Shown one piece after another: positions 1 through 64,000 of a stretch of DNA of 64,000 nucleotides; position 1 is the first letter of the stretch, and every line of letters begins with the position of its first letter. The stretch spans positions 248,001 to 312,000 of the forward strand of contig NZ_CP039853.1 in NCBI RefSeq assembly GCF_006228385.1, read 5' to 3'. The translations under genes and the position numbers were made by a program. The notes beneath the pieces were generated by a model. The model did no database searches, had not been told where the DNA came from, and worked only from the letters and a program-made list of their open reading frames with translations. The stretch is from Salinimonas iocasae (GTDB taxonomy: Bacteria; Pseudomonadota; Gammaproteobacteria; Enterobacterales; Alteromonadaceae).

Positions 1-2422
1 CAACGTCCTGCTTGTGATATCTTCGATAATCAATCTTGTACAGGCCAACTTCTGCTTCCATTTCTTTTAATGAATCTGGTCCCTTGTACATGTCAGTTGT
101 TAATACATGGTATGCCAAGGTATAAAAAAGCGTTGTGCGACGCTGCCCTTCAATTCCTCGCCCTTTAGTGACGTCATCTAGATCTAATGAAACAATCCTG
201 GATTGGCCTATGTCAAAAAGCGTTTCGCCCCCAAGAATTGGATAGGCATTAACAGCTGCACGAAGTTTTCTTGAAACGTAACTGGTTATCGGCTCTTGGC
301 TTAACGTTTTTGCATCTACAAATTCATCAGCAATCCGCGGATCCGAACAAAGTGAATTTAGATAGGGCACTGTAGGGACTGCGTATCGTTGCGCCAACGA
401 TGCAAGACGGGGCTCATCCTGAAGATAAAGGAAGTCTACAATGTCCCACCAGATTGGACGCTTTGCTTCTGATTCAAAACTGTATTTCTCTAAAGCTTCA
501 TCTACCTCTTCACATAAGCCTGGAACGTATGTATGAGCGTGAAGGCGTTCAGACAAACGCTTGTATGCCAAGTCAATAAGGCCATTTATCACATCCAGCG
601 TACCTTCAGGTGGCGCCGAACCATCATCTTGGGCAGTTAATGATGAGACCAAGTTTAATATTGTAGAGCGATGGCCAGAAAGTGGATAACGTAGACCAAG
701 TTGCGTATCCATGGGATTGATGCGATTTTCTTTCGTATTTTGAAGCCGGTAATATGCAGCTAGGTGCTGTTTGCTCAATGGAAGAAGAGATTTAACAAGC
801 TCAACAAATCCTTTGGAGCCGGGGCCAATATCTATCTGACGAATATAAGGTATTTCTTGGGCGTCAGGGTGCAATAAAAGAGAAAAATTATCACCCGCCA
901 GCTCAACTGTTTTACCAAATCCCATTGGCCCAACGATCATTTTTGTCCAGTGAGACTGTTTGGTTGAGTAGGGCTGCACTGGCATTATTTTGCCACGTAT
1001 GGAGCGCATAATACGCGAGCCTGACTCCCATACGCTTGCCGGCTGAGTAATGGGTAGCAAACTGATTGTATCGGACAAGGTATAGGGAAGCGGTTTTGCT
1101 GAGTTACCCCTGGTCAAGCCCGGGATACTTGATAGTACAGATTCAACAACATCACCTTCCGCTTGCGCGGATTCAGCATGCCCCCAAGACTGAAGGATTC
1201 GAGCTATTTGTTCACGCCGTTTTTTGGCTAGACTAACATCACCATCATACGCCCATGTGCAAATTGAAATCCTTAATTGAATAATTTCTTCACCGGCTTC
1301 ACGAAGAGCACGAAGCCGTTCAGATACTTCAATAATATGTTTGTTGTCTGGCGTACCACCCAATTTGTCGGTAATTCGAAGAAACGAAGCCATCGTCTCT
1401 TGAAATACCAACAAGCTTATTCCATCAGCTGACATATCAAACGTTATCCTGCAAGGTATGTCAGCTTTTTTTAATTCCCTGTACAGTATATTAAATGGTT
1501 TAGCTTTTTGCGGGGCAAATGAAACAGATAAGGGGGCATATACAGAGTCTCCGACTGTTGCTAAAGAGCTTTCGACAATCTCCATCTCACGAGACATTAT
1601 CTGATCGGCCAGTTTTGGTACGCCAACCATAGAAAAGTCCCCTTTGCGAGACTCAGGCAACTCCATACTATGGTTATCACCGGGCAATTGGACCTTATAG
1701 TTGAGGTCCGTCCATGCGCTATCATAGGCGAGGCGCATATCAAAAGTGATCTCATGGGTGTCCAGTAGGCGACAAAAAATATCATTATTGCGAAACATCT
1801 CTCGCAAATTGTCGAGCAACGTAAGATGCTTGTTCGCATAATATTCAGCACCGTTTGCGATAGACTGGCACTTAGTCATGAATGGCATGCCCTCAGCCTG
1901 ATTTAATTTTAGCTTTTGCAGCTCCTTGCTTTCAGTTGGTGTTAGGTTGCGCACTTTCGTTTGGACAACAATATAGTTGCGTTCACTGTGACAAAATGCT
2001 GCATTAGCTTGAATGTATTCATCAATAAGACTGGTATCTATTAATCCAAGATTCTTTGCTGTCTTTCTGGCATTGGCTCCGAATACTTGCTCCAACTCTT
2101 CCTCTGTTTTATCAGTATCCATCGAGAAAGAGTGCATAATGCGGTGAGTACCATTGCCCAGATAAGCTTTAAATTCAGCTTCTATCGAAAGTACCAGCTC
2201 ATCCAGCTTATCAGCGCCAACGACTTGCCTGGAGCCATCAATACGTATCGCTGATATAAGTGAACCATCATCTTGTATCAAACAGTGCTTTCCAAAAACG
2301 GTATCAAGTGACACATGGTCTTTAGGGCTTTGTTTAAGCAGTTTTGACGATACTATCTGGGCAAGTGTTTCCCACGTAGAGAGTGCGCGTTCCGCGAACG
2401 TATTAGGGTGGTTATACAACAT
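1..2422 (-). CDS. dotO: DotO/IcmB (TraU-type) T4BSS ATPase, C-terminus cut off by window edge
   Basis: An open frame of about 807 codons runs from ATG at 2422 to the left edge without a stop. A P-loop GPMGFGKT is visible near residues 497-504, followed by a hydrophilic ATPase-like stretch. DotO/IcmB is the VirB4-like cytoplasmic ATPase that powers type IVB secretion at the inner membrane; the Legionella protein is about 1000 residues, so roughly the last 200, including Walker B, are outside the window. It starts 21 nt after dotN with an AAGAGA ribosome site, as last gene of the dotJ-dotO operon. The gene order icmJ-icmB is the one found in Legionella. The assignment rests on the P-loop, the length and the synteny. 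Confidence 0.88.
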   Translation of the reverse strand, partial: MLYNHPNTFAERALSTWETLAQIVSSKLLKQSPKDHVSLDTVFGKHCLIQDDGSLISAIRIDGSRQVVGADKLDELVLSIEAEFKAYLGNGTHRIMHSFSMDTDKTEEELEQVFGANARKTAKNLGLIDTSLIDEYIQANAAFCHSERNYIVVQTKVRNLTPTESKELQKLKLNQAEGMPFMTKCQSIANGAEYYANKHLTLLDNLREMFRNNDIFCRLLDTHEITFDMRLAYDSAWTDLNYKVQLPGDNHSMELPESRKGDFSMVGVPKLADQIMSREMEIVESSLATVGDSVYAPLSVSFAPQKAKPFNILYRELKKADIPCRITFDMSADGISLLVFQETMASFLRITDKLGGTPDNKHIIEVSERLRALREAGEEIIQLRISICTWAYDGDVSLAKKRREQIARILQSWGHAESAQAEGDVVESVLSSIPGLTRGNSAKPLPYTLSDTISLLPITQPASVWESGSRIMRSIRGKIMPVQPYSTKQSHWTKMIVGPMGFGKTVELAGDNFSLLLHPDAQEIPYIRQIDIGPGSKGFVELVKSLLPLSKQHLAAYYRLQNTKENRINPMDTQLGLRYPLSGHRSTILNLVSSLTAQDDGSAPPEGTLDVINGLIDLAYKRLSERLHAHTYVPGLCEEVDEALEKYSFESEAKRPIWWDIVDFLYLQDEPRLASLAQRYAVPTVPYLNSLCSDPRIADEFVDAKTLSQEPITSYVSRKLRAAVNAYPILGGETLFDIGQSRIVSLDLDDVTKGRGIEGQRRTTLFYTLAYHVLTTDMYKGPDSLKEMEAEVGLYKIDYRRYHKQDV

Positions 2423-2443
2423 GAAAGGTTCTCTTGAAATAGA

Positions 2444-3040
2444 TTACACAGGCTTTGCAAAGTAGTCAGGATTAGTCCGGTACCAATACTGAAAAACATG
2501 ACGATAAGTGGCTCGGGAAGGAAAATAACGAAGGTGCTCAAATATTTTTGATGCTTCAGCCTCAAAATTACGACGCACGCTTTTTAATGCATTAACTGTC
2601 TGCTGAGTTGAGCCTTCATCCACCATAAACAGGTAGTCTTTTTTAGTGGCCTGCATTCGCTGAAATTTCGTTTGAACTGCATTAGCCTCATGCTGATATG
2701 GAAGTTCTTCAATTATCGCAGTATTTAGAATGCGAGCGGCATTGCTCAACTGCCCCTGAGTTATGTCAGGGGCGTGTAGAATTAAACCATGATTTGTTGT
2801 GCCATTTACTGCTCTGCCCAAACGTAGCGCTGAACTGCAAAGCGCACAAAATACTGTGGGCCTGTCCTTAAAAACTATCACTTCCATATAGCCACTTACG
2901 ACCTCTGGTGATGATTTTGAAACAAAACCACAGCAAGCACACGTAAATTCAGATTCGTTTAAAATTTCCCATTCACGCCGGGTTACCTGATAATTCAGGC
3001 TCTCCGGCATTGTAGGGCGATCTGGAAGATTTAAAATCAC
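2444..3040 (-). CDS. dotN: DotN/IcmJ (TraT-type) zinc-binding T4BSS protein
   Basis: 198 residues. Two CxxC pairs, CACC (about residues 34-37) and CALC (about 66-69), flank a beta-rich stretch, giving a four-Cys zinc site like that of IcmJ/DotN, an HNH-like subunit of the coupling-protein complex. Family length is about 200 residues. It sits between dotP and dotO, as icmJ does between icmD and icmB in Legionella. The start is uncertain: GTG at 3040 lies 9 nt after the dotP stop, and an ATG follows at 3010; neither has a strong ribosome site. In Legionella DotN binds the DotL coupling protein; that role here is inferred. Confidence 0.82.
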   Translation of the reverse strand: MILNLPDRPTMPESLNYQVTRREWEILNESEFTCACCGFVSKSSPEVVSGYMEVIVFKDRPTVFCALCSSALRLGRAVNGTTNHGLILHAPDITQGQLSNAARILNTAIIEELPYQHEANAVQTKFQRMQATKKDYLFMVDEGSTQQTVNALKSVRRNFEAEASKIFEHLRYFPSRATYRHVFQYWYRTNPDYFAKPV

Positions 3041-3049
3041 CGGTTCAAG

Positions 3050-3424
3050 CTACCGTGACTGTTCGATGAGCGTTTTTGTTTGTCTAACCTCTTCACTACT
3101 ACCGAAAAACTGAGAATTAACCGCGAGTATAATTCCAAAAGTGCCGGCCAGAAGTCCGCCCCCACCAATTTTTCTCCAATGGCTTCCACTGCTTTCCTGA
3201 CCGTTTCTACCTTGGACTAATCCAATAATTCCTGCAGCAGCAGTTAATATTCCAATAATAAGCAATGCAATTTGGATTGCTTTCCATACACCTAAACCAC
3301 CAGCGCTGGCGTTATCTCCCATACAGCCGATGTCACAATCGTTATTGGCCTGGGCTACAGTTGTAAACATAAAAAGTAAAACTGAGGATGTTACTCGCTT
3401 CATTGTTTTAGAACTTACTGTCAT
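3050..3424 (-). CDS. dotP: DotP/IcmD (TraR-type) small inner-membrane T4BSS protein
   Basis: 124 residues: an N-terminal signal-like segment ending in AQA, a short Cys-containing stretch (CDIGC), then two hydrophobic segments (about 48-68 and 86-105) separated by a Gly-rich loop. Size, topology and position between dotE and dotN match IcmD/DotP. An AAGGG ribosome site precedes ATG 3424, with a second possible ATG seven codons in. The family is recognised mainly by synteny and topology because the proteins are short and divergent. Confidence 0.78.
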   Translation of the reverse strand: MTVSSKTMKRVTSSVLLFMFTTVAQANNDCDIGCMGDNASAGGLGVWKAIQIALLIIGILTAAAGIIGLVQGRNGQESSGSHWRKIGGGGLLAGTFGIILAVNSQFFGSSEEVRQTKTLIEQSR

Positions 3425-3477
3425 TTTTTTACTACCCTTTTTTAAATTAAATAAAAAACACAGAGATATTAGTTGCG

Positions 3478-4020
3478 TTAAAAAGTTAGATATTCAGTAC
3501 CGTATCGCCCCTGACCAAGAGTCATTGATAAAGCATCTACGAAGTAAGGAAAGGCAACACAGCAACCAGCCAACCCCCATAGGACCAACGCTTCACTTAC
3601 CCATTTTTCTCGACGGTTATGGGCACCTGTAGCACCAACATAGATAGCTTTGGCAACCAGAACCCACGCAAAAAAAGTGATATAGGTGGTGATTGCGTAC
3701 AGGCCCACCCGAAAGTCATCATTGGATGCATAAGGTGAATAAGACTGAAGAATTACCGGATTGGTTGAACGCCTGAAAAGCGTATAACTGGCCACATTCA
3801 AAACCGTCCCAAGAGACAGCATCAATGGCCCCAAAAAAATCATGAAATAGCAACTACCAGGTGCTGACTGCTGTGCCTTATTACTTTGTATTAATAGCGT
3901 TACACCTTTAGATGTAACTATAAGACCGGTAATAGCGCTAAAGACAACAACTGCGCTGTACAGGCCTGGAAGAGCCCTAGCGATAGAGTGAAGCACTTGT
4001 AAAGCGGCAGAGTAATCCAT
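3478..4020 (-). CDS. dotE: DotE/IcmC (TraQ-type) inner-membrane T4BSS protein
   Basis: 180 residues with about four hydrophobic segments (roughly 15-40, 55-75, 107-130, 145-165), typical of IcmC/DotE, a polytopic inner-membrane component related to DotP and DotV. It begins 3 nt after the dotF stop and is followed 53 nt later by dotP, the order icmG-icmC-icmD of Legionella. No catalytic motif is expected. Assigned by topology and synteny. Confidence 0.78.
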   Translation of the reverse strand: MDYSAALQVLHSIARALPGLYSAVVVFSAITGLIVTSKGVTLLIQSNKAQQSAPGSCYFMIFLGPLMLSLGTVLNVASYTLFRRSTNPVILQSYSPYASNDDFRVGLYAITTYITFFAWVLVAKAIYVGATGAHNRREKWVSEALVLWGLAGCCVAFPYFVDALSMTLGQGRYGTEYLTF

Positions 4021-4023
4021 TTC

Positions 4024-4968
4024 TTAGCCTCGTTTGAGCAAGCAGCTACCGGCTTTGATCGAATTTGTTTGGGCGCTCATCACTGTTACCTGGCCGCAAT
4101 TTGGCACATCGACACCGGGTTTAACTCTAAGCTTTTGGCCAGTTACGGTATTTACGATAAAGCCAAGTTTGGCGTTGAAGTTAACTAGCTTTATAACCCA
4201 TGGGGATTTCTCAACAGCAGGCTTACCTTCACCTTTGAATCGACGTGCATGAGTCGGCTCTTTGTCTTTTGCAGTGTCAGGTTCTGAGCTTAATTTCCAC
4301 TCTTCCAGAGCCTTGGTACGATTAGCCAGCCAACCGTAATTTTTTGTATTTGTATCAACATCAGTAGCAATCTTTGATAAAGAACCTGTGACTGTAACCA
4401 GCTTTTCTTTTACATCTTCAATCCCAGCACTTGGACCGCTTGTTGCTATCATCAACACCTCTTGTTCCAATGCATCGACACGCTGAAGTAATTGGCTGAG
4501 ATTTTCATTAAGGCGCTGTACTGATGCTTTATTTAGCTCTCCTGCCTGTAATGCTGCCTCAGCTGATTGTTTGAGATCAGTTGTTTGATTCCGGTTATTA
4601 ATATTGACTGTTTGCGCAAGTTCTTTTACTGAATCTGTTTGGGCTTGTAGCGAAGCAAGCTTTTGCTCAAGTAGGTTCTGCCGATTACTATTGTCTTTGA
4701 ATCCCGGCAAAGACAAATTCGAGACAGCCTCATAAAATTTATCTGGCCCCATTGCTGTAACAGTTGCCCCAATTCCAATTGCAACAACTGCAGAGCCAAC
4801 AATGTACTTGCTTTTATACCAAGCTGACTGGCTGCGTTTAACTGATTTGGTCTTATCGACTATCTGTTCACGCGCTTTGTCGTTTTGCTCGTTCGGAAAA
4901 GGTGTTACTGATGCAAGACCATCGTTCTCTTCTGATGCAAAATCTGGATTAAATTGTTCTGCGCTCAC
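4024..4968 (-). CDS. dotF: DotF/IcmG (TraP-type) T4BSS inner-membrane protein
   Basis: 314 residues read from GTG 4968: an acidic cytoplasmic N-terminus, one membrane segment (about 53-72), a long coiled-coil region (about 95-215) and a folded C-terminal domain with a Cys pair (PNCGQ and GSCLL). This is the bitopic DotF/IcmG plan, a periplasmic component linking the DotG channel to the outer-membrane complex. It is separated from dotG by a non-Legionella gene and two hairpins, and has its own copy of the shared tra motif 85 nt upstream, so it probably starts a separate transcript for dotF-E-P-N-O. Confidence 0.82.
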   Translation of the reverse strand: MSAEQFNPDFASEENDGLASVTPFPNEQNDKAREQIVDKTKSVKRSQSAWYKSKYIVGSAVVAIGIGATVTAMGPDKFYEAVSNLSLPGFKDNSNRQNLLEQKLASLQAQTDSVKELAQTVNINNRNQTTDLKQSAEAALQAGELNKASVQRLNENLSQLLQRVDALEQEVLMIATSGPSAGIEDVKEKLVTVTGSLSKIATDVDTNTKNYGWLANRTKALEEWKLSSEPDTAKDKEPTHARRFKGEGKPAVEKSPWVIKLVNFNAKLGFIVNTVTGQKLRVKPGVDVPNCGQVTVMSAQTNSIKAGSCLLKRG

Positions 4969-5027
4969 TGCGTGTGCCCCGGTATTTAACTGATGTGGCT
5001 TAAGTTAAACACTCGCTCGGGCGCTCT

Positions 5028-5057
5028 CAATGAAATAAGGTCAATAAATCGGGAAAC
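5028..5057 (-). promoter_or_regulatory. shared tra motif copy A, upstream of dotF
   Basis: On the minus strand this reads CCCGATTTAT, five bases, then TTATTTCATTG. The first C (5053) is 85 nt before the dotF GTG. The CCCGAT and TTATTTCATTG parts recur in the copy before position 29373, 24 kb away. It may be a promoter element or regulator site; the function is inferred from recurrence. Confidence 0.7.
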
Positions 5058-5243
5058 TTAGAATTAATACTTTCGGGCTTTACGTGAAGAGGAAGCAGAT
5101 GGGGGGGGCTGGCTAGCTTAGATATCACCATCACTGCTAATGAGCGAGCCAATAGGATATCTCAAGGTACTGTTCTCTCAATATCAGAAAATGGATGGAA
5201 GGGCTGTTGAAAATGTTTCCCTTCCCCCAATATTTTTTGAAAC

Positions 5244-5678
5244 CTAATGCATAGGGTTTTGTTCTTTAAGTTGCTGCCGGTCAAGGTATGGTGTGTTGTC
5301 GTTTGATGGCGGTGGCGTGGGGGGAATCGGCCTATTCAAATGATGTATTTTGTCTAATACAATTCCGCTGATCAGTGAACCACCGGGTCGCTTCTGTTTA
5401 TCATACTCCAGAATTGAAAAATAAAGCTTGCGCTTGCCGTTTCCTTGAATAAAACCTAAAACGTCTGAAACTTCACTTCTTAGTTTTTCATACCTACCGA
5501 GATGCTCAGAACTTTCTTTTTTCAACTTCGCTACTGACTCGTTATAGTTTTTTGCAGCTTTCAAACTTAATTCAGTCTCCGTTTTGATTCGAGAGACTTT
5601 TCTATTAAGGCGATTGATATGTATAAATGAAACTATCAGTAAGAAAACAGCTGTAAAAATAATTGCTAGTAGATACAT
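5244..5678 (-). CDS. single-pass membrane coiled-coil protein, unknown
   Basis: 144 residues: one N-terminal membrane segment (about 2-20), a charged coiled-coil region (about 25-75), then a Pro-rich tail (PIPPTPPP near 117-124). I do not recognise the family. It is inserted between dotG and dotF, where Legionella has no gene, and is separated from dotG by two stem-loops. The layout suggests an inner-membrane accessory subunit with a periplasmic or cytoplasmic coiled coil, but no function can be assigned. Confidence 0.7.
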   Translation of the reverse strand: MYLLAIIFTAVFLLIVSFIHINRLNRKVSRIKTETELSLKAAKNYNESVAKLKKESSEHLGRYEKLRSEVSDVLGFIQGNGKRKLYFSILEYDKQKRPGGSLISGIVLDKIHHLNRPIPPTPPPSNDNTPYLDRQQLKEQNPMH

Positions 5679-5821
5679 TTCGGATGGTTTGGCTATATCA
5701 GGTTATAAATAAATTTATCATTAAGCCTACACCGTGGCTAGCAACGATATGTCTCTGAAATCTAACTCAGTTATTATCCTGTAGCTGTTACTAATTATGC
5801 TGTGAAGCTTTAGCCTGGTCG

Positions 5822-5885
5822 AGCAGAGCTATATGAAATATTACAGCTCTGCTTACAGTAGCCATAATGTGATTGTCATTATGGC
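5822..5885 (-). terminator. tandem stem-loops downstream of dotG
   Basis: Two perfect 9-bp stems: AGCAGAGCT (5822-5830) with AGCTCTGCT (5845-5853), and GCCATAATG (5861-5869) with CATTATGGC (5877-5885). They lie just after the dotG stop. Neither has a T-run, so they may be attenuators or 3'-end protectors that lower expression of the genes after dotG rather than full terminators. Confidence 0.55.
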
Positions 5886-5898
5886 TTCAGACTTACAG

Positions 5899-8800
5899 TT
5901 AATGCTGAGTAGGCAAATCTTTATCTGTAATGTGAGTAAAGATTTTCATTACCATTTCAGTATTTTGAGGAATTTTCACAGTTACCGGTCGATTCACCCG
6001 TTCTGCCAGTGACGGTAACAGCGCCCGACCAACTTCCCCAACCCCTTGTAATGCAATCTCCGCATAATTTAACCCTTCAACGATTGTCGTTGTTGAAGTG
6101 CTCCCTGGGATACTATCTGTAATTTGAGTACGATCCTGAGAGTTCGCAATACCGTCTGCAACTCCGGTTCCAAATGACGCAAGGAATACGCCCCCAAACC
6201 GATACCAGAAGTGGTCATCTACTTCTGCGGCCATACCGGCAGATGCCGTGGAAGGGTCTAACGCCAGCCCTTCAGTACTGAAACATTTTAATTCCAAAGG
6301 GCAAATCTGATTAAATTTAAGAACGGCATTGTCGTAAACCAAATCTACGATTGCGTATGCTTTGGCCAGATGTAATGGATGCTCTGGAAAAGGCATATGT
6401 ATCTCAACTTCGAGCCGATCGTTGAAATCAGTATTAAGGGCATGGGTAGTCACAACAAAGTATGTTGAGCCTGTAGGCTCCACAATTTGTGACTGGGGTC
6501 CAACACTTTCAGTTCCAGTGTTGCTGTCACTCCCGACAGGACTCACCTGAGTACTTCCTTGAGAAGATATCCCCGGGGCTTTAGCGACAGTAACCTCGGT
6601 AGGCTTATATTTCGGTATTATATTTTTTTCATAACTTTTAGCTGTTTTTTCCATTGCGGTTATATAACCAGCCACCCGAGCACCAAACCGGCTTCTGGCG
6701 GCTTGGTCTACTGCACTTAATTTAATCTTTCCATCATCTGTTTGCGTGTCTTCAGCTTGTTTGGCTGAATCATTGTTTTCCTCTTTATCCTTCAAAGATA
6801 CGCCTGAAGATTCATTTTTCTTAGCCGGCTCCTCTGGTAGAGATGGGGGGGTGATTTTATTATCAGGCTCTTTGACTAAGCCATCATCAGATAATAAGTC
6901 TAGGTTGCCCAGCGTTACCGGCTTTTCATCGATAATAATACTATCGCCATTTGCACCAACGACTTGTCCTTGGCCATCAAGGCGTAACCGCTGGCCTCTG
7001 TATCTTATGGGTCGGTTTAGTCTATCCACCAGCTGATTAGTCCCATCTACATAAACATGTTCACCGTCGCGCAAAACGGGTTTGCCGTTTTCATCAACTA
7101 CTAACCCTTCAACTGACTTGTAATATTCAGTACCAGGTATTTTAGTAAGCTGCTTAGACCCGGCCAAAAGCTTTCCATTGGCCCCCAAAGCGACACCTTG
7201 AGCATTTACCGGTGTTACACCGCTCGCTTTTTTTCCATCTTTAGTTATAAACTCACCAGCTTCGCTTAAATACAGTGAGTTACCACGAGGGTCGCGCAGC
7301 GGGTTACCGTCCTCATCAATTAAACGACCTGTTTCAGGGTCAATTTCAATAGCTTTACCTTTATATTTGAAAGGCTTCCCCTCTTTATCAAGAAGCTTTC
7401 CATCGCGTGTAATATACACATCAGATTCACCGATCTTCTTCATCGCAGAGGTAACCGGTTTACCGTTACCAAATAATAAACGCCCGTCACCATCTGCAAA
7501 GATAGCCTCTTTAACTGGCGTTCCATCCTCAGTAATGATCTCACCCTTATCATTCAAGAATAAAGGGTTACCTTTTGAGTCAGTGACTATGTTTCCATCT
7601 TCATCGTAAATTCGGCCGTCAGCACCTACTCTGACGTTTTTATCTTTGTAAGTGAGAGGCTTGCCATTCTTATCAAGAATGTATCCATCTTCGGTTCTTA
7701 TAAAGCCGCTTTTATAGCTGCGGCCTAAAGGGTTTACTGCCTCAAATCCACCATTGGCTATTATTGAAAGTGCGCCTTCATCCCATGGCGATATCGCTTT
7801 TTTCCCTGTTTTATCTTTTAGGCGCATGTTTTCATCAAGAAACAGTTCACGACCATCATGCCCTTTAACTGCCTCACCATTTGCGTAAACCAAAGCGCCA
7901 TCCGGGCGACGGTAAACCTGCTTTCCATTATGGGTAATTGGTTTTCCATTTAAAGTAACCAGCTCTTTAGGCACTGACGCTGATTTGTGATTACCCGAGC
8001 CATTAGTAGGATTCGTCAGTTGATCGTTTATTGCTTTATCAGCCACTCCAAACTCATTCTGTACCGTTCCGTCAGGAGCAACCGTTAGCAAAGAACCAGA
8101 TTCATCTCGCAGCTGATTCCCATTTTCATCCAAAAGAATATTGCCTTTGCGAAACACCGGCTTTCCATTTCGGTAAACCTGTTTACCATCTGGACCTAAT
8201 AACGGCTTAATAACATCAAACTGCTCTGTCTTAGGATCAACTTTTCCGCTTTTGGTGCTAAACCCTTGCATGGCTGATAGCTCACCATTTTCATCAACAA
8301 TGAATCCTTGCTCGTTTAATCGAAGTGGACCACCATTCTCATCAAAAATTGGATTACCTTCTGCATCAAAGAGCTGGCCATTCACCCCCTCAAACACAGC
8401 TTTATTTTTATAAAAAAGCTGCTCACCAGCTTTGCTGAGCACTGGCTTACGAGCATTTTTGTCCATCATCATTTCGCCAGTAGAAGATAAGACCACGCCT
8501 TCACTTGATGTTAAATCAACGCCAATCTGTGCCAGTTTGTTATCTTTGGTCACAAACCGTCCCAACTCATCAATATAGAGCTGATTGCCATCTTTATCTG
8601 TCACCTGCACCAAATCGTACGTGCGTAAACCAATGAGTTTATTTGGAAGGTAAGTATTAAAGTCGAGAAACATGTCCTTGTGTTTAAATAGCAGAGGTTT
8701 TCCACCTACAGAGGCCAGTAATCCATCACTTGAAATAAAAACATCAGATGTGCCCTTTTGTGAAAGCTTCCCAGGTCGGGAAAGCAGGTGCCCATTACGG

Positions 8801-10074
8801 TCATAAGCGACACCATTGCTATTTTTCAGTAAACCAGACTGGACACTCCCTTTACCGATATCGACACTTAACCTACCATCGTCTTCCAGTAGTACAGATG
8901 CGCCTTTATGGTTCTTCAGGTTGGTGGCGCCTGACAAAAGCCTTTGACCAATACCCAGTTTTACAGAAGCGGTATAGTAAGTGATCGCACCAGAGAACCT
9001 ATCTTTGAGATTTCCATTATCATCAAGCAGAATATCAGAGTCACCGACTCGGCGAAGGTTGGTCAATGGCTCAGTCAACATTCCAAAGTTATCAATCATG
9101 ATCCCGTTGTAAGAAAAAATTATCCCGGGCTTCGTGAAGGTCGTTCCGCTGTTATCCACTAGGTGACCGGCATTTGACTGAAAAACTACGTTGTTTTCCC
9201 ATCTTGCGGGAACACCGCGAGAGTCCGTTATTTCCCGCTCACGATTACGAAAAACGAAATTGCCTGAGTGTCGAATTGGTCTTGCATCTACAGTTACCAG
9301 TTGTGATTCGCTAGTTATATAGATGTCAGTTTTATCTACTTGCACCATGTTTCCTGCTCTATAGGCAAAATGTCCATTAGCAAGCAGCACAACGCCATCA
9401 TGAGTTAACAATTGTCCACGCATTGGGATGAGATTAGTTTCTTTATCTATGATTTCACCATCCACACTTAAGAAAAGCTCACCAATGCCAGCAATATCAA
9501 CTGGCCGGTTGTCTGCCCAAACAATGCCCCCGCTATCAGACAGTTTCACGTCCAGACCATGAAGCTTGAGCTTTTGCTTGTCGTCGGAAACCAGGTACCT
9601 GTCTGCGGCGACATAAATATCACTATCACCAATCTGCGTTATGAGGTCGTTGTCACTATCAAACTCAACGCCGGCACGTGACAAGCGCGCGTGAAATTCA
9701 GCATCTGACATCGTGCACCCACATGTAGCGACATCAGCATCTCCCCCGGCTATTGGCTCTGGTTTTTTTCCATCTATAACAAAAGGAATATGCACACCGT
9801 TCTGGGTCCGGATTGCTCGGTCGTAGTTTTCCTTATTTTTTTGCTCAACTGCTTCCTTATAAGCATCCGATCTTTCTGCACCAACATTCACTACAGAGTT
9901 AGATGGGGTAGCCTGAAGTGGCGCTTTAGCGACTTCTTCTTCGGCCCCCGTCGCGATAGTAAATATGACAAATGCTAAACCAACCGCGAAAAGAACGCCG
10001 CCGGCGACAAACAAAAAGGGGCGGTTTGAAGGTGCTAGCAAAGCGCTGGTGTACTTATTGATTTTATTGCGCAT
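5899..10074 (-). CDS. dotG: DotG/IcmE (TraO-type) VirB10-like channel protein with long repeat region
   Basis: 1391 residues from ATG 10074, which overlaps the dotH stop by 11 nt and has an AAGGAG site; an open frame extends 37 codons further upstream but lies inside dotH. There is one membrane segment (about 20-40), then more than 900 residues of short degenerate repeats of the type DENGKPL/DxxGNPL, and a VirB10/TrbI-like C-terminal domain (last ~200 residues). DotG forms the transmembrane channel linking both membranes. The Legionella protein is about 1050 residues with a similar beta-repeat region, so this one has an expanded repeat. Pro, Gly, Asp and Asn dominate the repeats. Confidence 0.9.
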   Translation of the reverse strand: MRNKINKYTSALLAPSNRPFLFVAGGVLFAVGLAFVIFTIATGAEEEVAKAPLQATPSNSVVNVGAERSDAYKEAVEQKNKENYDRAIRTQNGVHIPFVIDGKKPEPIAGGDADVATCGCTMSDAEFHARLSRAGVEFDSDNDLITQIGDSDIYVAADRYLVSDDKQKLKLHGLDVKLSDSGGIVWADNRPVDIAGIGELFLSVDGEIIDKETNLIPMRGQLLTHDGVVLLANGHFAYRAGNMVQVDKTDIYITSESQLVTVDARPIRHSGNFVFRNREREITDSRGVPARWENNVVFQSNAGHLVDNSGTTFTKPGIIFSYNGIMIDNFGMLTEPLTNLRRVGDSDILLDDNGNLKDRFSGAITYYTASVKLGIGQRLLSGATNLKNHKGASVLLEDDGRLSVDIGKGSVQSGLLKNSNGVAYDRNGHLLSRPGKLSQKGTSDVFISSDGLLASVGGKPLLFKHKDMFLDFNTYLPNKLIGLRTYDLVQVTDKDGNQLYIDELGRFVTKDNKLAQIGVDLTSSEGVVLSSTGEMMMDKNARKPVLSKAGEQLFYKNKAVFEGVNGQLFDAEGNPIFDENGGPLRLNEQGFIVDENGELSAMQGFSTKSGKVDPKTEQFDVIKPLLGPDGKQVYRNGKPVFRKGNILLDENGNQLRDESGSLLTVAPDGTVQNEFGVADKAINDQLTNPTNGSGNHKSASVPKELVTLNGKPITHNGKQVYRRPDGALVYANGEAVKGHDGRELFLDENMRLKDKTGKKAISPWDEGALSIIANGGFEAVNPLGRSYKSGFIRTEDGYILDKNGKPLTYKDKNVRVGADGRIYDEDGNIVTDSKGNPLFLNDKGEIITEDGTPVKEAIFADGDGRLLFGNGKPVTSAMKKIGESDVYITRDGKLLDKEGKPFKYKGKAIEIDPETGRLIDEDGNPLRDPRGNSLYLSEAGEFITKDGKKASGVTPVNAQGVALGANGKLLAGSKQLTKIPGTEYYKSVEGLVVDENGKPVLRDGEHVYVDGTNQLVDRLNRPIRYRGQRLRLDGQGQVVGANGDSIIIDEKPVTLGNLDLLSDDGLVKEPDNKITPPSLPEEPAKKNESSGVSLKDKEENNDSAKQAEDTQTDDGKIKLSAVDQAARSRFGARVAGYITAMEKTAKSYEKNIIPKYKPTEVTVAKAPGISSQGSTQVSPVGSDSNTGTESVGPQSQIVEPTGSTYFVVTTHALNTDFNDRLEVEIHMPFPEHPLHLAKAYAIVDLVYDNAVLKFNQICPLELKCFSTEGLALDPSTASAGMAAEVDDHFWYRFGGVFLASFGTGVADGIANSQDRTQITDSIPGSTSTTTIVEGLNYAEIALQGVGEVGRALLPSLAERVNRPVTVKIPQNTEMVMKIFTHITDKDLPTQH

Positions 10075-11005
10075 AACTGCCGCGCTCCTTTTGAAAATAG
10101 ACAGACACTGCATTGCCATTGTCGGTAGTGAAAAGCAAAGATGGGAGGTAAGAAATTTCATATGCGGTATAACCGCCCGGCCCATGACGAACGCTAAGAG
10201 GATCTACCCCGTGCACATGTAAATTAGTTAAAATATAAAGTAGGTTACCGCGTTGCCAGGCGCTTACATCCTGATGAGAGCTTTGTAATTTTTTAAAATC
10301 ATTTGGTAAACCGACCCCTCCATGAAGAACCTTTTGCATATATGGCTCATTGGACATCATCGCCTGATTATCATCTGATGTAATATCACTTGATGTATTG
10401 GGCCCGAGCTGGGGGATTTGTAGAGTCAAAGACGAATGATATTTCTGCTTGTCTGCCACAAGTTCAAGCGTAATTAACTCATCTATGCCTTTAAGGCCAA
10501 CAGTCAGATTTGAAGACCCCACTCGAAACTTCCCATTTACTCGAAGTTTATTTGAGGTTTCGCTGATAACTTGCTTTACGTTAAATTCTTCTGAAGAACC
10601 TGTTGTTTGATACATTACCGGCCAGACATTACCTGCTGCATCAATAAATGAAACATGGGTATCCCAGCCCGGTGTGATATAAATTCGATATGGTTTAGCT
10701 GCAGGTGAGATGTCAAGAGCATCGACTTTGCGTATAGAGTCTGCAGGTTTTTGACGCTTCAGCGCTTCGGCCTCTGAACGTTTTTTCTCAGCGTATTGCC
10801 TAAGCTGCTCCGGCGTCATTTTGAAATTTCTTTCTAGAAAAATTTCAAAGGCCAGTTCTTTCATTTCTTCATCTGTTAAGTCTGTTGCCTGAGCTTCGTC
10901 TGTATAGGGAACGACATCAGCAGGAACAGGATCTTTATTTTGATTAGCCTGTACCCCAGTAGCCAAGAGCAGGGCCAGAAATGAGAACTTATTTAAAAAT
11001 TTCAT
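10064..11005 (-). CDS. dotH: DotH/IcmK (TraN-type) outer-membrane core protein
   Basis: 313 residues with a signal peptide (cleavage near VQA-N at residue 20), a charged helical segment (about 45-85), then a beta-rich domain containing PYRIYITPGWDTHVSF, a VirB9-like element characteristic of DotH/IcmK. DotH forms the outer-membrane ring with lipoproteins DotC and DotD. It lies between dotI and dotG as in Legionella and overlaps dotG by 11 nt, implying translational coupling. Confidence 0.9.
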   Translation of the reverse strand: MKFLNKFSFLALLLATGVQANQNKDPVPADVVPYTDEAQATDLTDEEMKELAFEIFLERNFKMTPEQLRQYAEKKRSEAEALKRQKPADSIRKVDALDISPAAKPYRIYITPGWDTHVSFIDAAGNVWPVMYQTTGSSEEFNVKQVISETSNKLRVNGKFRVGSSNLTVGLKGIDELITLELVADKQKYHSSLTLQIPQLGPNTSSDITSDDNQAMMSNEPYMQKVLHGGVGLPNDFKKLQSSHQDVSAWQRGNLLYILTNLHVHGVDPLSVRHGPGGYTAYEISYLPSLLFTTDNGNAVSVYFQKERGSYAQ

Positions 11006-11011
11006 ATGTTC

Positions 11012-11731
11012 TTATTCCCCGCCGAAAGGCTTTATGAAGTAAGCATCGACTGCCAGGCCTTTTTCATTGTGCTTTCGTGAAACGCGTTTAATCAGAAAAT
11101 CTACAGTGTATTCACGCCCATTCGTTTGTTGCTTACCTCCTCCCATATACCATGTGAAGTTCAACCTGACCTGCCATGTAAGCGTATCTTCATTAAAATT
11201 GATAATTTCAGGTGCTGCGCTTGGCTCAGCCCAGCTTGAAAGCCGATCATCACGTATTTGAGTAAGTATCAGGCTATTTAAGAGGCTTCTTTGATAGTTT
11301 TCGAAAGCAGTATGAGTCGTGAACTCTCTTTCTAATGACACTGTATGTTCGATATAGTCAGTGAAGGATAGCTTATGAAATTGCTTCACTTTCTTCACTG
11401 CAAAAATCATCACATCTTCGTCCGTAACCGATGGAATATTCGTGGGTTGAAGCTCAGTCATGTTGTTTTTGCTATCAAGTAGATAAGCGAGAGTTTGAAC
11501 GGGTCGGTTCGCTGAGATATTCAGCCCAATAGCCAGAGAAACCACTACTAACCCCAGAAAGACAGCAAACCCCAGCGAGACCTTATTTAAGCGACGCAAG
11601 AAAGCATTGCGGTCCAGTACAATTTGAGATGGGTACACCCCCGTGTCTTTATGTGCCACCCTCAAATTAGTTTTAGCCCCGAAAAGCAGTTCTAATTCTT
11701 CGTTATATTGGTTTTCTTTTTCTGAACTCAT
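11012..11731 (-). CDS. dotI: DotI/IcmL (TraM-type) VirB8-like inner-membrane protein
   Basis: 239 residues: cytoplasmic N-terminus, one membrane segment (about 52-72) and a periplasmic NTF2-like/VirB8-like domain with a long helix then beta strands (WQVRLNFTWYMGGGKQ). DotI is essential in type IVB systems and forms a complex with DotJ. It overlaps dotJ by 4 nt and resembles it in layout. Order dotJ-dotI-dotH is that of icmM-icmL-icmK. Confidence 0.88.
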   Translation of the reverse strand: MSSEKENQYNEELELLFGAKTNLRVAHKDTGVYPSQIVLDRNAFLRRLNKVSLGFAVFLGLVVVSLAIGLNISANRPVQTLAYLLDSKNNMTELQPTNIPSVTDEDVMIFAVKKVKQFHKLSFTDYIEHTVSLEREFTTHTAFENYQRSLLNSLILTQIRDDRLSSWAEPSAAPEIINFNEDTLTWQVRLNFTWYMGGGKQQTNGREYTVDFLIKRVSRKHNEKGLAVDAYFIKPFGGE

Positions 11732-12393
11732 CGCTTTATAGTTCCCAAGTCACTGATTAACAGTCCTTCAATAGCTTTGTCACGCGACACGCGTTTAAAT
11801 GTCAGTTCGAGTATGACCTTATTGCTTTCGGGCTCTCCCGCAGGCCCTACAGCGGTCTGAACCATTCGAATCTGATATTTAATGAATCGATCCCCATCGA
11901 CGATAAACTCAGCCATGAGGTCGGCATTTCTAACTGTTGCAGCGGTAATGATGTAATTATTTTTTTGAATTCGTTCGAATGCTCCGGCGTCTTGAAGCGG
12001 TCGTCTATAAACAGTTTCATAGGTCGCATCGTCCACAAACAGAGAGCGTCGCTCTTGCATCTGATCTTCAAGATTTAAAAAGTGGAAATTCATCAACCGC
12101 ATCGCATACTTGTCGGCTAAAGCGGCAGAAAATGCTAGAGAGTTTTCAAGATTGAATATGGGAGGAATAACTGTTGTATTTTTGTCCTCATCAACCAGTA
12201 CCGGCTCGCTTAAGCGTAATTCAGTTGCATCAAACGCTAGAGTTAGTCCCAGCCCGACAATAACGGCCAGCAATCCTGACGATAAAAGCAGTTTGCGCTG
12301 TAGCTTCTTTTGCATTTGCCGGTTTTGCCCCAAAGCGTATTCCAGCAATTCATCTGTGATAGTCACCACCTGGGGGGAATTCAAATTCGTCAT
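11728..12393 (-). CDS. dotJ: DotJ/IcmM-like VirB8-fold paralogue of DotI
   Basis: 221 residues, one membrane segment (about 34-53) and a periplasmic domain ending in KVILELTFKRVSRDKAIEGLLI, closely parallel to the DotI end (VDFLIKRVSRKHNEKGLAVDAYFI). The shared KRVSR element supports a common origin with dotI. Legionella DotJ is short, lacking the periplasmic domain, so this full-length form is closer to a second DotI. It starts 4 nt inside the preceding gene. Confidence 0.8.
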   Translation of the reverse strand: MTNLNSPQVVTITDELLEYALGQNRQMQKKLQRKLLLSSGLLAVIVGLGLTLAFDATELRLSEPVLVDEDKNTTVIPPIFNLENSLAFSAALADKYAMRLMNFHFLNLEDQMQERRSLFVDDATYETVYRRPLQDAGAFERIQKNNYIITAATVRNADLMAEFIVDGDRFIKYQIRMVQTAVGPAGEPESNKVILELTFKRVSRDKAIEGLLISDLGTIKR

Positions 12394-12779
12394 GCAGGCA
12401 TTGACTCGCTGCTATTTACCCAGACAACACCGAGTTTTTTTAGATATTGAATGCATGCGTAAATTGCGAGTGCTTTTTCACCTTCACCTGCGTTGTTAAG
12501 AAGGCCTGTAAAGCGAACCTCAGATCTGTCTGAATCATCTGACTCCCCTTCAATGGGTAAGCTCACTTCCACATTGCCTGAGTTACCTGACAGCGAATCT
12601 GGGATCACATCGGCGTTTATTGAGCGAATAGTGCCGGATAAATGCGCTATAAATTGCGCCAGCATGAAAACACGATTTTGCACGGGTATTTTGAAAAATG
12701 GCTCTTCCCAGTTTGCATTAACTCTAATTCCTCCACTGGAGGGCTCTGCTACCGCCAAACTTAAAACTAAAGATTTCAT
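12390..12779 (-). CDS. unknown soluble protein, first gene of the dotJ-dotG operon
   Basis: 129 residues, no signal peptide or membrane segment, acidic centre. No known family recognised. It overlaps dotJ by 4 nt and is the first gene after a divergent promoter region, so it belongs to the conjugation operon. It does not resemble the short chaperones IcmS, IcmW or IcmQ. The last third (EGEKALAIYACIQYLKKLG) looks like an amphipathic helix suited to protein contacts. Confidence 0.7.
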   Translation of the reverse strand: MKSLVLSLAVAEPSSGGIRVNANWEEPFFKIPVQNRVFMLAQFIAHLSGTIRSINADVIPDSLSGNSGNVEVSLPIEGESDDSDRSEVRFTGLLNNAGEGEKALAIYACIQYLKKLGVVWVNSSESMPA

Positions 12780-12841
12780 AATTCACCCTCACTCAATTAG
12801 TGGAGCGAATATTCTTTTAACCGCCCTTTTCTCTCAACCAC

Positions 12842-12870
12842 AAACCCGATTTATCGACTTTATTACCTGT
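12842..12870 (+). promoter_or_regulatory. shared tra motif copy B, divergent region 12780-12925
   Basis: AAACCCGATTTAT, five bases, TTATTACCTG. Its first CCC base (12845) is exactly 81 nt before ATG 12926. It lies in the 146-bp gap between the divergent dotJ operon and the DsbC-like/giant-protein operon, so it could serve either or both. Confidence 0.72.
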
Positions 12871-12925
12871 ATGCCCGCACGACTGCTCTTTAGACTGACT
12901 ATAGAAAATTTAAAAAGGGTATCGA

Positions 12926-13960
12926 ATGAAGTCTTTAGTTTTAGTGGTTTGTATATTGACGAGTATTCCTGCTTCAGTGTTCGCTGACACCTTTTCAGAC
13001 TACCTATCTACCGCAGAGCGCAGAGGCAAGGGACTCGTTACTACTTACTTTGGCGCAGGCTCTTATGTAAAAAGCTTTAAGCAGGTTCCTGGGGGAGTAT
13101 TTAAGCTGGATGCTGTATCTAAAGAAGGCGAGTCTCTTTCTTTATTTATGCTTGGTGATTTCGAAACACTAATTTATGGCCAGATGATCACGCCACACAT
13201 AGCTGATAAGGCACAAGCTGGTGGACTACCGGTATTAGAGCAAATAGCAGAACGCAACAAAAAACGTATCAGCTTAAGGAAAAAAACAACCGAGTTCGTT
13301 GCAAAATACAGTGCCGGTACCGCGGCAGCATTGCTCAATGACGAAAACTTTGAAAAAGACACGACTGAGCCACCAGCTGGGCATTTAGCTACGCCCCAAT
13401 CACAGAGTGAAGAGGAATCTGACAATGTAATCTTGGATAAAGTCAGGGGGTTACAACATGTTCAGCTTGGCGAAGGAAACAGAGAGCTGTTTTTGTTTAT
13501 GGATCTTAACTGCCCTGCTTGCCAACAAGAATTACCTCACCTAATTGAGATGGCAAAATCCCGTTCAGTTAGCATCAAAGTCATACCGGTTGCGTTTGTT
13601 AAACCACAAGATTCAACTGACAAAGCTATTCATCTTCTTAGTGAAACGAATTCAAAAGCGCGAATAGATAGGCTAAAGCTCCTTGCACAACGAAAATCAT
13701 TTAGCCAGTTGGTCAGTGATAACAAGTCAGTGGTGAATATCAAGGCGGCCCAAAGTCTGCAGCAAAACAATAAAGTTTTTAATTCACTTCCCAATATTGC
13801 CACCCCCTATTTTGTTGCAAATACCAACTACGGGTTAATAACCCGGGCTTTGGTTTCTAAAGCTAAAGTAGAGCAGTTAATTGATGCAATAACGCCGATT
13901 GCAGCACAGACAATGCAAAGTGACGGTCCGGCTGTATCCACTAACGCAGATGACATTTAA
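12926..13960 (+). CDS. exported DsbC/DsbG-like thiol:disulfide protein
   Basis: 344 residues with a signal peptide (cleavage near VFA-D at residue 21) and a C-terminal thioredoxin-fold domain carrying CPAC at about residues 195-198, with a later Thr/cis-Pro loop (ATPYFVAN). DsbC-type proteins have CxxC plus cis-Pro and isomerise or form disulfides in the periplasm. IncI plasmids encode a comparable protein (TrbB). Several exported products of this element have clustered Cys residues and are natural substrates. First gene of a plus-strand operon with the 500-residue and giant proteins; an AAAGGG site precedes the start. Confidence 0.82.
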   Translation: MKSLVLVVCILTSIPASVFADTFSDYLSTAERRGKGLVTTYFGAGSYVKSFKQVPGGVFKLDAVSKEGESLSLFMLGDFETLIYGQMITPHIADKAQAGGLPVLEQIAERNKKRISLRKKTTEFVAKYSAGTAAALLNDENFEKDTTEPPAGHLATPQSQSEEESDNVILDKVRGLQHVQLGEGNRELFLFMDLNCPACQQELPHLIEMAKSRSVSIKVIPVAFVKPQDSTDKAIHLLSETNSKARIDRLKLLAQRKSFSQLVSDNKSVVNIKAAQSLQQNNKVFNSLPNIATPYFVANTNYGLITRALVSKAKVEQLIDAITPIAAQTMQSDGPAVSTNADDI

Positions 13961-13993
13961 CCTCATTGCAGGTGAAAAATAAGAAGTAATGTT

Positions 13994-15496
13994 ATGGCAA
14001 ATTTAATCGACGCAACGGACCCGTCCATTTATCAGTACGCCAAGCCCAATTGGGAGAGCGTGTACAGCAAATTTCAACCCTACGTGATGGCTTTGCCACA
14101 AGTAAAATCTGGGGGCGTTAGTAAGCAGCAGGCGAGCAACTGGCTTGAGGTAGGCGCCAAGCTGCTTAAAGAGTCAGAATTACGGAGACTTATGGTTGAA
14201 AGCTCAGGCTTCACCGCACGTGATATTCGAGCACTTTGGGCGCACAAACATAATGAGTATTACCCAAAGTACGAAGCGACTGAGGTTTATCGTCAAAAGC
14301 AACTAACCGCTATTCGCACCCCTGATGTTGCACTGCAGGATGAGGGTTTTCTAAAGGCTGTATTGCGCCAGGTGGCAATGGAAAAATACGGTTTTTCAGA
14401 CGTTCAAGACGTTGTAAGCTCGCAATCAGCAAACCAATTAGCTAACCGGATTCCTTGGGCAGTCAAAAAAGACGTGCTACTTGGCCAGATAGATAACACG
14501 ATTTTCACCTATGACGTAAAAGTTGGTTATGAGCAGACACTAACGCATTCAGACAGCATACGTCATCACTTCAACCATTTAGCGCTTGCCGATAAGAATA
14601 TTGAGTCAGGCCACAGCGACCAATACAACTTTTCTGTTTCACCAGAGCTGACAAAAACAATTACAGATCTTGCCAAGCAGAAAGGCGACGGTTGGCGCCT
14701 GGCAATTGAGCTTGCAAAAAGCGCTGAAAAAATGGGGATTGGGGTAGATATTTCGAAAGAGCGCATCTCCCCTACCCCGGAAATATTTCAAACGTTATTA
14801 AACGTTGGCAATGAGCACTGGGCAAATATCAAAAACGGGGTTCAGCCCACTTTTCAGGCAAAAGTTGAATCAACATACACCCCAGAAGAAGCAACAACTT
14901 ATAGACAACTCGCTCAACAATATACTGTTTCTAAAATGGCCAAAGAAGTTGCAGAGGAGCAATTTAACCATACGCGCGATGAATTAACTCGCTTGGTAGG
15001 AATAGAGCGAGCAGGAACAGCTACGCCGCATCCTCTTGTAGCGGCATCCGGTAAGAGCAACTTTGACATAGCATCCGCGGTTAACCGTCTTCAAAGCCAA
15101 GGCGTTCCAGAAGATTTCTACAAGTCTGCGACTTACGACATTGATGCCCTTGTTAAAGCGGCTGAAGCAAGTGGCGTAGATACAAATCAATACAAGTCAT
15201 ACGGACAAGCAGATAAGAGCAAAGTATTAAGTTCTCTTGAAATGGTTGGCATCAGTAAGGACGCCTTCACCACGCGAGACATTCACATCCATTTTACCAG
15301 TCAGACCCGTGGCGTTTTAAGCGAAGTTAAGTCACAGGCGCGAGACCTGGTTGAGACACATTATGAAGCGATGAAAACGAACGTCGCCAACAACGATTTA
15401 CTTAAAGCAGATTCCATCTCGAAAAAGCTTCAACCGCAAGAGCCAGTCGAGCTCAAGGAAGCAGTCGACGAACAAAATACATTAGGCATGGGCTAA
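13994..15496 (+). CDS. unknown 500-residue soluble protein with MGM-type C-terminus
   Basis: No signal peptide or membrane segment; largely helical. I do not recognise a family. It lies 33 nt after the DsbC-like gene and 3 nt before the giant primase-methyltransferase-helicase gene, so the two are probably co-translated and act together. Its C-terminus (EQNTLGMG) resembles those of the giant protein and of the zinc-ribbon protein at 29373. One idea is a protein moved into the recipient cell with the giant protein; this is inference. Confidence 0.75.
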   Translation: MANLIDATDPSIYQYAKPNWESVYSKFQPYVMALPQVKSGGVSKQQASNWLEVGAKLLKESELRRLMVESSGFTARDIRALWAHKHNEYYPKYEATEVYRQKQLTAIRTPDVALQDEGFLKAVLRQVAMEKYGFSDVQDVVSSQSANQLANRIPWAVKKDVLLGQIDNTIFTYDVKVGYEQTLTHSDSIRHHFNHLALADKNIESGHSDQYNFSVSPELTKTITDLAKQKGDGWRLAIELAKSAEKMGIGVDISKERISPTPEIFQTLLNVGNEHWANIKNGVQPTFQAKVESTYTPEEATTYRQLAQQYTVSKMAKEVAEEQFNHTRDELTRLVGIERAGTATPHPLVAASGKSNFDIASAVNRLQSQGVPEDFYKSATYDIDALVKAAEASGVDTNQYKSYGQADKSKVLSSLEMVGISKDAFTTRDIHIHFTSQTRGVLSEVKSQARDLVETHYEAMKTNVANNDLLKADSISKKLQPQEPVELKEAVDEQNTLGMG

Positions 15497-15499
15497 CTT

Positions 15500-18400
15500 A
15501 TGAACTTGAATAAAGATTTTATTACGCTGCAGATAACTGGACATAACGTCGAGAAAGGATATATCTATGGCATCCTAAAGGACGGTAGCGATGCTAAGTT
15601 AACGCTGGTTCAAAACAAGAACAGTACTGCACAAAACTTCGTTTCTGCATTGTCAGATAGCTCAGCCAAAACCTATGCTCCCGTGGGCGCCCATATAGTC
15701 GCCTATGGCATAAACACTATTAATGCGGACTCTGGATTTATTTCTGCTAACTTTGCCTCGGCAGTGACCAAGAATCCGGAACAAAAACATACCTTTGTTA
15801 CTCCCATTAAAGTAGACAGAAAGCCTGTTGCACGAGGAAACGGTAATAATCGGTTCCTAACGCTTGGTGCAAGTGTTCTTGATGCAGATTACACCCGCTT
15901 ACAAAACATCAAAGGTCTCAGGAAAGAGCTAACCGATGTTCTTCGAGGTTCATCTAACAAATCCGTTCCCGGATACTCACGTGGGTTAATGGTTCGTGTT
16001 GGGCATACACAACCTAACGGTCAAAAAGCAGTTGTACCGTATGAGTTTTATGCCTATCCAAATGAAAAAGCCTCAGATGCGATACAGCGTTTGTATGATG
16101 AAAACGGCGGGGATAATAAGTTTCGCAGGATGCTTGCGCGACTTAACCGAGAAATTGGGAAAGATAACGCTGTGATCGAGGCTGCCGGAATAAGTCGGGT
16201 AAGTTTTAATGACTATGGCAATCCCAATAACCTAAGTAAATACGCTAACGCCCAGCATTATAAAGCGAAGATACAAGGTCAAGTACGCCAAGCATATAGC
16301 ATGGCCGCCATTTCAATCAACAAGCAGACAAACCGCATTGATTCTGCTCATCCGTTGCCACGAGCTAAGATTCAAAACTCAGTGAGCGGGTTACTCGGTA
16401 TTCATAATGATATCGATGCCCCGTCATTTAACAGCGATACCCCTGGCACAGCAAATAAATCTCTTTCTGCGGGCATCAAAGGTTACCCATTACGAATTGA
16501 GCAACAACTGGATAGCAGCGGCCGGCTTTCTCGCTTTGCTGTCACAGGGCCTCGTACCGAGTTGGATAATTATAAAAGCCGTATTGAGTCTGCGGCTGTC
16601 GGCGTTAAGCCATTTTATAAAGAGAATACTAATAGCTACATCTTCCCCGCTATTGCTTATAAGGAAGTGGCAAGCACATTATCCGACCTCTCCGGTACCC
16701 CGGCAATATACATCAGCGAACAAAAACAAACCGGAAAAGCCAGTTACATTTATATTAATGGTCGAACTGATGAGCAACCGTTTCATAAGCGAATTTCTAA
16801 TGTTGCTAAAAATCTGTCTGGAGAAAACGTAGCGGGAGCCTGGCGTTTTCCTGAGAAAAACCGCCTTCAAGTAGAAGAACAATTGGGCGACTTACTATCT
16901 CAAAGCGCAAGACCTGAAACTGCGATAGAAAAAAAGTTTAAGCCTCGCTTCCCTGATTATGCTGAATGGCAACAGCAAAAGTATAGTTTGTCAGGCAATT
17001 CAATGAAGGACGCGCATTACGATCAAATTGAAAAATATGCTGAAGAAGCGGGAATTGATTGGGCTAAAACCGCTCCGAATATATTAATGCCGTCTCCGTA
17101 TACCGGAACTGAAATGTTCCTTAGTAACGCCAGCCAAAAAGACGTTTTCCCAAAGCAAACTGCCCATAACGGAAGTTGCTCTGTCATTGCTTCTACGTAC
17201 CGGTATAAATCTAAGAGAACTGATAAAGAACATCTTGGAATCTACCTACAGTTTAAAAACTTGAAGATGGGCGGCGGAGAATTTTTCACTGAGTTCAAAT
17301 CAGGGGATTATGACTTCAGCCTGTATGAAAGTGAGCGTGGAACAGGAAAAGTCAAAACTGGTGGTAGCTCACCCGAGGAAATCGCTAAGCGAGAGGCAGA
17401 TAACCAACAGCGACTCGCAGAAAAAGCCAAACGAGAAGCTGAACAGACTAAAAAGGCATTGCAGGATGCATTGATGACCTGGGGACAAGGTATACAAGCA
17501 ACCGGTAACGAACCCTACAATGTTAAAAAAGGTTTGCAATCACATGTTGACTTAATTGACCTTCGCACGGCGAAAACCCCTAACGGCAGCACATTTAGCA
17601 TGTATCAGCTGGTGGATGAATATGGCAATTTCACAGGACTTCAAAAAATCTATGACAAAGGCTGGAAAGATGAGAAGGGTCGGACAACGAATAAGGTATT
17701 TACAGAAGGTACGGTCTTTAATGACTTAGATACTGGAAATCCTGTAGGCACCCATGGAAGAGTTGGCAACGACGATGGTATAAGACCAATAGTTTATGCC
17801 GAAGGCATGGCTGATACGCTCTCTGCAGTAGCTGCGACGGGTCATTTTGGAAAGATAGGCATCAATAAGAACAACCTCAAATCTGTTGTCGCTGTTTCTG
17901 TCCACAACAATCCAAATCGTGACCATATTGTTGTGGGTGATAACGACCGTGCCCATAAAGATGGAAACATCGGCGCAAAAGCTGCGTTAGATGCTGCTTG
18001 GCAAAACAACGTGAAATGGATGATTCCTAATTTTGAGGGAATGGATCTTTCCAGCGACCCGAAAGATATCAACGACCTGCATCATCTGGCGGGCCTTGAG
18101 GAAGTCCAGCGCCAGATAGGAGCTGCGCACCCTGCACCACAGAACCTACTTGAATATTATAATACCCGACTTCAGTTTGAGAACGACAAAACCTACCCAG
18201 CTGCCTTTGAAAAGGCGCTCAAAGAAATTACTGAGCGATACCCTCAAATGGATAAAAGCCGCATTGAGGCAGGATTAACATTCAAAAGAACTGAGCAAAA
18301 TAACTATCAGTCTCAGGTTAATAACAGTAAAACTAAATCAGAGCGAAGTGAAAAATCTGAATCCGAGTCAACTGAATCGACCGAAACCGATGATGTTGTC

Positions 18401-21400
18401 AGCGAATTTGCAGCCCAATTCCCTGTAGTAATCGAGGAGAAAGTTGCCCCTCAGTCACAAAAAAAATATCTGGTTATCCGCGACCACTCAAATGGCGTTT
18501 ATGCAGACCCTATAGCTACAGCAATTGAGGAGTGCATGCCTGGTAAGCAGGCCATGTATCACCCTGGACTTAAAAGCTATGTAGCCCCAGCGTCACTTAA
18601 GAATGTGTTAAACAGCAAACTACATGAAGCAACCGGCGCCCCTGCGAATTATATTGGTAAGCGTTTAAATACCGAAGGGCCGGGGTTCGTGGTACGCGGT
18701 GAGCTTACCCAAGAAGTTATCGATGATTTGGAAAGCACCATTGGATTTATCAATGGCTACTTTGATAATGCAGAGCAAGGCTTTGTTGTAGAAAATGACT
18801 TAGCCATTTACCTGGTTCAGGAAGCATTAGGTAACCGACTCACGGGTAGCCATACACCCGCTTCATTTACAGCAAGTGCGACTGAATTCAAGCCACAAAC
18901 GCTTGTTGATGGAAGCCTTGAAAACCGTGCTAAAGAGCTTGGCCTTAAGCCTTCAGACATAGCAAAAATGCAGGCCTTTTTGACAGTGAAGGAAAAAGGG
19001 CTTCCGCAAGACGGCTACTGGTTCGCTGGATTATGCGCAAAAATAAAACAGTCCGAACAAGCCAATGGACAAAAAGCTTCATATTCGAGTTTGCTACACA
19101 AGGCTTATCATCAGGCATCAAGCCTATTTGCTACTGACACTTACTCTGATGAGCAGTTCATTGCTGCCGCACCGGTATGGTACTTCCTTGGCGACAAATA
19201 CGATTGGACCGGCGTACAAGAAGATGAAGTTTCAGAAAATACAGATAAGCAAGAACAAGACGTTTTACCTGCAGAGCCTGTCCAAAAACCAGAAATAGAA
19301 TCAACGCCAGAAAATGTCAGTACAGAAACCGTTAGCACTGAGCATACTTCTAATAACGCAGCTCCGGGGGTTGAAAGCGAGCAACCAGATAACACCGTAG
19401 AGCCAATAGATGAACCTCAAAGCGTTGAAGCAACAACTAATGCGAATTCGAAGTCTGATGTGCCGTCTTCTGAGGAATCTCCTCAAAGTGATTTGTTTGG
19501 GTTTATATCAGAGCAAGAGGAGAAAAATGTCTCCAATGCTGTCGATGCGACTATTCCCAGTGTTGAGAATAGCAATAGTGTCAAACGTGAACCTGTTGAA
19601 CAGCCTTTAGAAAGCCAAGATGCAATTAAGCAGGTAGATAGCGAGAAATCTACTATTGGAAAACAGGAGGATACTTCTGAGCATGACACTACTGAGGCTT
19701 TAGAAGACGTACAAGACGCCAGCTCTCAAGAAGTGAATGTGCAAGCAATATCCGAAATTGAGCTTAGGATACGAAAGCTCAATGACACTATTACCTTGCT
19801 TGTCGAAAATGGTTATTCACATGATGAATTTCTGGATCTAGTTAGTGACTCTCCAGACTGCATTGGCTACGAAAAAGAAGACGGCAGTTTTGATAAAACC
19901 CTATTACAAGCAGACTTTCGTCAAATATCGCTGCACCCTATCCCGGATTTAGCCACCTTCAAGCCAACCTCTTTATCTGCGGCTTACTATCACACCTACA
20001 ATATAGTTAGCGACAACCGGATAAATGAACTTCAGGCATTCATCAGCGAGTTGATGGAAACAAAGGGGGCGTTATCCGAGAAGAGCTTCACTAAATACAT
20101 TAAGGGCAAAACTTCGAGCAAAGGCTTTCAATCTACCCAGCCATACCTTAGTGATGGTGAGTTTAATGAGGAGTTGATGAATGAAGATATATTGCACGTC
20201 ACTGAATACAAACACGTTAACGAACTATATCGTGATATGCGAGAACTGTTTAAGCGTGACCTTGCAAATGAAGAAGTTGATTCTCAAGAGTCAGAGCCGT
20301 CAGTCACAATAACACTTGAAGGTCAAAAACAGTCTGCTACAAGACTGTATGATTCTGGCAAAGCTTCTCTATTCCAGACGGATGAAACCGGTGAATACAT
20401 TATACAAACCGGCGATAAAATCGAGCTGGCCACTATCGAAAATATCAAAAATGCCGGCTCTGAATCAGAACCACTCATGCTTGATAAAATTCAAGGTGAG
20501 GGCAGAGGAATGTACGTAGTAACGAAGCCTGATACAAACCGTGTTTTTTACACAAGCTTTGGCGATGCTACAGCACTCTACCGGCGATTAGAGGCCTCGA
20601 TAGTTGATACAGACGATAGTGATGTATCAAGCTCTGTGCAACCTACAGCCACACAGATACAGCAAACGTTATCAGCTTACTTCAGCGACCAAATATCTAT
20701 TGATGAAATAGTTAAGCGTGTTGAGCAAAAATTCAATGTTATTGTCGATGAACCTACAAAAAACATAATTTCATCCGCCTTTGATAAACATAGTGAAAGT
20801 TTTAGCGACACACCTGTTTCCCAGTCTGAGAAGCTTAGTGCGTTACAAAATGAAATGGCTACCCGTGCAAAAACTGAAATGCTTTTTCACGAGTTTTACG
20901 AAGACCATTTCAAACCTGAAGGTTTCGCTTATGAGGAAAATCCATTCTTTTCTAATGAAACAGGGAGCATCGATCGGAAATCGCTAAATGCATCGCTTAA
21001 AGAAGCCGGTTTTAACTCTCTCAAGCAGATGTATCAGGACATATTTGACAGTGTCGTTGAGATTACTCATGACCATTACACCGCTACCAAAGTGGGCGGA
21101 TTTATTCCAAACGCTGGCTTTAAGAAAGACATTGACCTTGAAGTCCAATTTGAAAACCTGCTAAAGGTTGTGCGCCGCGCAGAGCCGACAACCCCAGATT
21201 CTCAATTGCTCCCCTTTACTGATTACTTGGGCTCTACAAGCGCTTATCAACCGATTAATCAGATTCAGGGCGAACCCTTGGATTCTATTGCTGAACTGGA
21301 TATCACTGACAAATATTCGCTTGATGAATATTTGCTTTTGGCTGATCTTCATCATGTGGCCGATGTCAGCGCATCAAACTCTAAAGTAGAAATTGCTGAA

Positions 21401-24400
21401 AAGATTAAGGCGACTTGGAAAGTGAGGAAAGAACTGACTTTCATGTCGGAGACTGAAATAGCGGCGTTAGATATCCCAACGTTGCAAGAATATGCTGAGA
21501 TACTTAACGTCAGTACGACCAGCCACAATAAGATGTATGCGCGGAAAATCGTGGAAAAACTGGTTGAGCTCAAAGATGCTACTCATACGAAAGTTGCTCA
21601 ATATAATTATATAGCCGATGCAGTTTCAAGCCTCGATAAAAATGTTGCTCTGCCTGGATACGTATATCGAGACCTTAGTAATATTACTGATAGCACAGTA
21701 CTAAATATCAGTCAGGTCACCCAATATAAGCGCAAACAATTTGATAACGCTAAGATAAGAACCGAACTTGCAGACTCGCTAAAAAGCATCAATCTGCTTA
21801 GCCCAGAAACGCGCGGAGTGTTGAGCAACGTAGATTTGAGCGATGCTTATGTGGTCGGTATTGAAGAAGCCAAGTATGCTTCCAAAGCCTACACATATTC
21901 AATTCCAAAGGGTACACATATAGATAGAGTTCAACTACCTCTGGACGTTTCATATCATACTGTAATAAACGACCAACTACTTGGGCTAAATAAACCACTC
22001 GACCAATTCTGGATAGCACAGCATGGCTATTCACCTGTTTCACCCAAAGCGATGAAGGCACTGTCTATACCAGTTGAGAAATTCGTGGAGTCGACCGGCT
22101 ATCTTGGATTTCGTGACGCGAAAGGTAATAGCGCTCTAATTCGTCCAGCAAAGCGGGGCTTTTCAGCAATTGAGTACGACGAAGCAACAGGGGAAGTCAA
22201 TACAAGACGCTTTCAGTACACAAGTGAATTCGTAGAATTATACCGTGCCAAAGGCTACGAATTTTCTGACCTGGATCCGATTTTGGATGAACTTGCTCTA
22301 GATGAATCAGCAGATAAGGTTGAGCAGTTAGCATTCATCCGCAATTTACAAGATGGCGGCCTAACCAATGATCAAACAGATCAACTTGCCTCCCTCCTCA
22401 CAGATGAAATCGAGGCAACGGCAAAACAGAAAGCAGTGGTTGCCTTATCCCGGATTGAAGCATCTCTTAAACAATCGATTACTGAGAAACTAACCCACGT
22501 GGCTCAGTCTATACCGATCAACATAAATGCGAACTACCCTTCCACCATCACTGCTTTAAAAGAAGCCAAGCAGATGCAAGCTGAGCCGGTTATGGCTGAA
22601 ACAAATCCAATTGCAGAACAAGCGATAGTTGAAACACCAGAGCCGCAAGCCACCGTCAGTGGCGGCTTATTCGATATGTTGGACAGTGATGCGCCAATCG
22701 ATAAAATTTCAGAGGAAGCTCAAATTGCCCCTGTAAATGAAATAGGTGAAGGCAAGCTGGTGGTTCACTCAAGCGGTCGAGTCGGTGTTGTCAGTAACGT
22801 TGACGGCGAACAGGTCACGGTTAAACCGGACTGGGAGTATAGAATTCTCCAATCAGCTTCAGCGCGTGACTCATTGATTGATAAAGAGTCGGGCCGATTT
22901 ATTTTTACCTTAGAAATGTCCGAGTTTGCTAAAACAAAAGATGCATTAGCTTTAGACATTGATATTGATTTGCTAGACCCTCGAGATGCTAATGGTATCG
23001 CACGAATTGAATCGATGCCCCTACTCCATTTAAAAGAGTTCAATAGCATACTCGCCAATGACACCAGCTCTAATGACAGAAGTGTGCTCGCTGGGAACGC
23101 AGTTTCAAAAGTGCAAGCCAGAACCGCGGGTAGACTTTTCGCAACGGGCGACTCTGAATTAGTTCAAGAAAATGAGTTGGCAGCACTTAAACATTTTGCC
23201 TCACCTGACGATCCATCAGAAGTTATCCAGTGGTACGGTGAAGAACTCAAAAAAACAAAGGCTAATGTATTAAGCCGCAATTTTGAAAAGGCGCTATCAA
23301 AGGCCGTTGAGTTTGGATTCGAGCCAGGAATGGACTCAACTCATCTGACCGTTTCTGCAGCAGAGCTTGATATAGTAAACGAAGCAACTCTATTGAAGTT
23401 GGCCAGCACCAGCACTCTTAGTGAAATTCTCAATCAGCAAAGTCCTGAAAGTCGCTATATTGCCACTCGCCACGTGAGATTTGATGAACTTGAAAGTTCT
23501 GAAAAAGACGTGATTCTCCATGGCGATGTACGCATTAATTTTATCGGCGAAAAAGTATCTTATTCAACGAGAGACGGAAGCACTTACCCATCTCTTAATA
23601 TGCTGTTAGACCATCACGCTACACAAGATCCCGAGCCTGTTTTCCATGCTGGCCAAGAACTGGTTTTAGTTGATGGTGAAAATGTAACAATTGAGGTTGT
23701 CGCTGAAGATACTTACCCTGAAGATGGCACCGTTATGCTTGGTGAAGAGTCGTCGACAGCACACAAAATTGAATCTGTATTTGAGTATGACTTTCGTGAA
23801 GTTGAAGCCAGAAGTCGTCAATTCTTCGATAATGCTAACGGAACTATCAAGCAATTACTAAATCAGCCTTTTAAAAATGATTATAACGACGCCAATATCA
23901 AGGATTTTGCTTATAACAAGATGGCTGAAACATCAGTCAGATCTATGCTTGAAGAGATAGAAGCAAATGGCCAACATGAATTTATGGGCTATGAGCTTTA
24001 TATTGCAGACAATAAGTACAGTTATTTTGATGAAACACAAAAGACTGAACCATACGAAACCATTGCCAATGCTCAAGAAGCGGTACAGACCTTAGTTAAT
24101 CAAGCTCGTGAGGAAGAACAAAATGCAGATGCAGAGAGACATAGAGACATACATGATGACGTTTTGTCCGGTTCAGCAGAGCCAATTGCAAGCGACCGGC
24201 AAATGGGAGGAATGGCTGAAGAACAAAACGCAACTATTGCAGCTACAGCTAACCAAGAAGATAGAGGCTCTAGAGTCGACGACTCCGCCTCCACAGGGGA
24301 CAGACTATCACGAGCAGGTAGCGTACCATCAGTACATAAAGGACCAAGCAATGCAGGGAGTGCTCAAAGAGCACCTACCAGCGAGCGAACTGTAACCTAT

Positions 24401-27400
24401 TCTTACCCAGATAATCTTGAAGACAACATTGGTACTTTACCTAAAAAAATTGAGCTGAACATAGAAGCGCTGCGCATTAGCAAGCTCATCGATGAGGAAC
24501 AGCGTGAAGCGACTTTAGAAGAAAAAGATGCTCTTGCCCACTACACAGGCTGGGGTGGCATGCCCGGCATGTTTGATCATACGAACTACCTGTATTCCCA
24601 ACAGCGCAGGCAACTAACAGAGTTAGTTTCCGCACAAGAGTACAGCTCTATTAAAGAATCTGCATTGACCGCCTTCTACACGCCGCCCTCTATTATCAAG
24701 GAGGTTTATTTTGGCGCTAGTAAATTCGGCTTTGTCGGGGGAGAAGTTAGTGATCCTTCTACTGGAATTGGCTCATTTTTGTCAACGATGCCCGAAGAGC
24801 TTAAAGAAAACTCAAACGTTACAGCTCGCGAGCTAGACACTGTTACAGCCCGTATAGCTCAGCAAATACACGGAGAGAAAATCGTCAAACAAGGTGGCTT
24901 TGAAAAGACAAAGCAACCTAACAATTATTTTGACTTGATAACGTCCAACATTCCTTTTGGAAATTATTCTGTATTTGACCCTGACTATGCACAATATGGA
25001 TATAAAATTCATGACTATTTTCTTGTCAAAAATATCGATAAGGTCAAGCCTGGGGGGATAGTCGCATTTATAACTTCCACAGGCACCATGGACAAAGCTG
25101 ATGATGCTGCTCGTCAGCACGTTTATAAGTCATCAGACTTGGTTGCTTCAGTCCGACTCCCCTCAAAAACATTCTCAAAGTATGCAAATACTCATGTAGG
25201 CGCCGACGTTGTATTTTTTAGAAAGCGTCTGCCCGGAGAGGAGCCTTTAAGCTCAGACTGGCTAAACACTGAGACTATTGATGCTGAGGATAGAAATGGC
25301 GATATCCATACTCACAGTATCAATGGCTATTACGTGAAGAACCCTCAAATGATAATTGGCAATACGGTTTCTGTGCGAGGACAGTATGGCTATGAGCTTT
25401 CAAGCTTATACGATGGCAATGTGGCTGAAGCTTTACACAGTGCTCTTGAAGGCGCCCCATCTCCAAAGCCTACCCGCAAAAAGGATGCTTCCATTGTTAT
25501 TGAGGAAACTAAGAGTGAGGAAATTATCACGCTGATAGATGACCACCTTCGCCCTGGCTCATTTACGATGGCTGGAGATCAATTAGGAGTTGCTGTATCA
25601 ACTTATAATCCGGAAACAGAGGATTATGATTTAACGTTCGAGCCAATCAATGTCAAAGGTAAGAAGGCTGAAAGACTATCAAGCTTGATAGGAATTCGAG
25701 ACCATCTTCGTGCGCATATTAGTCTGCAAATGCAAACGACTGGTATGCCTGAAGAATTGGCAGAATCTATTACGAGACTTAACACTCTTTATGACCAACA
25801 TGTAAAGAAATTTGAGAACCTGAGCGAGAGCACTACAAAGCAGGCCTTTCAGGAAGATCCTGATTATCCCCTTCTAATGGGTCTTGAAATCGTTGATAAA
25901 TCAACTCAAAAAATTGTCAAGACAAACGTATTTAGCGAAAGAACGATCGGCAAAAACAGTCGCCCAACCCATGCTGATAGCGCAGATGAAGCTTTTGCTA
26001 TATCAATGGCGTGGGATGGAACGATAACCCCCTCATTTGTTAGTGAACTTCTTGGCAAGAACTGGGAACAAATCACCGAAGAAAACGTGGGCACGTTGTT
26101 TGTTGACCCAAGCCAAAACAAGTGGGTACACCGCTCGCAGTATCTTTCTGGAAATATTCTTGAAAAACTTGAAAGTGCGAAAGCTGCAGTAGAGTTAGAT
26201 TCAAGTTTTCAACAAAACGTAGAAGCGCTTGAAGAAGCGATGCCGGAGCCGGTTCTTGCAGAAGAAATTAAGTTACGTTTGGGTAGCGGCTGGGTTCCTA
26301 CTGAAATTATAAGCCGGTTTACTGAAATGGTTATTACAGGAGAGTCCTCGCCATTTCCTGGTGAAGCAAACCCTAATTTCAAAGTTTCGCTTATAGGTGC
26401 AGATTGGCAAGTCGGGGTAAGCGACTGGACTATCTCTCAAAATGACGGGCGGGCGCGAAACAGGTACGGCACGGAACGTATTAGCGCATCTGAGCTAATT
26501 CAAAAGGTGCTAAATGGTAGTAAAATTGAAATCTGTGACACTGTTGAAGACAAGCGAGTTGTTAATATAGACCAAACTGCAATTGCTAACTCTAAAGCAC
26601 AGGATATCAAAGAGCTATTCAACAGTTGGGTCTGGAACGACCCTGAAAGAAAGGCGCTATTAACGCAGGTTTACAACAACCGATTCAATGTATTTGTAGA
26701 AGCTAAATATGATGGTTCTGGTATTCAGTTCACAGGCCTAAGCCCAACTTTTAATGGGAAGCCATTTACTCCTCGTCAAACACAACGCAATACGATTATG
26801 CGTTACTTTCAAGAAGGACGGGCGCTTTTAGCACATGGTGTAGGTACCGGAAAATCATTTGAATTGGCTTCAATTGCAATCGAAGGGAAAGCCCGTAATT
26901 TACATCAAAAGCCAGTTGTAGCGGTGCCAAACAACGTTTTCGGTCAATTGAGTCGCAGCATTCAGCAACATTATCCTAACGCTAGGGTCCTGAGCCTTGA
27001 CCCTAAGAAAATGAATAAGACGCAACGCCATGAGTTAACGAGCAAAATTGCGACTGGGAACTGGGATTGCGTGGTTGTAGCCCATAGCACATTGGATAAG
27101 CTCAGCGCACCTAAGCAGTTCGTTGACAATCAGTTACAAAAACAAATCTGGGAGCTACAAAGCGTAATAGATAATCAGGATAGCCAAGGTACGTTTACAA
27201 ACAAACGCGCTCAGCAAAAACTGAAAAACCTGGAAACAAAACTTCAAAAAAGACTCGACCAGGATTCAAAGGACAATGTGCTTTACCTTGACCAGTTAGG
27301 TATAGATGCCTTGCTGGTGGATGAGGCTGATAACTTTCTTAACCTCGGCTCACCTTCCAACATGGCTCACGTCAACGGTGTTAACACACAAGAATCTAAG

Positions 27401-29248
27401 CGTGCGATGAACATGTTATTTATGACTCGATTTATTCAGGATATGAATAACAACCGGGGCGTTGTATGGGCCACCGGTACTGACATCAGAAAGTCGATGA
27501 GCGACCTGTATGTAAATCTGTATGTTTTAGCGCCTGATGAACTGAAAAAGCTTGGCGTTGATAACTTCGATGCCTTTATGTCAGTGTTTGGTGAGGTAGT
27601 CACTACCATCGAGGCTAATCCGGAAGGAACTGGCTATAGAGAAAACTCACGCTTGGCAAAATTTAACAATTTACCTGAGCTGGGTCAGTTATATAGAACT
27701 GTCGCCGATGTCGTTACAGCTGAGATGGCAGGAGTGGTAAAGCCTGAGTCAACTAAAATTGGTGTTAAATGCCAGGGTAATGAATTCTTCTCGGCTTATA
27801 TGAAAAACATAGCAAAACGGGCGACCTCATTTCGGCAAGGCTCTAAAGAAGAGTCCTGGTTTGCAATACAGCATTCTTCACAGTTAGCTGCGATGGACAT
27901 GCGCTGCGTTGATCCAACCATACCTGAAGCTACGGGCTGCAAAATCTCCAAAGCAGCTCAGAATATTTTGGCTGAACATAAACCAGAAAGTGAGACACCC
28001 AGAGCCCAGTTGGTCTTTATTGACAGGTTTGTTAATCCAACTGCAGCTGGGTTTAGCGTGTATGACACTCTCATCGACAAATTAGTTGATGGGGGTATCC
28101 CTCGCGACAAAATTATCGACAGCCGGCAAGTTGTCAGTGAATTTCAGAAAAAAGATTTTGAGGATGGCATGAATAGTGGCAAATATCTTGTTGCCATTGG
28201 AACCACTGAGCGGTTTGGTGTTGGGAACAACATACAAACGAACTTAGTTGCCATGCACGAATTGACTCCACCTTGGAACCCAAGAGACTTAGAGCAACGG
28301 CTAGGAAGAATAGAGCGCCACGGAAATTTAAACGATGAGGTAAATGTTTATCGATATACCACCGAAAATAGCTTTGATTTGTTTCAGTGGGAGACGATGA
28401 AACGCAAAGCTTCCTTTATCATGCAAACAAAGCTGGAACCACATTTGGCTCCACGTGAATATACCGAAGAAGCAGATGCCACTTACAGTGAAATGATGGC
28501 CATTGCTACCGGTAATACGTTGATCAAAGATAAAATAGAGGTTGATGCTGATCTACAACGCTTAGAGCGCCTGAAACGCTCTCACATTGATGGAAAGCGA
28601 CAGATGCAAGGTTCTATTACCTATTCAGAAAGGTTCATCGTGACGCAGCATAAGCATCTTGAATTTATCCAGACATTTATTGATAAGCTACCGGATAACT
28701 CAAGCTTTGAATTTGAAGGTAAGTCATTCGGCCAGGACCTGAAAAGTGGTGCAGAAGCTATAAAGTCAGTGTTCAAAAAGATGGAGGGTAATAAGTCACC
28801 TCAACTTATCGTGAATGCCGGCAAATTTGGTGACTTAGAGCTTAAATTTAGACTAGAAGAAAGATCCGATGGCAAAAAGGGGTACACGCTGAAAGCCTAC
28901 GTTGGCAAAGAGACTGTGAAAGTTTCAAATAACGCCTATGTGGGTGCGCAATTATCAGACCTCCCCACCCTTTTACCGCGACTCTTAGAGGAAAAAGAGA
29001 ACTGCCTAGCTCAGATCAGTAAAGAGGAAAATAGAATAGAAAGCCTTAAGCAGGAGCTTCATCAGCCATTCGAAAAAGAGTCAGAGCTATTAACGCTTAC
29101 CAACCGCGCGGAGCAACTTAATAAGCAACTCCTACAAGCGGCTAATGAGGCATCTAATAGTGACGATGATGTTGATTGGGAAACCCTGCTTGGTGAACAT
29201 AATCAATCGGAACATAACCCAACTAACCAGCCGAGCATGGGAATGTAA
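15500..29248 (+). CDS. 4582-residue Toprim / N6-methyltransferase / SNF2-like helicase protein
   Basis: One uninterrupted frame of 13.7 kb. Visible parts: a 450-residue unknown N-terminus; a helical primase-associated region; a Toprim domain with EGMADT (Glu near 768) and a D-N-D motif near 814-816; acidic low-complexity linkers (about 1000-1030, 1260-1420); about 1400 residues with no recognised domain; an N6-adenine methyltransferase with DPSTGIG (near 3085) and SNIPFG (near 3150, in place of NPPF); and a superfamily 2 helicase with GVGTGKS (near 3780), VDEAD (near 3940) and QRLGRIERHGN (near 4266). The methyltransferase-helicase half recalls the phage P1 DarB antirestriction family. The Toprim half recalls plasmid transfer primases, which enter recipients. 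The C-terminus PSMGM resembles that of two neighbours. Confidence 0.9.
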   Translation: MNLNKDFITLQITGHNVEKGYIYGILKDGSDAKLTLVQNKNSTAQNFVSALSDSSAKTYAPVGAHIVAYGINTINADSGFISANFASAVTKNPEQKHTFVTPIKVDRKPVARGNGNNRFLTLGASVLDADYTRLQNIKGLRKELTDVLRGSSNKSVPGYSRGLMVRVGHTQPNGQKAVVPYEFYAYPNEKASDAIQRLYDENGGDNKFRRMLARLNREIGKDNAVIEAAGISRVSFNDYGNPNNLSKYANAQHYKAKIQGQVRQAYSMAAISINKQTNRIDSAHPLPRAKIQNSVSGLLGIHNDIDAPSFNSDTPGTANKSLSAGIKGYPLRIEQQLDSSGRLSRFAVTGPRTELDNYKSRIESAAVGVKPFYKENTNSYIFPAIAYKEVASTLSDLSGTPAIYISEQKQTGKASYIYINGRTDEQPFHKRISNVAKNLSGENVAGAWRFPEKNRLQVEEQLGDLLSQSARPETAIEKKFKPRFPDYAEWQQQKYSLSGNSMKDAHYDQIEKYAEEAGIDWAKTAPNILMPSPYTGTEMFLSNASQKDVFPKQTAHNGSCSVIASTYRYKSKRTDKEHLGIYLQFKNLKMGGGEFFTEFKSGDYDFSLYESERGTGKVKTGGSSPEEIAKREADNQQRLAEKAKREAEQTKKALQDALMTWGQGIQATGNEPYNVKKGLQSHVDLIDLRTAKTPNGSTFSMYQLVDEYGNFTGLQKIYDKGWKDEKGRTTNKVFTEGTVFNDLDTGNPVGTHGRVGNDDGIRPIVYAEGMADTLSAVAATGHFGKIGINKNNLKSVVAVSVHNNPNRDHIVVGDNDRAHKDGNIGAKAALDAAWQNNVKWMIPNFEGMDLSSDPKDINDLHHLAGLEEVQRQIGAAHPAPQNLLEYYNTRLQFENDKTYPAAFEKALKEITERYPQMDKSRIEAGLTFKRTEQNNYQSQVNNSKTKSERSEKSESESTESTETDDVVSEFAAQFPVVIEEKVAPQSQKKYLVIRDHSNGVYADPIATAIEECMPGKQAMYHPGLKSYVAPASLKNVLNSKLHEATGAPANYIGKRLNTEGPGFVVRGELTQEVIDDLESTIGFINGYFDNAEQGFVVENDLAIYLVQEALGNRLTGSHTPASFTASATEFKPQTLVDGSLENRAKELGLKPSDIAKMQAFLTVKEKGLPQDGYWFAGLCAKIKQSEQANGQKASYSSLLHKAYHQASSLFATDTYSDEQFIAAAPVWYFLGDKYDWTGVQEDEVSENTDKQEQDVLPAEPVQKPEIESTPENVSTETVSTEHTSNNAAPGVESEQPDNTVEPIDEPQSVEATTNANSKSDVPSSEESPQSDLFGFISEQEEKNVSNAVDATIPSVENSNSVKREPVEQPLESQDAIKQVDSEKSTIGKQEDTSEHDTTEALEDVQDASSQEVNVQAISEIELRIRKLNDTITLLVENGYSHDEFLDLVSDSPDCIGYEKEDGSFDKTLLQADFRQISLHPIPDLATFKPTSLSAAYYHTYNIVSDNRINELQAFISELMETKGALSEKSFTKYIKGKTSSKGFQSTQPYLSDGEFNEELMNEDILHVTEYKHVNELYRDMRELFKRDLANEEVDSQESEPSVTITLEGQKQSATRLYDSGKASLFQTDETGEYIIQTGDKIELATIENIKNAGSESEPLMLDKIQGEGRGMYVVTKPDTNRVFYTSFGDATALYRRLEASIVDTDDSDVSSSVQPTATQIQQTLSAYFSDQISIDEIVKRVEQKFNVIVDEPTKNIISSAFDKHSESFSDTPVSQSEKLSALQNEMATRAKTEMLFHEFYEDHFKPEGFAYEENPFFSNETGSIDRKSLNASLKEAGFNSLKQMYQDIFDSVVEITHDHYTATKVGGFIPNAGFKKDIDLEVQFENLLKVVRRAEPTTPDSQLLPFTDYLGSTSAYQPINQIQGEPLDSIAELDITDKYSLDEYLLLADLHHVADVSASNSKVEIAEKIKATWKVRKELTFMSETEIAALDIPTLQEYAEILNVSTTSHNKMYARKIVEKLVELKDATHTKVAQYNYIADAVSSLDKNVALPGYVYRDLSNITDSTVLNISQVTQYKRKQFDNAKIRTELADSLKSINLLSPETRGVLSNVDLSDAYVVGIEEAKYASKAYTYSIPKGTHIDRVQLPLDVSYHTVINDQLLGLNKPLDQFWIAQHGYSPVSPKAMKALSIPVEKFVESTGYLGFRDAKGNSALIRPAKRGFSAIEYDEATGEVNTRRFQYTSEFVELYRAKGYEFSDLDPILDELALDESADKVEQLAFIRNLQDGGLTNDQTDQLASLLTDEIEATAKQKAVVALSRIEASLKQSITEKLTHVAQSIPININANYPSTITALKEAKQMQAEPVMAETNPIAEQAIVETPEPQATVSGGLFDMLDSDAPIDKISEEAQIAPVNEIGEGKLVVHSSGRVGVVSNVDGEQVTVKPDWEYRILQSASARDSLIDKESGRFIFTLEMSEFAKTKDALALDIDIDLLDPRDANGIARIESMPLLHLKEFNSILANDTSSNDRSVLAGNAVSKVQARTAGRLFATGDSELVQENELAALKHFASPDDPSEVIQWYGEELKKTKANVLSRNFEKALSKAVEFGFEPGMDSTHLTVSAAELDIVNEATLLKLASTSTLSEILNQQSPESRYIATRHVRFDELESSEKDVILHGDVRINFIGEKVSYSTRDGSTYPSLNMLLDHHATQDPEPVFHAGQELVLVDGENVTIEVVAEDTYPEDGTVMLGEESSTAHKIESVFEYDFREVEARSRQFFDNANGTIKQLLNQPFKNDYNDANIKDFAYNKMAETSVRSMLEEIEANGQHEFMGYELYIADNKYSYFDETQKTEPYETIANAQEAVQTLVNQAREEEQNADAERHRDIHDDVLSGSAEPIASDRQMGGMAEEQNATIAATANQEDRGSRVDDSASTGDRLSRAGSVPSVHKGPSNAGSAQRAPTSERTVTYSYPDNLEDNIGTLPKKIELNIEALRISKLIDEEQREATLEEKDALAHYTGWGGMPGMFDHTNYLYSQQRRQLTELVSAQEYSSIKESALTAFYTPPSIIKEVYFGASKFGFVGGEVSDPSTGIGSFLSTMPEELKENSNVTARELDTVTARIAQQIHGEKIVKQGGFEKTKQPNNYFDLITSNIPFGNYSVFDPDYAQYGYKIHDYFLVKNIDKVKPGGIVAFITSTGTMDKADDAARQHVYKSSDLVASVRLPSKTFSKYANTHVGADVVFFRKRLPGEEPLSSDWLNTETIDAEDRNGDIHTHSINGYYVKNPQMIIGNTVSVRGQYGYELSSLYDGNVAEALHSALEGAPSPKPTRKKDASIVIEETKSEEIITLIDDHLRPGSFTMAGDQLGVAVSTYNPETEDYDLTFEPINVKGKKAERLSSLIGIRDHLRAHISLQMQTTGMPEELAESITRLNTLYDQHVKKFENLSESTTKQAFQEDPDYPLLMGLEIVDKSTQKIVKTNVFSERTIGKNSRPTHADSADEAFAISMAWDGTITPSFVSELLGKNWEQITEENVGTLFVDPSQNKWVHRSQYLSGNILEKLESAKAAVELDSSFQQNVEALEEAMPEPVLAEEIKLRLGSGWVPTEIISRFTEMVITGESSPFPGEANPNFKVSLIGADWQVGVSDWTISQNDGRARNRYGTERISASELIQKVLNGSKIEICDTVEDKRVVNIDQTAIANSKAQDIKELFNSWVWNDPERKALLTQVYNNRFNVFVEAKYDGSGIQFTGLSPTFNGKPFTPRQTQRNTIMRYFQEGRALLAHGVGTGKSFELASIAIEGKARNLHQKPVVAVPNNVFGQLSRSIQQHYPNARVLSLDPKKMNKTQRHELTSKIATGNWDCVVVAHSTLDKLSAPKQFVDNQLQKQIWELQSVIDNQDSQGTFTNKRAQQKLKNLETKLQKRLDQDSKDNVLYLDQLGIDALLVDEADNFLNLGSPSNMAHVNGVNTQESKRAMNMLFMTRFIQDMNNNRGVVWATGTDIRKSMSDLYVNLYVLAPDELKKLGVDNFDAFMSVFGEVVTTIEANPEGTGYRENSRLAKFNNLPELGQLYRTVADVVTAEMAGVVKPESTKIGVKCQGNEFFSAYMKNIAKRATSFRQGSKEESWFAIQHSSQLAAMDMRCVDPTIPEATGCKISKAAQNILAEHKPESETPRAQLVFIDRFVNPTAAGFSVYDTLIDKLVDGGIPRDKIIDSRQVVSEFQKKDFEDGMNSGKYLVAIGTTERFGVGNNIQTNLVAMHELTPPWNPRDLEQRLGRIERHGNLNDEVNVYRYTTENSFDLFQWETMKRKASFIMQTKLEPHLAPREYTEEADATYSEMMAIATGNTLIKDKIEVDADLQRLERLKRSHIDGKRQMQGSITYSERFIVTQHKHLEFIQTFIDKLPDNSSFEFEGKSFGQDLKSGAEAIKSVFKKMEGNKSPQLIVNAGKFGDLELKFRLEERSDGKKGYTLKAYVGKETVKVSNNAYVGAQLSDLPTLLPRLLEEKENCLAQISKEENRIESLKQELHQPFEKESELLTLTNRAEQLNKQLLQAANEASNSDDDVDWETLLGEHNQSEHNPTNQPSMGM

Positions 29249-29255
29249 ATTTAAA

Positions 29256-29287
29256 TATGCCCTGACACACCTTAGAGTCAGGGCATA
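29256..29287 (+). terminator. stem-loop after giant gene
   Basis: Perfect 11-bp inverted repeat TATGCCCTGAC / GTCAGGGCATA with a 10-nt loop, 8 nt after the giant gene's stop. There is no long T-run, but the position supports termination between this operon and the next. Confidence 0.65.
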
Positions 29288-29288
29288 C

Positions 29289-29317
29289 AATCCCGATATA
29301 ACGAGCTTATTTCATTG
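29289..29317 (+). promoter_or_regulatory. shared tra motif copy C, upstream of the dotM-dotL operon
   Basis: TCCCGATATAACGAGC then TTATTTCATTG. CCC begins at 29292, exactly 81 nt before ATG 29373, the same spacing as copies at 12845 and 49770. This spacing is also the best argument for 29373 as the true start of the zinc-ribbon gene. Confidence 0.7.
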
Positions 29318-29372
29318 CTTGCTAACCTAAATACAAAGACCATCAACTTGTTACTTTTGCAATGTGGTCTTT

Positions 29373-30023
29373 ATGTCTTATTCAAAGAAAATTAATCCAA
29401 TACTGAAGCTGTGTCCACTTTGTGGCAGGAGACTTACCTACGGGTCGTTAGATGATGGTATCAATACCTCCTGCAAGTGTGGCTTTGAAGAGGCACCCGG
29501 CTCTCTTTATATTCTTCAGCACCTATCAGATGTCGTTTCTGAGTACACCCAACTCAAGGGAATAACTACGCTACAAGGTATTGGCCAAGATAAGTACTCT
29601 GTTAGTAAAGGGTTTGCTCTTGGCTGCTACGGTTATTTATCAATCATCCAGAAACGCAACGAAGCGATGGTATTTGGTGCCAGCGCACAGTCCGCGCTAT
29701 TTCAAGGCTCTGAACTATTTAGCATTGTTGAAAGCACCAAAGGTGTGCTTGGTGAACGACTATGCGTGAACATGCATGAATACGAGCCAGATGTTATTAA
29801 ACATCTATTTATCAATCAGCTTATTAGCTTGACCTATGTGATTGATGAAACAATGAATATTAGTAAGCAATCATCATTGGAGCGGTCATCAGACACCATC
29901 TATATCGAAGATGTGAAGAGCCTTGAAATGCACTTACCGGCTAAAGCAACAGTCAAATCTGCACATGAAGAAAGCGTCTCATCCCAGTTGAGTCTGAACA
30001 ACACTGACATGGGTATGAACTAA
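29373..30023 (+). CDS. zinc-ribbon protein with MGM-type C-terminus, unknown role
   Basis: 216 residues from ATG 29373; a GTG at 29364 is possible, but the 81-nt motif spacing favours the ATG. The N-terminus has CPLCGRR (about 15-21) and CKCGF (about 36-40), a four-Cys zinc ribbon. The rest is a mixed alpha/beta region with no recognised domain. The C-terminus (NNTDMGMN) resembles those of the giant protein and the 500-residue protein. It overlaps the next gene at TAATG and heads the operon that encodes the coupling protein, so it may be a cargo or an adaptor for cargo. Confidence 0.72.
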   Translation: MSYSKKINPILKLCPLCGRRLTYGSLDDGINTSCKCGFEEAPGSLYILQHLSDVVSEYTQLKGITTLQGIGQDKYSVSKGFALGCYGYLSIIQKRNEAMVFGASAQSALFQGSELFSIVESTKGVLGERLCVNMHEYEPDVIKHLFINQLISLTYVIDETMNISKQSSLERSSDTIYIEDVKSLEMHLPAKATVKSAHEESVSSQLSLNNTDMGMN

Positions 30024-30871
30024 TGAATTCAGCAGTACAAGATGCGATTGCTTTAGCACTGCGTGAGCAATGTTTGCCTAATGACATACAAAATACAAAC
30101 GAAGAAGCATCTGCAATTCATCAAAAGGACGACCCTTCTTTAGACGACAATATGTCGCGACCTGCGATTGACATAAGGCGTTCATTTAATGGACTTCGGG
30201 TAGGGTTACCACTGATAAGTGCTGCCCTAAGTACCTCTGATGAACCTGATGAAGCTCTTGAACAGATGATGAAGCTAATCAGAAACCTATCAACAGAATT
30301 AATTGGGGACTTGAATGGAAACATTAACCCCGATGACGCCGGGCAAAAGTCAGCAATACTAAGAACCGCGATTTTAAAATGCGTTGAGTCTGCGGCCATT
30401 AACGATCGGCTTGAAGATATTAACGAAAAAACACTTGTTACTCTTATAAATCAAGCGCTGTGTTTAACAGATGTATCCGAACAAACAGGGCACAGGGTTA
30501 GTAATTTTAATGTCCATTTTCTCATTTCAACCGGTTTAACAGCAAAAACCTTCATTGACTCCGAGTCCGAATTCAAAAAGCATACAAAAGCTATGTTAGA
30601 TATAACTCATCAGGCATTTAGCGAATTGCTTAAGTATGAAATTGATAACAGTCAACTACAATTTATTCAGCAAAGTTTCCTAGTTGATTTATCAGCGCTA
30701 TATAAACGCATTGCTGAAGACGAAATCAGAAAAAACAAGTCTGAAAGACTAAGTTTAGAAGGTGAGAGTTTGCCATTAGTGAACATTATTGAGAAACGTT
30801 ACCAAACATACCTTTTCGGTGTAGTCAATGCAGCAATTAAAAATGCAGAGGTTCGAAGTGACGATATTTGA
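30023..30871 (+). CDS. unknown helical protein in the dotM-dotL operon
   Basis: 282 residues, mostly helical and acidic, no signal peptide, membrane segment or known motif. Start ATG overlaps the preceding stop (TAATG). Upstream of the DotM/DotL pair, it could be a cytoplasmic partner of the coupling complex, but nothing in the sequence proves this. Confidence 0.68.
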   Translation: MNSAVQDAIALALREQCLPNDIQNTNEEASAIHQKDDPSLDDNMSRPAIDIRRSFNGLRVGLPLISAALSTSDEPDEALEQMMKLIRNLSTELIGDLNGNINPDDAGQKSAILRTAILKCVESAAINDRLEDINEKTLVTLINQALCLTDVSEQTGHRVSNFNVHFLISTGLTAKTFIDSESEFKKHTKAMLDITHQAFSELLKYEIDNSQLQFIQQSFLVDLSALYKRIAEDEIRKNKSERLSLEGESLPLVNIIEKRYQTYLFGVVNAAIKNAEVRSDDI

Positions 30872-31505
30872 TTGGCTTTTCCAATTATACTTAAACAAAT
30901 TCGATAAAGGTGATTTCTACAATGCTAACTTCGAATTTAAAGATAACTATAGTAATGAAATACATGAGCGTGAACACCTATTTAGAGCATTGAGCTTAGA
31001 GCAGGCTCAAAGAATTAAGATGAAGCTGGAGGCTTATTATAGAAGATCTCTATCATCTAATGGAGCCGTTAAGGACTTTGGCCTAAAACATTCTGACAAC
31101 GGATTTTTTCTAAACAATTTACAAAGAATTTCCGGCACTAGAAATTTAAAGACAAACTTTAGAAAAGGTCTTATGCCTGGCGATGTACCAATGTTTGCGT
31201 TTACTCGATACAGCTACAGCATTCTATCTGATGGGATAAAAAAATTCACTCACCCCAAGCATGAAGAAAAGACAAAAAAAAATAGGGTAACTGCTGAAGA
31301 AGTTAAGATAATTAAATTTCGGCTACTTTGCACATTTGGATTATGTACAGGTATTTTAGCGTTATGCTTAGGTTTATTTATATTTTCCTTATCAAATGGA
31401 CATATTTTCTCAATTCAAAGCTATTCCTCAATATCTATTTTAGTAATCAGCTTACTAACGTGTATTGCTTGCACTAAGCAATATAAGGGGTTAGACAATG
31501 GCTAA
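30858..31505 (+). CDS. membrane protein with two C-terminal helices, unknown
   Basis: 215 residues if read from GTG 30858, which has an AGAGG site six bases ahead; in-frame ATGs at 30828 and 30843 give 225 or 220 residues. The first 155 residues are charged and soluble, and two hydrophobic segments lie close to the C-terminus (about residues 154-178 and 185-203). It overlaps dotM by 8 nt. Base composition is more AT-rich than its neighbours. No family recognised; the setting suggests an inner-membrane partner of DotM and DotL. Confidence 0.65.
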   Translation: MTIFDWLFQLYLNKFDKGDFYNANFEFKDNYSNEIHEREHLFRALSLEQAQRIKMKLEAYYRRSLSSNGAVKDFGLKHSDNGFFLNNLQRISGTRNLKTNFRKGLMPGDVPMFAFTRYSYSILSDGIKKFTHPKHEEKTKKNRVTAEEVKIIKFRLLCTFGLCTGILALCLGLFIFSLSNGHIFSIQSYSSISILVISLLTCIACTKQYKGLDNG

Positions 31506-32805
31506 GGGACATGATGCAGACAATGACTACTCACTATTATATGGAGCTGCAGCAATTAGTCTCATGTGCTTTATGGGTTGGTATTTTTCAAAGGATTACA
31601 TCAACTATAGTATTTTGGCATTCGCAAGATTTAATATTGAAATACTAAGGGTATTGCTTCAAACAGGAGATATAGGCTCGGCTATAGCTGCTCTATTCGC
31701 ACCGGGACTGGATTCAACAAACGCGCCTAATCTAGCGGCAACTTTGTATAGCTCAAACCCTAACTTCATGGAATGGAATGAGACACTCTTGTATCTCGAA
31801 TTCTTAGGACAAAACCTAAGGCCTTTTTTGATTATTATTTTGGTTTTTTCTGGTGTCCGGGTTTGGCGAAGCCAACGCCAAAAAGGGCTCACAAAAAAAT
31901 ACGATCTAGACATGCTCTATAAAAAGGCATCTCTCTACTACCCGCATCTCAATCCCGTTATAGCTCAGGATTTGATTGAACAAGACCCCGATGAAGGAAA
32001 CCTTGCGAGAGAGAAATCCCCAATAATCAATGCAATTGAAAACGGCTTAATCTTAGTACATGACGTTGATCATCTTGATATGCCTACTGACGAAACCATG
32101 GTACCTACATTTGATAAGTCACTTAGCAAGAAGAAAGGATATTTTTACATTGAAAAGAATCTCTCAAATACGGATACCGGTATACCGGTAATACATAGGC
32201 GGTGCAGCTTTTTAAAGCAAAACGCTCAGCATTTTTTTGTACAACAGCTAGGTGAAAAATATACGAATTGGAGAGACATGCGGTTAGAACGGCGAGCTGT
32301 TCTGGCTATTTGCAGTTTGTTTATGAAAGGTGTCGATTCTGGCGGTGTCAAACAAGCTCTTGAGCTTAACAAAAGAATTAATGAGCGGTTTACCCTGAAA
32401 GGTACAAAAAAACTCACCTATATTGATGACGCGGAAATTAACAGCATCATCGAAAGCTGTGAAGAACGTCCACAATTCAAACGACTGATAGCTGCACATA
32501 GTTACGAGCTCACACTGATTTCCAGCTTCATCGAAGAGGCTAGAACTAAAGGTAAGCTTTATTTCAGCAACATGTATTGGATAAAACATACTGACCGCGC
32601 CCTTTGGTTTAATTGCGATCAAGAAGGTGGTCAAAAGGCGTGGAGCGAGTCAGCCGCTGTCAGAGCGCACCTTCTTAGGGAGCGAAGTGTGGGTATGGGT
32701 TTAGAAAAACCTCATATCCTTGCAGCGGTGAAAGGCCTGGAAAAGTTTCTCGGAATTACTGAAGGCTGGTTAATTGCCTCAGAGGAGGATATCAAAGATG
32801 CTTGA
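31498..32805 (+). CDS. dotM: DotM/IcmP (TrbA-type) coupling-complex membrane protein
   Basis: 435 residues: two membrane segments (about 13-33 and 98-118) with a periplasmic loop between, then a large cytoplasmic domain. The C-terminal part has the family pattern of a conserved helical domain with HTDRALWFNCDQEGGQ and a run near SAAVRAHLLRE, matching DotM/IcmP. It partners DotL in the type IV coupling complex that selects substrates. It overlaps the dotL reading frame by 8 nt, as in many T4BSS loci where dotM and dotL are adjacent. Confidence 0.86.
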   Translation: MAKGHDADNDYSLLYGAAAISLMCFMGWYFSKDYINYSILAFARFNIEILRVLLQTGDIGSAIAALFAPGLDSTNAPNLAATLYSSNPNFMEWNETLLYLEFLGQNLRPFLIIILVFSGVRVWRSQRQKGLTKKYDLDMLYKKASLYYPHLNPVIAQDLIEQDPDEGNLAREKSPIINAIENGLILVHDVDHLDMPTDETMVPTFDKSLSKKKGYFYIEKNLSNTDTGIPVIHRRCSFLKQNAQHFFVQQLGEKYTNWRDMRLERRAVLAICSLFMKGVDSGGVKQALELNKRINERFTLKGTKKLTYIDDAEINSIIESCEERPQFKRLIAAHSYELTLISSFIEEARTKGKLYFSNMYWIKHTDRALWFNCDQEGGQKAWSESAAVRAHLLRERSVGMGLEKPHILAAVKGLEKFLGITEGWLIASEEDIKDA

Positions 32806-35272
32806 AACAAGAGCGCCTTCAAAAGATAGGGCTATTGATACTAAAAGACGATATGTAGACCACAGACACTGGCTGGTAATCCTGATTCATGAAGTCAGGA
32901 ACAGAGAATCTCTTTCATTGGCTTATGCTGCAATGATTGTATTATTGCTTATTTTTCCAGTTCTTTGGCCGGCCATAAGTTTGCTTTTAGTATTTCTATT
33001 AGTAAACAACAGAATATCTTTTAAAAAGCTGCAAACGTTACCTTTAAAGTTGCCTCGATGGTTGAATAAGACTGACTACCACGAATTAGCGGTAGCAAAT
33101 CGATATGCCTATCAAAAGGCACAAGGCTCAATCCACATGGGTAACGAATTGGGCACCCAATTAGAACTATGGATTGTCCCAAACGACCAGCTAACACATA
33201 TGCTATTTATCTCGACTACCGGTGGCGGTAAAACTGAATTTTTATGGTCTTACGCCGCAGCCAGTAGCTTTATGTCCGGTGGCGCCTTGATCTATGTTGA
33301 TGCAAAAGCAGCTCCTGATGGCCTCGAAAAACTGTTTTATCTTGGTAGAAAAACAGGTAGAGAAGATTCAATTCGAATTATGAATTATCGAACAGGAAAC
33401 AAAGAGGTTAAACAAGCACACTGGCAACGAGTATCAAACACATGCGGCATGTTCGCGATAGGGACAGCCTCAATTGTTCAACAATTTCTTGAGGATATGA
33501 TGCCGCCTGGAGAAGGTGAGAATCAAGTATTTAGAGATAAAGCCGTGGCTGGTTTAAAGGCCTTTCTGCCGGCAGTCGTTGAGTTGAGGGATCAAAAGCT
33601 TGTTAATATTACTCCCACACTAATTGGTCAATGGTTCTCCATTCCGATGCTTTGTAAGCTAGCATACCCTGAACATTGCGAGCACGTTATTCCACTTTTG
33701 AATGAACAAACTGGTGAAATTACTGACATTCCTATAAAAATATCTACTGCTAAAAAGAGGGCGCTGCGACGTTATCTTGAAAGCGGTTTACCAGGTTTCA
33801 ACAGTGAAAACGTCGACATGCTGAAAAACGGCAACAAACAACCGCAAGAGGTGCATAGGCAATTTGGGTTTGGTCTTGGTTACGTTGCCAAGCCCCTTAT
33901 TGAATTAGGTAGTTCATATGCTCACATCTTCGAGTGTGAACAGGGCGAAATTGACTTTCGGGACATTATTCTCAACAACCGGGTACTTGGTGTATTTGTA
34001 CCTGCCTCTGAACAATCTAATGACCAAAAACAAGTACAAGGAAAGATTGCTCTCTCCGGCATTCGCGTGGCTATATCCACGGGACTTGGTGACAAAAGTG
34101 AAGGCGACATTGATGATGTAATTAATAACCTGCCAATCGACAAGAAAAACCCAAGCCAGATTATCATAGATGAATATGCCGAGGTGGCGATTGATGGGTT
34201 TGCGGTTGCAGCAACTCAGGGTCGAGGACTGGGTATAGGAGTTACATTCAGCGGTCAGGATCTGGCCGGATTTATAAAAGCCTCTAAGGAAGAAGCTACT
34301 CAGATTTTCGGGAATACGCGCCTTAAAATACTGGGTCCACAGGAAGACGTTAAAGAGACTTGGGATTGGTTTAAAGATCTTGCTGGAACTATGAGTGTTG
34401 CAGAAAGCAGCGGCTGGGAAGAGAGCCATGGAACATCCTTATATCGTCAAAACTTTTCTGCCCAGATTAAAGAGGTGGATCGTCTGAACTGGCTCGATGT
34501 GAAAGAGCAAACAACAGGTGAAGGTATAATTTTTCAAAACGCAAACATAGTAAAGGCACAGCTTTTTAACATCAAGATGGACACAAGCAGGCTTCGAAAC
34601 TTTCGAATAAACAGATTATTAGAAGTTCTTCCTCCATCTCAAAAAGAGATTGAAAGTTTGCTTCAGGAAGTAGAAATAGCTAAATCTTTAAAGTACATGA
34701 TAGACAGATCCAAATTTCCTAAGTCAACTAACTATGTTGACCTCGGTGACGTCGAGATAGGCAACGGCACTGATTGGATTTATGCACTAATTGGCCATGA
34801 GAATAAAAACTCTAAACGAAATTCAGAACTCAATCAGAAGCTTAAGTCGCTTACAAGTCATACCGATATAAAAAGTGAACCTGAAGAACAACCCTTTCAA
34901 GAAAAATATTCTGATCACGACGAAGCTCAAGATGAACTTTTCGAAGGTAATTCAGTGGAATCTGTTGCTATAAGGGACCCCAAAGTCGAGACCTCTGATG
35001 TATCAACAGAAGCACTCAACAGAGCTGAGAATGAATTTATTTATGAATTTGATACCGACTTAAATATTGACGCTATCGAAGCCCTCAAGCAAAACATGTC
35101 GCAAATGACCCAAAAGATGGGTGTTGATAAAAACGTGGCTGAGAAGCTTTCAGAGCTTTCAGCTGAAAAGGTTAAGGAAGAATTACAGTATACCAGTGAG
35201 CCTATTGCTACAGACCCTGGAGACGTTGATCTTTTATGGGGAGAGATAGATAAACTGAGTAGAAAAGAGTAG
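32798..35272 (+). CDS. dotL: DotL/IcmO (TrbC-type) type IV coupling protein
   Basis: 824 residues from ATG 32798, preceded by a strong GAGGAGG site; an upstream in-frame TTG at 32774 is disfavoured. Two N-terminal membrane segments (about 38-70), P-loop STTGGGKTEF (near 141-150), Walker B IIIDEYAEV (near 453-461), and an acidic C-terminal tail (beyond 700) typical of DotL, where adaptor proteins bind. It is the VirD4-like ATPase that recruits DNA-relaxase and protein substrates to the channel. Last gene of the 29.4-35.3 kb operon, followed by a stem-loop. Confidence 0.92.
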   Translation: MLETRAPSKDRAIDTKRRYVDHRHWLVILIHEVRNRESLSLAYAAMIVLLLIFPVLWPAISLLLVFLLVNNRISFKKLQTLPLKLPRWLNKTDYHELAVANRYAYQKAQGSIHMGNELGTQLELWIVPNDQLTHMLFISTTGGGKTEFLWSYAAASSFMSGGALIYVDAKAAPDGLEKLFYLGRKTGREDSIRIMNYRTGNKEVKQAHWQRVSNTCGMFAIGTASIVQQFLEDMMPPGEGENQVFRDKAVAGLKAFLPAVVELRDQKLVNITPTLIGQWFSIPMLCKLAYPEHCEHVIPLLNEQTGEITDIPIKISTAKKRALRRYLESGLPGFNSENVDMLKNGNKQPQEVHRQFGFGLGYVAKPLIELGSSYAHIFECEQGEIDFRDIILNNRVLGVFVPASEQSNDQKQVQGKIALSGIRVAISTGLGDKSEGDIDDVINNLPIDKKNPSQIIIDEYAEVAIDGFAVAATQGRGLGIGVTFSGQDLAGFIKASKEEATQIFGNTRLKILGPQEDVKETWDWFKDLAGTMSVAESSGWEESHGTSLYRQNFSAQIKEVDRLNWLDVKEQTTGEGIIFQNANIVKAQLFNIKMDTSRLRNFRINRLLEVLPPSQKEIESLLQEVEIAKSLKYMIDRSKFPKSTNYVDLGDVEIGNGTDWIYALIGHENKNSKRNSELNQKLKSLTSHTDIKSEPEEQPFQEKYSDHDEAQDELFEGNSVESVAIRDPKVETSDVSTEALNRAENEFIYEFDTDLNIDAIEALKQNMSQMTQKMGVDKNVAEKLSELSAEKVKEELQYTSEPIATDPGDVDLLWGEIDKLSRKE

Positions 35273-35290
35273 CTTTATAACTAAAGCATT

Positions 35291-35324
35291 CTCAGTTCGG
35301 TATCACTTTTTGTACCGAACTGAG
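35291..35324. terminator. symmetric stem-loop between convergent dotL and acidic-protein genes
   Basis: Perfect 12-bp stem CTCAGTTCGGTA / TACCGAACTGAG with a 10-nt loop, in the 81-bp gap between two convergent genes. It is probably a shared transcription end; T-runs are poor on both sides. Confidence 0.7.
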
Positions 35325-35353
35325 TATAAAAAACTTAGAAGTAAGTAGCCTGA

Positions 35354-36592
35354 TTAATTGGACATTTCTGCGGTATCTGAGGAATTCTTACCAAACATCT
35401 TTTTAATTGATTCTAAGACCTTCTCTATGAGTTCCTGAAGTGCTTTAGTCTTATCATCAAGCTCGCTTTGCTCATCAGGATGGGTTACCGGGTCTTCTTT
35501 AATACTGTGCAATGCTTCTTCAATTTTACTAACAGTTGCCGCTTGGAAGTTTTCATCTGATTTCTCGAGCTCTGACTGTATATCCCCTATTACATCTTTC
35601 ATTTCATCTATGTTTCTTTCCGATGGTTGTTGCGCACCAATCGTTTGCAGCGTCTCAGCAAGACTATCTAACTGCTCTTCAAAAACATCATTATCTCCGG
35701 AATAATTAGGAACAATGTTTTCAAGAGTGGCAACTGTTTCTTGAGCAGTATCATCATTTTTGGAAGGGGAGCCTGATAATCTTAAAATTCCATTCTTAGC
35801 AGCACTTCCAGCACCCTTGATCAATGCTCCGGTTAATCCGAATGCAGCCCCTGCTACCGTAGAACTTATATCAACTAATGCTCCTCCGACATTTTTACCT
35901 TGAGTGTAGCCCTGTGACAAGGAAGCACCCGGCGCAGCTTGATGTCGGTTTGTCTGTTGTGACTGACTAGCGTTTAACGAGTTTAAGTATTGAACTAGTT
36001 CTTCAGAGTTATTGGGCCCAGATTGCATTTGATATTCATTTTGCCTCTCTACTGCGTCATTAGCACTTTCATTCTCAGTAATAGTCACATCCTCTGAAGT
36101 ATTAATAAATTCCTTATCCAAGTCATCCTGATCAAAGTCAAGATTCTGTTCGAATGATGATCTAACATTATCTTCTTGATTGAACGAATTGATTTCTGAG
36201 ACATCAGAACTGTCTGATGACTCATCTTCGTTTTCGTTTTCGTTTTCAGGTATCTGTACGCTATCGTCCTCTGAAATTTGTTGGGTTATACCATCTGTAT
36301 CGCCAACTTCATTAATGGCATTGTCCTCAGGCAGGGATTCTGCCTTAGAATCATACTCCGCCATTTCTGCCATCAACGATTCAAACTCATTCGAGGAAAT
36401 TTGACCTTCATCCATGTCTAAAGCCGGCTCATTTATAGATTCACCAGGCGATTGGGTAACTGAAGAATGCTCTTCCTCCGGGTTACTTTTTGAGTTCGCT
36501 TCTTTATCAAGCTGCTCAATCAACTCTTCAAAGCTTTCCTCTACACTATCTACATCACCCAGGCTTTCATCATGATTATTAGTATTGGACAT
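35354..36592 (-). CDS. acidic, low-complexity protein with a Gly/Ala hydrophobic core, unknown
   Basis: 412 residues. The first 220 are strongly acidic and rich in Ser, Asn and Glu, including a short ENENENE run encoded by a 6-bp tandem repeat. A Gly/Ala-rich hydrophobic patch lies near 230-265, and the C-terminal 120 residues are helical. No family recognised. It is the last gene of the accessory transfer operon, 97 nt after its neighbour. Disorder plus a membrane-binding patch could suit an adaptor or a secreted protein; this is a guess. Confidence 0.68.
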   Translation of the reverse strand: MSNTNNHDESLGDVDSVEESFEELIEQLDKEANSKSNPEEEHSSVTQSPGESINEPALDMDEGQISSNEFESLMAEMAEYDSKAESLPEDNAINEVGDTDGITQQISEDDSVQIPENENENEDESSDSSDVSEINSFNQEDNVRSSFEQNLDFDQDDLDKEFINTSEDVTITENESANDAVERQNEYQMQSGPNNSEELVQYLNSLNASQSQQTNRHQAAPGASLSQGYTQGKNVGGALVDISSTVAGAAFGLTGALIKGAGSAAKNGILRLSGSPSKNDDTAQETVATLENIVPNYSGDNDVFEEQLDSLAETLQTIGAQQPSERNIDEMKDVIGDIQSELEKSDENFQAATVSKIEEALHSIKEDPVTHPDEQSELDDKTKALQELIEKVLESIKKMFGKNSSDTAEMSN

Positions 36593-36689
36593 CGTTATAC
36601 TTCCTTAAAAATTGGTTTATCCAAGACTAGCTGGATAACATTTGAGCTGTACAGAGAACACTAAGTCGTTTGCAGCATAGTTGCTGCAA

Positions 36690-37727
36690 TCAGTCATCGC
36701 TCTTTGTAATAAGTCTAATTGCTAGCAAGATATTGCGCTGCCTCCCCACCTCATTTAGTTTATTAAGGTTGGTATTAATTGCGTTTTGCGACAAAGCTTG
36801 CCTTATTAAAAGAGCATGGTCATTTTGCTTCATAACAGCTGACATATCGTCTGAAATAGAATTTGCTTCATGACCCCTCAATAGTGAGTCAAATGAAGTC
36901 CCTTTGAGGTAAGTAGAGAGGTTTAGTTTCGAATAGCCTTCAACATTGCTATTGGACGTTTCAGTAATCCTACTAGCTACCAGAACCGACTTTAACTTTC
37001 TTATGGCCTGGTTTCTTGCATTGGAGCCAGACCGCATTTTAATAAAAATACCGTGCATACGGGCAAGTTCATTAGGGCTCAACGATGAATCAAAGTTTGT
37101 GGTCAACCAATCATTCTGGAGCCGGTTCTTCAAGACCGAATTATTCGCCTCACCACTGGATTCAAATGTTATTAGAGCTAATTTTGACTTGGTTCTAGTC
37201 AACTTACTTTCAAGGTCACTCAGTACCTGTACAGGTTCCACAGAACAATCGGGGCATGACGCTTTAAATAGATAAGGGTGAGAGTACTGCCCCAACTCTC
37301 CATACCTTTCATCGGAATGTATGAAAGATTTTACTTTTGAAAGATCCTTTATATTTTTCACAAAAGTATTCGTTATCGTATTAGCATTTGTCTCATGAAA
37401 CTTAGCTGACTGCGTAGTTGATAATGTTATTTTGCTTACTAAACCATCAAGAGCAGTAATTGCATTTGTGTGATTTGAGAATAAACCTTCCGTCATATCA
37501 GCAGTCAGGTCAGCAAACTCAGTGCTGGAAGATGCTAAATTTCTGGTCAATTGAGCACATTCTTTTTTATACTGGTTGATTGACGTGACCGTGTCGCTTG
37601 CCATTTCAGTCATTGCAGCACCGCTGCAACCACTATCACAAAATGGCAGGCACGGCTCCCAAGCCAGTGCTTGCTTTGAAAAAATAAAAATGAGGAATGT
37701 TGCTACCGCCGAACTAATTTTTGTCAT
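36690..37727 (-). CDS. exported Cys-rich protein, paralogue family member 3
   Basis: 345 residues, signal peptide (cleavage near ALA-W, residue 22), then a Cys cluster CLPFCDSGC and later SCPDC. The rest is helical. The layout matches the gene before it (37714-38733) and the IS-broken gene before that: export signal, Cys cluster, helical body, and an end resembling LNEVGRQRNILLAIRL versus LNDVGLQRKISINRQM. Probably disulfide-bonded in the periplasm or at the cell surface. Overlaps the preceding gene by 14 nt. Function unknown. Confidence 0.74.
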   Translation of the reverse strand: MTKISSAVATFLIFIFSKQALAWEPCLPFCDSGCSGAAMTEMASDTVTSINQYKKECAQLTRNLASSSTEFADLTADMTEGLFSNHTNAITALDGLVSKITLSTTQSAKFHETNANTITNTFVKNIKDLSKVKSFIHSDERYGELGQYSHPYLFKASCPDCSVEPVQVLSDLESKLTRTKSKLALITFESSGEANNSVLKNRLQNDWLTTNFDSSLSPNELARMHGIFIKMRSGSNARNQAIRKLKSVLVASRITETSNSNVEGYSKLNLSTYLKGTSFDSLLRGHEANSISDDMSAVMKQNDHALLIRQALSQNAINTNLNKLNEVGRQRNILLAIRLITKSDD

Positions 37728-38733
37728 TGACGGTTTCCTCCAATACTGTATTTCGGGACCTTCTAAGCTCGGTCAATTGGAAAAGTAAAGATTCGGACAT
37801 CTGTCGGTTGATTGAAATTTTTCTTTGAAGACCAACATCATTTAGCGAGTAAGTTTCAGCAACTTCTTGAGTATCAGCTACACCCTTTAGAGCTGCTTCC
37901 GATAGTTTAAGGTTGAAAGATGAGCCAGAACTGCCTATTTCCAAATTATCTGACACCAACTGTGCTAAAGCACGAGATAAGGCAGGTTTTCCCATTAGAA
38001 CAGCAAAGGGAAAAGACTCTTTGATAACATCAATTGGAGATAGAGGGTAAGTTCCATCAATAAGAAGAAGTTTGGCTAAAGAAAAGTCAAAATTGATTCG
38101 TGGTTTATTAGCTGAGGCCTTGAGGTTGTTTTTTTCGATTTTCCTTCTTATTTTATTTGAGCCACTCATCAACAATTGGAGATCTATTTTCATCCCTACT
38201 TTGCTTTTTAGAATGTTTAAATTCTTATCAGAATCTTCACTGAGCCGGTTCAAATGATCAGGCATGGCCTGTTCACCTAAAATTCTATCGTGATTTGCAT
38301 ACCGGCCAATATTTGAAAGGCCCTTTATTGCCTCTATCACCAAATTTGTAACTTGCTCATACTGAGATTTCAAGATTTCTAATGTTTGTCGTTTGCTCAA
38401 AACTACTTTGCCAGTCAATCCACCTAATGATGTCATTGTATTTCTATTATTTTTTGACTTCTGCTCTGCTAAATCAGAGTAAAAATCTATCGCAGCAGTG
38501 CTAACACTTTCAGTCTCTTGTGTTAATGATCTGTGCTCTTCACTTACGTCATCTAACAAGGAGGAAAATGAATTCCCGAATCTAATTAAAGCCGGCCCAG
38601 CGCAAGTAGAGTCGCAAGGAACAATTCCACATGTAGCTCCGGCGCAGCATGACCCAAATCCAACCTCAGCCTTAGCATTAATTGACATCAAAATTAGGCA
38701 CACAATAAAAGTTTTATTGAATGTTTTCTTCAT
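37714..38733 (-). CDS. exported Cys-rich protein, paralogue family member 2
   Basis: 339 residues, signal peptide (cleavage near AKA-E, residue 22), then a dense Cys cluster (CC, C, C, C within about residues 28-44) and a helical body. It overlaps the stop of the IS-interrupted member by 4 nt and the next member by 14 nt, so the three arose by local duplication and are co-translated. The paired cysteines fit the DsbC-like protein elsewhere on the element. Not recognised outside this set. Confidence 0.74.
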   Translation of the reverse strand: MKKTFNKTFIVCLILMSINAKAEVGFGSCCAGATCGIVPCDSTCAGPALIRFGNSFSSLLDDVSEEHRSLTQETESVSTAAIDFYSDLAEQKSKNNRNTMTSLGGLTGKVVLSKRQTLEILKSQYEQVTNLVIEAIKGLSNIGRYANHDRILGEQAMPDHLNRLSEDSDKNLNILKSKVGMKIDLQLLMSGSNKIRRKIEKNNLKASANKPRINFDFSLAKLLLIDGTYPLSPIDVIKESFPFAVLMGKPALSRALAQLVSDNLEIGSSGSSFNLKLSEAALKGVADTQEVAETYSLNDVGLQRKISINRQMSESLLFQLTELRRSRNTVLEETVNDKN

Positions 38734-39577
38734 TGGAAACTCAACAGGCCAAGAGTTTGACGCTCTTCTTCAATCAACTCATTAAGCAGATAATTTGTCA
38801 TATTAGTTTGATATACCTGTTCCCTTAGAAGGCCGGTGTTTGTTTTTGTTTTGATATCCAGATGCCATTCCGGTGAAAAGTATTTTCTTTGTGTTTCTGA
38901 CAACATAAATTCTGTTAAAGAAGTCTTCCCACCAACATCATTTACTTTCGTATAGCCTATCTTCCAATCTTTAGTCTCTATCAAAGGAGCTCTTAGTAAT
39001 ACATCTCGGGCCAATACTGAAAAGGCTAAAGTTTTCTTCTGAATTTGGCGGTAGTATTCAGCTGCATCTTCGCCTTCGAGTGTATCGGTCGGTTTGGGTG
39101 AAGGAAGTATCATGAGCTTAATCAGGGTTAGTAAGTCTTCTACTTCCTGTTCTGTCAGTAAATTCTGTGTCAATTTGTCAAGTTGCGGAGTTAATTCTTC
39201 TATTTTTTTATCTACTTCTTGGCGTCTGAGTTTTCGACCATTATCCTTTTGACCTTTTAGCAAAGCCCATTGTTTAAATCGCACCACGTGATCAGCAAGC
39301 CTGGTTTCAAAATCCACTATTGCTTGTTGTAATAAAGGAGCTCTATTTACTGCAATATCACCTGATATTGGTTGTGACTGAGGCCCCAGGGTTTCTTTTG
39401 ACCTCAAATAAGCATCGACCTTGAATTCAGACTTCATAGCCTGCGATATCTCATTTGTCATGAAATCAGTAAGATTAATTATTGTTTTGTTTAGCTTGTC
39501 GTTAGATAAGATAATTTTATTTGTAGCGGCATCAATTGCTGTCACCATTTGTGTGTTTTGCGACTCCAGCAAACCCC
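38730..39577 (-). pseudogene. 3' part of paralogue family member 1, split by IS30
   Basis: About 280 codons remain open, reading through TTG at 39572; this is the body and C-terminus (ending in ETQRKYFS... and LLSFQ) of the gene whose signal peptide lies at 40661-40876. The IS30 element separates the halves. Joining the flanks with a 2-bp CG duplication leaves the halves one base out of frame, so the target duplication is misjudged or a small indel followed insertion. Internal translation from TTG would make an unexported protein. Confidence 0.78.
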
Positions 39578-40660
39578 GAATTCAGATAATAAGTGCACCA
39601 CTCATGGTTAACGGGTGATAGATGATCAACTGCCTGTTGGTGGTATTCTAAAGTCGCCAAACAATTAGAGTATTACCATGAGTTACAAGCAGTTGATCGA
39701 GGGACAACGATACCAGATTGAGGCCTACTTACGCGAGGGTTTCAGTTATCGGGAGATCGGAAAACGTCTGAGCGTGAGTCACAGCACAATCAGCCGGGAA
39801 GTAAATCGCAATAGAATTCGGGATAACCACTATTTGCCGGAAGTCGCTCAGGCAAAAGCACTGAAGCGCCGCAGCCAGGCCGCAAAGTTCAGGATATCTG
39901 AACTGACGATTACCTTTGTTGAGTTCGGGCTGAACCAGAAATGGAGCCCTGAGCAGATTGCTGGTGTAGGTAAAATCATCGGTCATCACGTCAGTCACGA
40001 ATGGATTTATCGCTACGTCCAGCGTGATAAATTACGTGGCGGTAGGTTGTACAAACAGCTGCGCCAGAGTCACAGAAGGTATCGTAAAGGTGACCGTGCG
40101 AAGCGGATAATTATCCCGAATCGCGTTGGCATTGAGCATCGTCCCGCTATCGTGAACAAGAAAAAGCGGTTCGGTGACTGGGAAGCTGACACGGTTCTGG
40201 GCAAGCAAGGAACGGGCGCGATTGTTAGTTTAGTCGAGCGCAAAAGTAAGCTTTACCTGATACGCAAAGTGCCAGCGAAAAGCGCAGCAGACGTGGCCCG
40301 AGCCATGGTTGGGATGCTCTGGAAATATCGAGGTCATGTCCGAACAATCACAGCGGACAACGGCAGCGAATTCTGTGACCACGCGCTGGTCGCTGAGAAG
40401 CTCAAAACCAATATCTACTTCGCGAATCCGTACTCATCATGGGAACGCGGACTGAATGAGAACTTCAACGGTTTACTGCGCCAGTACATCCGGAAAGGCA
40501 CCGATTTACGGACGGTATCGGATAGGCAAATTAGTGAAATAGAGCGGGCATTAAATGCCAGACCGAGAAAGTGCCTCGGCTTCAGGCAACCTGTTGCGGT
40601 ATTCAATGAATTACGCAAGGCTGCCTAATTTAGCGAGTGGTGCACTTCGGAGTTGAATTC
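39578..40660 (+). mobile_element. IS30-family insertion sequence, complete
   Basis: About 1.08 kb with terminal inverted repeats: left GAATTCAGATAATAAGTGCA, right (reverse) GAATTCAACTCCGAAGTGCA, sharing GAATTCA and AGTGCACCACTC. It contains a single full transposase gene. A 2-bp CG may be the target duplication. It is inserted in a transfer-operon gene. Confidence 0.88.
39678..40628 (+). CDS. IS30-family DDE transposase
   Basis: 316 residues: N-terminal helix-turn-helix (YREIGKRLSVSHSTISREV, about 24-42) and a DDE integrase-type catalytic domain with DWEADT, TADNGSEF and NENFNG supplying Asp, Asp and Glu. Full length for IS30, no frame break, so the element may still be active. It is read opposite to the host gene it interrupts. 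Confidence 0.95.
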   Translation: MSYKQLIEGQRYQIEAYLREGFSYREIGKRLSVSHSTISREVNRNRIRDNHYLPEVAQAKALKRRSQAAKFRISELTITFVEFGLNQKWSPEQIAGVGKIIGHHVSHEWIYRYVQRDKLRGGRLYKQLRQSHRRYRKGDRAKRIIIPNRVGIEHRPAIVNKKKRFGDWEADTVLGKQGTGAIVSLVERKSKLYLIRKVPAKSAADVARAMVGMLWKYRGHVRTITADNGSEFCDHALVAEKLKTNIYFANPYSSWERGLNENFNGLLRQYIRKGTDLRTVSDRQISEIERALNARPRKCLGFRQPVAVFNELRKAA

Positions 40661-40876
40661 GCGACCCACTAACGATGAAGATGATGCAGAGATCGTATTG
40701 TTGAGAGTTTCAGTAGCAGAAACATTTGTGTTGACGGTAGTTTTTAGTGAGCTCAATGAACTATTTATTGATGCAGAGGCAGCTTTTATATCTTTCTGCA
40801 AGCACGAGTCACAGCCTGCAAATGCATTACTACTAACCATAGTGCCTAATAAGAATGCTAGCCTGAATCTACTCAT
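40661..40876 (-). pseudogene. 5' part of paralogue family member 1, split by IS30
   Basis: 72 codons from ATG 40876, which overlaps the preceding stop and has an AAAGGAA site: signal peptide (cleavage near AFA-G), GCDSC and a Ser/Thr-rich helix. The frame then enters the IS inverted repeat and stops after about 20 foreign residues. An in-frame upstream GTG (40903) is less likely. The product would be a short exported stub. Confidence 0.8.
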
Positions 40877-41576
40877 CTTTATTTCCTTTGTCACTCTCAC
40901 CAAATATCCGATTTACATTTAAAACAGATCTTACCTTTTCTTCTTGCGCAGAACGTCTTGAACGAGTGCTCGGCCCGCCATTTTCAATCCGTCTTTGCTC
41001 AATTTCTTGCTCTGTCCATCGTCGCTGATTTACCCGGGGATATTCACCGAATACCTCTTCAACTACCGCTTCCTGAGCTTCCCTGTCATTCATATAGACA
41101 CGAGAATCCTGTATATCTGAAAAGCTATTTACTCTGCCGCTCTGACCAAGTGAAACACTACCTAATCCCATTGGCGCTTCTAGCTTTGCATCCAAATATG
41201 CCGAAGCCTCATTTAGCTTATCTTCAACAGCACTGCAGGCCATATTCATTAATTGGTCTTTCAGACCGGCGTAGACACTGTTCCAGATACCGTATGGGTC
41301 AACCGTGATAACGGACAGGTCAAGCTGCATGATGTCATTCAGGCAGCCGGCCTCAGTGGCGGAATCCGGATTTTGAATTAGCTCATCGGTGAGATAGGTT
41401 GCTGATTTATTCATATCTACCCAAATAGCTTCTACCTGCTCTTTTTGTTTACAAGCGATAGAATCATCACCTGAAGGGCACGAAAAAGCGTTGGTTGCTA
41501 CACCGCCTGCCTGTTGAGCAAAAATTGGGGCTGGTATTAATGCCATAGAGAACAAAATCACTTTGAGACGATTCAT
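40869..41576 (-). CDS. exported protein of the accessory transfer operon, unknown
   Basis: 235 residues with a signal peptide (cleavage near IFA-Q, residue 21), four Cys in the first 110 residues (CPSGDDSIAC, C, C) and a charged Arg/Glu-rich C-terminus. No membrane segment after the signal. It overlaps both neighbours (4 nt upstream, 8 nt downstream). The position near dotA recalls the IncI TraV-TraX stretch, but I do not recognise the family. Confidence 0.72.
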   Translation of the reverse strand: MNRLKVILFSMALIPAPIFAQQAGGVATNAFSCPSGDDSIACKQKEQVEAIWVDMNKSATYLTDELIQNPDSATEAGCLNDIMQLDLSVITVDPYGIWNSVYAGLKDQLMNMACSAVEDKLNEASAYLDAKLEAPMGLGSVSLGQSGRVNSFSDIQDSRVYMNDREAQEAVVEEVFGEYPRVNQRRWTEQEIEQRRIENGGPSTRSRRSAQEEKVRSVLNVNRIFGESDKGNKDE

Positions 41577-42052
41577 AACATTTTCCCTTTTCTGTCATTA
41601 ACATTATTAAGTGCCGCATAAACCAACGCTAATCGCTCATTGTTCAAAAGCTCCTGCAAAGAGACCTGAGTATGAGCTGCAGCAAGCCTCTCAAGTAGAA
41701 TTTTTGCTGGCCGGTTATATTGCTCATTTGTAAGTAAGTTATTTGCAGAAAATGTGAGTGAATTAGTTATACCTGGTAAGCGTTGTTCAAGTCGCTGAAG
41801 GAGGTACATAGATGACTGAACTCTTTGAAAAGCGAGTACAGTTAACAGCGAAGGCAGGTCATCATTAAGAGCTTTCAGCTTTCTCTCATTTAGTGACTCG
41901 ACCCAATTTGCGACACGAGCTTTTACATTAATCTCGTCATCAAGAACCCAGACTTCAGCCAATGACATTCTGTCAAAAAAAGACTTTAGTTGTGGGTACC
42001 TGCTCCAATGTTTTTTAATAGCATTGTCATCAAACTCTATGTTTACAGACAT
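41573..42052 (-). CDS. unknown soluble helical protein, first gene of accessory transfer operon
   Basis: 159 residues, helical, no signal peptide. Not recognised. It starts the minus-strand operon that runs to 35354 and overlaps the next gene at ATGA. A copy of the shared tra motif lies directly on its leader (42058-42084), almost touching the start codon, and a second lies at 42149-42177, so its expression is likely tied to that of dotA and the other transfer operons. Confidence 0.7.
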   Translation of the reverse strand: MSVNIEFDDNAIKKHWSRYPQLKSFFDRMSLAEVWVLDDEINVKARVANWVESLNERKLKALNDDLPSLLTVLAFQRVQSSMYLLQRLEQRLPGITNSLTFSANNLLTNEQYNRPAKILLERLAAAHTQVSLQELLNNERLALVYAALNNVNDRKGKML

Positions 42053-42057
42053 GACCT

Positions 42058-42084
42058 ACCTAATAATCTCAATAAATCCGGTTT
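42058..42084 (-). promoter_or_regulatory. shared tra motif copy D, leader of 159-residue gene
   Basis: Minus strand AAACCGGATTTAT, five bases, TTATTAGGT. It ends 6 nt from ATG 42052, so a protein bound here could block translation initiation or transcription. The CCG variant is the main departure from the other copies. Confidence 0.6.
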
Positions 42085-42148
42085 CAAATTGCAAAGAAAC
42101 CTCTCTGCACGACAATAGGATTATCAAGCCGCGGGTTGTGTGTCACAA

Positions 42149-42177
42149 CGTAATAAGCGCGATAAATCAGGAAATTC
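42149..42177 (-). promoter_or_regulatory. shared tra motif copy E, between dotA and accessory operon
   Basis: Minus strand TTTCCTGATTTAT, five bases, TTATTACGT. It lies 18 nt before dotA (other strand) and 97 nt before ATG 42052. Two motif copies in one 142-bp divergent region suggest joint control of both genes. Confidence 0.6.
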
Positions 42178-42194
42178 ACTATTAGGCATTTGGA

Positions 42195-44456
42195 ATGAAA
42201 AACTGGTTAAAGATTACTGTTGCTGCTTTGCTCTTCTTCGTAAGCGGAGCTGCATTATCTCAACAGGATGACGGTAATGAAGGATATGAAAGTGAGCCTA
42301 TTATTGAAAATACAAACGACCTTGGAGTCCAGATTCTTAGAGGGGTTTTGGGTGACGTCGTCAACATAATATCTGGTGGTGAGCTTCCAAGAAAACCCGA
42401 TACCACTCTTGGTGCGGTAATGAAAATCTGGTGCGGTGCTCTTGCGGCAGTAGCTACACTATTGGTGGCGTTTGGAGGATTCAAGTGGTTTTTTGGTTCA
42501 ATTCATTCAGGGAAGCTAAATGAGCAAAAAATGGATACGACGGGTGTCCCCGTTAGAATGGTGATCGCTCTTGTATCTGTAATGCCTTTGGCGGCAGGTT
42601 ACTGCGCATATCAACTTGCACATATATATCTGACAGGTCATAGCTTGAAAGTAGCCAACCGCCTAACAGATACTGCGATTGAATTTATGTCAATAGATTC
42701 CTTTAACAGAAAAACCATGCCCGTCGACTCAGACAAAATCGCCGCCCAGGCTTTTGAAACTTTGGTATGCGCCCATGCAGTAAATGCTGCCGAAGGGGTT
42801 GATTCAGGTGAAGCCATTATTAAACCAAGTCATGTTTTGGACTTATCAGGATCAGGGGATGGGGAAACAGACGCTTATGGAATAAAATATGGTGAAAACT
42901 CTAACAGCTGGTTTGAATCCAATAGCTATTCAGCAAATGCTTGTGGGGAATACAGCATTAAGTTCAGTGAACCTGATTTCCGAATGACGACAGATGGCAA
43001 AGCTGAGAACGATTTGCTTAATGCTAATTACTTAGCTTTACAAACATTGTTCAGCGATATGAGCAAACCAGCAAGCACCTTTGTGAATAAAATTTATATT
43101 GAGCAAATAGAAAGTGCTGAATTAAGAGATCTTCATGCTGAAACAAGACTGAGAATCAAATCGCTTTCAGAGCAGTATAAGATGGCCATTGTTTTAGCCA
43201 GAGAACAATACGCCCAAGCTAAAACCGATGAGTTAAAAAAACCTGATTCAGAGTTACCAAACTATCTCAGCTCAACTCCCTCTTTTTTGGACAATTATAG
43301 TATTTCTGATGTTGGCTTTATAGGTTTAGGTGCCACATGGTGGATTGATTCAATCCGTACACAATCTTTTACCAACATGCTTTCTTCAATGAATGTCCAA
43401 GCGACTCCCATCGACGATAAGGCACTCTTGCATGAAGATTTAACTGATATATGGGCCGAAACTTACAGGGTTACAAACGGTCAGAGTGGGCGGATCACTA
43501 TTAGTAGTGCTGGTAATGTACAAAACTTATCAAAGCAGAAAGATGAGAACTTTTCATGGTTGATTAGTGCATCTTTAGCGCTCGTTAAAGAAACTAACGA
43601 TCCGCTGTTTGCATTGATGGAATTAGGTCATGAAATGATAGTAACGGCAGAGTCTTTGATTGCAGTTCTTCTTCTTGCCGATATTACTATTGAAGTCAGT
43701 GATAACCTTGCTAACGTTGATGCTACAAGTATTCCTTTTATTGGAACTATGCTAAATGCAGCTAAAGCAGTTGTTACTGGCACTGCAGAAGGCTCAGCTA
43801 AGCATATTGCTACCGGCCTTATGTTGCTTATTGGGCTCCTTTTAACGATGGGTGTTTACCTTGCCTTTTACTTGCCGACCATTCCTCTAATGCATTGGTT
43901 AGGAGGGGTTATAGGAGCTTTCAGTGCAGCGTTGGAACAAATAATATTAGCACCAATACACGGCATTTCCCATGCATTTACAGATGGTCATGGATTCGTC
44001 GGAGAGCGAGCTAAACAGGGATATATATTAGCCTTTGGCTCATTCTTACGGTTCCCAATGTTGGTTATCAGCTTCATTGTTGTTTATCCACTTTTACTTA
44101 TGATGGGCTTCGTAACATTTTTATTGTGGACCCCGTTTGCCGAATCAATGAGCAGCACCACTACAACTGGAATAATTAGTTTTTTTGGACTCTCTGCAGC
44201 CCTAATAGCAGTTTGTGTCTCAGTTATTGAGCGAGTGTTCTCTATCATGCATGAAATCAATGATAAGGCACTTAGGGCACTGGGCCACGGCGCCGACTCA
44301 ATGGGTGCACAAGGTTATGTCCATAGCGGAAATCAGCAATTTAGCACTGTGCAATCAACTATCTCCAAGGCCCCGGAGGGATTAGGAGGAGCAACCCCCC
44401 AAGGCGGAAACGTTCCTGGACCTCTTGAGGGAACTCAAAACAGAGATTTGAAATAG
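42195..44456 (+). CDS. dotA: DotA (TraY-type) polytopic T4BSS membrane protein
   Basis: 753 residues: signal peptide (ALS-Q near 22), two membrane segments (about 76-98 and 118-150, with PLAAGYCAYQ), a long periplasmic domain, then four to six membrane segments (about 490-700) and a Gly/Pro-rich tail. This is the DotA/TraY pattern: a large inner-membrane protein with a big N-terminal periplasmic domain, a core component required for substrate passage. A single transcript bounded by a divergent promoter region and a strong terminator. Confidence 0.88.
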   Translation: MKNWLKITVAALLFFVSGAALSQQDDGNEGYESEPIIENTNDLGVQILRGVLGDVVNIISGGELPRKPDTTLGAVMKIWCGALAAVATLLVAFGGFKWFFGSIHSGKLNEQKMDTTGVPVRMVIALVSVMPLAAGYCAYQLAHIYLTGHSLKVANRLTDTAIEFMSIDSFNRKTMPVDSDKIAAQAFETLVCAHAVNAAEGVDSGEAIIKPSHVLDLSGSGDGETDAYGIKYGENSNSWFESNSYSANACGEYSIKFSEPDFRMTTDGKAENDLLNANYLALQTLFSDMSKPASTFVNKIYIEQIESAELRDLHAETRLRIKSLSEQYKMAIVLAREQYAQAKTDELKKPDSELPNYLSSTPSFLDNYSISDVGFIGLGATWWIDSIRTQSFTNMLSSMNVQATPIDDKALLHEDLTDIWAETYRVTNGQSGRITISSAGNVQNLSKQKDENFSWLISASLALVKETNDPLFALMELGHEMIVTAESLIAVLLLADITIEVSDNLANVDATSIPFIGTMLNAAKAVVTGTAEGSAKHIATGLMLLIGLLLTMGVYLAFYLPTIPLMHWLGGVIGAFSAALEQIILAPIHGISHAFTDGHGFVGERAKQGYILAFGSFLRFPMLVISFIVVYPLLLMMGFVTFLLWTPFAESMSSTTTTGIISFFGLSAALIAVCVSVIERVFSIMHEINDKALRALGHGADSMGAQGYVHSGNQQFSTVQSTISKAPEGLGGATPQGGNVPGPLEGTQNRDLK

Positions 44457-44458
44457 TT

Positions 44459-44491
44459 TAAAAAAAACCTGTTCGCACAGGTTTTTTTTTG
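44459..44491. terminator. bidirectional terminator after dotA
   Basis: A-run, CCTGT, TCGC, ACAGG, then nine T: a classic rho-independent terminator usable in both directions, located between the convergent dotA and the dotD operon. Confidence 0.9.
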
Positions 44492-44502
44492 GATGGAAGT
44501 AT

Positions 44503-45078
44503 TCAATTTGAAACTTTGACAGGAATGTATTCACCATCCCTCAGGAGGTAGCCAGACAAGTTCGGTTTTTTCTTGTAGATAAACATTTGCCGCTCATCAT
44601 TTGAATCTGCTACAACAATTGGGTCATCATAGTCTGGCTTAGTGAAGTCAGGCTCTAGGTCTATTTGTACTAATTTTTGGTCCCAATCAATCACATACCT
44701 TAATCCGTAGTCCTTGCCAATATCAGCTAGTACGTCTGTCCAGTACTGACCTTTGTCATGACTGGCATCCCAAGAAACTAAAGGAATTTCTTCGACCGTT
44801 TCATCAACAAACGCATACCAACCGTCAGGCATAATCATAAACATAGCATCAGCAATGGTTGAGCTATCTCCAAAACTATGAGTTTTGCTAGGGTTACCCT
44901 TACCTACTTCGTGTATGATTCCATAATATTTTCCTGTAAGCATTTTATAACCATCTGCAACACCGGGTATCGTTTTCTGGGCCTTATTCAGTCCTTGCAT
45001 ATCAATGTAGAAACCTGCTGTGGCTGTATTGCTTGCAAGCATCACAGTCAAAGCTAAAGAGCTTATTGTTTTTTTCAC
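44503..45078 (-). CDS. exported TcpQ/PilL-like protein at end of dotD operon
   Basis: 191 residues from GTG 45078, overlapping the previous stop by 4 nt. Signal peptide (ATA-G near 22). The middle contains a pattern of Trp, then a helix, then LRYVIDWDQKLVQIDL, which resembles the TcpQ-type domain used by pilus and secretion accessory proteins to contact secretins or peptidoglycan-proximal parts. I infer a periplasmic partner of the DotC-DotD-DotH ring. Last of seven overlapping genes. Confidence 0.62.
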   Translation of the reverse strand: MKKTISSLALTVMLASNTATAGFYIDMQGLNKAQKTIPGVADGYKMLTGKYYGIIHEVGKGNPSKTHSFGDSSTIADAMFMIMPDGWYAFVDETVEEIPLVSWDASHDKGQYWTDVLADIGKDYGLRYVIDWDQKLVQIDLEPDFTKPDYDDPIVVADSNDERQMFIYKKKPNLSGYLLRDGEYIPVKVSN

Positions 45079-45620
45079 ATTAACCCCGTTAATTTTGCTT
45101 TTGCGCTTTCTCTTTTCATGGTTATATCATCCGGATTAGAAACTGCAGGAAACTCTTTTTGTGGTGCTTTTAAATTCACAGATTGCTTGACGACCACTGA
45201 TTGAGTCATGAGTGCCGAAAAAAGATCGCTGTATTTGTCTTCAAACGCATGTTCGGCAAGATACCCTCTAAATATAAGCTTTCTAAGGTATGCCAGACGT
45301 CCGGGGAAGGTATTAAACATTTGAACCCGCTCCCAGGCTTGCTGTATTCTTGATATCGAGAGTCTTGAGTCTGAGCCAGGAAAGCGAAGGAAGAAAGAGT
45401 GTTCGTTATCACTTTCTTCTTTGAGTGAACCGCTAAATCTTCTATCACTGAGGTCTCCGCCGTTAAACTCAATGAAATCTTCAAGCCAAAGCCCCTGAGA
45501 CAGAAGGTGACGAATATCCTCTTGGCTACACTTTTCAATATAGCTCGCAACCTCATCTTCAAAAGGGCAACTGCGATATAAATGGACGATAAATCGCCCT
45601 TTTTTAGCCATAATACTCAT
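45075..45620 (-). CDS. unknown protein downstream of actin-like ATPase
   Basis: 181 residues from ATG 45620; a TTG at 45635 that overlaps the ATPase stop and an ATG at 45611 are alternatives. Soluble, mixed charge, no recognised motif. In actin-type partition cassettes the gene after ParM encodes the DNA-binding adaptor (ParR, ~120 residues). This protein could be such an adaptor or a T4BSS-specific partner. Nothing in its sequence shows a ribbon-helix-helix clearly. Confidence 0.65.
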   Translation of the reverse strand: MSIMAKKGRFIVHLYRSCPFEDEVASYIEKCSQEDIRHLLSQGLWLEDFIEFNGGDLSDRRFSGSLKEESDNEHSFFLRFPGSDSRLSISRIQQAWERVQMFNTFPGRLAYLRKLIFRGYLAEHAFEDKYSDLFSALMTQSVVVKQSVNLKAPQKEFPAVSNPDDITMKRESAKAKLTGLM

Positions 45621-45631
45621 GTTTTCTTTGT

Positions 45632-46681
45632 TCAAGCAGCTTGATTAGTCAATATCATGTAGTCCAGCATTCCATTAGCATTCTCAAATTCGGCCTCAGC
45701 CGGAACATGTGCTTGCTGGTAACGGTCTTTGAAGGCCTCTGAAAGAATCTGTGCTCCTCCGCCAACAAATAAAATATCATCTAGAAAAGCGCCTTCTCCA
45801 ATCGTTTCAGAAAGTAGCGTAGAGAGCTTCTTAACTGTTAGTTGTGTAGAAGAGTCGATCAAAGAGGTAATGTCTTTTGGTTCCCCGTATAATTTGAATT
45901 CTCCAGATCTCAGAGCAAGGTCTAACTGTTTATCTGTCATACCTGAAACATCGAATGCAGCTTCAATAGCAGTTCTTAAGCTTTCACGAATATCAATAAC
46001 GCCAAGCTGCCGGGAACCACTAAGATCCATATCAAGAGTAAAATCACCATTCACAATGGTAATATCAGTAGTACCGCCACCCATATCAATAACTACTAAG
46101 CCGTTCTCAAAGCTTTTAAGATCACCGGTTTCCTCATTATATGCATATGATACTGCTGCGGCAGTGGACTCTGGATATATCGTATGGCTGATTATTTCGG
46201 GCATCGCTTTTCCGACAGCTGACTCACAAGGTTGGAGCAGGCTGCTTTTTACTTTCTGCACAAACGTTTCATCAACACTTCGGTTACGAAAGTAATGAGA
46301 AAAGGGCAGACCTGTAGCCAGCCTTACTTTTTTTCCTCCAAAACCAGCTAATACCAATGTATGGTGAACTAAAGCACAGTTGATTTCAGAGAAAGCATAA
46401 TTTTTGGAACGCATTACCTCTGGCTCACGAATATCTGCTGCAACCGTGTAATCTGAACCTGAAACGGTATACACACCAGATGCTTCACCATGAACATCAA
46501 CATTGATCCGGCCCATTTGTGCCCGGCTGGGAACAATAAAATTCACTCGTGTTTTTTTACCTTCAACGTTTGCCCAATAAGCACATTTTTGTTGAGCGTA
46601 GCCATTGTCAACTACCACTGGGTATATACCATCCTCAAATTCATAGGGTGGAGGAAGCTGCGACAAATCTTTAATTACCAC
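45632..46681 (-). CDS. actin-like ATPase (ParM/StbA/Alp type) inside the T4BSS operon
   Basis: 349 residues from GTG 46681, chosen because AAAGGAGA lies just ahead of it and the overlap with icmT falls to 11 nt; an upstream ATG at 46738 is possible. Actin-fold signatures: VVVDNGYAQ (phosphate 1), VVIDMGGGTTDITI (phosphate 2) and ILFVGGGAQ (adenosine loop). ParM-type proteins polymerise to push plasmid copies apart. Here the gene is translationally coupled to icmT and dotB rather than in a stand-alone partition cassette, so it may act in partition, in cell-pole placement of the machine, or in both. Confidence 0.8.
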   Translation of the reverse strand: MVIKDLSQLPPPYEFEDGIYPVVVDNGYAQQKCAYWANVEGKKTRVNFIVPSRAQMGRINVDVHGEASGVYTVSGSDYTVAADIREPEVMRSKNYAFSEINCALVHHTLVLAGFGGKKVRLATGLPFSHYFRNRSVDETFVQKVKSSLLQPCESAVGKAMPEIISHTIYPESTAAAVSYAYNEETGDLKSFENGLVVIDMGGGTTDITIVNGDFTLDMDLSGSRQLGVIDIRESLRTAIEAAFDVSGMTDKQLDLALRSGEFKLYGEPKDITSLIDSSTQLTVKKLSTLLSETIGEGAFLDDILFVGGGAQILSEAFKDRYQQAHVPAEAEFENANGMLDYMILTNQAA

Positions 46682-46985
46682 TGGAGAATCTCCTTTGACG
46701 TTTGGAATAACGGGAAACAAAGCGTGTATTCCCCGCAATAATTGAGCGAACGCGTTTTGAACCCTGGACAGGTGTCATGCGATATAACTCTAAAAAATAA
46801 AACATGGTCGCCCAGGACAAACAGAATCCTAAGTACCAGTAATTCGAAAAAAAATAGAGAAAGGGAAATGGAACAACTGATAGCCAATCTAAACCTGTAA
46901 TCATAAGATTCATTTTTGCTCTCTTTCCAGCTTTCCACAGCTGATATGTAGCAGCATGATTGGGTCGAGCATTAGGTCTAATCAC
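46671..46985 (-). CDS. icmT: IcmT (TraK-type) small inner-membrane protein
   Basis: 104 residues from GTG 46985, overlapping the dotB stop by 4 nt. A central hydrophobic stretch (about 33-65) followed by an Arg-rich segment (GSKRVRSIIAGNTRFVSRYSKRQRR) matches the IcmT layout: membrane helices, then LxxxRxxLAGxxR-like ending. The Legionella protein is about 86 residues. Order dotD-dotC-dotB-icmT equals IncI traH-I-J-K. Confidence 0.8.
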   Translation of the reverse strand: MIRPNARPNHAATYQLWKAGKRAKMNLMITGLDWLSVVPFPFLYFFSNYWYLGFCLSWATMFYFLELYRMTPVQGSKRVRSIIAGNTRFVSRYSKRQRRFSSGN

Positions 46986-48190
46986 AAAATTCTCTTCCAG
47001 TATTTATAGTCATTTTCATCAATGAAACCTCTGTCCATAAACTCATCAAGCTTGGACCCAATGATCCGTAAGTCTTTTGGCTCACCTACACTCTGTATTG
47101 CACGTGCGAAATCTGAGATAGCAATTTGGCCGTCATTAAATTTAGCCCGCAAATCATCAATAAAACTTAGCCCATGGTCTTTTACGGCTTTCGCTACTTG
47201 CTGTTTTAAACGAAAAGATGAACCTTCAGCGTATTTGTCATACATCTCATCACGAATAGATTGAGAAAAAACCACCCATGAACGCACTGCTGTTCGAGAT
47301 GTTAAGTCAGGGGCTCTGAATAAGCGTTGGTTGAGAATCCCTCTAATAGACTCAATTAAATCACCTGTAATAACTGGCCGTTGACCAAATTCAAACATGT
47401 CAACAAACCTTGGAAGCGTCATTTCAGCAGTGTTCGCGTGCAACGTAGTAGCAACTAAGTGTCCAGTATTAGCGACCCTAAGTAGTTCCTGCCCAACAGA
47501 TGCCTCTCTTACCTCAGAATAAAAAATAATGTCAGGCGAGCGACGCAGGCTATTTGCTGTCGAGGTCTCGTAGTCAATGAGATGCATTGGAACTTCAGAC
47601 TGGACTACATTGGCAATTCGGTTGGGGATGTTTTTAAAATCAAATTCGATAGGATCTTCTATTGTCAGAATTCGTTCTCTTTTACTTAGTATTCGTTCAG
47701 TTAAAGTTGAAGCGATAGTTGTTGATTTGCCAGAACCTGTAGGGCCAGAAACAAACACAACACCAAAGTCTGAGTCAAAAGAATCTACAAATTCCCTAGG
47801 TAGACCTATTTCATCAGGTTGGGGGGCCATCTTAGGAAAAGGTCTAAAGATAAGCTCAATACCATTGTCATTAAACTCTGATTTGACACCTGTTGCAGTC
47901 ACCCTGAAGCGATGTTTCTCATCGATATTTATCAATATTTCGTAAGCGAACCTCAGGTATTTTCCTTTAGTGAGATGATCTGGGCCACTGGCAAGGTACA
48001 AATCTTGAAGCAGCTGGGAAATCTCTTCTTGACTAACTGGTCGGTTTGAAACAGGCGAAGTGACACCATTTTTTTTTGCCCACAATGGAGATCCACTTTC
48101 AATTATTAAATCGTTTACTGCATGTTTCACTGCCCACCTAAGCGATGTGTCCAGTTGATCACGAGTAAAGCGATTATGAATCTCAATCAT
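46982..48190 (-). CDS. dotB: DotB (TraJ-type) secretion ATPase
   Basis: 402 residues from ATG 48190, which overlaps the dotC stop (ATGA) and follows a GAGGGGGG ribosome site; an upstream ATG at 48220 is inside dotC. P-loop VSGPTGSGKSTTIAST (near 146-161), Asp box TIEDPIEF, and a His box ATTLHANTAEM. This is the PilT/VirB11-like hexameric ATPase of type IVB systems that docks on the DotO ATPase. Length fits the family (~375-400). Confidence 0.94.
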   Translation of the reverse strand: MIEIHNRFTRDQLDTSLRWAVKHAVNDLIIESGSPLWAKKNGVTSPVSNRPVSQEEISQLLQDLYLASGPDHLTKGKYLRFAYEILINIDEKHRFRVTATGVKSEFNDNGIELIFRPFPKMAPQPDEIGLPREFVDSFDSDFGVVFVSGPTGSGKSTTIASTLTERILSKRERILTIEDPIEFDFKNIPNRIANVVQSEVPMHLIDYETSTANSLRRSPDIIFYSEVREASVGQELLRVANTGHLVATTLHANTAEMTLPRFVDMFEFGQRPVITGDLIESIRGILNQRLFRAPDLTSRTAVRSWVVFSQSIRDEMYDKYAEGSSFRLKQQVAKAVKDHGLSFIDDLRAKFNDGQIAISDFARAIQSVGEPKDLRIIGSKLDEFMDRGFIDENDYKYWKRIL

Positions 48191-49029
48191 CTGCCCCCCT
48201 CGATAAACACTGGCTTCCACTTATCAAGTTTTTCAAAAGTACTTTGCTGGTCGATACTATAAAACACATCATTTCCGTATAATGTTTTCCCGTCAGAAGA
48301 GACCACGACTGTAGGATCTGTAGAGCGAAGCGAGGGCATTCTTAAAACGTTCGTCATTGCCAGGTCTAGGAAATTGAAATGAAGCTTTAAATCGCGTTCC
48401 AAACGTTTGTAATTTTCCTCAAAGATAATAGATGCCTGTTCTCGACCGTATTCCCAGCCTCGCTCAAATTCGTATCTAAATACGGACTCTTCTTGCTTCG
48501 AACGAGGCAGAAATAAAGCTGAAGGCTTGCTTGGCTTTTGCAAAGCAATTGATAGGTAATCTCTCCATGTGGGCGGCTGTGTAATAATTTTAGCGGGCTC
48601 AAAAAGTGAGTAGGAAAATCCAGTTGTTCTTACTTTGCTGTCATTTATCCGTTGAAAAAGGCGCTCGCTGATGACAACCTTCGGTAACAGCAATTTTCCA
48701 TCTACTATGAATTGAGCGAAATTTGCTAACACTTGAAGTTTGGAATCGTAATTATTCAGCTGATTTTGGTTAATCTTGTTGAAATAGTACTGTCCCTCTT
48801 TGACACCCCAGTCGAACGCAGCCTGAGTCACCTTCTTTAAGCGCTCGCCCACATCTTTTTCATGCTTCAGGTTCGTTTCACTATCTATTGATGCATCTAA
48901 AATAGACTTCATTACAAGCCGCGACTCATCGCTCCCTTTTTCCTTCAGTGTCAGAGGAAAATTTACCGTTTCAGCCCCAAACGCAATTGAAGAAAAACAT
49001 ATTAATAACGGTATGAATCGTTTCATCAT
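48187..49029 (-). CDS. dotC: DotC (TraI-type) outer-membrane complex protein, no lipobox
   Basis: 280 residues, signal peptide (AFG-A near 18), then the DotC pattern: AFDWGVKEGQYYFNKI, PPTWRDYLSIAL and FERGWEYGREQASIIFEENY. Legionella DotC is a lipoprotein that with DotD places DotH in the outer membrane. Here I see no lipobox Cys at the signal cleavage site, so it may be a soluble periplasmic form that relies on DotD for anchoring. It overlaps dotD by 1 nt and dotB by 4 nt. Confidence 0.9.
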   Translation of the reverse strand: MMKRFIPLLICFSSIAFGAETVNFPLTLKEKGSDESRLVMKSILDASIDSETNLKHEKDVGERLKKVTQAAFDWGVKEGQYYFNKINQNQLNNYDSKLQVLANFAQFIVDGKLLLPKVVISERLFQRINDSKVRTTGFSYSLFEPAKIITQPPTWRDYLSIALQKPSKPSALFLPRSKQEESVFRYEFERGWEYGREQASIIFEENYKRLERDLKLHFNFLDLAMTNVLRMPSLRSTDPTVVVSSDGKTLYGNDVFYSIDQQSTFEKLDKWKPVFIEGGR

Positions 49030-49517
49030 TAATAGTCTGCGTACTTAACTTCAATAAGGTTCTCAGCTGCTTTGTAGTAAACATCAGCTCTGGAGCCAGT
49101 CACAGCACCAACTTGCTCTAACATCGAGAAAACTGACTTATAATCAGTATCAACTGTCACGATTATGTCGAACGTTGGCTTAACGTTTAGAAACCGGGGG
49201 GGATTCATGCTTGATACAACAGACAGTCTTTTGATAAAGGTATCCAACGGGCCAGTATATTGTTTACCCAGTGACTTGACCTGTTTTAAAACAGGCAGTA
49301 AGTCCAAGTCAGGTCTTTTGGGAGCCTGGCCGTTAATAGCAATATAATTAGCTTCCTGGAGTTGTTGAATTCGCGTCGTTCGCTTTACAACAATCTCAGC
49401 TAAACTATTTATTTTCGCTTCAACTGGGCTCACTCTTTCAGGCACGACTTCCTGTGGTGTATTTGTACACCCCTGAAAAAAAACACCTACCACAACTAAA
49501 ATCGCAAAATTTCTCAT
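49029..49517 (-). CDS. dotD: DotD (TraH-type) lipoprotein
   Basis: 162 residues with a lipobox FFQGC (Cys near 16), a helical linker (about 35-75) and a C-terminal secretin-N0-like domain (FDIIVTVDTDYKSVFSMLEQVGA...). DotD is the outer-membrane lipoprotein of the type IVB core. First gene of a seven-gene, fully overlapping operon. Its upstream 330-bp region holds three palindromic sites. Confidence 0.9.
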   Translation of the reverse strand: MRNFAILVVVGVFFQGCTNTPQEVVPERVSPVEAKINSLAEIVVKRTTRIQQLQEANYIAINGQAPKRPDLDLLPVLKQVKSLGKQYTGPLDTFIKRLSVVSSMNPPRFLNVKPTFDIIVTVDTDYKSVFSMLEQVGAVTGSRADVYYKAAENLIEVKYADY

Positions 49518-49544
49518 TCACCCACCAAATGATGTTTAGGGCCT

Positions 49545-49564
49545 CGCCAAGTACAAATGGCGTC
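49545..49564. promoter_or_regulatory. palindromic operator-like site 1
   Basis: CGCCAAGTACAAATGGCGTC, a compact form of the inverted repeat found at four other places. It lies 28 nt before dotD, within its likely promoter or leader. Confidence 0.6.
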
Positions 49565-49604
49565 TTGCACATGTGTTTTAAGTTCTGAAATAGCCGATTT
49601 CAAA

Positions 49605-49637
49605 ACGCCATAGATACATCAAAAGTACGAATGGCGT
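49605..49637. promoter_or_regulatory. palindromic operator-like site 2
   Basis: Arms ACGCCAT and ATGGCGT separated by 19 bp, with AAAAGTACGA next to the right arm. Same right half as site 3, 74 bp away. Confidence 0.65.
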
Positions 49638-49676
49638 CTTTCGATGCTAAATTAAGCGTCCCTTCCTTTCCTTAAA

Positions 49677-49711
49677 GACGCCAAACAGCATTTAAAAGTA
49701 CGAATGGCGTC
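49677..49711. promoter_or_regulatory. palindromic operator-like site 3
   Basis: Arms GACGCCA and TGGCGTC with AAAAGTACGAA before the right arm. Sites 1-3 fill the gap between dotD and the tyrosine recombinase gene; apart from these and the tra motif I see nothing else in 49518-49850. Confidence 0.65.
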
Positions 49712-49766
49712 TCTCAACTAAGTCTTGAGGCCAACAATACAAAGCTAATCTTCTGAGCAAAACCGG

Positions 49767-49795
49767 AAACCCGATTTATTAGCATTATTAGGTGG
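49767..49795 (+). promoter_or_regulatory. shared tra motif copy F, upstream of tyrosine recombinase
   Basis: AAACCCGATTTAT, five bases, TTATTAGGTGG. CCC begins at 49770, exactly 81 nt before ATG 49851, as at 12845 and 29292. Confidence 0.72.
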
Positions 49796-49850
49796 TGAAC
49801 ATTGCTTTCGAAGCGTACCTTCCATCATTCAATTAAAGTGAGCGAGAGAA

Positions 49851-50843
49851 ATGAAGGAAAGAACTAAAACAGAGGGTACGATTACTGAGTACACATCTCG
49901 CATTGTCACGATGGCCAGAAGAGTGGACTGTCCTCACAATTCACCTCACTTTCCTGATGCTCTGCTTAAACAGCTCTTAATCGAGAAAACCTCAATCAGC
50001 AAGGCCACTTGGTTCAAAAAAAAGGCCTCTTTAATTTACTATTTCGAGCAAGTGAATCGAGACGACCTGATAGAAAAACTGCAAGTCATGAAGCCCGAAG
50101 GAGCTCTTTCAAAGTCTTCTAATACAAGTGGCCGGAAAAAGAAAAGCCTGACTAAAAATGAGGAAGACAAGGTAAGATTTGAGCTAGAAAAAATGGCTAA
50201 ATCTTCGAATACATGGGGAAGGCAACTGCTCTCTTATACGGAGTGCATTCTACTTACTGGGATGCGTCCAATCGAGTTACATGGCGCAAAACTTTATTCT
50301 TCGTCAACAGAGTTTATTAGTGAAGGTAATATATTAGGTGATTACTCTGGTAATTGGCCAATGCTTCACATACATAATGGAAAACAGACTAACGGACGTT
50401 CTTTTGGTATTAAAAGGCACGTCGACCTATCACAGCTGAACAAGAAACAGTTGCTTTATATTAAAATTTCTCTGGCATATGCTAATTCTTTGGAAACCCC
50501 TACAGGCCAGTCTACTGATTACAAACAGTACTACGATGCTTTGAGGCACGCTTTCTCCAGAGTTATTAAAAAGCTTTTCTCCGGTCGGTCGAGCTTTATC
50601 AGCCTTTATACTTACCGCCACCAGTGCATCGCAGACTTGAAAGCAGATGACAATTATTCCTTATTACAAATCGCAGCTATTGTAGGTCATGGGAACGACC
50701 TTACAGCTACAGAGCATTACGGACGCAAAAAGAGTGGTAGATCTCGTGAAGCAAAAGTTCAAGCTAACGATGTTGATGTAGCCAAGGTAAGGCCGTTGTT
50801 GAATGAAAAAATGAATAACATTACTTCACACAAACCCCACTAA
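49851..50843 (+). CDS. tyrosine recombinase-like protein
   Basis: 330 residues: an N-terminal SAM-like helical part, then a catalytic-type domain with LLTGMRPIEL (Arg I), YTYRHQCIADL (Arg II; the usual His three residues before Arg is Tyr here), VGHGNDLTATEHYGR (GH and the Tyr nucleophile). All but one of the expected residues are present, so it could be active. A GAGAGA sequence precedes the start. It carries the transfer-regulon motif upstream, suggesting it is turned on with conjugation for dimer resolution or for excision. No attachment site recognised. The C-terminal charged tail is unremarkable. Confidence 0.82.
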   Translation: MKERTKTEGTITEYTSRIVTMARRVDCPHNSPHFPDALLKQLLIEKTSISKATWFKKKASLIYYFEQVNRDDLIEKLQVMKPEGALSKSSNTSGRKKKSLTKNEEDKVRFELEKMAKSSNTWGRQLLSYTECILLTGMRPIELHGAKLYSSSTEFISEGNILGDYSGNWPMLHIHNGKQTNGRSFGIKRHVDLSQLNKKQLLYIKISLAYANSLETPTGQSTDYKQYYDALRHAFSRVIKKLFSGRSSFISLYTYRHQCIADLKADDNYSLLQIAAIVGHGNDLTATEHYGRKKSGRSREAKVQANDVDVAKVRPLLNEKMNNITSHKPH

Positions 50844-51061
50844 AAAAGTTCACCTCAACTAATATGCATCATTTGCCCTGATTTTTCTCAGCAGGTATGA
50901 AATTTCTCTTATTAGTTACCCTCAAATTAAAAGTTGCAGCCCTTTCATACTTACATAAATATCCCCATGGTGTCTGACCATCTGGCTGATCGTAAGGGTG
51001 TTTTTTATGTTCAGCTAGGAGGTCACATAACTCAAGGTTTAAAGCACACATTGATTATTTC

Positions 51062-51776
51062 AGACGCCACCTACTACAACTGGAAAGTCAAATATGGTGG
51101 CTAGGAGGCCTCGGACATCAAGCGTCTGAAAGAGCTTGTCGCGAGAACAGGCGGCTGAAATCGATGTTTGCTGATCTCAGCCTGGAACACCGGGTATTGA
51201 AAGATATCTTTGAAAAAAGCTGTAAAGCCAGCGATCAGACATGAACTAGTGAATTATGCGCGAGAGCAGCATGGCGCTAGTTTGCGGATGGCGTGTCGCG
51301 TAGTTGACATTAGTGACTCGGTCTATCGTAATCAGCCGGATAAAGCGCGCGATGACAAGGTCATCGCAAAGCTACAGGAAGCCGTTGAACGCTATCCCGC
51401 TTACGGGTTCAGCTAGTTATTTAAAATCCTAAAACGCTGGGGTCACGGCCGGAACCATAAGCGTGTGTATCGCATTTACTGCGAGCTAAAGCAGAATAAA
51501 CGCCGACGTGGAAACGACGCCTACCAGCAAGAAACCCAGAGCCTCTAGCGGTTCCAGCTCAGGCCAACCATTGCTGGTCGATGGACTTTATGTGTGACAG
51601 CCTGAAATGCGGCAGGCGCTTCAGAACGTTTAACCTAGTGGATAACTTCAACCGTGAAGCGTTGGCCATTGTGATTGATTTAAACCTGCCGTCGCAGCGG
51701 GTTGTACGCGTACTGGAACGCGTAGTTTGGCGAGGGTACCCAGCCAAACTACGAATGAATAATGGGCCAGTGAAAT
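51062..51776 (+). pseudogene. decayed IS3-family transposase (orfA end plus orfB)
   Basis: Readable pieces of an IS3 element: YYNWKVKYGG and a LEHRVLKDIFEKK tail of orfA broken by stops and a frameshift, then orfB from 51210 (RMACRVVDISDSVYRNQP, AVERYPAYGFS stop, then further pieces to RRFRTFNLVDNFNREALAIVIDLNL, ending at MNNGPVK). At least three stops or frameshifts. The catalytic C-terminal part is missing, so it is inactive. No intact inverted repeats seen. Confidence 0.85.
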
Positions 51777-52323
51777 AGATTTTTACCTAGATGTCTAATT
51801 TTGCGTTTCAGCTTAGAGTGAATCGGGTAGACTCATTTAAAGTTCTACCCACGCGCCAGCGTTGCACTATCTTTAACAATATGCGGAACCTTTAAGCGGG
51901 ATAGCATTAGATGGCCTACGAAAACTTCGCAATAAATTTATCATTCCAAGTGCTGTCCATCTAATCCGGAGAGCCTTAATCACTGATGCCATACGCGAAC
52001 TTGCTCCATACTGCCCTCACACTATACTTACTAGCTCACGCCAAATTGCCGCTTGTTTGACAATGCGCTCGCGTATTTGATACTCCAGCCCTAAATCAGA
52101 ATCATTAACCTTAGCCATCAATCTACGTCCTCAAGCTACCTAAATTGCTTGAAACCCAAGGCTTTCAAATCACCAGACCTCGCTTTTGACCCGCTCCCCT
52201 CTTAAATTCTCTAAAGGGTTTGCCGCCTTTTTGGAAAGGAAACATCACGAATAAGCATAGGTGAAGCCTTTTTGGCTGGACGACTTGAAGAAAATACTTC
52301 AATCGCCGGTAACAAAAGGTTCA
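51777..52323. other. degenerate non-coding stretch after IS3 remnant
   Basis: No convincing gene. A 33-codon minus-strand frame (52017-52118) is all that is open. Probably decayed insertion debris between the recombinase and the lipoprotein operon. Confidence 0.6.
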
Positions 52324-52929
52324 CTATTCAGTCACTTTCATATCTGCTCTACTTTGTATAGATTCGTGAAATTTTCTTTCCCAACCTTTAGACAATATAA
52401 TCATGTGAGCAAGTTGCTGATTAGATATTCCGTAAGCAGCCCCTATATTTTTCCCTAAATGTTTGTTGTCTAAGTAATCTTTAACGATTGCTACCGAAAT
52501 GTTTCCGTTACCATCGACGCTATATTGATCACTATGTTTCCACCCTTTGTTTTTCCATTCTTCAAATACATTTTCAGTCGACTGGTATAACTCAGGAAAG
52601 TCCTTCATATTTGACTCAATATTTTGCATTCCTAGCTCTCGGGACATAGAGCTTGACCACGACCACGTATAATTTTCGAAATAACCACTAAGCGTAAGGG
52701 GCATCTCATTAGAAAATTTTAATAGCTTTGCTAATTCATCTTCGGATAAAAAATCATCGGCTATACTGGTATCTGAAGACATGCTTTCGTTGGAATCCTG
52801 CTCATCGCCTGAGCAACCTTGTATTAAACTCAGAAAAATCAAAACCTGGACGAGCAAAGTTGAAAGATTTTTAAAGGTAGATACATTTTCCCCCTTTATA
52901 AATGCCATTTTACGTTTTCCTCTTTTCAT
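52324..52929 (-). CDS. putative lipoprotein, unknown
   Basis: 201 residues. A hydrophobic signal (about 20-38) ends in a lipobox LIQGC (Cys near 39), followed by an acidic Ser-rich linker and a helical domain with several Trp. The signal is preceded by about 18 charged residues, so a downstream ATG (52908) is possible. It overlaps the 69-residue gene by 4 nt. Family not recognised; surface or periplasmic anchoring is expected. Entry exclusion is one role for element-coded lipoproteins, but nothing in the sequence shows it. Confidence 0.65.
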   Translation of the reverse strand: MKRGKRKMAFIKGENVSTFKNLSTLLVQVLIFLSLIQGCSGDEQDSNESMSSDTSIADDFLSEDELAKLLKFSNEMPLTLSGYFENYTWSWSSSMSRELGMQNIESNMKDFPELYQSTENVFEEWKNKGWKHSDQYSVDGNGNISVAIVKDYLDNKHLGKNIGAAYGISNQQLAHMIILSKGWERKFHESIQSRADMKVTE

Positions 52930-53135
52930 ACTTCTACACCTATTTTAGTCATTGCATCCTTATAAACGCGTTTGCCACAAGCTTCCATTTTATAAAATTG
53001 ATTGCGTACCCTAATATCAATTGGGTCGTCCAAGCCAGCGCCATTTTGTTTGTTAAACATCTTCATCATGGCGTCCAACTCTCTATCCGGGATTAGCCAG
53101 CTGTTAGGTGAATGTGGCTTATGTAAGATACTCAT
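52926..53135 (-). CDS. small soluble protein upstream of lipoprotein, unknown
   Basis: 69 residues, charged, no membrane segment, AAGG site before ATG 53135. Overlaps the lipoprotein gene at ATGA, so they form a two-gene operon. Two palindromic sites of the 49.5-kb type lie 125-206 nt upstream, suggesting control by the same regulator. Confidence 0.55.
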   Translation of the reverse strand: MSILHKPHSPNSWLIPDRELDAMMKMFNKQNGAGLDDPIDIRVRNQFYKMEACGKRVYKDAMTKIGVEV

Positions 53136-53259
53136 TTGAAAAAAACCTTTTTCAGGAAAAATTTACTGTCATTCAACTGTATACCAGACAGAAAACGCTG
53201 CAAAAACAACGGAACCCCACAAAAGCACTTTTAAAACATGCACTTACAGAGCTGCGTCG

Positions 53260-53288
53260 CCCAAACGTACTTTAAAAGTACAAATGGG
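53260..53288. promoter_or_regulatory. palindromic operator-like site 4
   Basis: CCCAAACGTACTTT, A, AAAGTACAAATGGG: near-perfect dyad with a GTACTTT/AAAGTAC core. It is the clearest view of the full symmetric site; sites 1-3 preserve mainly the right half. Confidence 0.65.
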
Positions 53289-53310
53289 ACACCTTAAAAA
53301 TACATGCGGA

Positions 53311-53341
53311 CGCCAAACGTACTTAAAAAATACATTTGGCG
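53311..53341. promoter_or_regulatory. palindromic operator-like site 5
   Basis: Arms CGCCAAA and TTTGGCG around CGTACTTAAAAAATACA. It is 51 bp from site 4, with a partial half-site (TACATGCGGACG) between them. Confidence 0.65.
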
Positions 53342-53550
53342 CAATGACGCATTGTCGCTTTTCAAACGCCTCCCGCTTGGGTTGTTTTGCCCGTCATACA
53401 GCAATTATGACTTTTCCCTCTCAATGCTTAATTAACGCACCTTGCCCCTCTCTTTTAGCTAACTGGAGCAAGCCTAAGATAAAGAAAAGCACGTTTCGTC
53501 ACTTTAGTGAATTATCCCTAAATAGTGAAAATATATGGCATATAAAACCC

Positions 53551-53570
53551 GTTACTGGACGTCCAGTAAC
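53551..53570. repeat. perfect 20-bp palindrome
   Basis: GTTACTGGACGTCCAGTAAC, followed by GGGGGGAGTAG and A-rich sequence. The right half plus this tail recurs at 53768-53795. Confidence 0.8.
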
Positions 53571-53724
53571 GGGGGGAGTAGAAAAACTAGCTTACACCGA
53601 CTGTTTAGTTTTCCTATGCGCTGATATGGTGATACCACGCTCTATTGCAGCATGCACAATGTAAGCGTGAGATTAATTGCCTTGCAGGCTGGTAGACACA
53701 CATTATCAAGCAGAACCGAATACC

Positions 53725-53777
53725 TTACTGGACGGCCTGAGAACTATAAAATGGACGTCCCAAAAAGCGTCCAGTAA
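53725..53777. repeat. interrupted copy of the GTTACTGGAC palindrome
   Basis: TTACTGGACG and CGTCCAGTAA separated by 33 bp, with a third GGACGTCC between, followed by CAAGGGGAGTAGG and AAAAAC. Same half-sites as 53551-53570, so a protein or nick site probably recognises both. Confidence 0.7.
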
Positions 53778-54020
53778 CAAGGGGAGTAGGAAAAACTGAA
53801 GGGCCGAAAGGAAAACTGATTTTGCGTTATTTATTGCACACAAGGTTTGCTACTGACCGGACTGATTGATAATCTTTGTTTGTCAGACCGTAGAACTCTT
53901 CAAAACATCCTCTGCCCTTAAACAGCACACAGATAATCAAAAACATCTTAAACGCTTTCAAACAGTGCTAGAAAAAAGAATATAAGAAAATAAATGGCAA
54001 ACGAAGGCGCTTATATCTGA

Positions 54021-54060
54021 GGCTTTGTTCCCGAATAGCGATAGCGAAAAGGGACAAAGC
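54021..54060. repeat. hairpin 1 with conserved AGCGATAGCGAA loop
   Basis: Stem GCTTTGTTCCC with GGGACAAAGC (one bulge) around an 18-nt loop GAATAGCGATAGCGAAAA. The loop matches those of hairpins 2 and 3 while the outer stem sequence differs. Confidence 0.75.
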
Positions 54061-54081
54061 TGTGTAGCAGTCACAAAAAAT

Positions 54082-54121
54082 TGTCATATCCCGAGCAGCG
54101 ATAGCGAATAGGGGTATGACA
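54082..54121. repeat. hairpin 2 with conserved AGCGATAGCGAA loop
   Basis: Stem TGTCATATCCC with GGGGTATGACA (one G-T pair) around loop GAGCAGCGATAGCGAATA, 21 bp after hairpin 1. Confidence 0.75.
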
Positions 54122-54340
54122 TAGTTTGAGTCAGAAAATTGTTATCGAGAGGTTTGCGCGTTTATCACCCCCCGCGTGGTGCTTATCAGTTTCATGCGGG
54201 CACCTGGTGTCAAAAATGACCGGGCAGCCTTAAACACTAAAAATAGCACCATAAGGTCTACAAGCCGCAGAATGTGATTCCTCAGTATTTGACCGTACAT
54301 AGAAGAAGTGTTTTGAAATTCGGATGGTGTTTTTTTTGAA

Positions 54341-54377
54341 AACGCCCCCGAGTAGCGATAGCGAATTGGGAGGCGTT
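54341..54377. repeat. hairpin 3 with conserved AGCGATAGCGAA loop
   Basis: Stem AACGCCCCC with GGGAGGCGTT (one bulge) around loop GAGTAGCGATAGCGAATT, preceded by a run of eight T. Confidence 0.75.
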
Positions 54378-54630
54378 ACCGCGGTGGCCGGTCAGATCCA
54401 CCAGCTCAGTTTGATTCATGATTTAAGGCCAGCATATCTCACTAAAATGGTATTGCTCTAAACATGCCTTTTCATATTCTGAATTGTGTATCTGTAGATG
54501 ATGTGGGTAACTTCTCATTGCGAACCTTAGGAGATGATCCTGATAAGTGTTCGGTGTCTCTCCTATTTGTTTTACCTCTCCCCTACCTCATTACTAAATA
54601 CCCAATGCTCCTGGGCTGGTACCGGAATAG

Positions 54631-54894
54631 TTGACCGGAATTACTTTTGATGTTCGTAGCCCATGCCTTAATGATGGTAAACGTGAGTTAGTAGTAAAGC
54701 TTGCTGCGCTTATGGGTTATTGGATAGCAGGTATGTTGATGCTTATCGATGCCAAGAGTTTGGCTGGTGCACTGTTCTGGCCATGCTTAATTATCTATAT
54801 CTGGTGGGAATATTTGTGTGTACCGGGAGGGATAAGAACCGTGCTTTTTATTGTTTTGAATACATATGCGGGAATGCGTGATATATCCCCGTGA
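54631..54894 (+). CDS. possible small membrane protein (weak)
   Basis: 87 codons from TTG 54631, or fewer from ATG 54712, with two hydrophobic segments. No ribosome site and no recognised family. Listed because it is the only open frame of note between the hairpin region and the 488-residue gene; it may not be real. Confidence 0.28.
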   Translation: MTGITFDVRSPCLNDGKRELVVKLAALMGYWIAGMLMLIDAKSLAGALFWPCLIIYIWWEYLCVPGGIRTVLFIVLNTYAGMRDISP

Positions 54895-54966
54895 GATTTT
54901 TAACATTTATGCATCTATTCAATGCATATTCACGTTTTATTCAAACCACCAGCTAGAGGGTGAATT

Positions 54967-54990
54967 GGGGCCGTAGCCCCGAAGGGCTTA
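54967..54990 (-). terminator. stem-loops at 3' end of the 488-residue gene
   Basis: GGGGC/GCCCC (54967-54980) and AGCCC/GGGCT (54975-54989) can form alternately, overlapping the gene's stop at 54988. No T-run, so termination is likely but not classical. Confidence 0.45.
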
Positions 54991-56454
54991 ACCGAACAGG
55001 ATGGAGCTCATTGTGATCGGCGTGGCAGGTTCTCTGTTGGATTCAGGCGCCGGCTTTTCGTCAGTCTTTTCCGAGTGCGGCTTTTTACAGGTAGTAAGCA
55101 TTTTAGAGATGTGGCCAAGAATGACCGCGATGTTTGCTTCTGCTTTATCTGACTGTTTGGCGTACCAGAATCGCCCTTTACGGTGGAACCGGAATGGACC
55201 CGTTCTCAACGATTCCAGAATCTCTCCTTCTGGCTTTTCCTGAAAGCGGAGCTCTACCCCGTTTTTTTCTTCGTTGTATTCGATGTTGATGTAACCGTCT
55301 GCTGTATCCGGAGCCTGGGTGCATGTTTCAGTTTTTGTAGCTTGGGGTGTGGGCGCCTGAGTCTTTTTCGCTGGCTGCAGACACTCTGCTAATTCTGCAA
55401 GGGGGATACTGCGCTCATCGTACAGTTTAACCTTGCGAACTTCCCAGCCGGTAGAATGACGGTAACCGTCTTTAAGGTAATAGCCACCGCCCATCGACCA
55501 TTTCTCACGATGCTCTGCTTCATCAGGGGCATCTTTTAATGCCGCGGTTGAAGGATGGTTAGCGGCCGCTTTACGCATCTCTGAAAATATATCCCGGGTA
55601 TGTTTAGACCATGCAAGCAAGATTGTTTTTTTAGTGGTGCTGCCGTGATAGTCGCTCATCGAGTCTGAATCATCCTCGACCAGGTTGGCGATGATGATGG
55701 CTTTTGTTTTCTCTGGCATGATGGTTTTGCAGTGGGCGCGAAACGCTTCTGTTTGCTTCTGTGTTTCCTTAATGGCTTCTTCTCTGGCCTTCTGCTCAGT
55801 TAGTCGCTGCTCAAGGATTTGATCTCTTAGGCCTTCAACCGCCTCTACCGGCATCAGAGGTAATAAATCTAACTCAGCGAACTCACACGACTCAGCATGC
55901 CACTGGGTAAGAACAAAATTTCTGTTCGAACCATCGAGCTTGATAACGTCCCAAACCAGTCCGGATAGTTTGCCGGTACCCAGCATATAACCACCAGCTT
56001 CACGTCTGGCACCTACGATTATGCCTTCACCCCCGAACGGCCCTTTGTTGTGAATGATATTGCCTGCTGCTGTTTCTGGCTCTTTAATAGTTACGTTGAA
56101 TGTCTGAGTACCACCAGCAACACTCGGGCATAGTGACAAGCGCAATATCTCATCGGCTAATTTTTTTGCCTCTGACTTGAAGTAGTCCGGCCATTCAACG
56201 CTCTCAATAACCAGGTTGCGAGCCATGAAGAAAATCTCTTTTGCATCAGGCAAGCTTTCAATGCTCAGGTTGATGATGTCACGCTCATAGCTGTCAGCGT
56301 CATAGCGACCCATAAAGCTTTGTATGTTTGCTTCACGTAATGTGTGAGCAATGGATTTAACGCCCTTAGCTTTAATAGCCTCGCTGCTGGTGGTGTTTAC
56401 CAAAAAGGTAGCCAGGGTTGCGAACTCGTGATTATCTAAAACATATACAGACAT
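54988..56454 (-). CDS. plasmid-type protein with C-terminal KPxxEIxxxLRxxxFRFxRKxxxWYAKQ domain
   Basis: 488 residues from ATG 56454 with an AAGGAG site. The N-terminal 200 residues are mixed alpha/beta without known motif, followed by a helical Glu/Arg/Gln region (about 210-245). A domain near 400-450 (VELRFQEKPEGEILESLR... then FRFHRKGRFWYAKQSDKAE) resembles the small domain often seen at the ends of large plasmid and phage methyltransferase or antirestriction proteins. Overall function unknown. The gene ends in a Pro-rich tail. Confidence 0.75.
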   Translation of the reverse strand: MSVYVLDNHEFATLATFLVNTTSSEAIKAKGVKSIAHTLREANIQSFMGRYDADSYERDIINLSIESLPDAKEIFFMARNLVIESVEWPDYFKSEAKKLADEILRLSLCPSVAGGTQTFNVTIKEPETAAGNIIHNKGPFGGEGIIVGARREAGGYMLGTGKLSGLVWDVIKLDGSNRNFVLTQWHAESCEFAELDLLPLMPVEAVEGLRDQILEQRLTEQKAREEAIKETQKQTEAFRAHCKTIMPEKTKAIIIANLVEDDSDSMSDYHGSTTKKTILLAWSKHTRDIFSEMRKAAANHPSTAALKDAPDEAEHREKWSMGGGYYLKDGYRHSTGWEVRKVKLYDERSIPLAELAECLQPAKKTQAPTPQATKTETCTQAPDTADGYINIEYNEEKNGVELRFQEKPEGEILESLRTGPFRFHRKGRFWYAKQSDKAEANIAVILGHISKMLTTCKKPHSEKTDEKPAPESNREPATPITMSSILFG

Positions 56455-56565
56455 GTGGTTAACTCCTTTTCTTTATCTGGGGTTAACGTATGCCGGGGGT
56501 GGTGATTGTCGATTTTAAAGGAAGGTAAGGGCCGCTGATACAGCCCAGCTGATTTTGCTTATACG

Positions 56566-56901
56566 TTAATGGGTGGTTACCGGAACTCCTTGGTCGCTTA
56601 CTTCCCATTCCAATCCATAGTTAGTGCGTACCTGCATGCATCCACCATCATTCAGTCCATATAAAATGCTTTCTTCTACAAAATCGTGATCAAGCATATC
56701 GCCAATCTCATCCAAATGATTCAATGCGCCTATTTCAAGACTGTTAAAGCCAGCGGAGAATTCATAGATGCCATTGCAAACCACATCATCAACACAAAGA
56801 GCCATACCTTGTAGTGTTTTACCGCAGGGTAACGTGACAGTAATGGGATACTGATAGCCGGCAACGGGGGTGAAATTGATTTTCTTGAATGTCTCTAACA
56901 T
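56566..56901 (-). CDS. small accessory plasmid protein, unknown
   Basis: 111 residues, acidic, beta-rich, no signal or membrane segment, AAGGA site before ATG 56901. Compact size and orientation match the genes around it, typical of the short hypothetical genes next to antirestriction genes on plasmids. No family recognised. Confidence 0.65.
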   Translation of the reverse strand: MLETFKKINFTPVAGYQYPITVTLPCGKTLQGMALCVDDVVCNGIYEFSAGFNSLEIGALNHLDEIGDMLDHDFVEESILYGLNDGGCMQVRTNYGLEWEVSDQGVPVTTH

Positions 56902-56970
56902 GGTGAGTCCTTAATGATCGCGTTAAGGAGAATGTGTCAGAGGGAGAGCCGGTGACCAATCCGGTGGAAG

Positions 56971-56994
56971 CAAAAACCGCCCAAGGGGGCGGCT
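56971..56994 (-). terminator. terminator of the 106-residue gene
   Basis: On the minus strand GCCGCCC, CCTT, GGGCGGT then TTTTG: a rho-independent terminator 17 nt after the stop at 57011. Confidence 0.8.
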
Positions 56995-57010
56995 TCTTAG
57001 TAAGTCTGGT

Positions 57011-57331
57011 TTAGCTGGCCAACTGAATATAAACGTTCGCATCCCGAATAGCTTTCTGTTGCCCCTGCCACATTTTCACCAGATTCTTTAATGCGGTGCT
57101 TGGGTTCGTCTTCATAAGAGACAGGCAGTTTTGAACACATTTCTCAAGTGTTGTCAGGATACCTTCTACAAACAGCGCTTTTTCCTCATTCGTCATGCGG
57201 CCTTTAGGGTCGCTATAAGTGATAGCGCCGGTTTTGTAGTTGACGGTGACCCTTACTTCCCGCAGCTTGGATACCTGCTGAATTTCAAATACGCATGTGT
57301 CTTTTTCATTTACTACTGCCTGAATTTTCAT
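57011..57331 (-). CDS. small accessory plasmid protein, unknown
   Basis: 106 residues from ATG 57331, which has an AGGAA site; the longer frame from 57367 lacks one. N-terminal beta strands, C-terminal helices, no known motif. Bounded by terminators on both sides, so a single-gene transcript. Confidence 0.6.
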   Translation of the reverse strand: MKIQAVVNEKDTCVFEIQQVSKLREVRVTVNYKTGAITYSDPKGRMTNEEKALFVEGILTTLEKCVQNCLSLMKTNPSTALKNLVKMWQGQQKAIRDANVYIQLAS

Positions 57332-57429
57332 AATGTTCCTATACCTTAATTTGGCTAATTGCTTCATAGGTAATGTGACTGATTCAGGGCTGGGGGCGAA
57401 TGTGAGGGAACCTTAATCACCACCAATAA

Positions 57430-57451
57430 AAAACCGCCCCGGGGGCGGTAT
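57430..57451 (-). terminator. rho-independent terminator, minus strand
   Basis: ACCGCCCC against GGGGCGGT followed by six T on the minus strand. It ends the short minus-strand ORF at 57476-57577, which is the best evidence that this ORF is transcribed. Confidence 0.8.
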
Positions 57452-57475
57452 TCGTTTTAAGTGATTAGCTGTTGG

Positions 57476-57577
57476 CTATTGTTCTGTGTAGTACTCGAGA
57501 ACCTCAACTGTGGCATCTTCTCTATACCGGCTTATTGCTTTCTCTAGCATATGCCTAATGAGCGCACTGAAAGTCAT
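57476..57577 (-). CDS. 33-residue ORF followed by a terminator (weak)
   Basis: ATG 57577 to TAG 57476; helical and charged (LIRHMLEKAISRYRED). No ribosome site. It could be a small peptide or the surviving end of a longer gene. Listed because of the terminator 25 nt downstream. Confidence 0.35.
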   Translation of the reverse strand: MTFSALIRHMLEKAISRYREDATVEVLEYYTEQ

Positions 57578-57681
57578 ATTTTAAATAAAAATTGTTTCTA
57601 ATTAACTACTAGAGCTTACATACGGCACCTTTCAATTTTTCAGCGTAGAACCTACTTCTTGTTAAATTCGAAAATGCCCAG

Positions 57682-57698
57682 CAATATTTGTAATATTG
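57682..57698. promoter_or_regulatory. inverted repeat upstream of phospholipase-like gene
   Basis: CAATATT-TGT-AATATTG, a perfect 7-bp dyad 95 nt before the gene. Candidate operator. Confidence 0.45.
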
Positions 57699-57738
57699 TT
57701 AACCAATTAAAACTAAACAAGTACTTTTAAAAAAAATG

Positions 57739-57766
57739 TTGACTTGTTTATTTTTTAATCTACCCT
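57739..57766 (+). promoter_or_regulatory. possible promoter of phospholipase-like gene
   Basis: TTGACT followed after 16 bp by TACCCT. The -35 is good and the -10 poor; the region is very AT-rich. Confidence 0.35.
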
Positions 57767-57792
57767 TAAGAAAAACCAAAGGGAGATTTTTA

Positions 57793-58572
57793 ATGAAATG
57801 GATACTTCGAATAGTTACATTGCAAGCTTTATTTCTATTGTCATTTTCAAGCTCAGCATCTTCAGCTGATGATTTTATGATTACCTATTGTGACACCTGC
57901 TCTTCTTCAACAGATTTTTCAAGAGCAGCTAACGTTGCTAATAGTGGAAAAGTTTTAGTGTTTAATTTGAGGCACTCGAAAGTAAAAGCATTTCAGTTGT
58001 ATTATGAGCCGATGCTAGGCGGCACCCAAGCAGTACCTATTTCCGTACCACAAGAAGCGTTCGATGCTATTGATATGTACCATAATATTATAGATTACTA
58101 CATAGGCTATCTAAACAACACAACGTCCTTTGATAGCACAATGAAATTAGCCGATAAATCTGCTTTCCCTCTATCAACACAAAGCCAAATTCATGGGTCA
58201 ATGGGTCTGGCTTGCGGCCCTTCCGGAAATCCTCAAAAAGCTAGCTTTATCCCGGACGGAATATTTGGACCCGCCTGCGCTGCTCATGACAGCTGTTACG
58301 ACTCGGGTCAACCACAAGCCCTATGCGATGCAATTTTCAGAGAGGATTTATATGGTGTTATTGAAGACGCTCTTTACAATTCAAGTTCACTTTTAACAAG
58401 AGCAATAGCCAGAAAAGCTTTACGTGAAATTGCCGATGAATATGCTGATTTTGTCGAACAATCAGAAGAAGCTCGCGATGCTTACTGCTCAGTGTCCATA
58501 AATAGTAGTAAACCAAGCTGCACTATGGAGCCATGGAGCCATGGAGCCACCAAGACTATAACCTTAATTTGA
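57793..58572 (+). CDS. secreted phospholipase A2-like protein, C-terminus altered by an 8-bp repeat
   Basis: 259 residues from ATG 57793 (AAGGGAG site; an upstream in-frame ATG at 57736 has none). Signal peptide (ASS-A near 23). The active-site pattern is present: CGPSGN, then GPACAAHDSCYD with the His-Asp pair, then CDAIFREDL, with paired Cys, as in prokaryotic PLA2 that hydrolyses the sn-2 ester of phospholipids. Near the end, three tandem ATGGAGCC units (58525-58548) lead to a stop at 58572. With two units the frame continues about 50 residues (with two more Cys) to a TGA at 58709, 6 nt before the next gene. The present frame is therefore probably a shifted form. Confidence 0.8.
   Translation: MKWILRIVTLQALFLLSFSSSASSADDFMITYCDTCSSSTDFSRAANVANSGKVLVFNLRHSKVKAFQLYYEPMLGGTQAVPISVPQEAFDAIDMYHNIIDYYIGYLNNTTSFDSTMKLADKSAFPLSTQSQIHGSMGLACGPSGNPQKASFIPDGIFGPACAAHDSCYDSGQPQALCDAIFREDLYGVIEDALYNSSSLLTRAIARKALREIADEYADFVEQSEEARDAYCSVSINSSKPSCTMEPWSHGATKTITLI
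58525..58548 (+). repeat. three tandem 8-bp units ATGGAGCC
   Basis: Perfect copies at 58525, 58533 and 58541. The unit length is not a multiple of three, so each gain or loss shifts the frame of the phospholipase-like gene. Confidence 0.9.
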
Positions 58573-58715
58573 CTGAAACATTTTCTGGTGTAGTAAACAC
58601 CCTTTTTGAATATAATGTAAACTATGTATGTAAAGTCTATATAATTGAAACGAGCCTTGGTTCTTCTCAGCGCTACGAGATTTGCTTCTTAGCACCGACT
58701 GGAAATTGATTACGT

Positions 58716-58994
58716 ATGCTTACTAGGCTTTTAAATCTTTTAAGCCTGTTACTTGGCCTCTTGGTAATGACTTTCTTCATCATAGGAAGTTCATTCTCAG
58801 GAGGCTGGACTGGTCTCGCTAACTTCTTCATCGTTGCTTTAACCTCTGCTTTTTCTATTATTTTATTGACAGGCATATTTTACCTCAATAGGTATTTCAG
58901 AAAAGATAAACAAAAAATCCCTGTTCCTTTGTTTATGATGTTCTGCTTTTCAGTTGTTTTTCTTTTAGGGTATTTTGTTTTATATTTGAGTTAA
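58716..58994 (+). CDS. small three-helix membrane protein
   Basis: 92 residues with three hydrophobic segments (about 5-27, 35-57, 70-91) and a Lys/Arg-rich loop. It begins 6 nt after the stop of the phospholipase gene's second frame, which suggests an operon and translational coupling. Unknown; a membrane protein next to a phospholipase could protect the producer, but this is speculation. Confidence 0.55.
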   Translation: MLTRLLNLLSLLLGLLVMTFFIIGSSFSGGWTGLANFFIVALTSAFSIILLTGIFYLNRYFRKDKQKIPVPLFMMFCFSVVFLLGYFVLYLS

Positions 58995-59252
58995 CTCCAT
59001 AGTCTAGATTACGAATGTACTATAAAGTAAAATTAGACTTCGAGAATCTTGCTTGTTAAATTAGGGAAATTTAATTAATTCACTGGATACGAGGCCCTGT
59101 ATCCGAGTAAACTCCTCGCTCTGGCAACTGCTTCCCATCGAAGAACTAATATATTTACCTGTGAATGAACGTAAGTCCCTGCATTTTCAATCCGAAGGCA
59201 CAGTGAGGGACTGGTTGAGTCCAACAACTCGCTGTTTAAGCTGGCCGTATAT

Positions 59253-59468
59253 TTATATTTGTTTTTTTCCTGATTGCTTAGAGCCATGCTTGATTCTGAA
59301 CAACGCGACCTGTACCAGCGCCCAGGCATTTTCTTCGTGAAGCTCAGCCAATCTTTGGGTATTGATAATAATGCGGCCGGTATAACCTTTTGCTCTTTCG
59401 ACCGGCGTTTTGTATTGGGTAATCGTCGAACAGTCATCACCGGTCAATTCCAACTCTATTGTGCGCAT
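59253..59468 (-). CDS. small soluble protein, unknown
   Basis: 71 residues from ATG 59468 with a GGGGGAGG site. It overlaps the end of the membrane-protein gene by 13 nt, forming a two-gene operon. Not recognised. Confidence 0.55.
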   Translation of the reverse strand: MRTIELELTGDDCSTITQYKTPVERAKGYTGRIIINTQRLAELHEENAWALVQVALFRIKHGSKQSGKKQI

Positions 59469-59773
59469 ACGCCCTCCCCCGTTTCTCCCCTGTTCGCCTG
59501 AATAAATTTGTCAAAAGTGACGATGTAGCCAGACACCATAATGATTAAGCCAATTTTCAGAATCGCCGGCCACGTAAGACTTATTATTGCCCTGAGTGTG
59601 TCACCCAACCAATATTCCGCCATGTCGATGGTAAAACTTGGCACCTCGATCATAAGGGGAATGGTCATCGCTATTATCAAAAGCATTACAACGCCAGGAA
59701 CAAGCGCCGCTCCGCATAGTCCCCACATGAACACTAACCTGCGTAAGTTTTTGTTTAACGCTAACTGTTCCAT
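59456..59773 (-). CDS. small membrane protein, unknown
   Basis: 105 residues with two hydrophobic segments (about 13-38 and 60-85), ATG 59773. Not recognised. First gene of the pair with the 71-residue protein. Confidence 0.58.
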   Translation of the reverse strand: MEQLALNKNLRRLVFMWGLCGAALVPGVVMLLIIAMTIPLMIEVPSFTIDMAEYWLGDTLRAIISLTWPAILKIGLIIMVSGYIVTFDKFIQANRGETGEGVCAQ

Positions 59774-59796
59774 ACTATTTCTTAATTTGCTTAGCT

Positions 59797-59958
59797 ATGC
59801 CCACCAGCATTGGCGGGATTCAGTTATTTATCGTACCTGCAATTTATCGCCGCGAACTGGGTAAAAATGATTATTTCCACACCTTGGCTTATTTGGCCGA
59901 TTACAAGGTTGCAGAGAGAATTAGGATGTCAAATTTGGAGGAAGTAATAAGTGCATGA
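59797..59958 (+). CDS. 53-residue ORF before a terminator (weak)
   Basis: ATG 59797 to TGA 59958; the frame is open further upstream. Composition looks protein-like (YFHTLAYLADYKVAERIR), and a terminator follows directly. It may be the remnant C-terminus of a lost gene. Confidence 0.35.
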   Translation: MPTSIGGIQLFIVPAIYRRELGKNDYFHTLAYLADYKVAERIRMSNLEEVISA

Positions 59959-59959
59959 A

Positions 59960-59985
59960 AAAGGTACCATCGACTAGGTACCTTT
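59960..59985. terminator. symmetric terminator after higA
   Basis: AAAGGTACC / GGTACCTTT with T-runs on both sides; it ends higBA on the minus strand and the short ORF on the plus strand. Confidence 0.82.
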
Positions 59986-60007
59986 ATTAACTAAATGACA
60001 AAGCGAA

Positions 60008-60307
60008 TTAGGCGTATTCGTACAACTCTTCACAGTCTATGACTTCATCACGCTTCATATGCAAATCATAGGCCTGTTGAAGGTTCATCCAAAACTGAGC
60101 GCTGATACCACTGGCCTTCTCTAATCGAAGTGCAAAGTCGACTTTTACACCTACGTTGCCGTTAACGAATCGCGAAAGGTGGGCGCGGGTTACGTGTAAC
60201 TTCTCAGCTGCTTCTTTAATGCTTATCTCGTGGCGGTCAAGAACTCGCCTTTTAAAAACCGTCCCAGGATGGGTAGATGGAAAATTTCGACTACGTTTAA
60301 TTGACAT
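60008..60307 (-). CDS. higA: HigA-type antitoxin (XRE family)
   Basis: 99 residues with a helix-turn-helix (ISIKEAAEKLHVTRAHLSRFVNG, about 28-50) and the HigA/VapI layout (HPGTVFKRRVLDRHEIS...). A strong AGGAGG site precedes ATG 60307. It follows the toxin gene by 8 nt, the usual higBA order. It neutralises HigB and represses the operon. Confidence 0.9.
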   Translation of the reverse strand: MSIKRSRNFPSTHPGTVFKRRVLDRHEISIKEAAEKLHVTRAHLSRFVNGNVGVKVDFALRLEKASGISAQFWMNLQQAYDLHMKRDEVIDCEELYEYA

Positions 60308-60315
60308 AGTGCCTC

Positions 60316-60603
60316 CTAATCGTACTGATTCAAGTCGACATCGTACGCATTACTATTCATAAACATACACGTTACACTACCAACTGGCTCAACGCTGTTT
60401 ACGGTAACTGTTACTGACCAGTTGTCTGGCTGGTACTCATAAATGGTAAAACCACCTAATAGCTCCAAGTCTGTGATCTGAATCGCTGCATCCAGATACT
60501 CGAGAACCTCCGCAACTTCATAAACGTAAGCTGAGGGAAGTAATGTAACGTCACCAGACTCAAAAAATTCTTGTAAAACAGATGACTTAAAACTAACAAT
60601 CAA
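60316..60603 (-). CDS. higB: HigB-type toxin (RelE superfamily), TTG start
   Basis: 95 residues from TTG 60603, with AAGGA eight bases ahead. The longer open frame to 60792 has no ribosome site and its first 63 residues are not HigB-like. From the TTG the protein reads LIVSFKSSVLQEFFESG and then DAAIQITDL, NWSVTVTVN and NAYDVDLNQYD, matching the HigB pattern (IxSFxxxxLxxxFxxG ... aAxxxxDL ... WSIxVN ... YdVxxxDYH). The usual conserved Arg/Lys of the active-site strand is less clear, so activity is uncertain. Ribosome-dependent mRNA cleavage is the family function. Confidence 0.78.
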   Translation of the reverse strand: MIVSFKSSVLQEFFESGDVTLLPSAYVYEVAEVLEYLDAAIQITDLELLGGFTIYEYQPDNWSVTVTVNSVEPVGSVTCMFMNSNAYDVDLNQYD

Positions 60604-60619
60604 AACATAATCCTTGTGC

Positions 60620-60650
60620 GTATAGTTATAGTATACACTCCTGAGTGAGA
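60620..60650 (-). promoter_or_regulatory. higBA operator/promoter candidate
   Basis: A 5-bp-arm dyad CACTC-CT-GAGTG (60636-60647) next to TATACTATAAC on the minus strand, 17-47 nt before the higB start. Fits autoregulation by HigA. Confidence 0.5.
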
Positions 60651-60847
60651 TTTTAAAAGTTAAGCGCATAAACCTCAAAACCTTACTGACTTTTAAACAA
60701 TTAAGTTTCAATACCAAAATACGTACTGCGCAAATGGCGAAGTACAGATTCTGCCATTGCCAGGCTTTCGGTGGCAGCCTCTCGTTCAGCATCAGCCTTA
60801 GCGTTTGTAGCGTCTTATCGTAAGCGCATCATGTAACGTTTGGCGCC

Positions 60848-62195
60848 TTTCTAAGCCGCCTGTGCGGCGGTTAAGGGCGGGCGTTGGTGTGCCGGGCCGG
60901 GTGATTTTTTCTAAGCCGCCTGTGCGGCGGTTAAGTTTTCAAACCAGCCCCGGATCTTGATTTCGTCTTTCTAAGCCGCCTGTGCGGCGGTTAAGTCGCT
61001 ACAGAAAAAGCGATCACCATCCATAGTTTTCTAAGCCGCCTGTGCGGCGGTTAAGGTAGCCGCAGAGGGCGCGCAACTTTCCTTGCATTTCTAAGCCGCC
61101 TGTGCGGCGGTTAAGCGGGCTTTGTCGTTAATGTTAAATGGTTACCATTTCTAAGCCGCCTGTGCGGCGGTTAAGGCGCTACGTGTGGGGCGCGAATGGT
61201 GCAACCATTTCTAAGCCGCCTGTGCGGCGGTTAAGCGCTCAGCCTGGAACGGGTACGGATACGTCGATTTCTAAGCCGCCTGTGCGGCGGTTAAGTTTAC
61301 CTCATCTTCGCTCATGCCATCTTTATATTTCTAAGCCGCCTGTGCGGCGGTTAAGGACGGCTTACACGCATCAGCCGAAAATTTATATTTCTAAGCCGCC
61401 TGTGCGGCGGTTAAGCGACACGGTGCGCCGGTTCTGGATGCGTCCACTTTCTAAGCCGCCTGTGCGGCGGTTAAGTTGAGCGTCAGATTCTCGTTAAATA
61501 CGATGATTTTCTAAGCCGCCTGTGCGGCGGTTAAGCCGGATGGCTCCCTTTTAAACCATTACGTGCTTTTCTAAGCCGCCTGTGCGGCGGTTAAGGGTAA
61601 ACCCGTGCGCCTGGTGTCGGGCGGGTCTTTCTAAGCCGCCTGTGCGGCGGTTAAGAACAATCATGTCAGCTGGCTCAAGGCCGTTAATTTCTAAGCCGCC
61701 TGTGCGGCGGTTAAGTAACTATCTTCAATGGAATTATCAGACTCATCTTTCTAAGCCGCCTGTGCGGCGGTTAAGGCTATTTCCACCTGTTGCATGATTG
61801 CTTGTAATTTCTAAGCCGCCTGTGCGGCGGTTAAGTTCCTCAGCCTGCTGCTTTTGTGAGCCGGTCATTTCTAAGCCGCCTGTGCGGCGGTTAAGCCAGG
61901 GTAATATCATCAAAGCTGGCATCTTTATTTCTAAGCCGCCTGTGCGGCGGTTAAGTCAGGTGCGCCCTTTGTTTTGCATTGCCTGCATTTCTAAGCCGCC
62001 TGTGCGGCGGTTAAGTTTTTTTACTCCCTTTGTTTATTAACGAACAATTTCTAAGCCGCCTGTGCGGCGGTTAAGGTATCTTTGTTGTGAGCCGGTAAAG
62101 GCTTTCATTTCTAAGCCGCCTGTGCGGCGGTTAAGACAGGGGAATTTCAATGAACTGGGCGGATATATTTCTAAGCCGCCTGTGCGGCGGTTAAG
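60848..62195 (-). CRISPR. type I-F CRISPR array, 23 repeats and 22 spacers
   Basis: 23 identical 28-bp repeats at a strict 60-bp period from 60848 to 62168, with 22 unique spacers of exactly 32 bp. Each repeat has a CCGCC-loop-GGCGG hairpin and, on the minus strand, ends in the TTAGAAA characteristic of type I-F repeats cut by Csy4 after the stem. It lies directly downstream of csy4 with the leader at 62196-62323, so transcription is on the minus strand and the newest spacers are at the high-coordinate end. No spacer matches the rest of the window by eye. All repeats being intact, including the last, suggests a young or actively maintained array. Confidence 0.98.
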
Positions 62196-62323
62196 TAGAA
62201 AAAAATACCACTATCTTACTGATTGTTAAAGAACATGAGTGGATTCTGGCCAAATGACCCTTTTTTTAATGAACAAGAGAAAGCCCGTTGTACAGGCTTC
62301 GTGGTTGATACTTAGAAAAAGGG
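62196..62323 (-). promoter_or_regulatory. CRISPR leader
   Basis: 128-bp AT-rich gap between csy4 and the first repeat, with runs of A and T and a weak hairpin (AGCCTG/CGGGCT). Expected to hold the array promoter and the adaptation site. Confidence 0.7.
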
Positions 62324-62887
62324 TTAAAACTTCGGTACAGGTGTTGTGGCGCTTAGTCCGTACTTCGAAAAAAATATCGCGGAGGTTTTCACTTCCGCTA
62401 ACAGCGTCTGCTTAATAAATAAAGGAAACTGCTGGCCGTTTGTCGATCGGCTTTTAATTCGGATGAAAGGTAGGTCAAGCCGCTTTCCAGCGCTGTCTGG
62501 TATCCGTTCAACGGCTTGGTCGTAGGTCAAGCTATGACGCTTCATCGCCCGGCGGCGAAGTCGGTCCGGGCTACTTTGAACATGCATCCGCTGCACCAAC
62601 CAATACTCTTTGGTATCCGGCGTTTTATTAATACCCACTACATTAGTAAAATCCCCCAGCCCCTTACGCCAGGGAAATTGCTCCAATTGTTCCAGACGCT
62701 CTTTAGTACCATGTACTCGCAGTTGTTTGCCTAGAGTGCTTCTGTTTGCCGAAGGAAAGCTTACACCAATATCGTTATCGGATACGGCCACCAACGCTCG
62801 GTGTAGTTTACTAAACAGTGCGTTCATCAAAATTGGAGCCGTAAATTCTGGATCTTCTAAAATTTTAATATCTAGATAATGGTCCAT
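62324..62887 (-). CDS. csy4: Cas6f/Csy4 CRISPR RNA endonuclease
   Basis: 187 residues beginning MDHYLDIKI, the classic Csy4 start. The catalytic His29 (KLHRAL) and Ser148 (SRST) of the Pseudomonas enzyme are both present at the same numbers, and the Arg-rich RNA-binding helix RLRRRAMKR lies at 109-117. It cuts the pre-crRNA at the 3' base of the repeat hairpin and stays bound as part of the type I-F Cascade. Start ATG 62887 with an AAGGAAGG site, 11 nt after csy3. Confidence 0.97.
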   Translation of the reverse strand: MDHYLDIKILEDPEFTAPILMNALFSKLHRALVAVSDNDIGVSFPSANRSTLGKQLRVHGTKERLEQLEQFPWRKGLGDFTNVVGINKTPDTKEYWLVQRMHVQSSPDRLRRRAMKRHSLTYDQAVERIPDSAGKRLDLPFIRIKSRSTNGQQFPLFIKQTLLAEVKTSAIFFSKYGLSATTPVPKF

Positions 62888-62898
62888 AAACCTTCCTT

Positions 62899-63903
62899 TT
62901 ACGTGTCCGATTTGCCGCCAAACACGCCGCCACGAATAAGGTTAGCAATCACATAATGCTGCTGGTCCAGCTCAGGCGCTTGCCCTTTTTCCATCCATTT
63001 ATCAAATAACGTATAAAAATCGTCTTTATTATTACGGTACGCCTTACCCCGGCTGGTAACCGAGCCAAAGGGTTCTGCCGAAATCGGACCTACCTCCGCC
63101 GCACTTTGATGCCATGTGTCTACCGTACGAATGGCATTGCCAATTTTTTGAGAATGTAGCGCGGCGATACCGTCAACGTGATACAAGACCTTGCTTTTAT
63201 CTGACTTACCATCTAAAACAAGCTCTTGCGAGGGGAATACTTCTTGCCCTTCGCCCAATTTTACGAAGGCTTCAACTTGGAAGTAGGCAAAGGCATCACT
63301 GGTTAACCCTTTTTGCACCTCTTTGGCAAAGGCCTTTAAATCATCGCTTTGAAAATCAAAATTGCGAAGCGCGAGATCGTAGCCATTGAATACCCACGTC
63401 GTATCGCCGTCCTTTTTTGTCTGCGTGACACGAACAGAAATATCTTCAGCTTCTACACGGTTACGCCAAAGAAAGCGGCCGTTGGCAATATTAGACGCAT
63501 AGCGATGCGCTAATACATCAAACGATTGTTCTTCAATGTATGACTCAATTGTGCTGCGTAATACTTCCTGATATTCAGGGCTGTTGCACGCAGAAGGAGT
63601 AGCTAAATCACCCAAAACCCGCAAGCTAAATACCACTTTTAATGTGTCACAATCAAAGGGTAATGCGGCGGTATCGACAGTTTGCAGGTTCGCTTTATTT
63701 ACTTCCTGATCTAACTTTGCTGGATCCTTCAAAATGGTATTTTTCTGTCGATTAGAAATGGTCCCGCGCACCGACTTTACTTTTAACGTTATGGGTTTCC
63801 ATTCACCGTCTGGCGTTGCCCAGTTTCCAGCGAACAACAAGCCATCTGAGTTTGCCAGTTTACGTTCGAATGCTAAGACTGATGCGGTTTTTATTGCTGC
63901 CAT
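62899..63903 (-). CDS. csy3: Cas7f/Csy3 backbone protein of type I-F Cascade
   Basis: 334 residues, close to the usual ~340, with the family features [24 protein letters not shown] and [10 protein letters not shown]. Six copies coat the crRNA spacer in the I-F complex. AAGGAG site before ATG 63903. It lies between csy2 and csy4 as in standard I-F1 operons. Confidence 0.96.
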
Positions 63904-63922
63904 GCTATTTCTCCTTAATGGT

Positions 63923-64000
63923 TTAGTCTGTTTCGCTACTCAATGATGCAGGTGCGTCAGGCTGATAGTTGTTTTTACAAAGGTAAAGTGCATTGTCTGC
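63923..64000 (-). CDS. csy2: Cas5f/Csy2, last 25 codons only
   Basis: The minus-strand frame ending at TAA 63923 reads [20 protein letters not shown]... and runs off the window. Position directly before csy3 is that of csy2 in type I-F operons. Too short for a domain call, so identity rests on order and on the absence of any stop in the frame. Confidence 0.75.

What the first reader, a model, noticed from the sequence alone, without database searches (positions are those of the whole stretch)
5028..49795. A six-copy motif marks the transfer operons, with an exact 81-nt spacing at three of them
CCCGATTTAT-N5-TTATT (variants allowed) occurs at 5028, 12842, 29289, 42058, 42149 and 49767, always in intergenic regions at the heads of T4BSS-related operons or the tyrosine recombinase. 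The first C is 81 nt before the start codon at 12926, 29373 and 49851, and 85 nt before dotF. Such spacing across unrelated genes over 45 kb suggests one master regulator or a special promoter class. I know of no description of this element. Position and sequence are seen directly; the function is inferred.
Basis: partly seen in the sequence, partly recalled or inferred. Interest (0 to 1): 0.82.

Follow-up and report, generated by a model that had tools for sequence, protein, structure and literature searches.

The report
Two-way switch box for plasmid transfer
A short DNA box sits at an exact distance from the likely promoters of a marine megaplasmid's transfer genes, often with promoters on both sides, and related plasmids keep the layout but use their own version of the box, so it is probably the docking site of a plasmid control protein that still has to be identified.

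Summary
The six motifs and the exact 81-nt spacings are real. The window belongs to a 348-kb plasmid-like contig, C2, of an Alteromonas/Salinimonas-type genome. Up to 2 mismatches, C2 has 20 matches and the 3.81-Mb chromosome 13.

Four plasmid lineages keep a box at orthologous operons with different letters; a fifth has a weaker candidate. Boxes chosen by sequence alone are phased to sigma70-like promoters. Of 60 boxes, 16 have TANNNT at exactly 46 nt and 9 at 47 (background about 1); on the other strand 15 have it at 50. Each direction also has an enriched TTG and a 17-bp spacer. Among 29 better boxes, strict -10s occur only on sides where a gene starts. The 81 nt is then 58 nt from box to start site plus a 23-nt leader.

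Best reading: binding site of a plasmid-borne master activator working one or both ways. Best candidate: a HipB-fold protein encoded with a HipA-like protein lacking both catalytic aspartates; their operon carries the lineage's box in all five lineages. Binding, activation and start sites are inferred, not shown.

The parts
5034..5053 (-). Box 1, CCCGATTTATTGACCTTATT, 85 nt before the GTG at 4968 (dotF-position gene)
   Evidence: spacing
5002..5030 (-). Predicted promoter of box 1: -35 TTGAGA (5030-5025), -10 TAACTT (5007-5002); start site expected near 4995. No reverse promoter; the neighbour behind is codirectional
12845..12864 (+). Box 2, CCCGATTTATCGACTTTATT, 81 nt before the ATG at 12926, between divergent operons
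12868..12896 (+). Predicted forward promoter of box 2: TGTATG / TAGACT; start site expected near 12903; serves the thioredoxin-like gene
12809..12837 (-). Predicted reverse promoter of box 2: TTGAGA / GAATAT (NANNNT only); start site expected near 12802, 23 nt before the ATG at 12779 of the dotI-dotH-dotG operon
29292..29311 (+). Box 3, CCCGATATAACGAGCTTATT, 81 nt before the ATG at 29373
29315..29343 (+). Predicted promoter of box 3: TTGCTT / GACCAT (NANNNT only); start site expected near 29350; serves the operon with dotM and dotL. No reverse promoter; the gene behind is codirectional
42062..42081 (-). Box 4, CCGGATTTATTGAGATTATT, 29 nt before icmW; read here as serving dotA in the reverse direction
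42089..42116 (+). Predicted reverse promoter of box 4: TTGCAA / GACAAT (16-bp spacer, NANNNT only); start site expected near 42123 for dotA (ATG 42195)
42152..42171 (-). Box 5, CCTGATTTATCGCGCTTATT, 119 nt before icmW
42120..42148 (-). Predicted promoter of box 5: TTGTGA / GATAAT; start site expected near 42113 for icmW (ATG 42052)
49770..49789 (+). Box 6, CCCGATTTATTAGCATTATT, 81 nt before the ATG at 49851
49793..49821 (+). Predicted forward promoter of box 6: TGGTGA / TACCTT; start site expected near 49828; serves the tyrosine-recombinase-like gene
49734..49762 (-). Predicted reverse promoter of box 6: TTTTGC / TATTGT; start site expected near 49727; could serve the dotD-dotC-dotB-parM operon with a long (about 210 nt) leader
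4024..4968 (-).
12390..12779 (-). Target: first gene of the operon with two DotI/IcmL-like proteins, DotH and DotG
12926..13960 (+). Target: thioredoxin/DsbG-like protein (weak match, E 5.6e-9)
29373..30023 (+). Target: cysteine-rich protein, first gene of the operon with DotM (31498) and the DotL-like coupling protein (32774)
41573..42052 (-). Target: IcmW
42195..44456 (+). Target: DotA/TraY
49029..49517 (-). Possible target: DotD/TraH-like lipoprotein, first gene of the operon with DotC, DotB and ParM
49851..50843 (+).

Best explanation
The motif is the DNA-binding box of a plasmid-encoded master regulator, most likely an activator, of the conjugation (T4BSS) genes and other backbone genes of a family of marine megaplasmids. 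Bound at about -58 to -39 from the start site it would recruit RNA polymerase to a sigma70-type promoter with a weak -35 that begins 3 nt beyond the box and a -10 at offset 46-47. Where genes diverge, the same box can serve a second promoter on its other side (-35 beginning 7 nt beyond the box edge, -10 at 49-50). The 81-nt spacing is 58 nt from box to start site plus a 23-nt leader. The regulator is most likely (about 0.45) the HipB-fold protein encoded at C2:27015-27464, outside the window, probably with the HipA-like protein encoded after it, which has lost both catalytic aspartates; their operon has the box at its own promoter, which would give feedback. Shown by computation: the boxes, their lineage-specific letters at orthologous promoters, the promoter-like geometry in both directions, the conservation of the HipB/HipA-like operon and the box in front of it. 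Inferred: activation rather than repression, the identity of the regulator, the start sites.
For: Concentration on the plasmid. Orthologous promoters of four lineages carry a box with lineage-specific letters at nearly the same distance from the start codon. In 60 boxes chosen by sequence alone TANNNT peaks at offset 46 (16 of 60; 9 at 47; P times 80 offsets 2.6e-13; rotation maximum 9 in 2000) and on the other strand at 50 (15 of 60; P times 80 4e-11; rotation maximum 10 in 5000); TTG peaks at 23 and 27 (12 and 15 of 60). Strict -10s occur on sides with a gene start (forward 15 of 22, reverse 16 of 25) and not on the others (0 of 7, 0 of 4). The HipB-like gene is in 8 PLSDB plasmids, the same 8 that are nearest by DotL, not in two Marinobacter T4BSS plasmids; its operon has the lineage's box in five lineages; its model resembles HipB first of all.
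Confidence: 0.65

Rival explanations
1. The box binds a plasmid-wide repressor or silencer (KorB-like in logic) that holds the transfer promoters down; promoters and box are phased because the repressor touches RNA polymerase or the -35.
For: Dispersed sites near promoters of the whole plasmid; a box in front of the presumed regulator operon would also fit autorepression; HipB proteins are usually autorepressors (recalled; operator binding in PMC10653801 passages).
Against: The box lies upstream of the -35 and does not cover the -10 or start site; the -35 hexamers are poor, as in promoters that need an activator.
Confidence: 0.2
2. The regulator is another plasmid protein or an unknown heteromeric complex, not the HipB-like protein; the box works as described.
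For: The box is asymmetric; about 45 C2 genes are conserved in the other lineages, many of unknown function; only part of them was scanned for DNA-binding domains.
Against: Among the conserved genes scanned, the HipB-like protein is the only one for which an HTH regulator fold was found, and its own operon carries the box in five lineages.
Confidence: 0.45
3. The box is an AT-rich UP element read by RNA polymerase itself, with no special regulator.
For: It covers about -58 to -39, where UP elements lie (recalled), and contains T/A-rich stretches.
Against: A conserved CCCGA or CCGGA core; letters differ by plasmid lineage although hosts are related; few copies on the chromosome.
Confidence: 0.05
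4. The boxes are centromere or replication-control sites (parS- or iteron-like), and promoter proximity is secondary.
For: Five copies, one of them degenerate, in the 102-bp repeats of the likely origin at C2:863-1368.
Against: Promoter phasing in both directions; the origin region of pAMDE1 has no match to the core with up to 2 mismatches (sequence printed).
Confidence: 0.05

Closest known systems
AcaCD regulon of IncA/C plasmids (and SetCD of SXT/R391 elements)
   Same: One plasmid-encoded activator, intergenic boxes before transfer operons, a constant promoter profile (class 2 activator), 17 ChIP-exo peaks, a divergent promoter example (passages of PMC4207636).
   Different: AcaC and AcaD have FlhC and FlhD domains; no match to either family was found in this genome or in four related plasmids. 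The box letters differ. Here one box appears to serve promoters on both sides at fixed distances.
HipBA / HipBST toxin-antitoxin modules
   Same: The candidate regulator has a HipB-like predicted fold and stands before a HipA-family gene.
   Different: Both catalytic aspartates of the HipA-like protein are replaced in all five lineages compared; boxes are plasmid-wide and not inverted repeats, whereas the L. pneumophila HipB operators are inverted repeats found only at its own and one related locus (passages of PMC10653801).
KorB regulon of IncP-1 plasmids (recalled)
   Same: Dispersed sites for one plasmid-wide regulator.
   Different: KorB is a palindrome-binding repressor and partition protein (recalled); these boxes are asymmetric and phased to promoters.
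Core of pAMDE1-300, pASTE61-200 and pGLAAG01
   Same: The same plasmid backbone, already recognised as syntenic (passages of PMC5217437).
   Different: 'Promoter' and 'motif' have 0 occurrences in the main text searched; no regulon was described there.

Membership tests
FlhDC-type master activators (AcaCD, SetCD) | FlhC- and FlhD-family subunits | tested here: not met
   PF05280 and PF05247: 0 of 5 genomes or records with a match; control E. coli rings
FlhDC-type master activators (AcaCD, SetCD) | Intergenic boxes before most transfer operons of one plasmid | tested here: met
FlhDC-type master activators (AcaCD, SetCD) | Constant distance between box and mapped start site, activation of the operons | not testable with these tools
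   Only predicted -35/-10 elements at constant distance; no RNA data could be read
HipBA toxin-antitoxin module | HipB-fold XRE protein | tested here: inconclusive
HipBA toxin-antitoxin module | Catalytically competent HipA kinase | tested here: not met
   Positions aligned with the two catalytic aspartates carry T in 5 of 5 and N, N, A, A, H; which aspartates are catalytic: PMC10653801 passages, their place in the alignment by recalled motif
HipBA toxin-antitoxin module | Palindromic operator overlapping its own promoter | tested here: not met
   The box before the operon is asymmetric and lies upstream of the predicted -35
Sigma70-type promoter with upstream regulator box | -35 and -10 with a 17-bp spacer at a fixed place from the box | tested here: met
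   TTG at 23 and TANNNT at 46; other strand 27 and 50

The most novel reading that the evidence does not exclude
A toxin-antitoxin pair (HipB and a catalytically dead HipA) was turned into the master switch of a T4BSS conjugation regulon. The complex sits on an asymmetric box and activates two divergent promoters at equal distance from one centre (about 50.5 nt from each start site). The protein and its boxes changed specificity together in at least five plasmid lineages, so that each plasmid reads mainly its own boxes.
Probability: 0.36. Interest if true: 0.85.

Novelty: new variant of a known kind. Interest (0 to 1): 0.7.

Why it matters
Control of conjugation in marine T4BSS megaplasmids appears unexplored in the open papers searched. 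Here a whole regulon can be read from sequence, with start sites predicted to the nucleotide, and published start-site data for pTE101 could test it directly. If the regulator is the HipB-like protein with its dead HipA partner, a toxin-antitoxin module has become a master switch, and the lineage-specific boxes are a natural experiment in how a regulator and dozens of its sites change together.

Tried and rejected
Readings set aside: repressor, UP element, centromere/replication site (see rivals). A promoter for a special sigma factor: the elements found are TTG / TANNNT with a 17-bp spacer, which is ordinary sigma70 spacing. An OmpR-like 10-bp direct repeat in the box was my first idea; it is neither used nor excluded.

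Weak or negative results: the first structure prediction (6 sequences) gave pLDDT 52.6 and no useful match; 27 sequences gave 83.4. Pfam found no family in the single HipB-like protein. PDB sequence searches found no HipA or HipB relative for either protein. The HipB-like gene was found in 1 of 295 genomes of the order, its own, and one peptide-pattern scan of genome contigs gave 2 loci, both Salinimonas at 99% identity. The Teredinibacter plasmid: an EM search on 20 upstream windows, some overlapping, gave log-likelihood 121 against 59-68 in 6 shuffles, but the scan gave 34 hits against 22 in the reversed control, so it was left out of all promoter counts. pTE101a was left out of the counts because it is close to pAMDE1. 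The four origin copies of C2 were left out of the 60. The cut for 'better' boxes (up to 1 mismatch for C2, 0 for pAMDE1, up to 2 for the other two) was set after the forward profile and before the reverse profile had been seen. Gene models are longest ORFs of 80 aa or more, not curated; 3 of 32 boxes inside such ORFs were dropped from the Fisher tests.

Papers: nine searches of open PubMed Central. I saw no description of this element in the listings or in the passages read; one search covered the core letters CCCGATTTAT (13 papers hold them, 5 listed, titles unrelated). Subscription papers and supplements were not seen.
Full report
Observation. The six motifs are present with the strands and mismatches given under the observation check. 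The three 81-nt spacings and the 85-nt spacing are exact. The window is G000:C2:248001-312000 of a 348,008-bp contig in a two-contig, 4.16-Mb genome. Relatives of the plasmid lie in Salinimonas (2 loci at 99% for the HipB-like protein) and, more distantly, in Alteromonas, Glaciecola and Teredinibacter. On C2 there are 7 exact, 8 one-mismatch and 5 two-mismatch copies; on the 3.81-Mb chromosome 0, 1 and 12; the pattern read backwards has 10 matches in the whole genome. Four of the 20 C2 copies lie in 102-bp tandem repeats at the likely origin, before the rep gene.

The same operons carry a box in related plasmids. I compared C2 with pAMDE1 (NC_019394), pTE101a (NZ_CP018322), pGLAAG01 (CP002527), pASTE61-200 (CP013927) and Bs12_MP (NZ_CP060093). 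Much of their backbone is orthologous, mostly at about 25-65% protein identity. The promoters of the dotF-position gene, the thioredoxin-like gene, the dotM/dotL operon, icmW/dotA and the recombinase-like gene carry a box in C2, pAMDE1, pGLAAG01 and pASTE61-200, but with lineage-specific letters: CCCGATTTAT-N5-TTATT (C2), CCCGAYTTATY-N5-TTTG (pAMDE1), TTTCYGGATTTG-N4-CATTTAG (pGLAAG01), TTTCCGGATATG-N4-CATTTAG (pASTE61-200). Distances from the first C of the core to the start codon, in that order: dotF position 85, 80, 79, 80; thioredoxin-like 81, 80, 81, 81; dotM/dotL operon 81, 81, 80, 79; recombinase-like 81, 75, 82, 82. Where more than one start codon is possible I give the one nearest to 81; in pAMDE1 the annotated recombinase start at 42454 is 129 nt away, and three pGLAAG01 genes have closer alternatives. 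Hits against the reversed sequence as control: C2 20 and 1, pAMDE1 15 and 6, pGLAAG01 14 and 3, pASTE61-200 15 and 0. The pAMDE1 set therefore holds false hits.

Promoter geometry. I took all 60 boxes found by sequence alone (C2 16, the four origin copies left out; pAMDE1 15; pGLAAG01 14; pASTE61-200 15) and counted short words at each distance from the first base (offset 0). TANNNT occurs at offset 46 in 16 of 60 and at 47 in 9; the mean elsewhere is about 1 of 60 (binomial times 80 offsets 2.6e-13; largest count at any offset in 2000 per-site rotations 9). TTG occurs at 23 in 12 of 60, and ATG at 80, 81 and 82 in 5, 9 and 3. So a -35 at 23, a 17-bp spacer and a -10 at 46 follow the box; the start site is expected at 58 and the start codon about 23 nt later. 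I then read the other strand as a control of direction. TANNNT occurs there at 50 in 15 of 60 and at 49 in 5, and TTG at 27 in 15 (rotation maximum 10 in 5000, binomial times 80 4e-11). This looks like a second promoter, also with a 17-bp spacer, pointing the opposite way from the same box. The two promoters are equidistant (about 50.5 nt from start site) from a centre between offsets 7 and 8.

The promoters lie where genes need them. Among the 32 better boxes 25 have strict TANNNT at 46/47 or, on the other strand, at 49/50 (17 forward, 16 reverse, 8 both); among the 28 weaker ones 10 do. With 3 boxes inside crude ORFs left out, forward TANNNT occurs in 15 of 22 boxes with a gene starting ahead and in 0 of 7 without (Fisher P 0.0022); reverse TANNNT in 16 of 25 with a divergent gene behind and in 0 of 4 with a codirectional one (P 0.030). 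With the looser NANNNT each of the 32 has a match on at least one side, but this word is common and I estimate that about a third would match by chance. In the window, boxes 1 and 3 have a codirectional neighbour behind and no reverse -10; boxes 2 and 6 lie between divergent genes and have one (box 2 only as NANNNT); box 4 has a -10 only in reverse, towards dotA, which would explain why it sits 29 nt before icmW; box 5 fits icmW. The two-box layout at icmW/dotA recurs in pAMDE1, pGLAAG01 and pASTE61-200.

Bs12_MP. Expectation maximisation on 20 upstream windows found a different box, TAAAAANCTSCACTTTTCGA-like. Of its five matches with up to 2 mismatches, four have NATTAT at 47-52. The set is small and is not counted above.

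Comparison. AcaCD of IncA/C plasmids is the closest working analogue: 17 intergenic ChIP-exo peaks, a class 2 profile, a divergent promoter example (passages of PMC4207636). Membership fails on the protein family. For an enterobacterial T4BSS plasmid, pCTX-M3, putative regulators are known as genes, without boxes in the passages seen (PMC6112013). The shared plasmid core has been described (passages of PMC5217437). Start-site data exist for pTE101 (passages of PMC5864184), but the site lists are in supplements that could not be read here.

What is not shown. No transcription start, binding or expression result was seen. Activation is inferred from the position of the box and the poor -35 hexamers. 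The role of the box copies in the origin array is unexplained.

Noticed in passing
G000:C2:863-1368 (L001), outside the window: A 102-bp tandem array, interleaved with GGTGATCAGTTACAGGAAA-type iterons before a rep gene (C2:2141-3457), holds four box copies with up to 2 mismatches and a fifth degenerate one. The related draft genome G021 has four too; pAMDE1's origin region has no core match.
   Followed up: partly
window 38730-40903: An IS30-like transposase (39678-40628) lies between two ORFs (38730-39572 and 40625-40903) that both match one ORF of pAMDE1 (51376-52455), so a conserved gene of the transfer region seems interrupted here.
   Followed up: no
window 15500-29248: A 4582-aa gene without Pfam match, conserved at 39-46% in the related plasmids; annotated N-6 DNA methylase in pAMDE1 and pTE101a.
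   Followed up: no
window 29338-29373: An inverted repeat (AAAGACCAT ... ATGGTCTTT-like) just before the ATG at 29373; the pAMDE1 ortholog has a similar one, so translation of this gene may be controlled as well.
   Followed up: no
window 62324-63903: Type I-F CRISPR genes (Csy4, Csy3) on the plasmid-like contig.
   Followed up: no
G000:C2:28245-31459, outside the window: A GGDEF gene stands divergent from the HipB/HipA-like operon across the same box, and an EAL gene follows nearby (annotations in pAMDE1 and pGLAAG01), hinting at a link with c-di-GMP.
   Followed up: no
G000:C2:238873-240186, outside the window: A second HipA-family gene, with canonical-looking kinase motifs, on the same plasmid.
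   Followed up: no
G000:C2:28046-28085, outside the window: The first gene of the HipB-like operon has no ATG or GTG at the expected distance from the box; an in-frame ATC stands at offset 84.
   Followed up: partly
G000:C1:3734256-3734275: The single one-mismatch copy on the chromosome; the related genome G021 has the same 20 letters at C3:197886.
   Followed up: no
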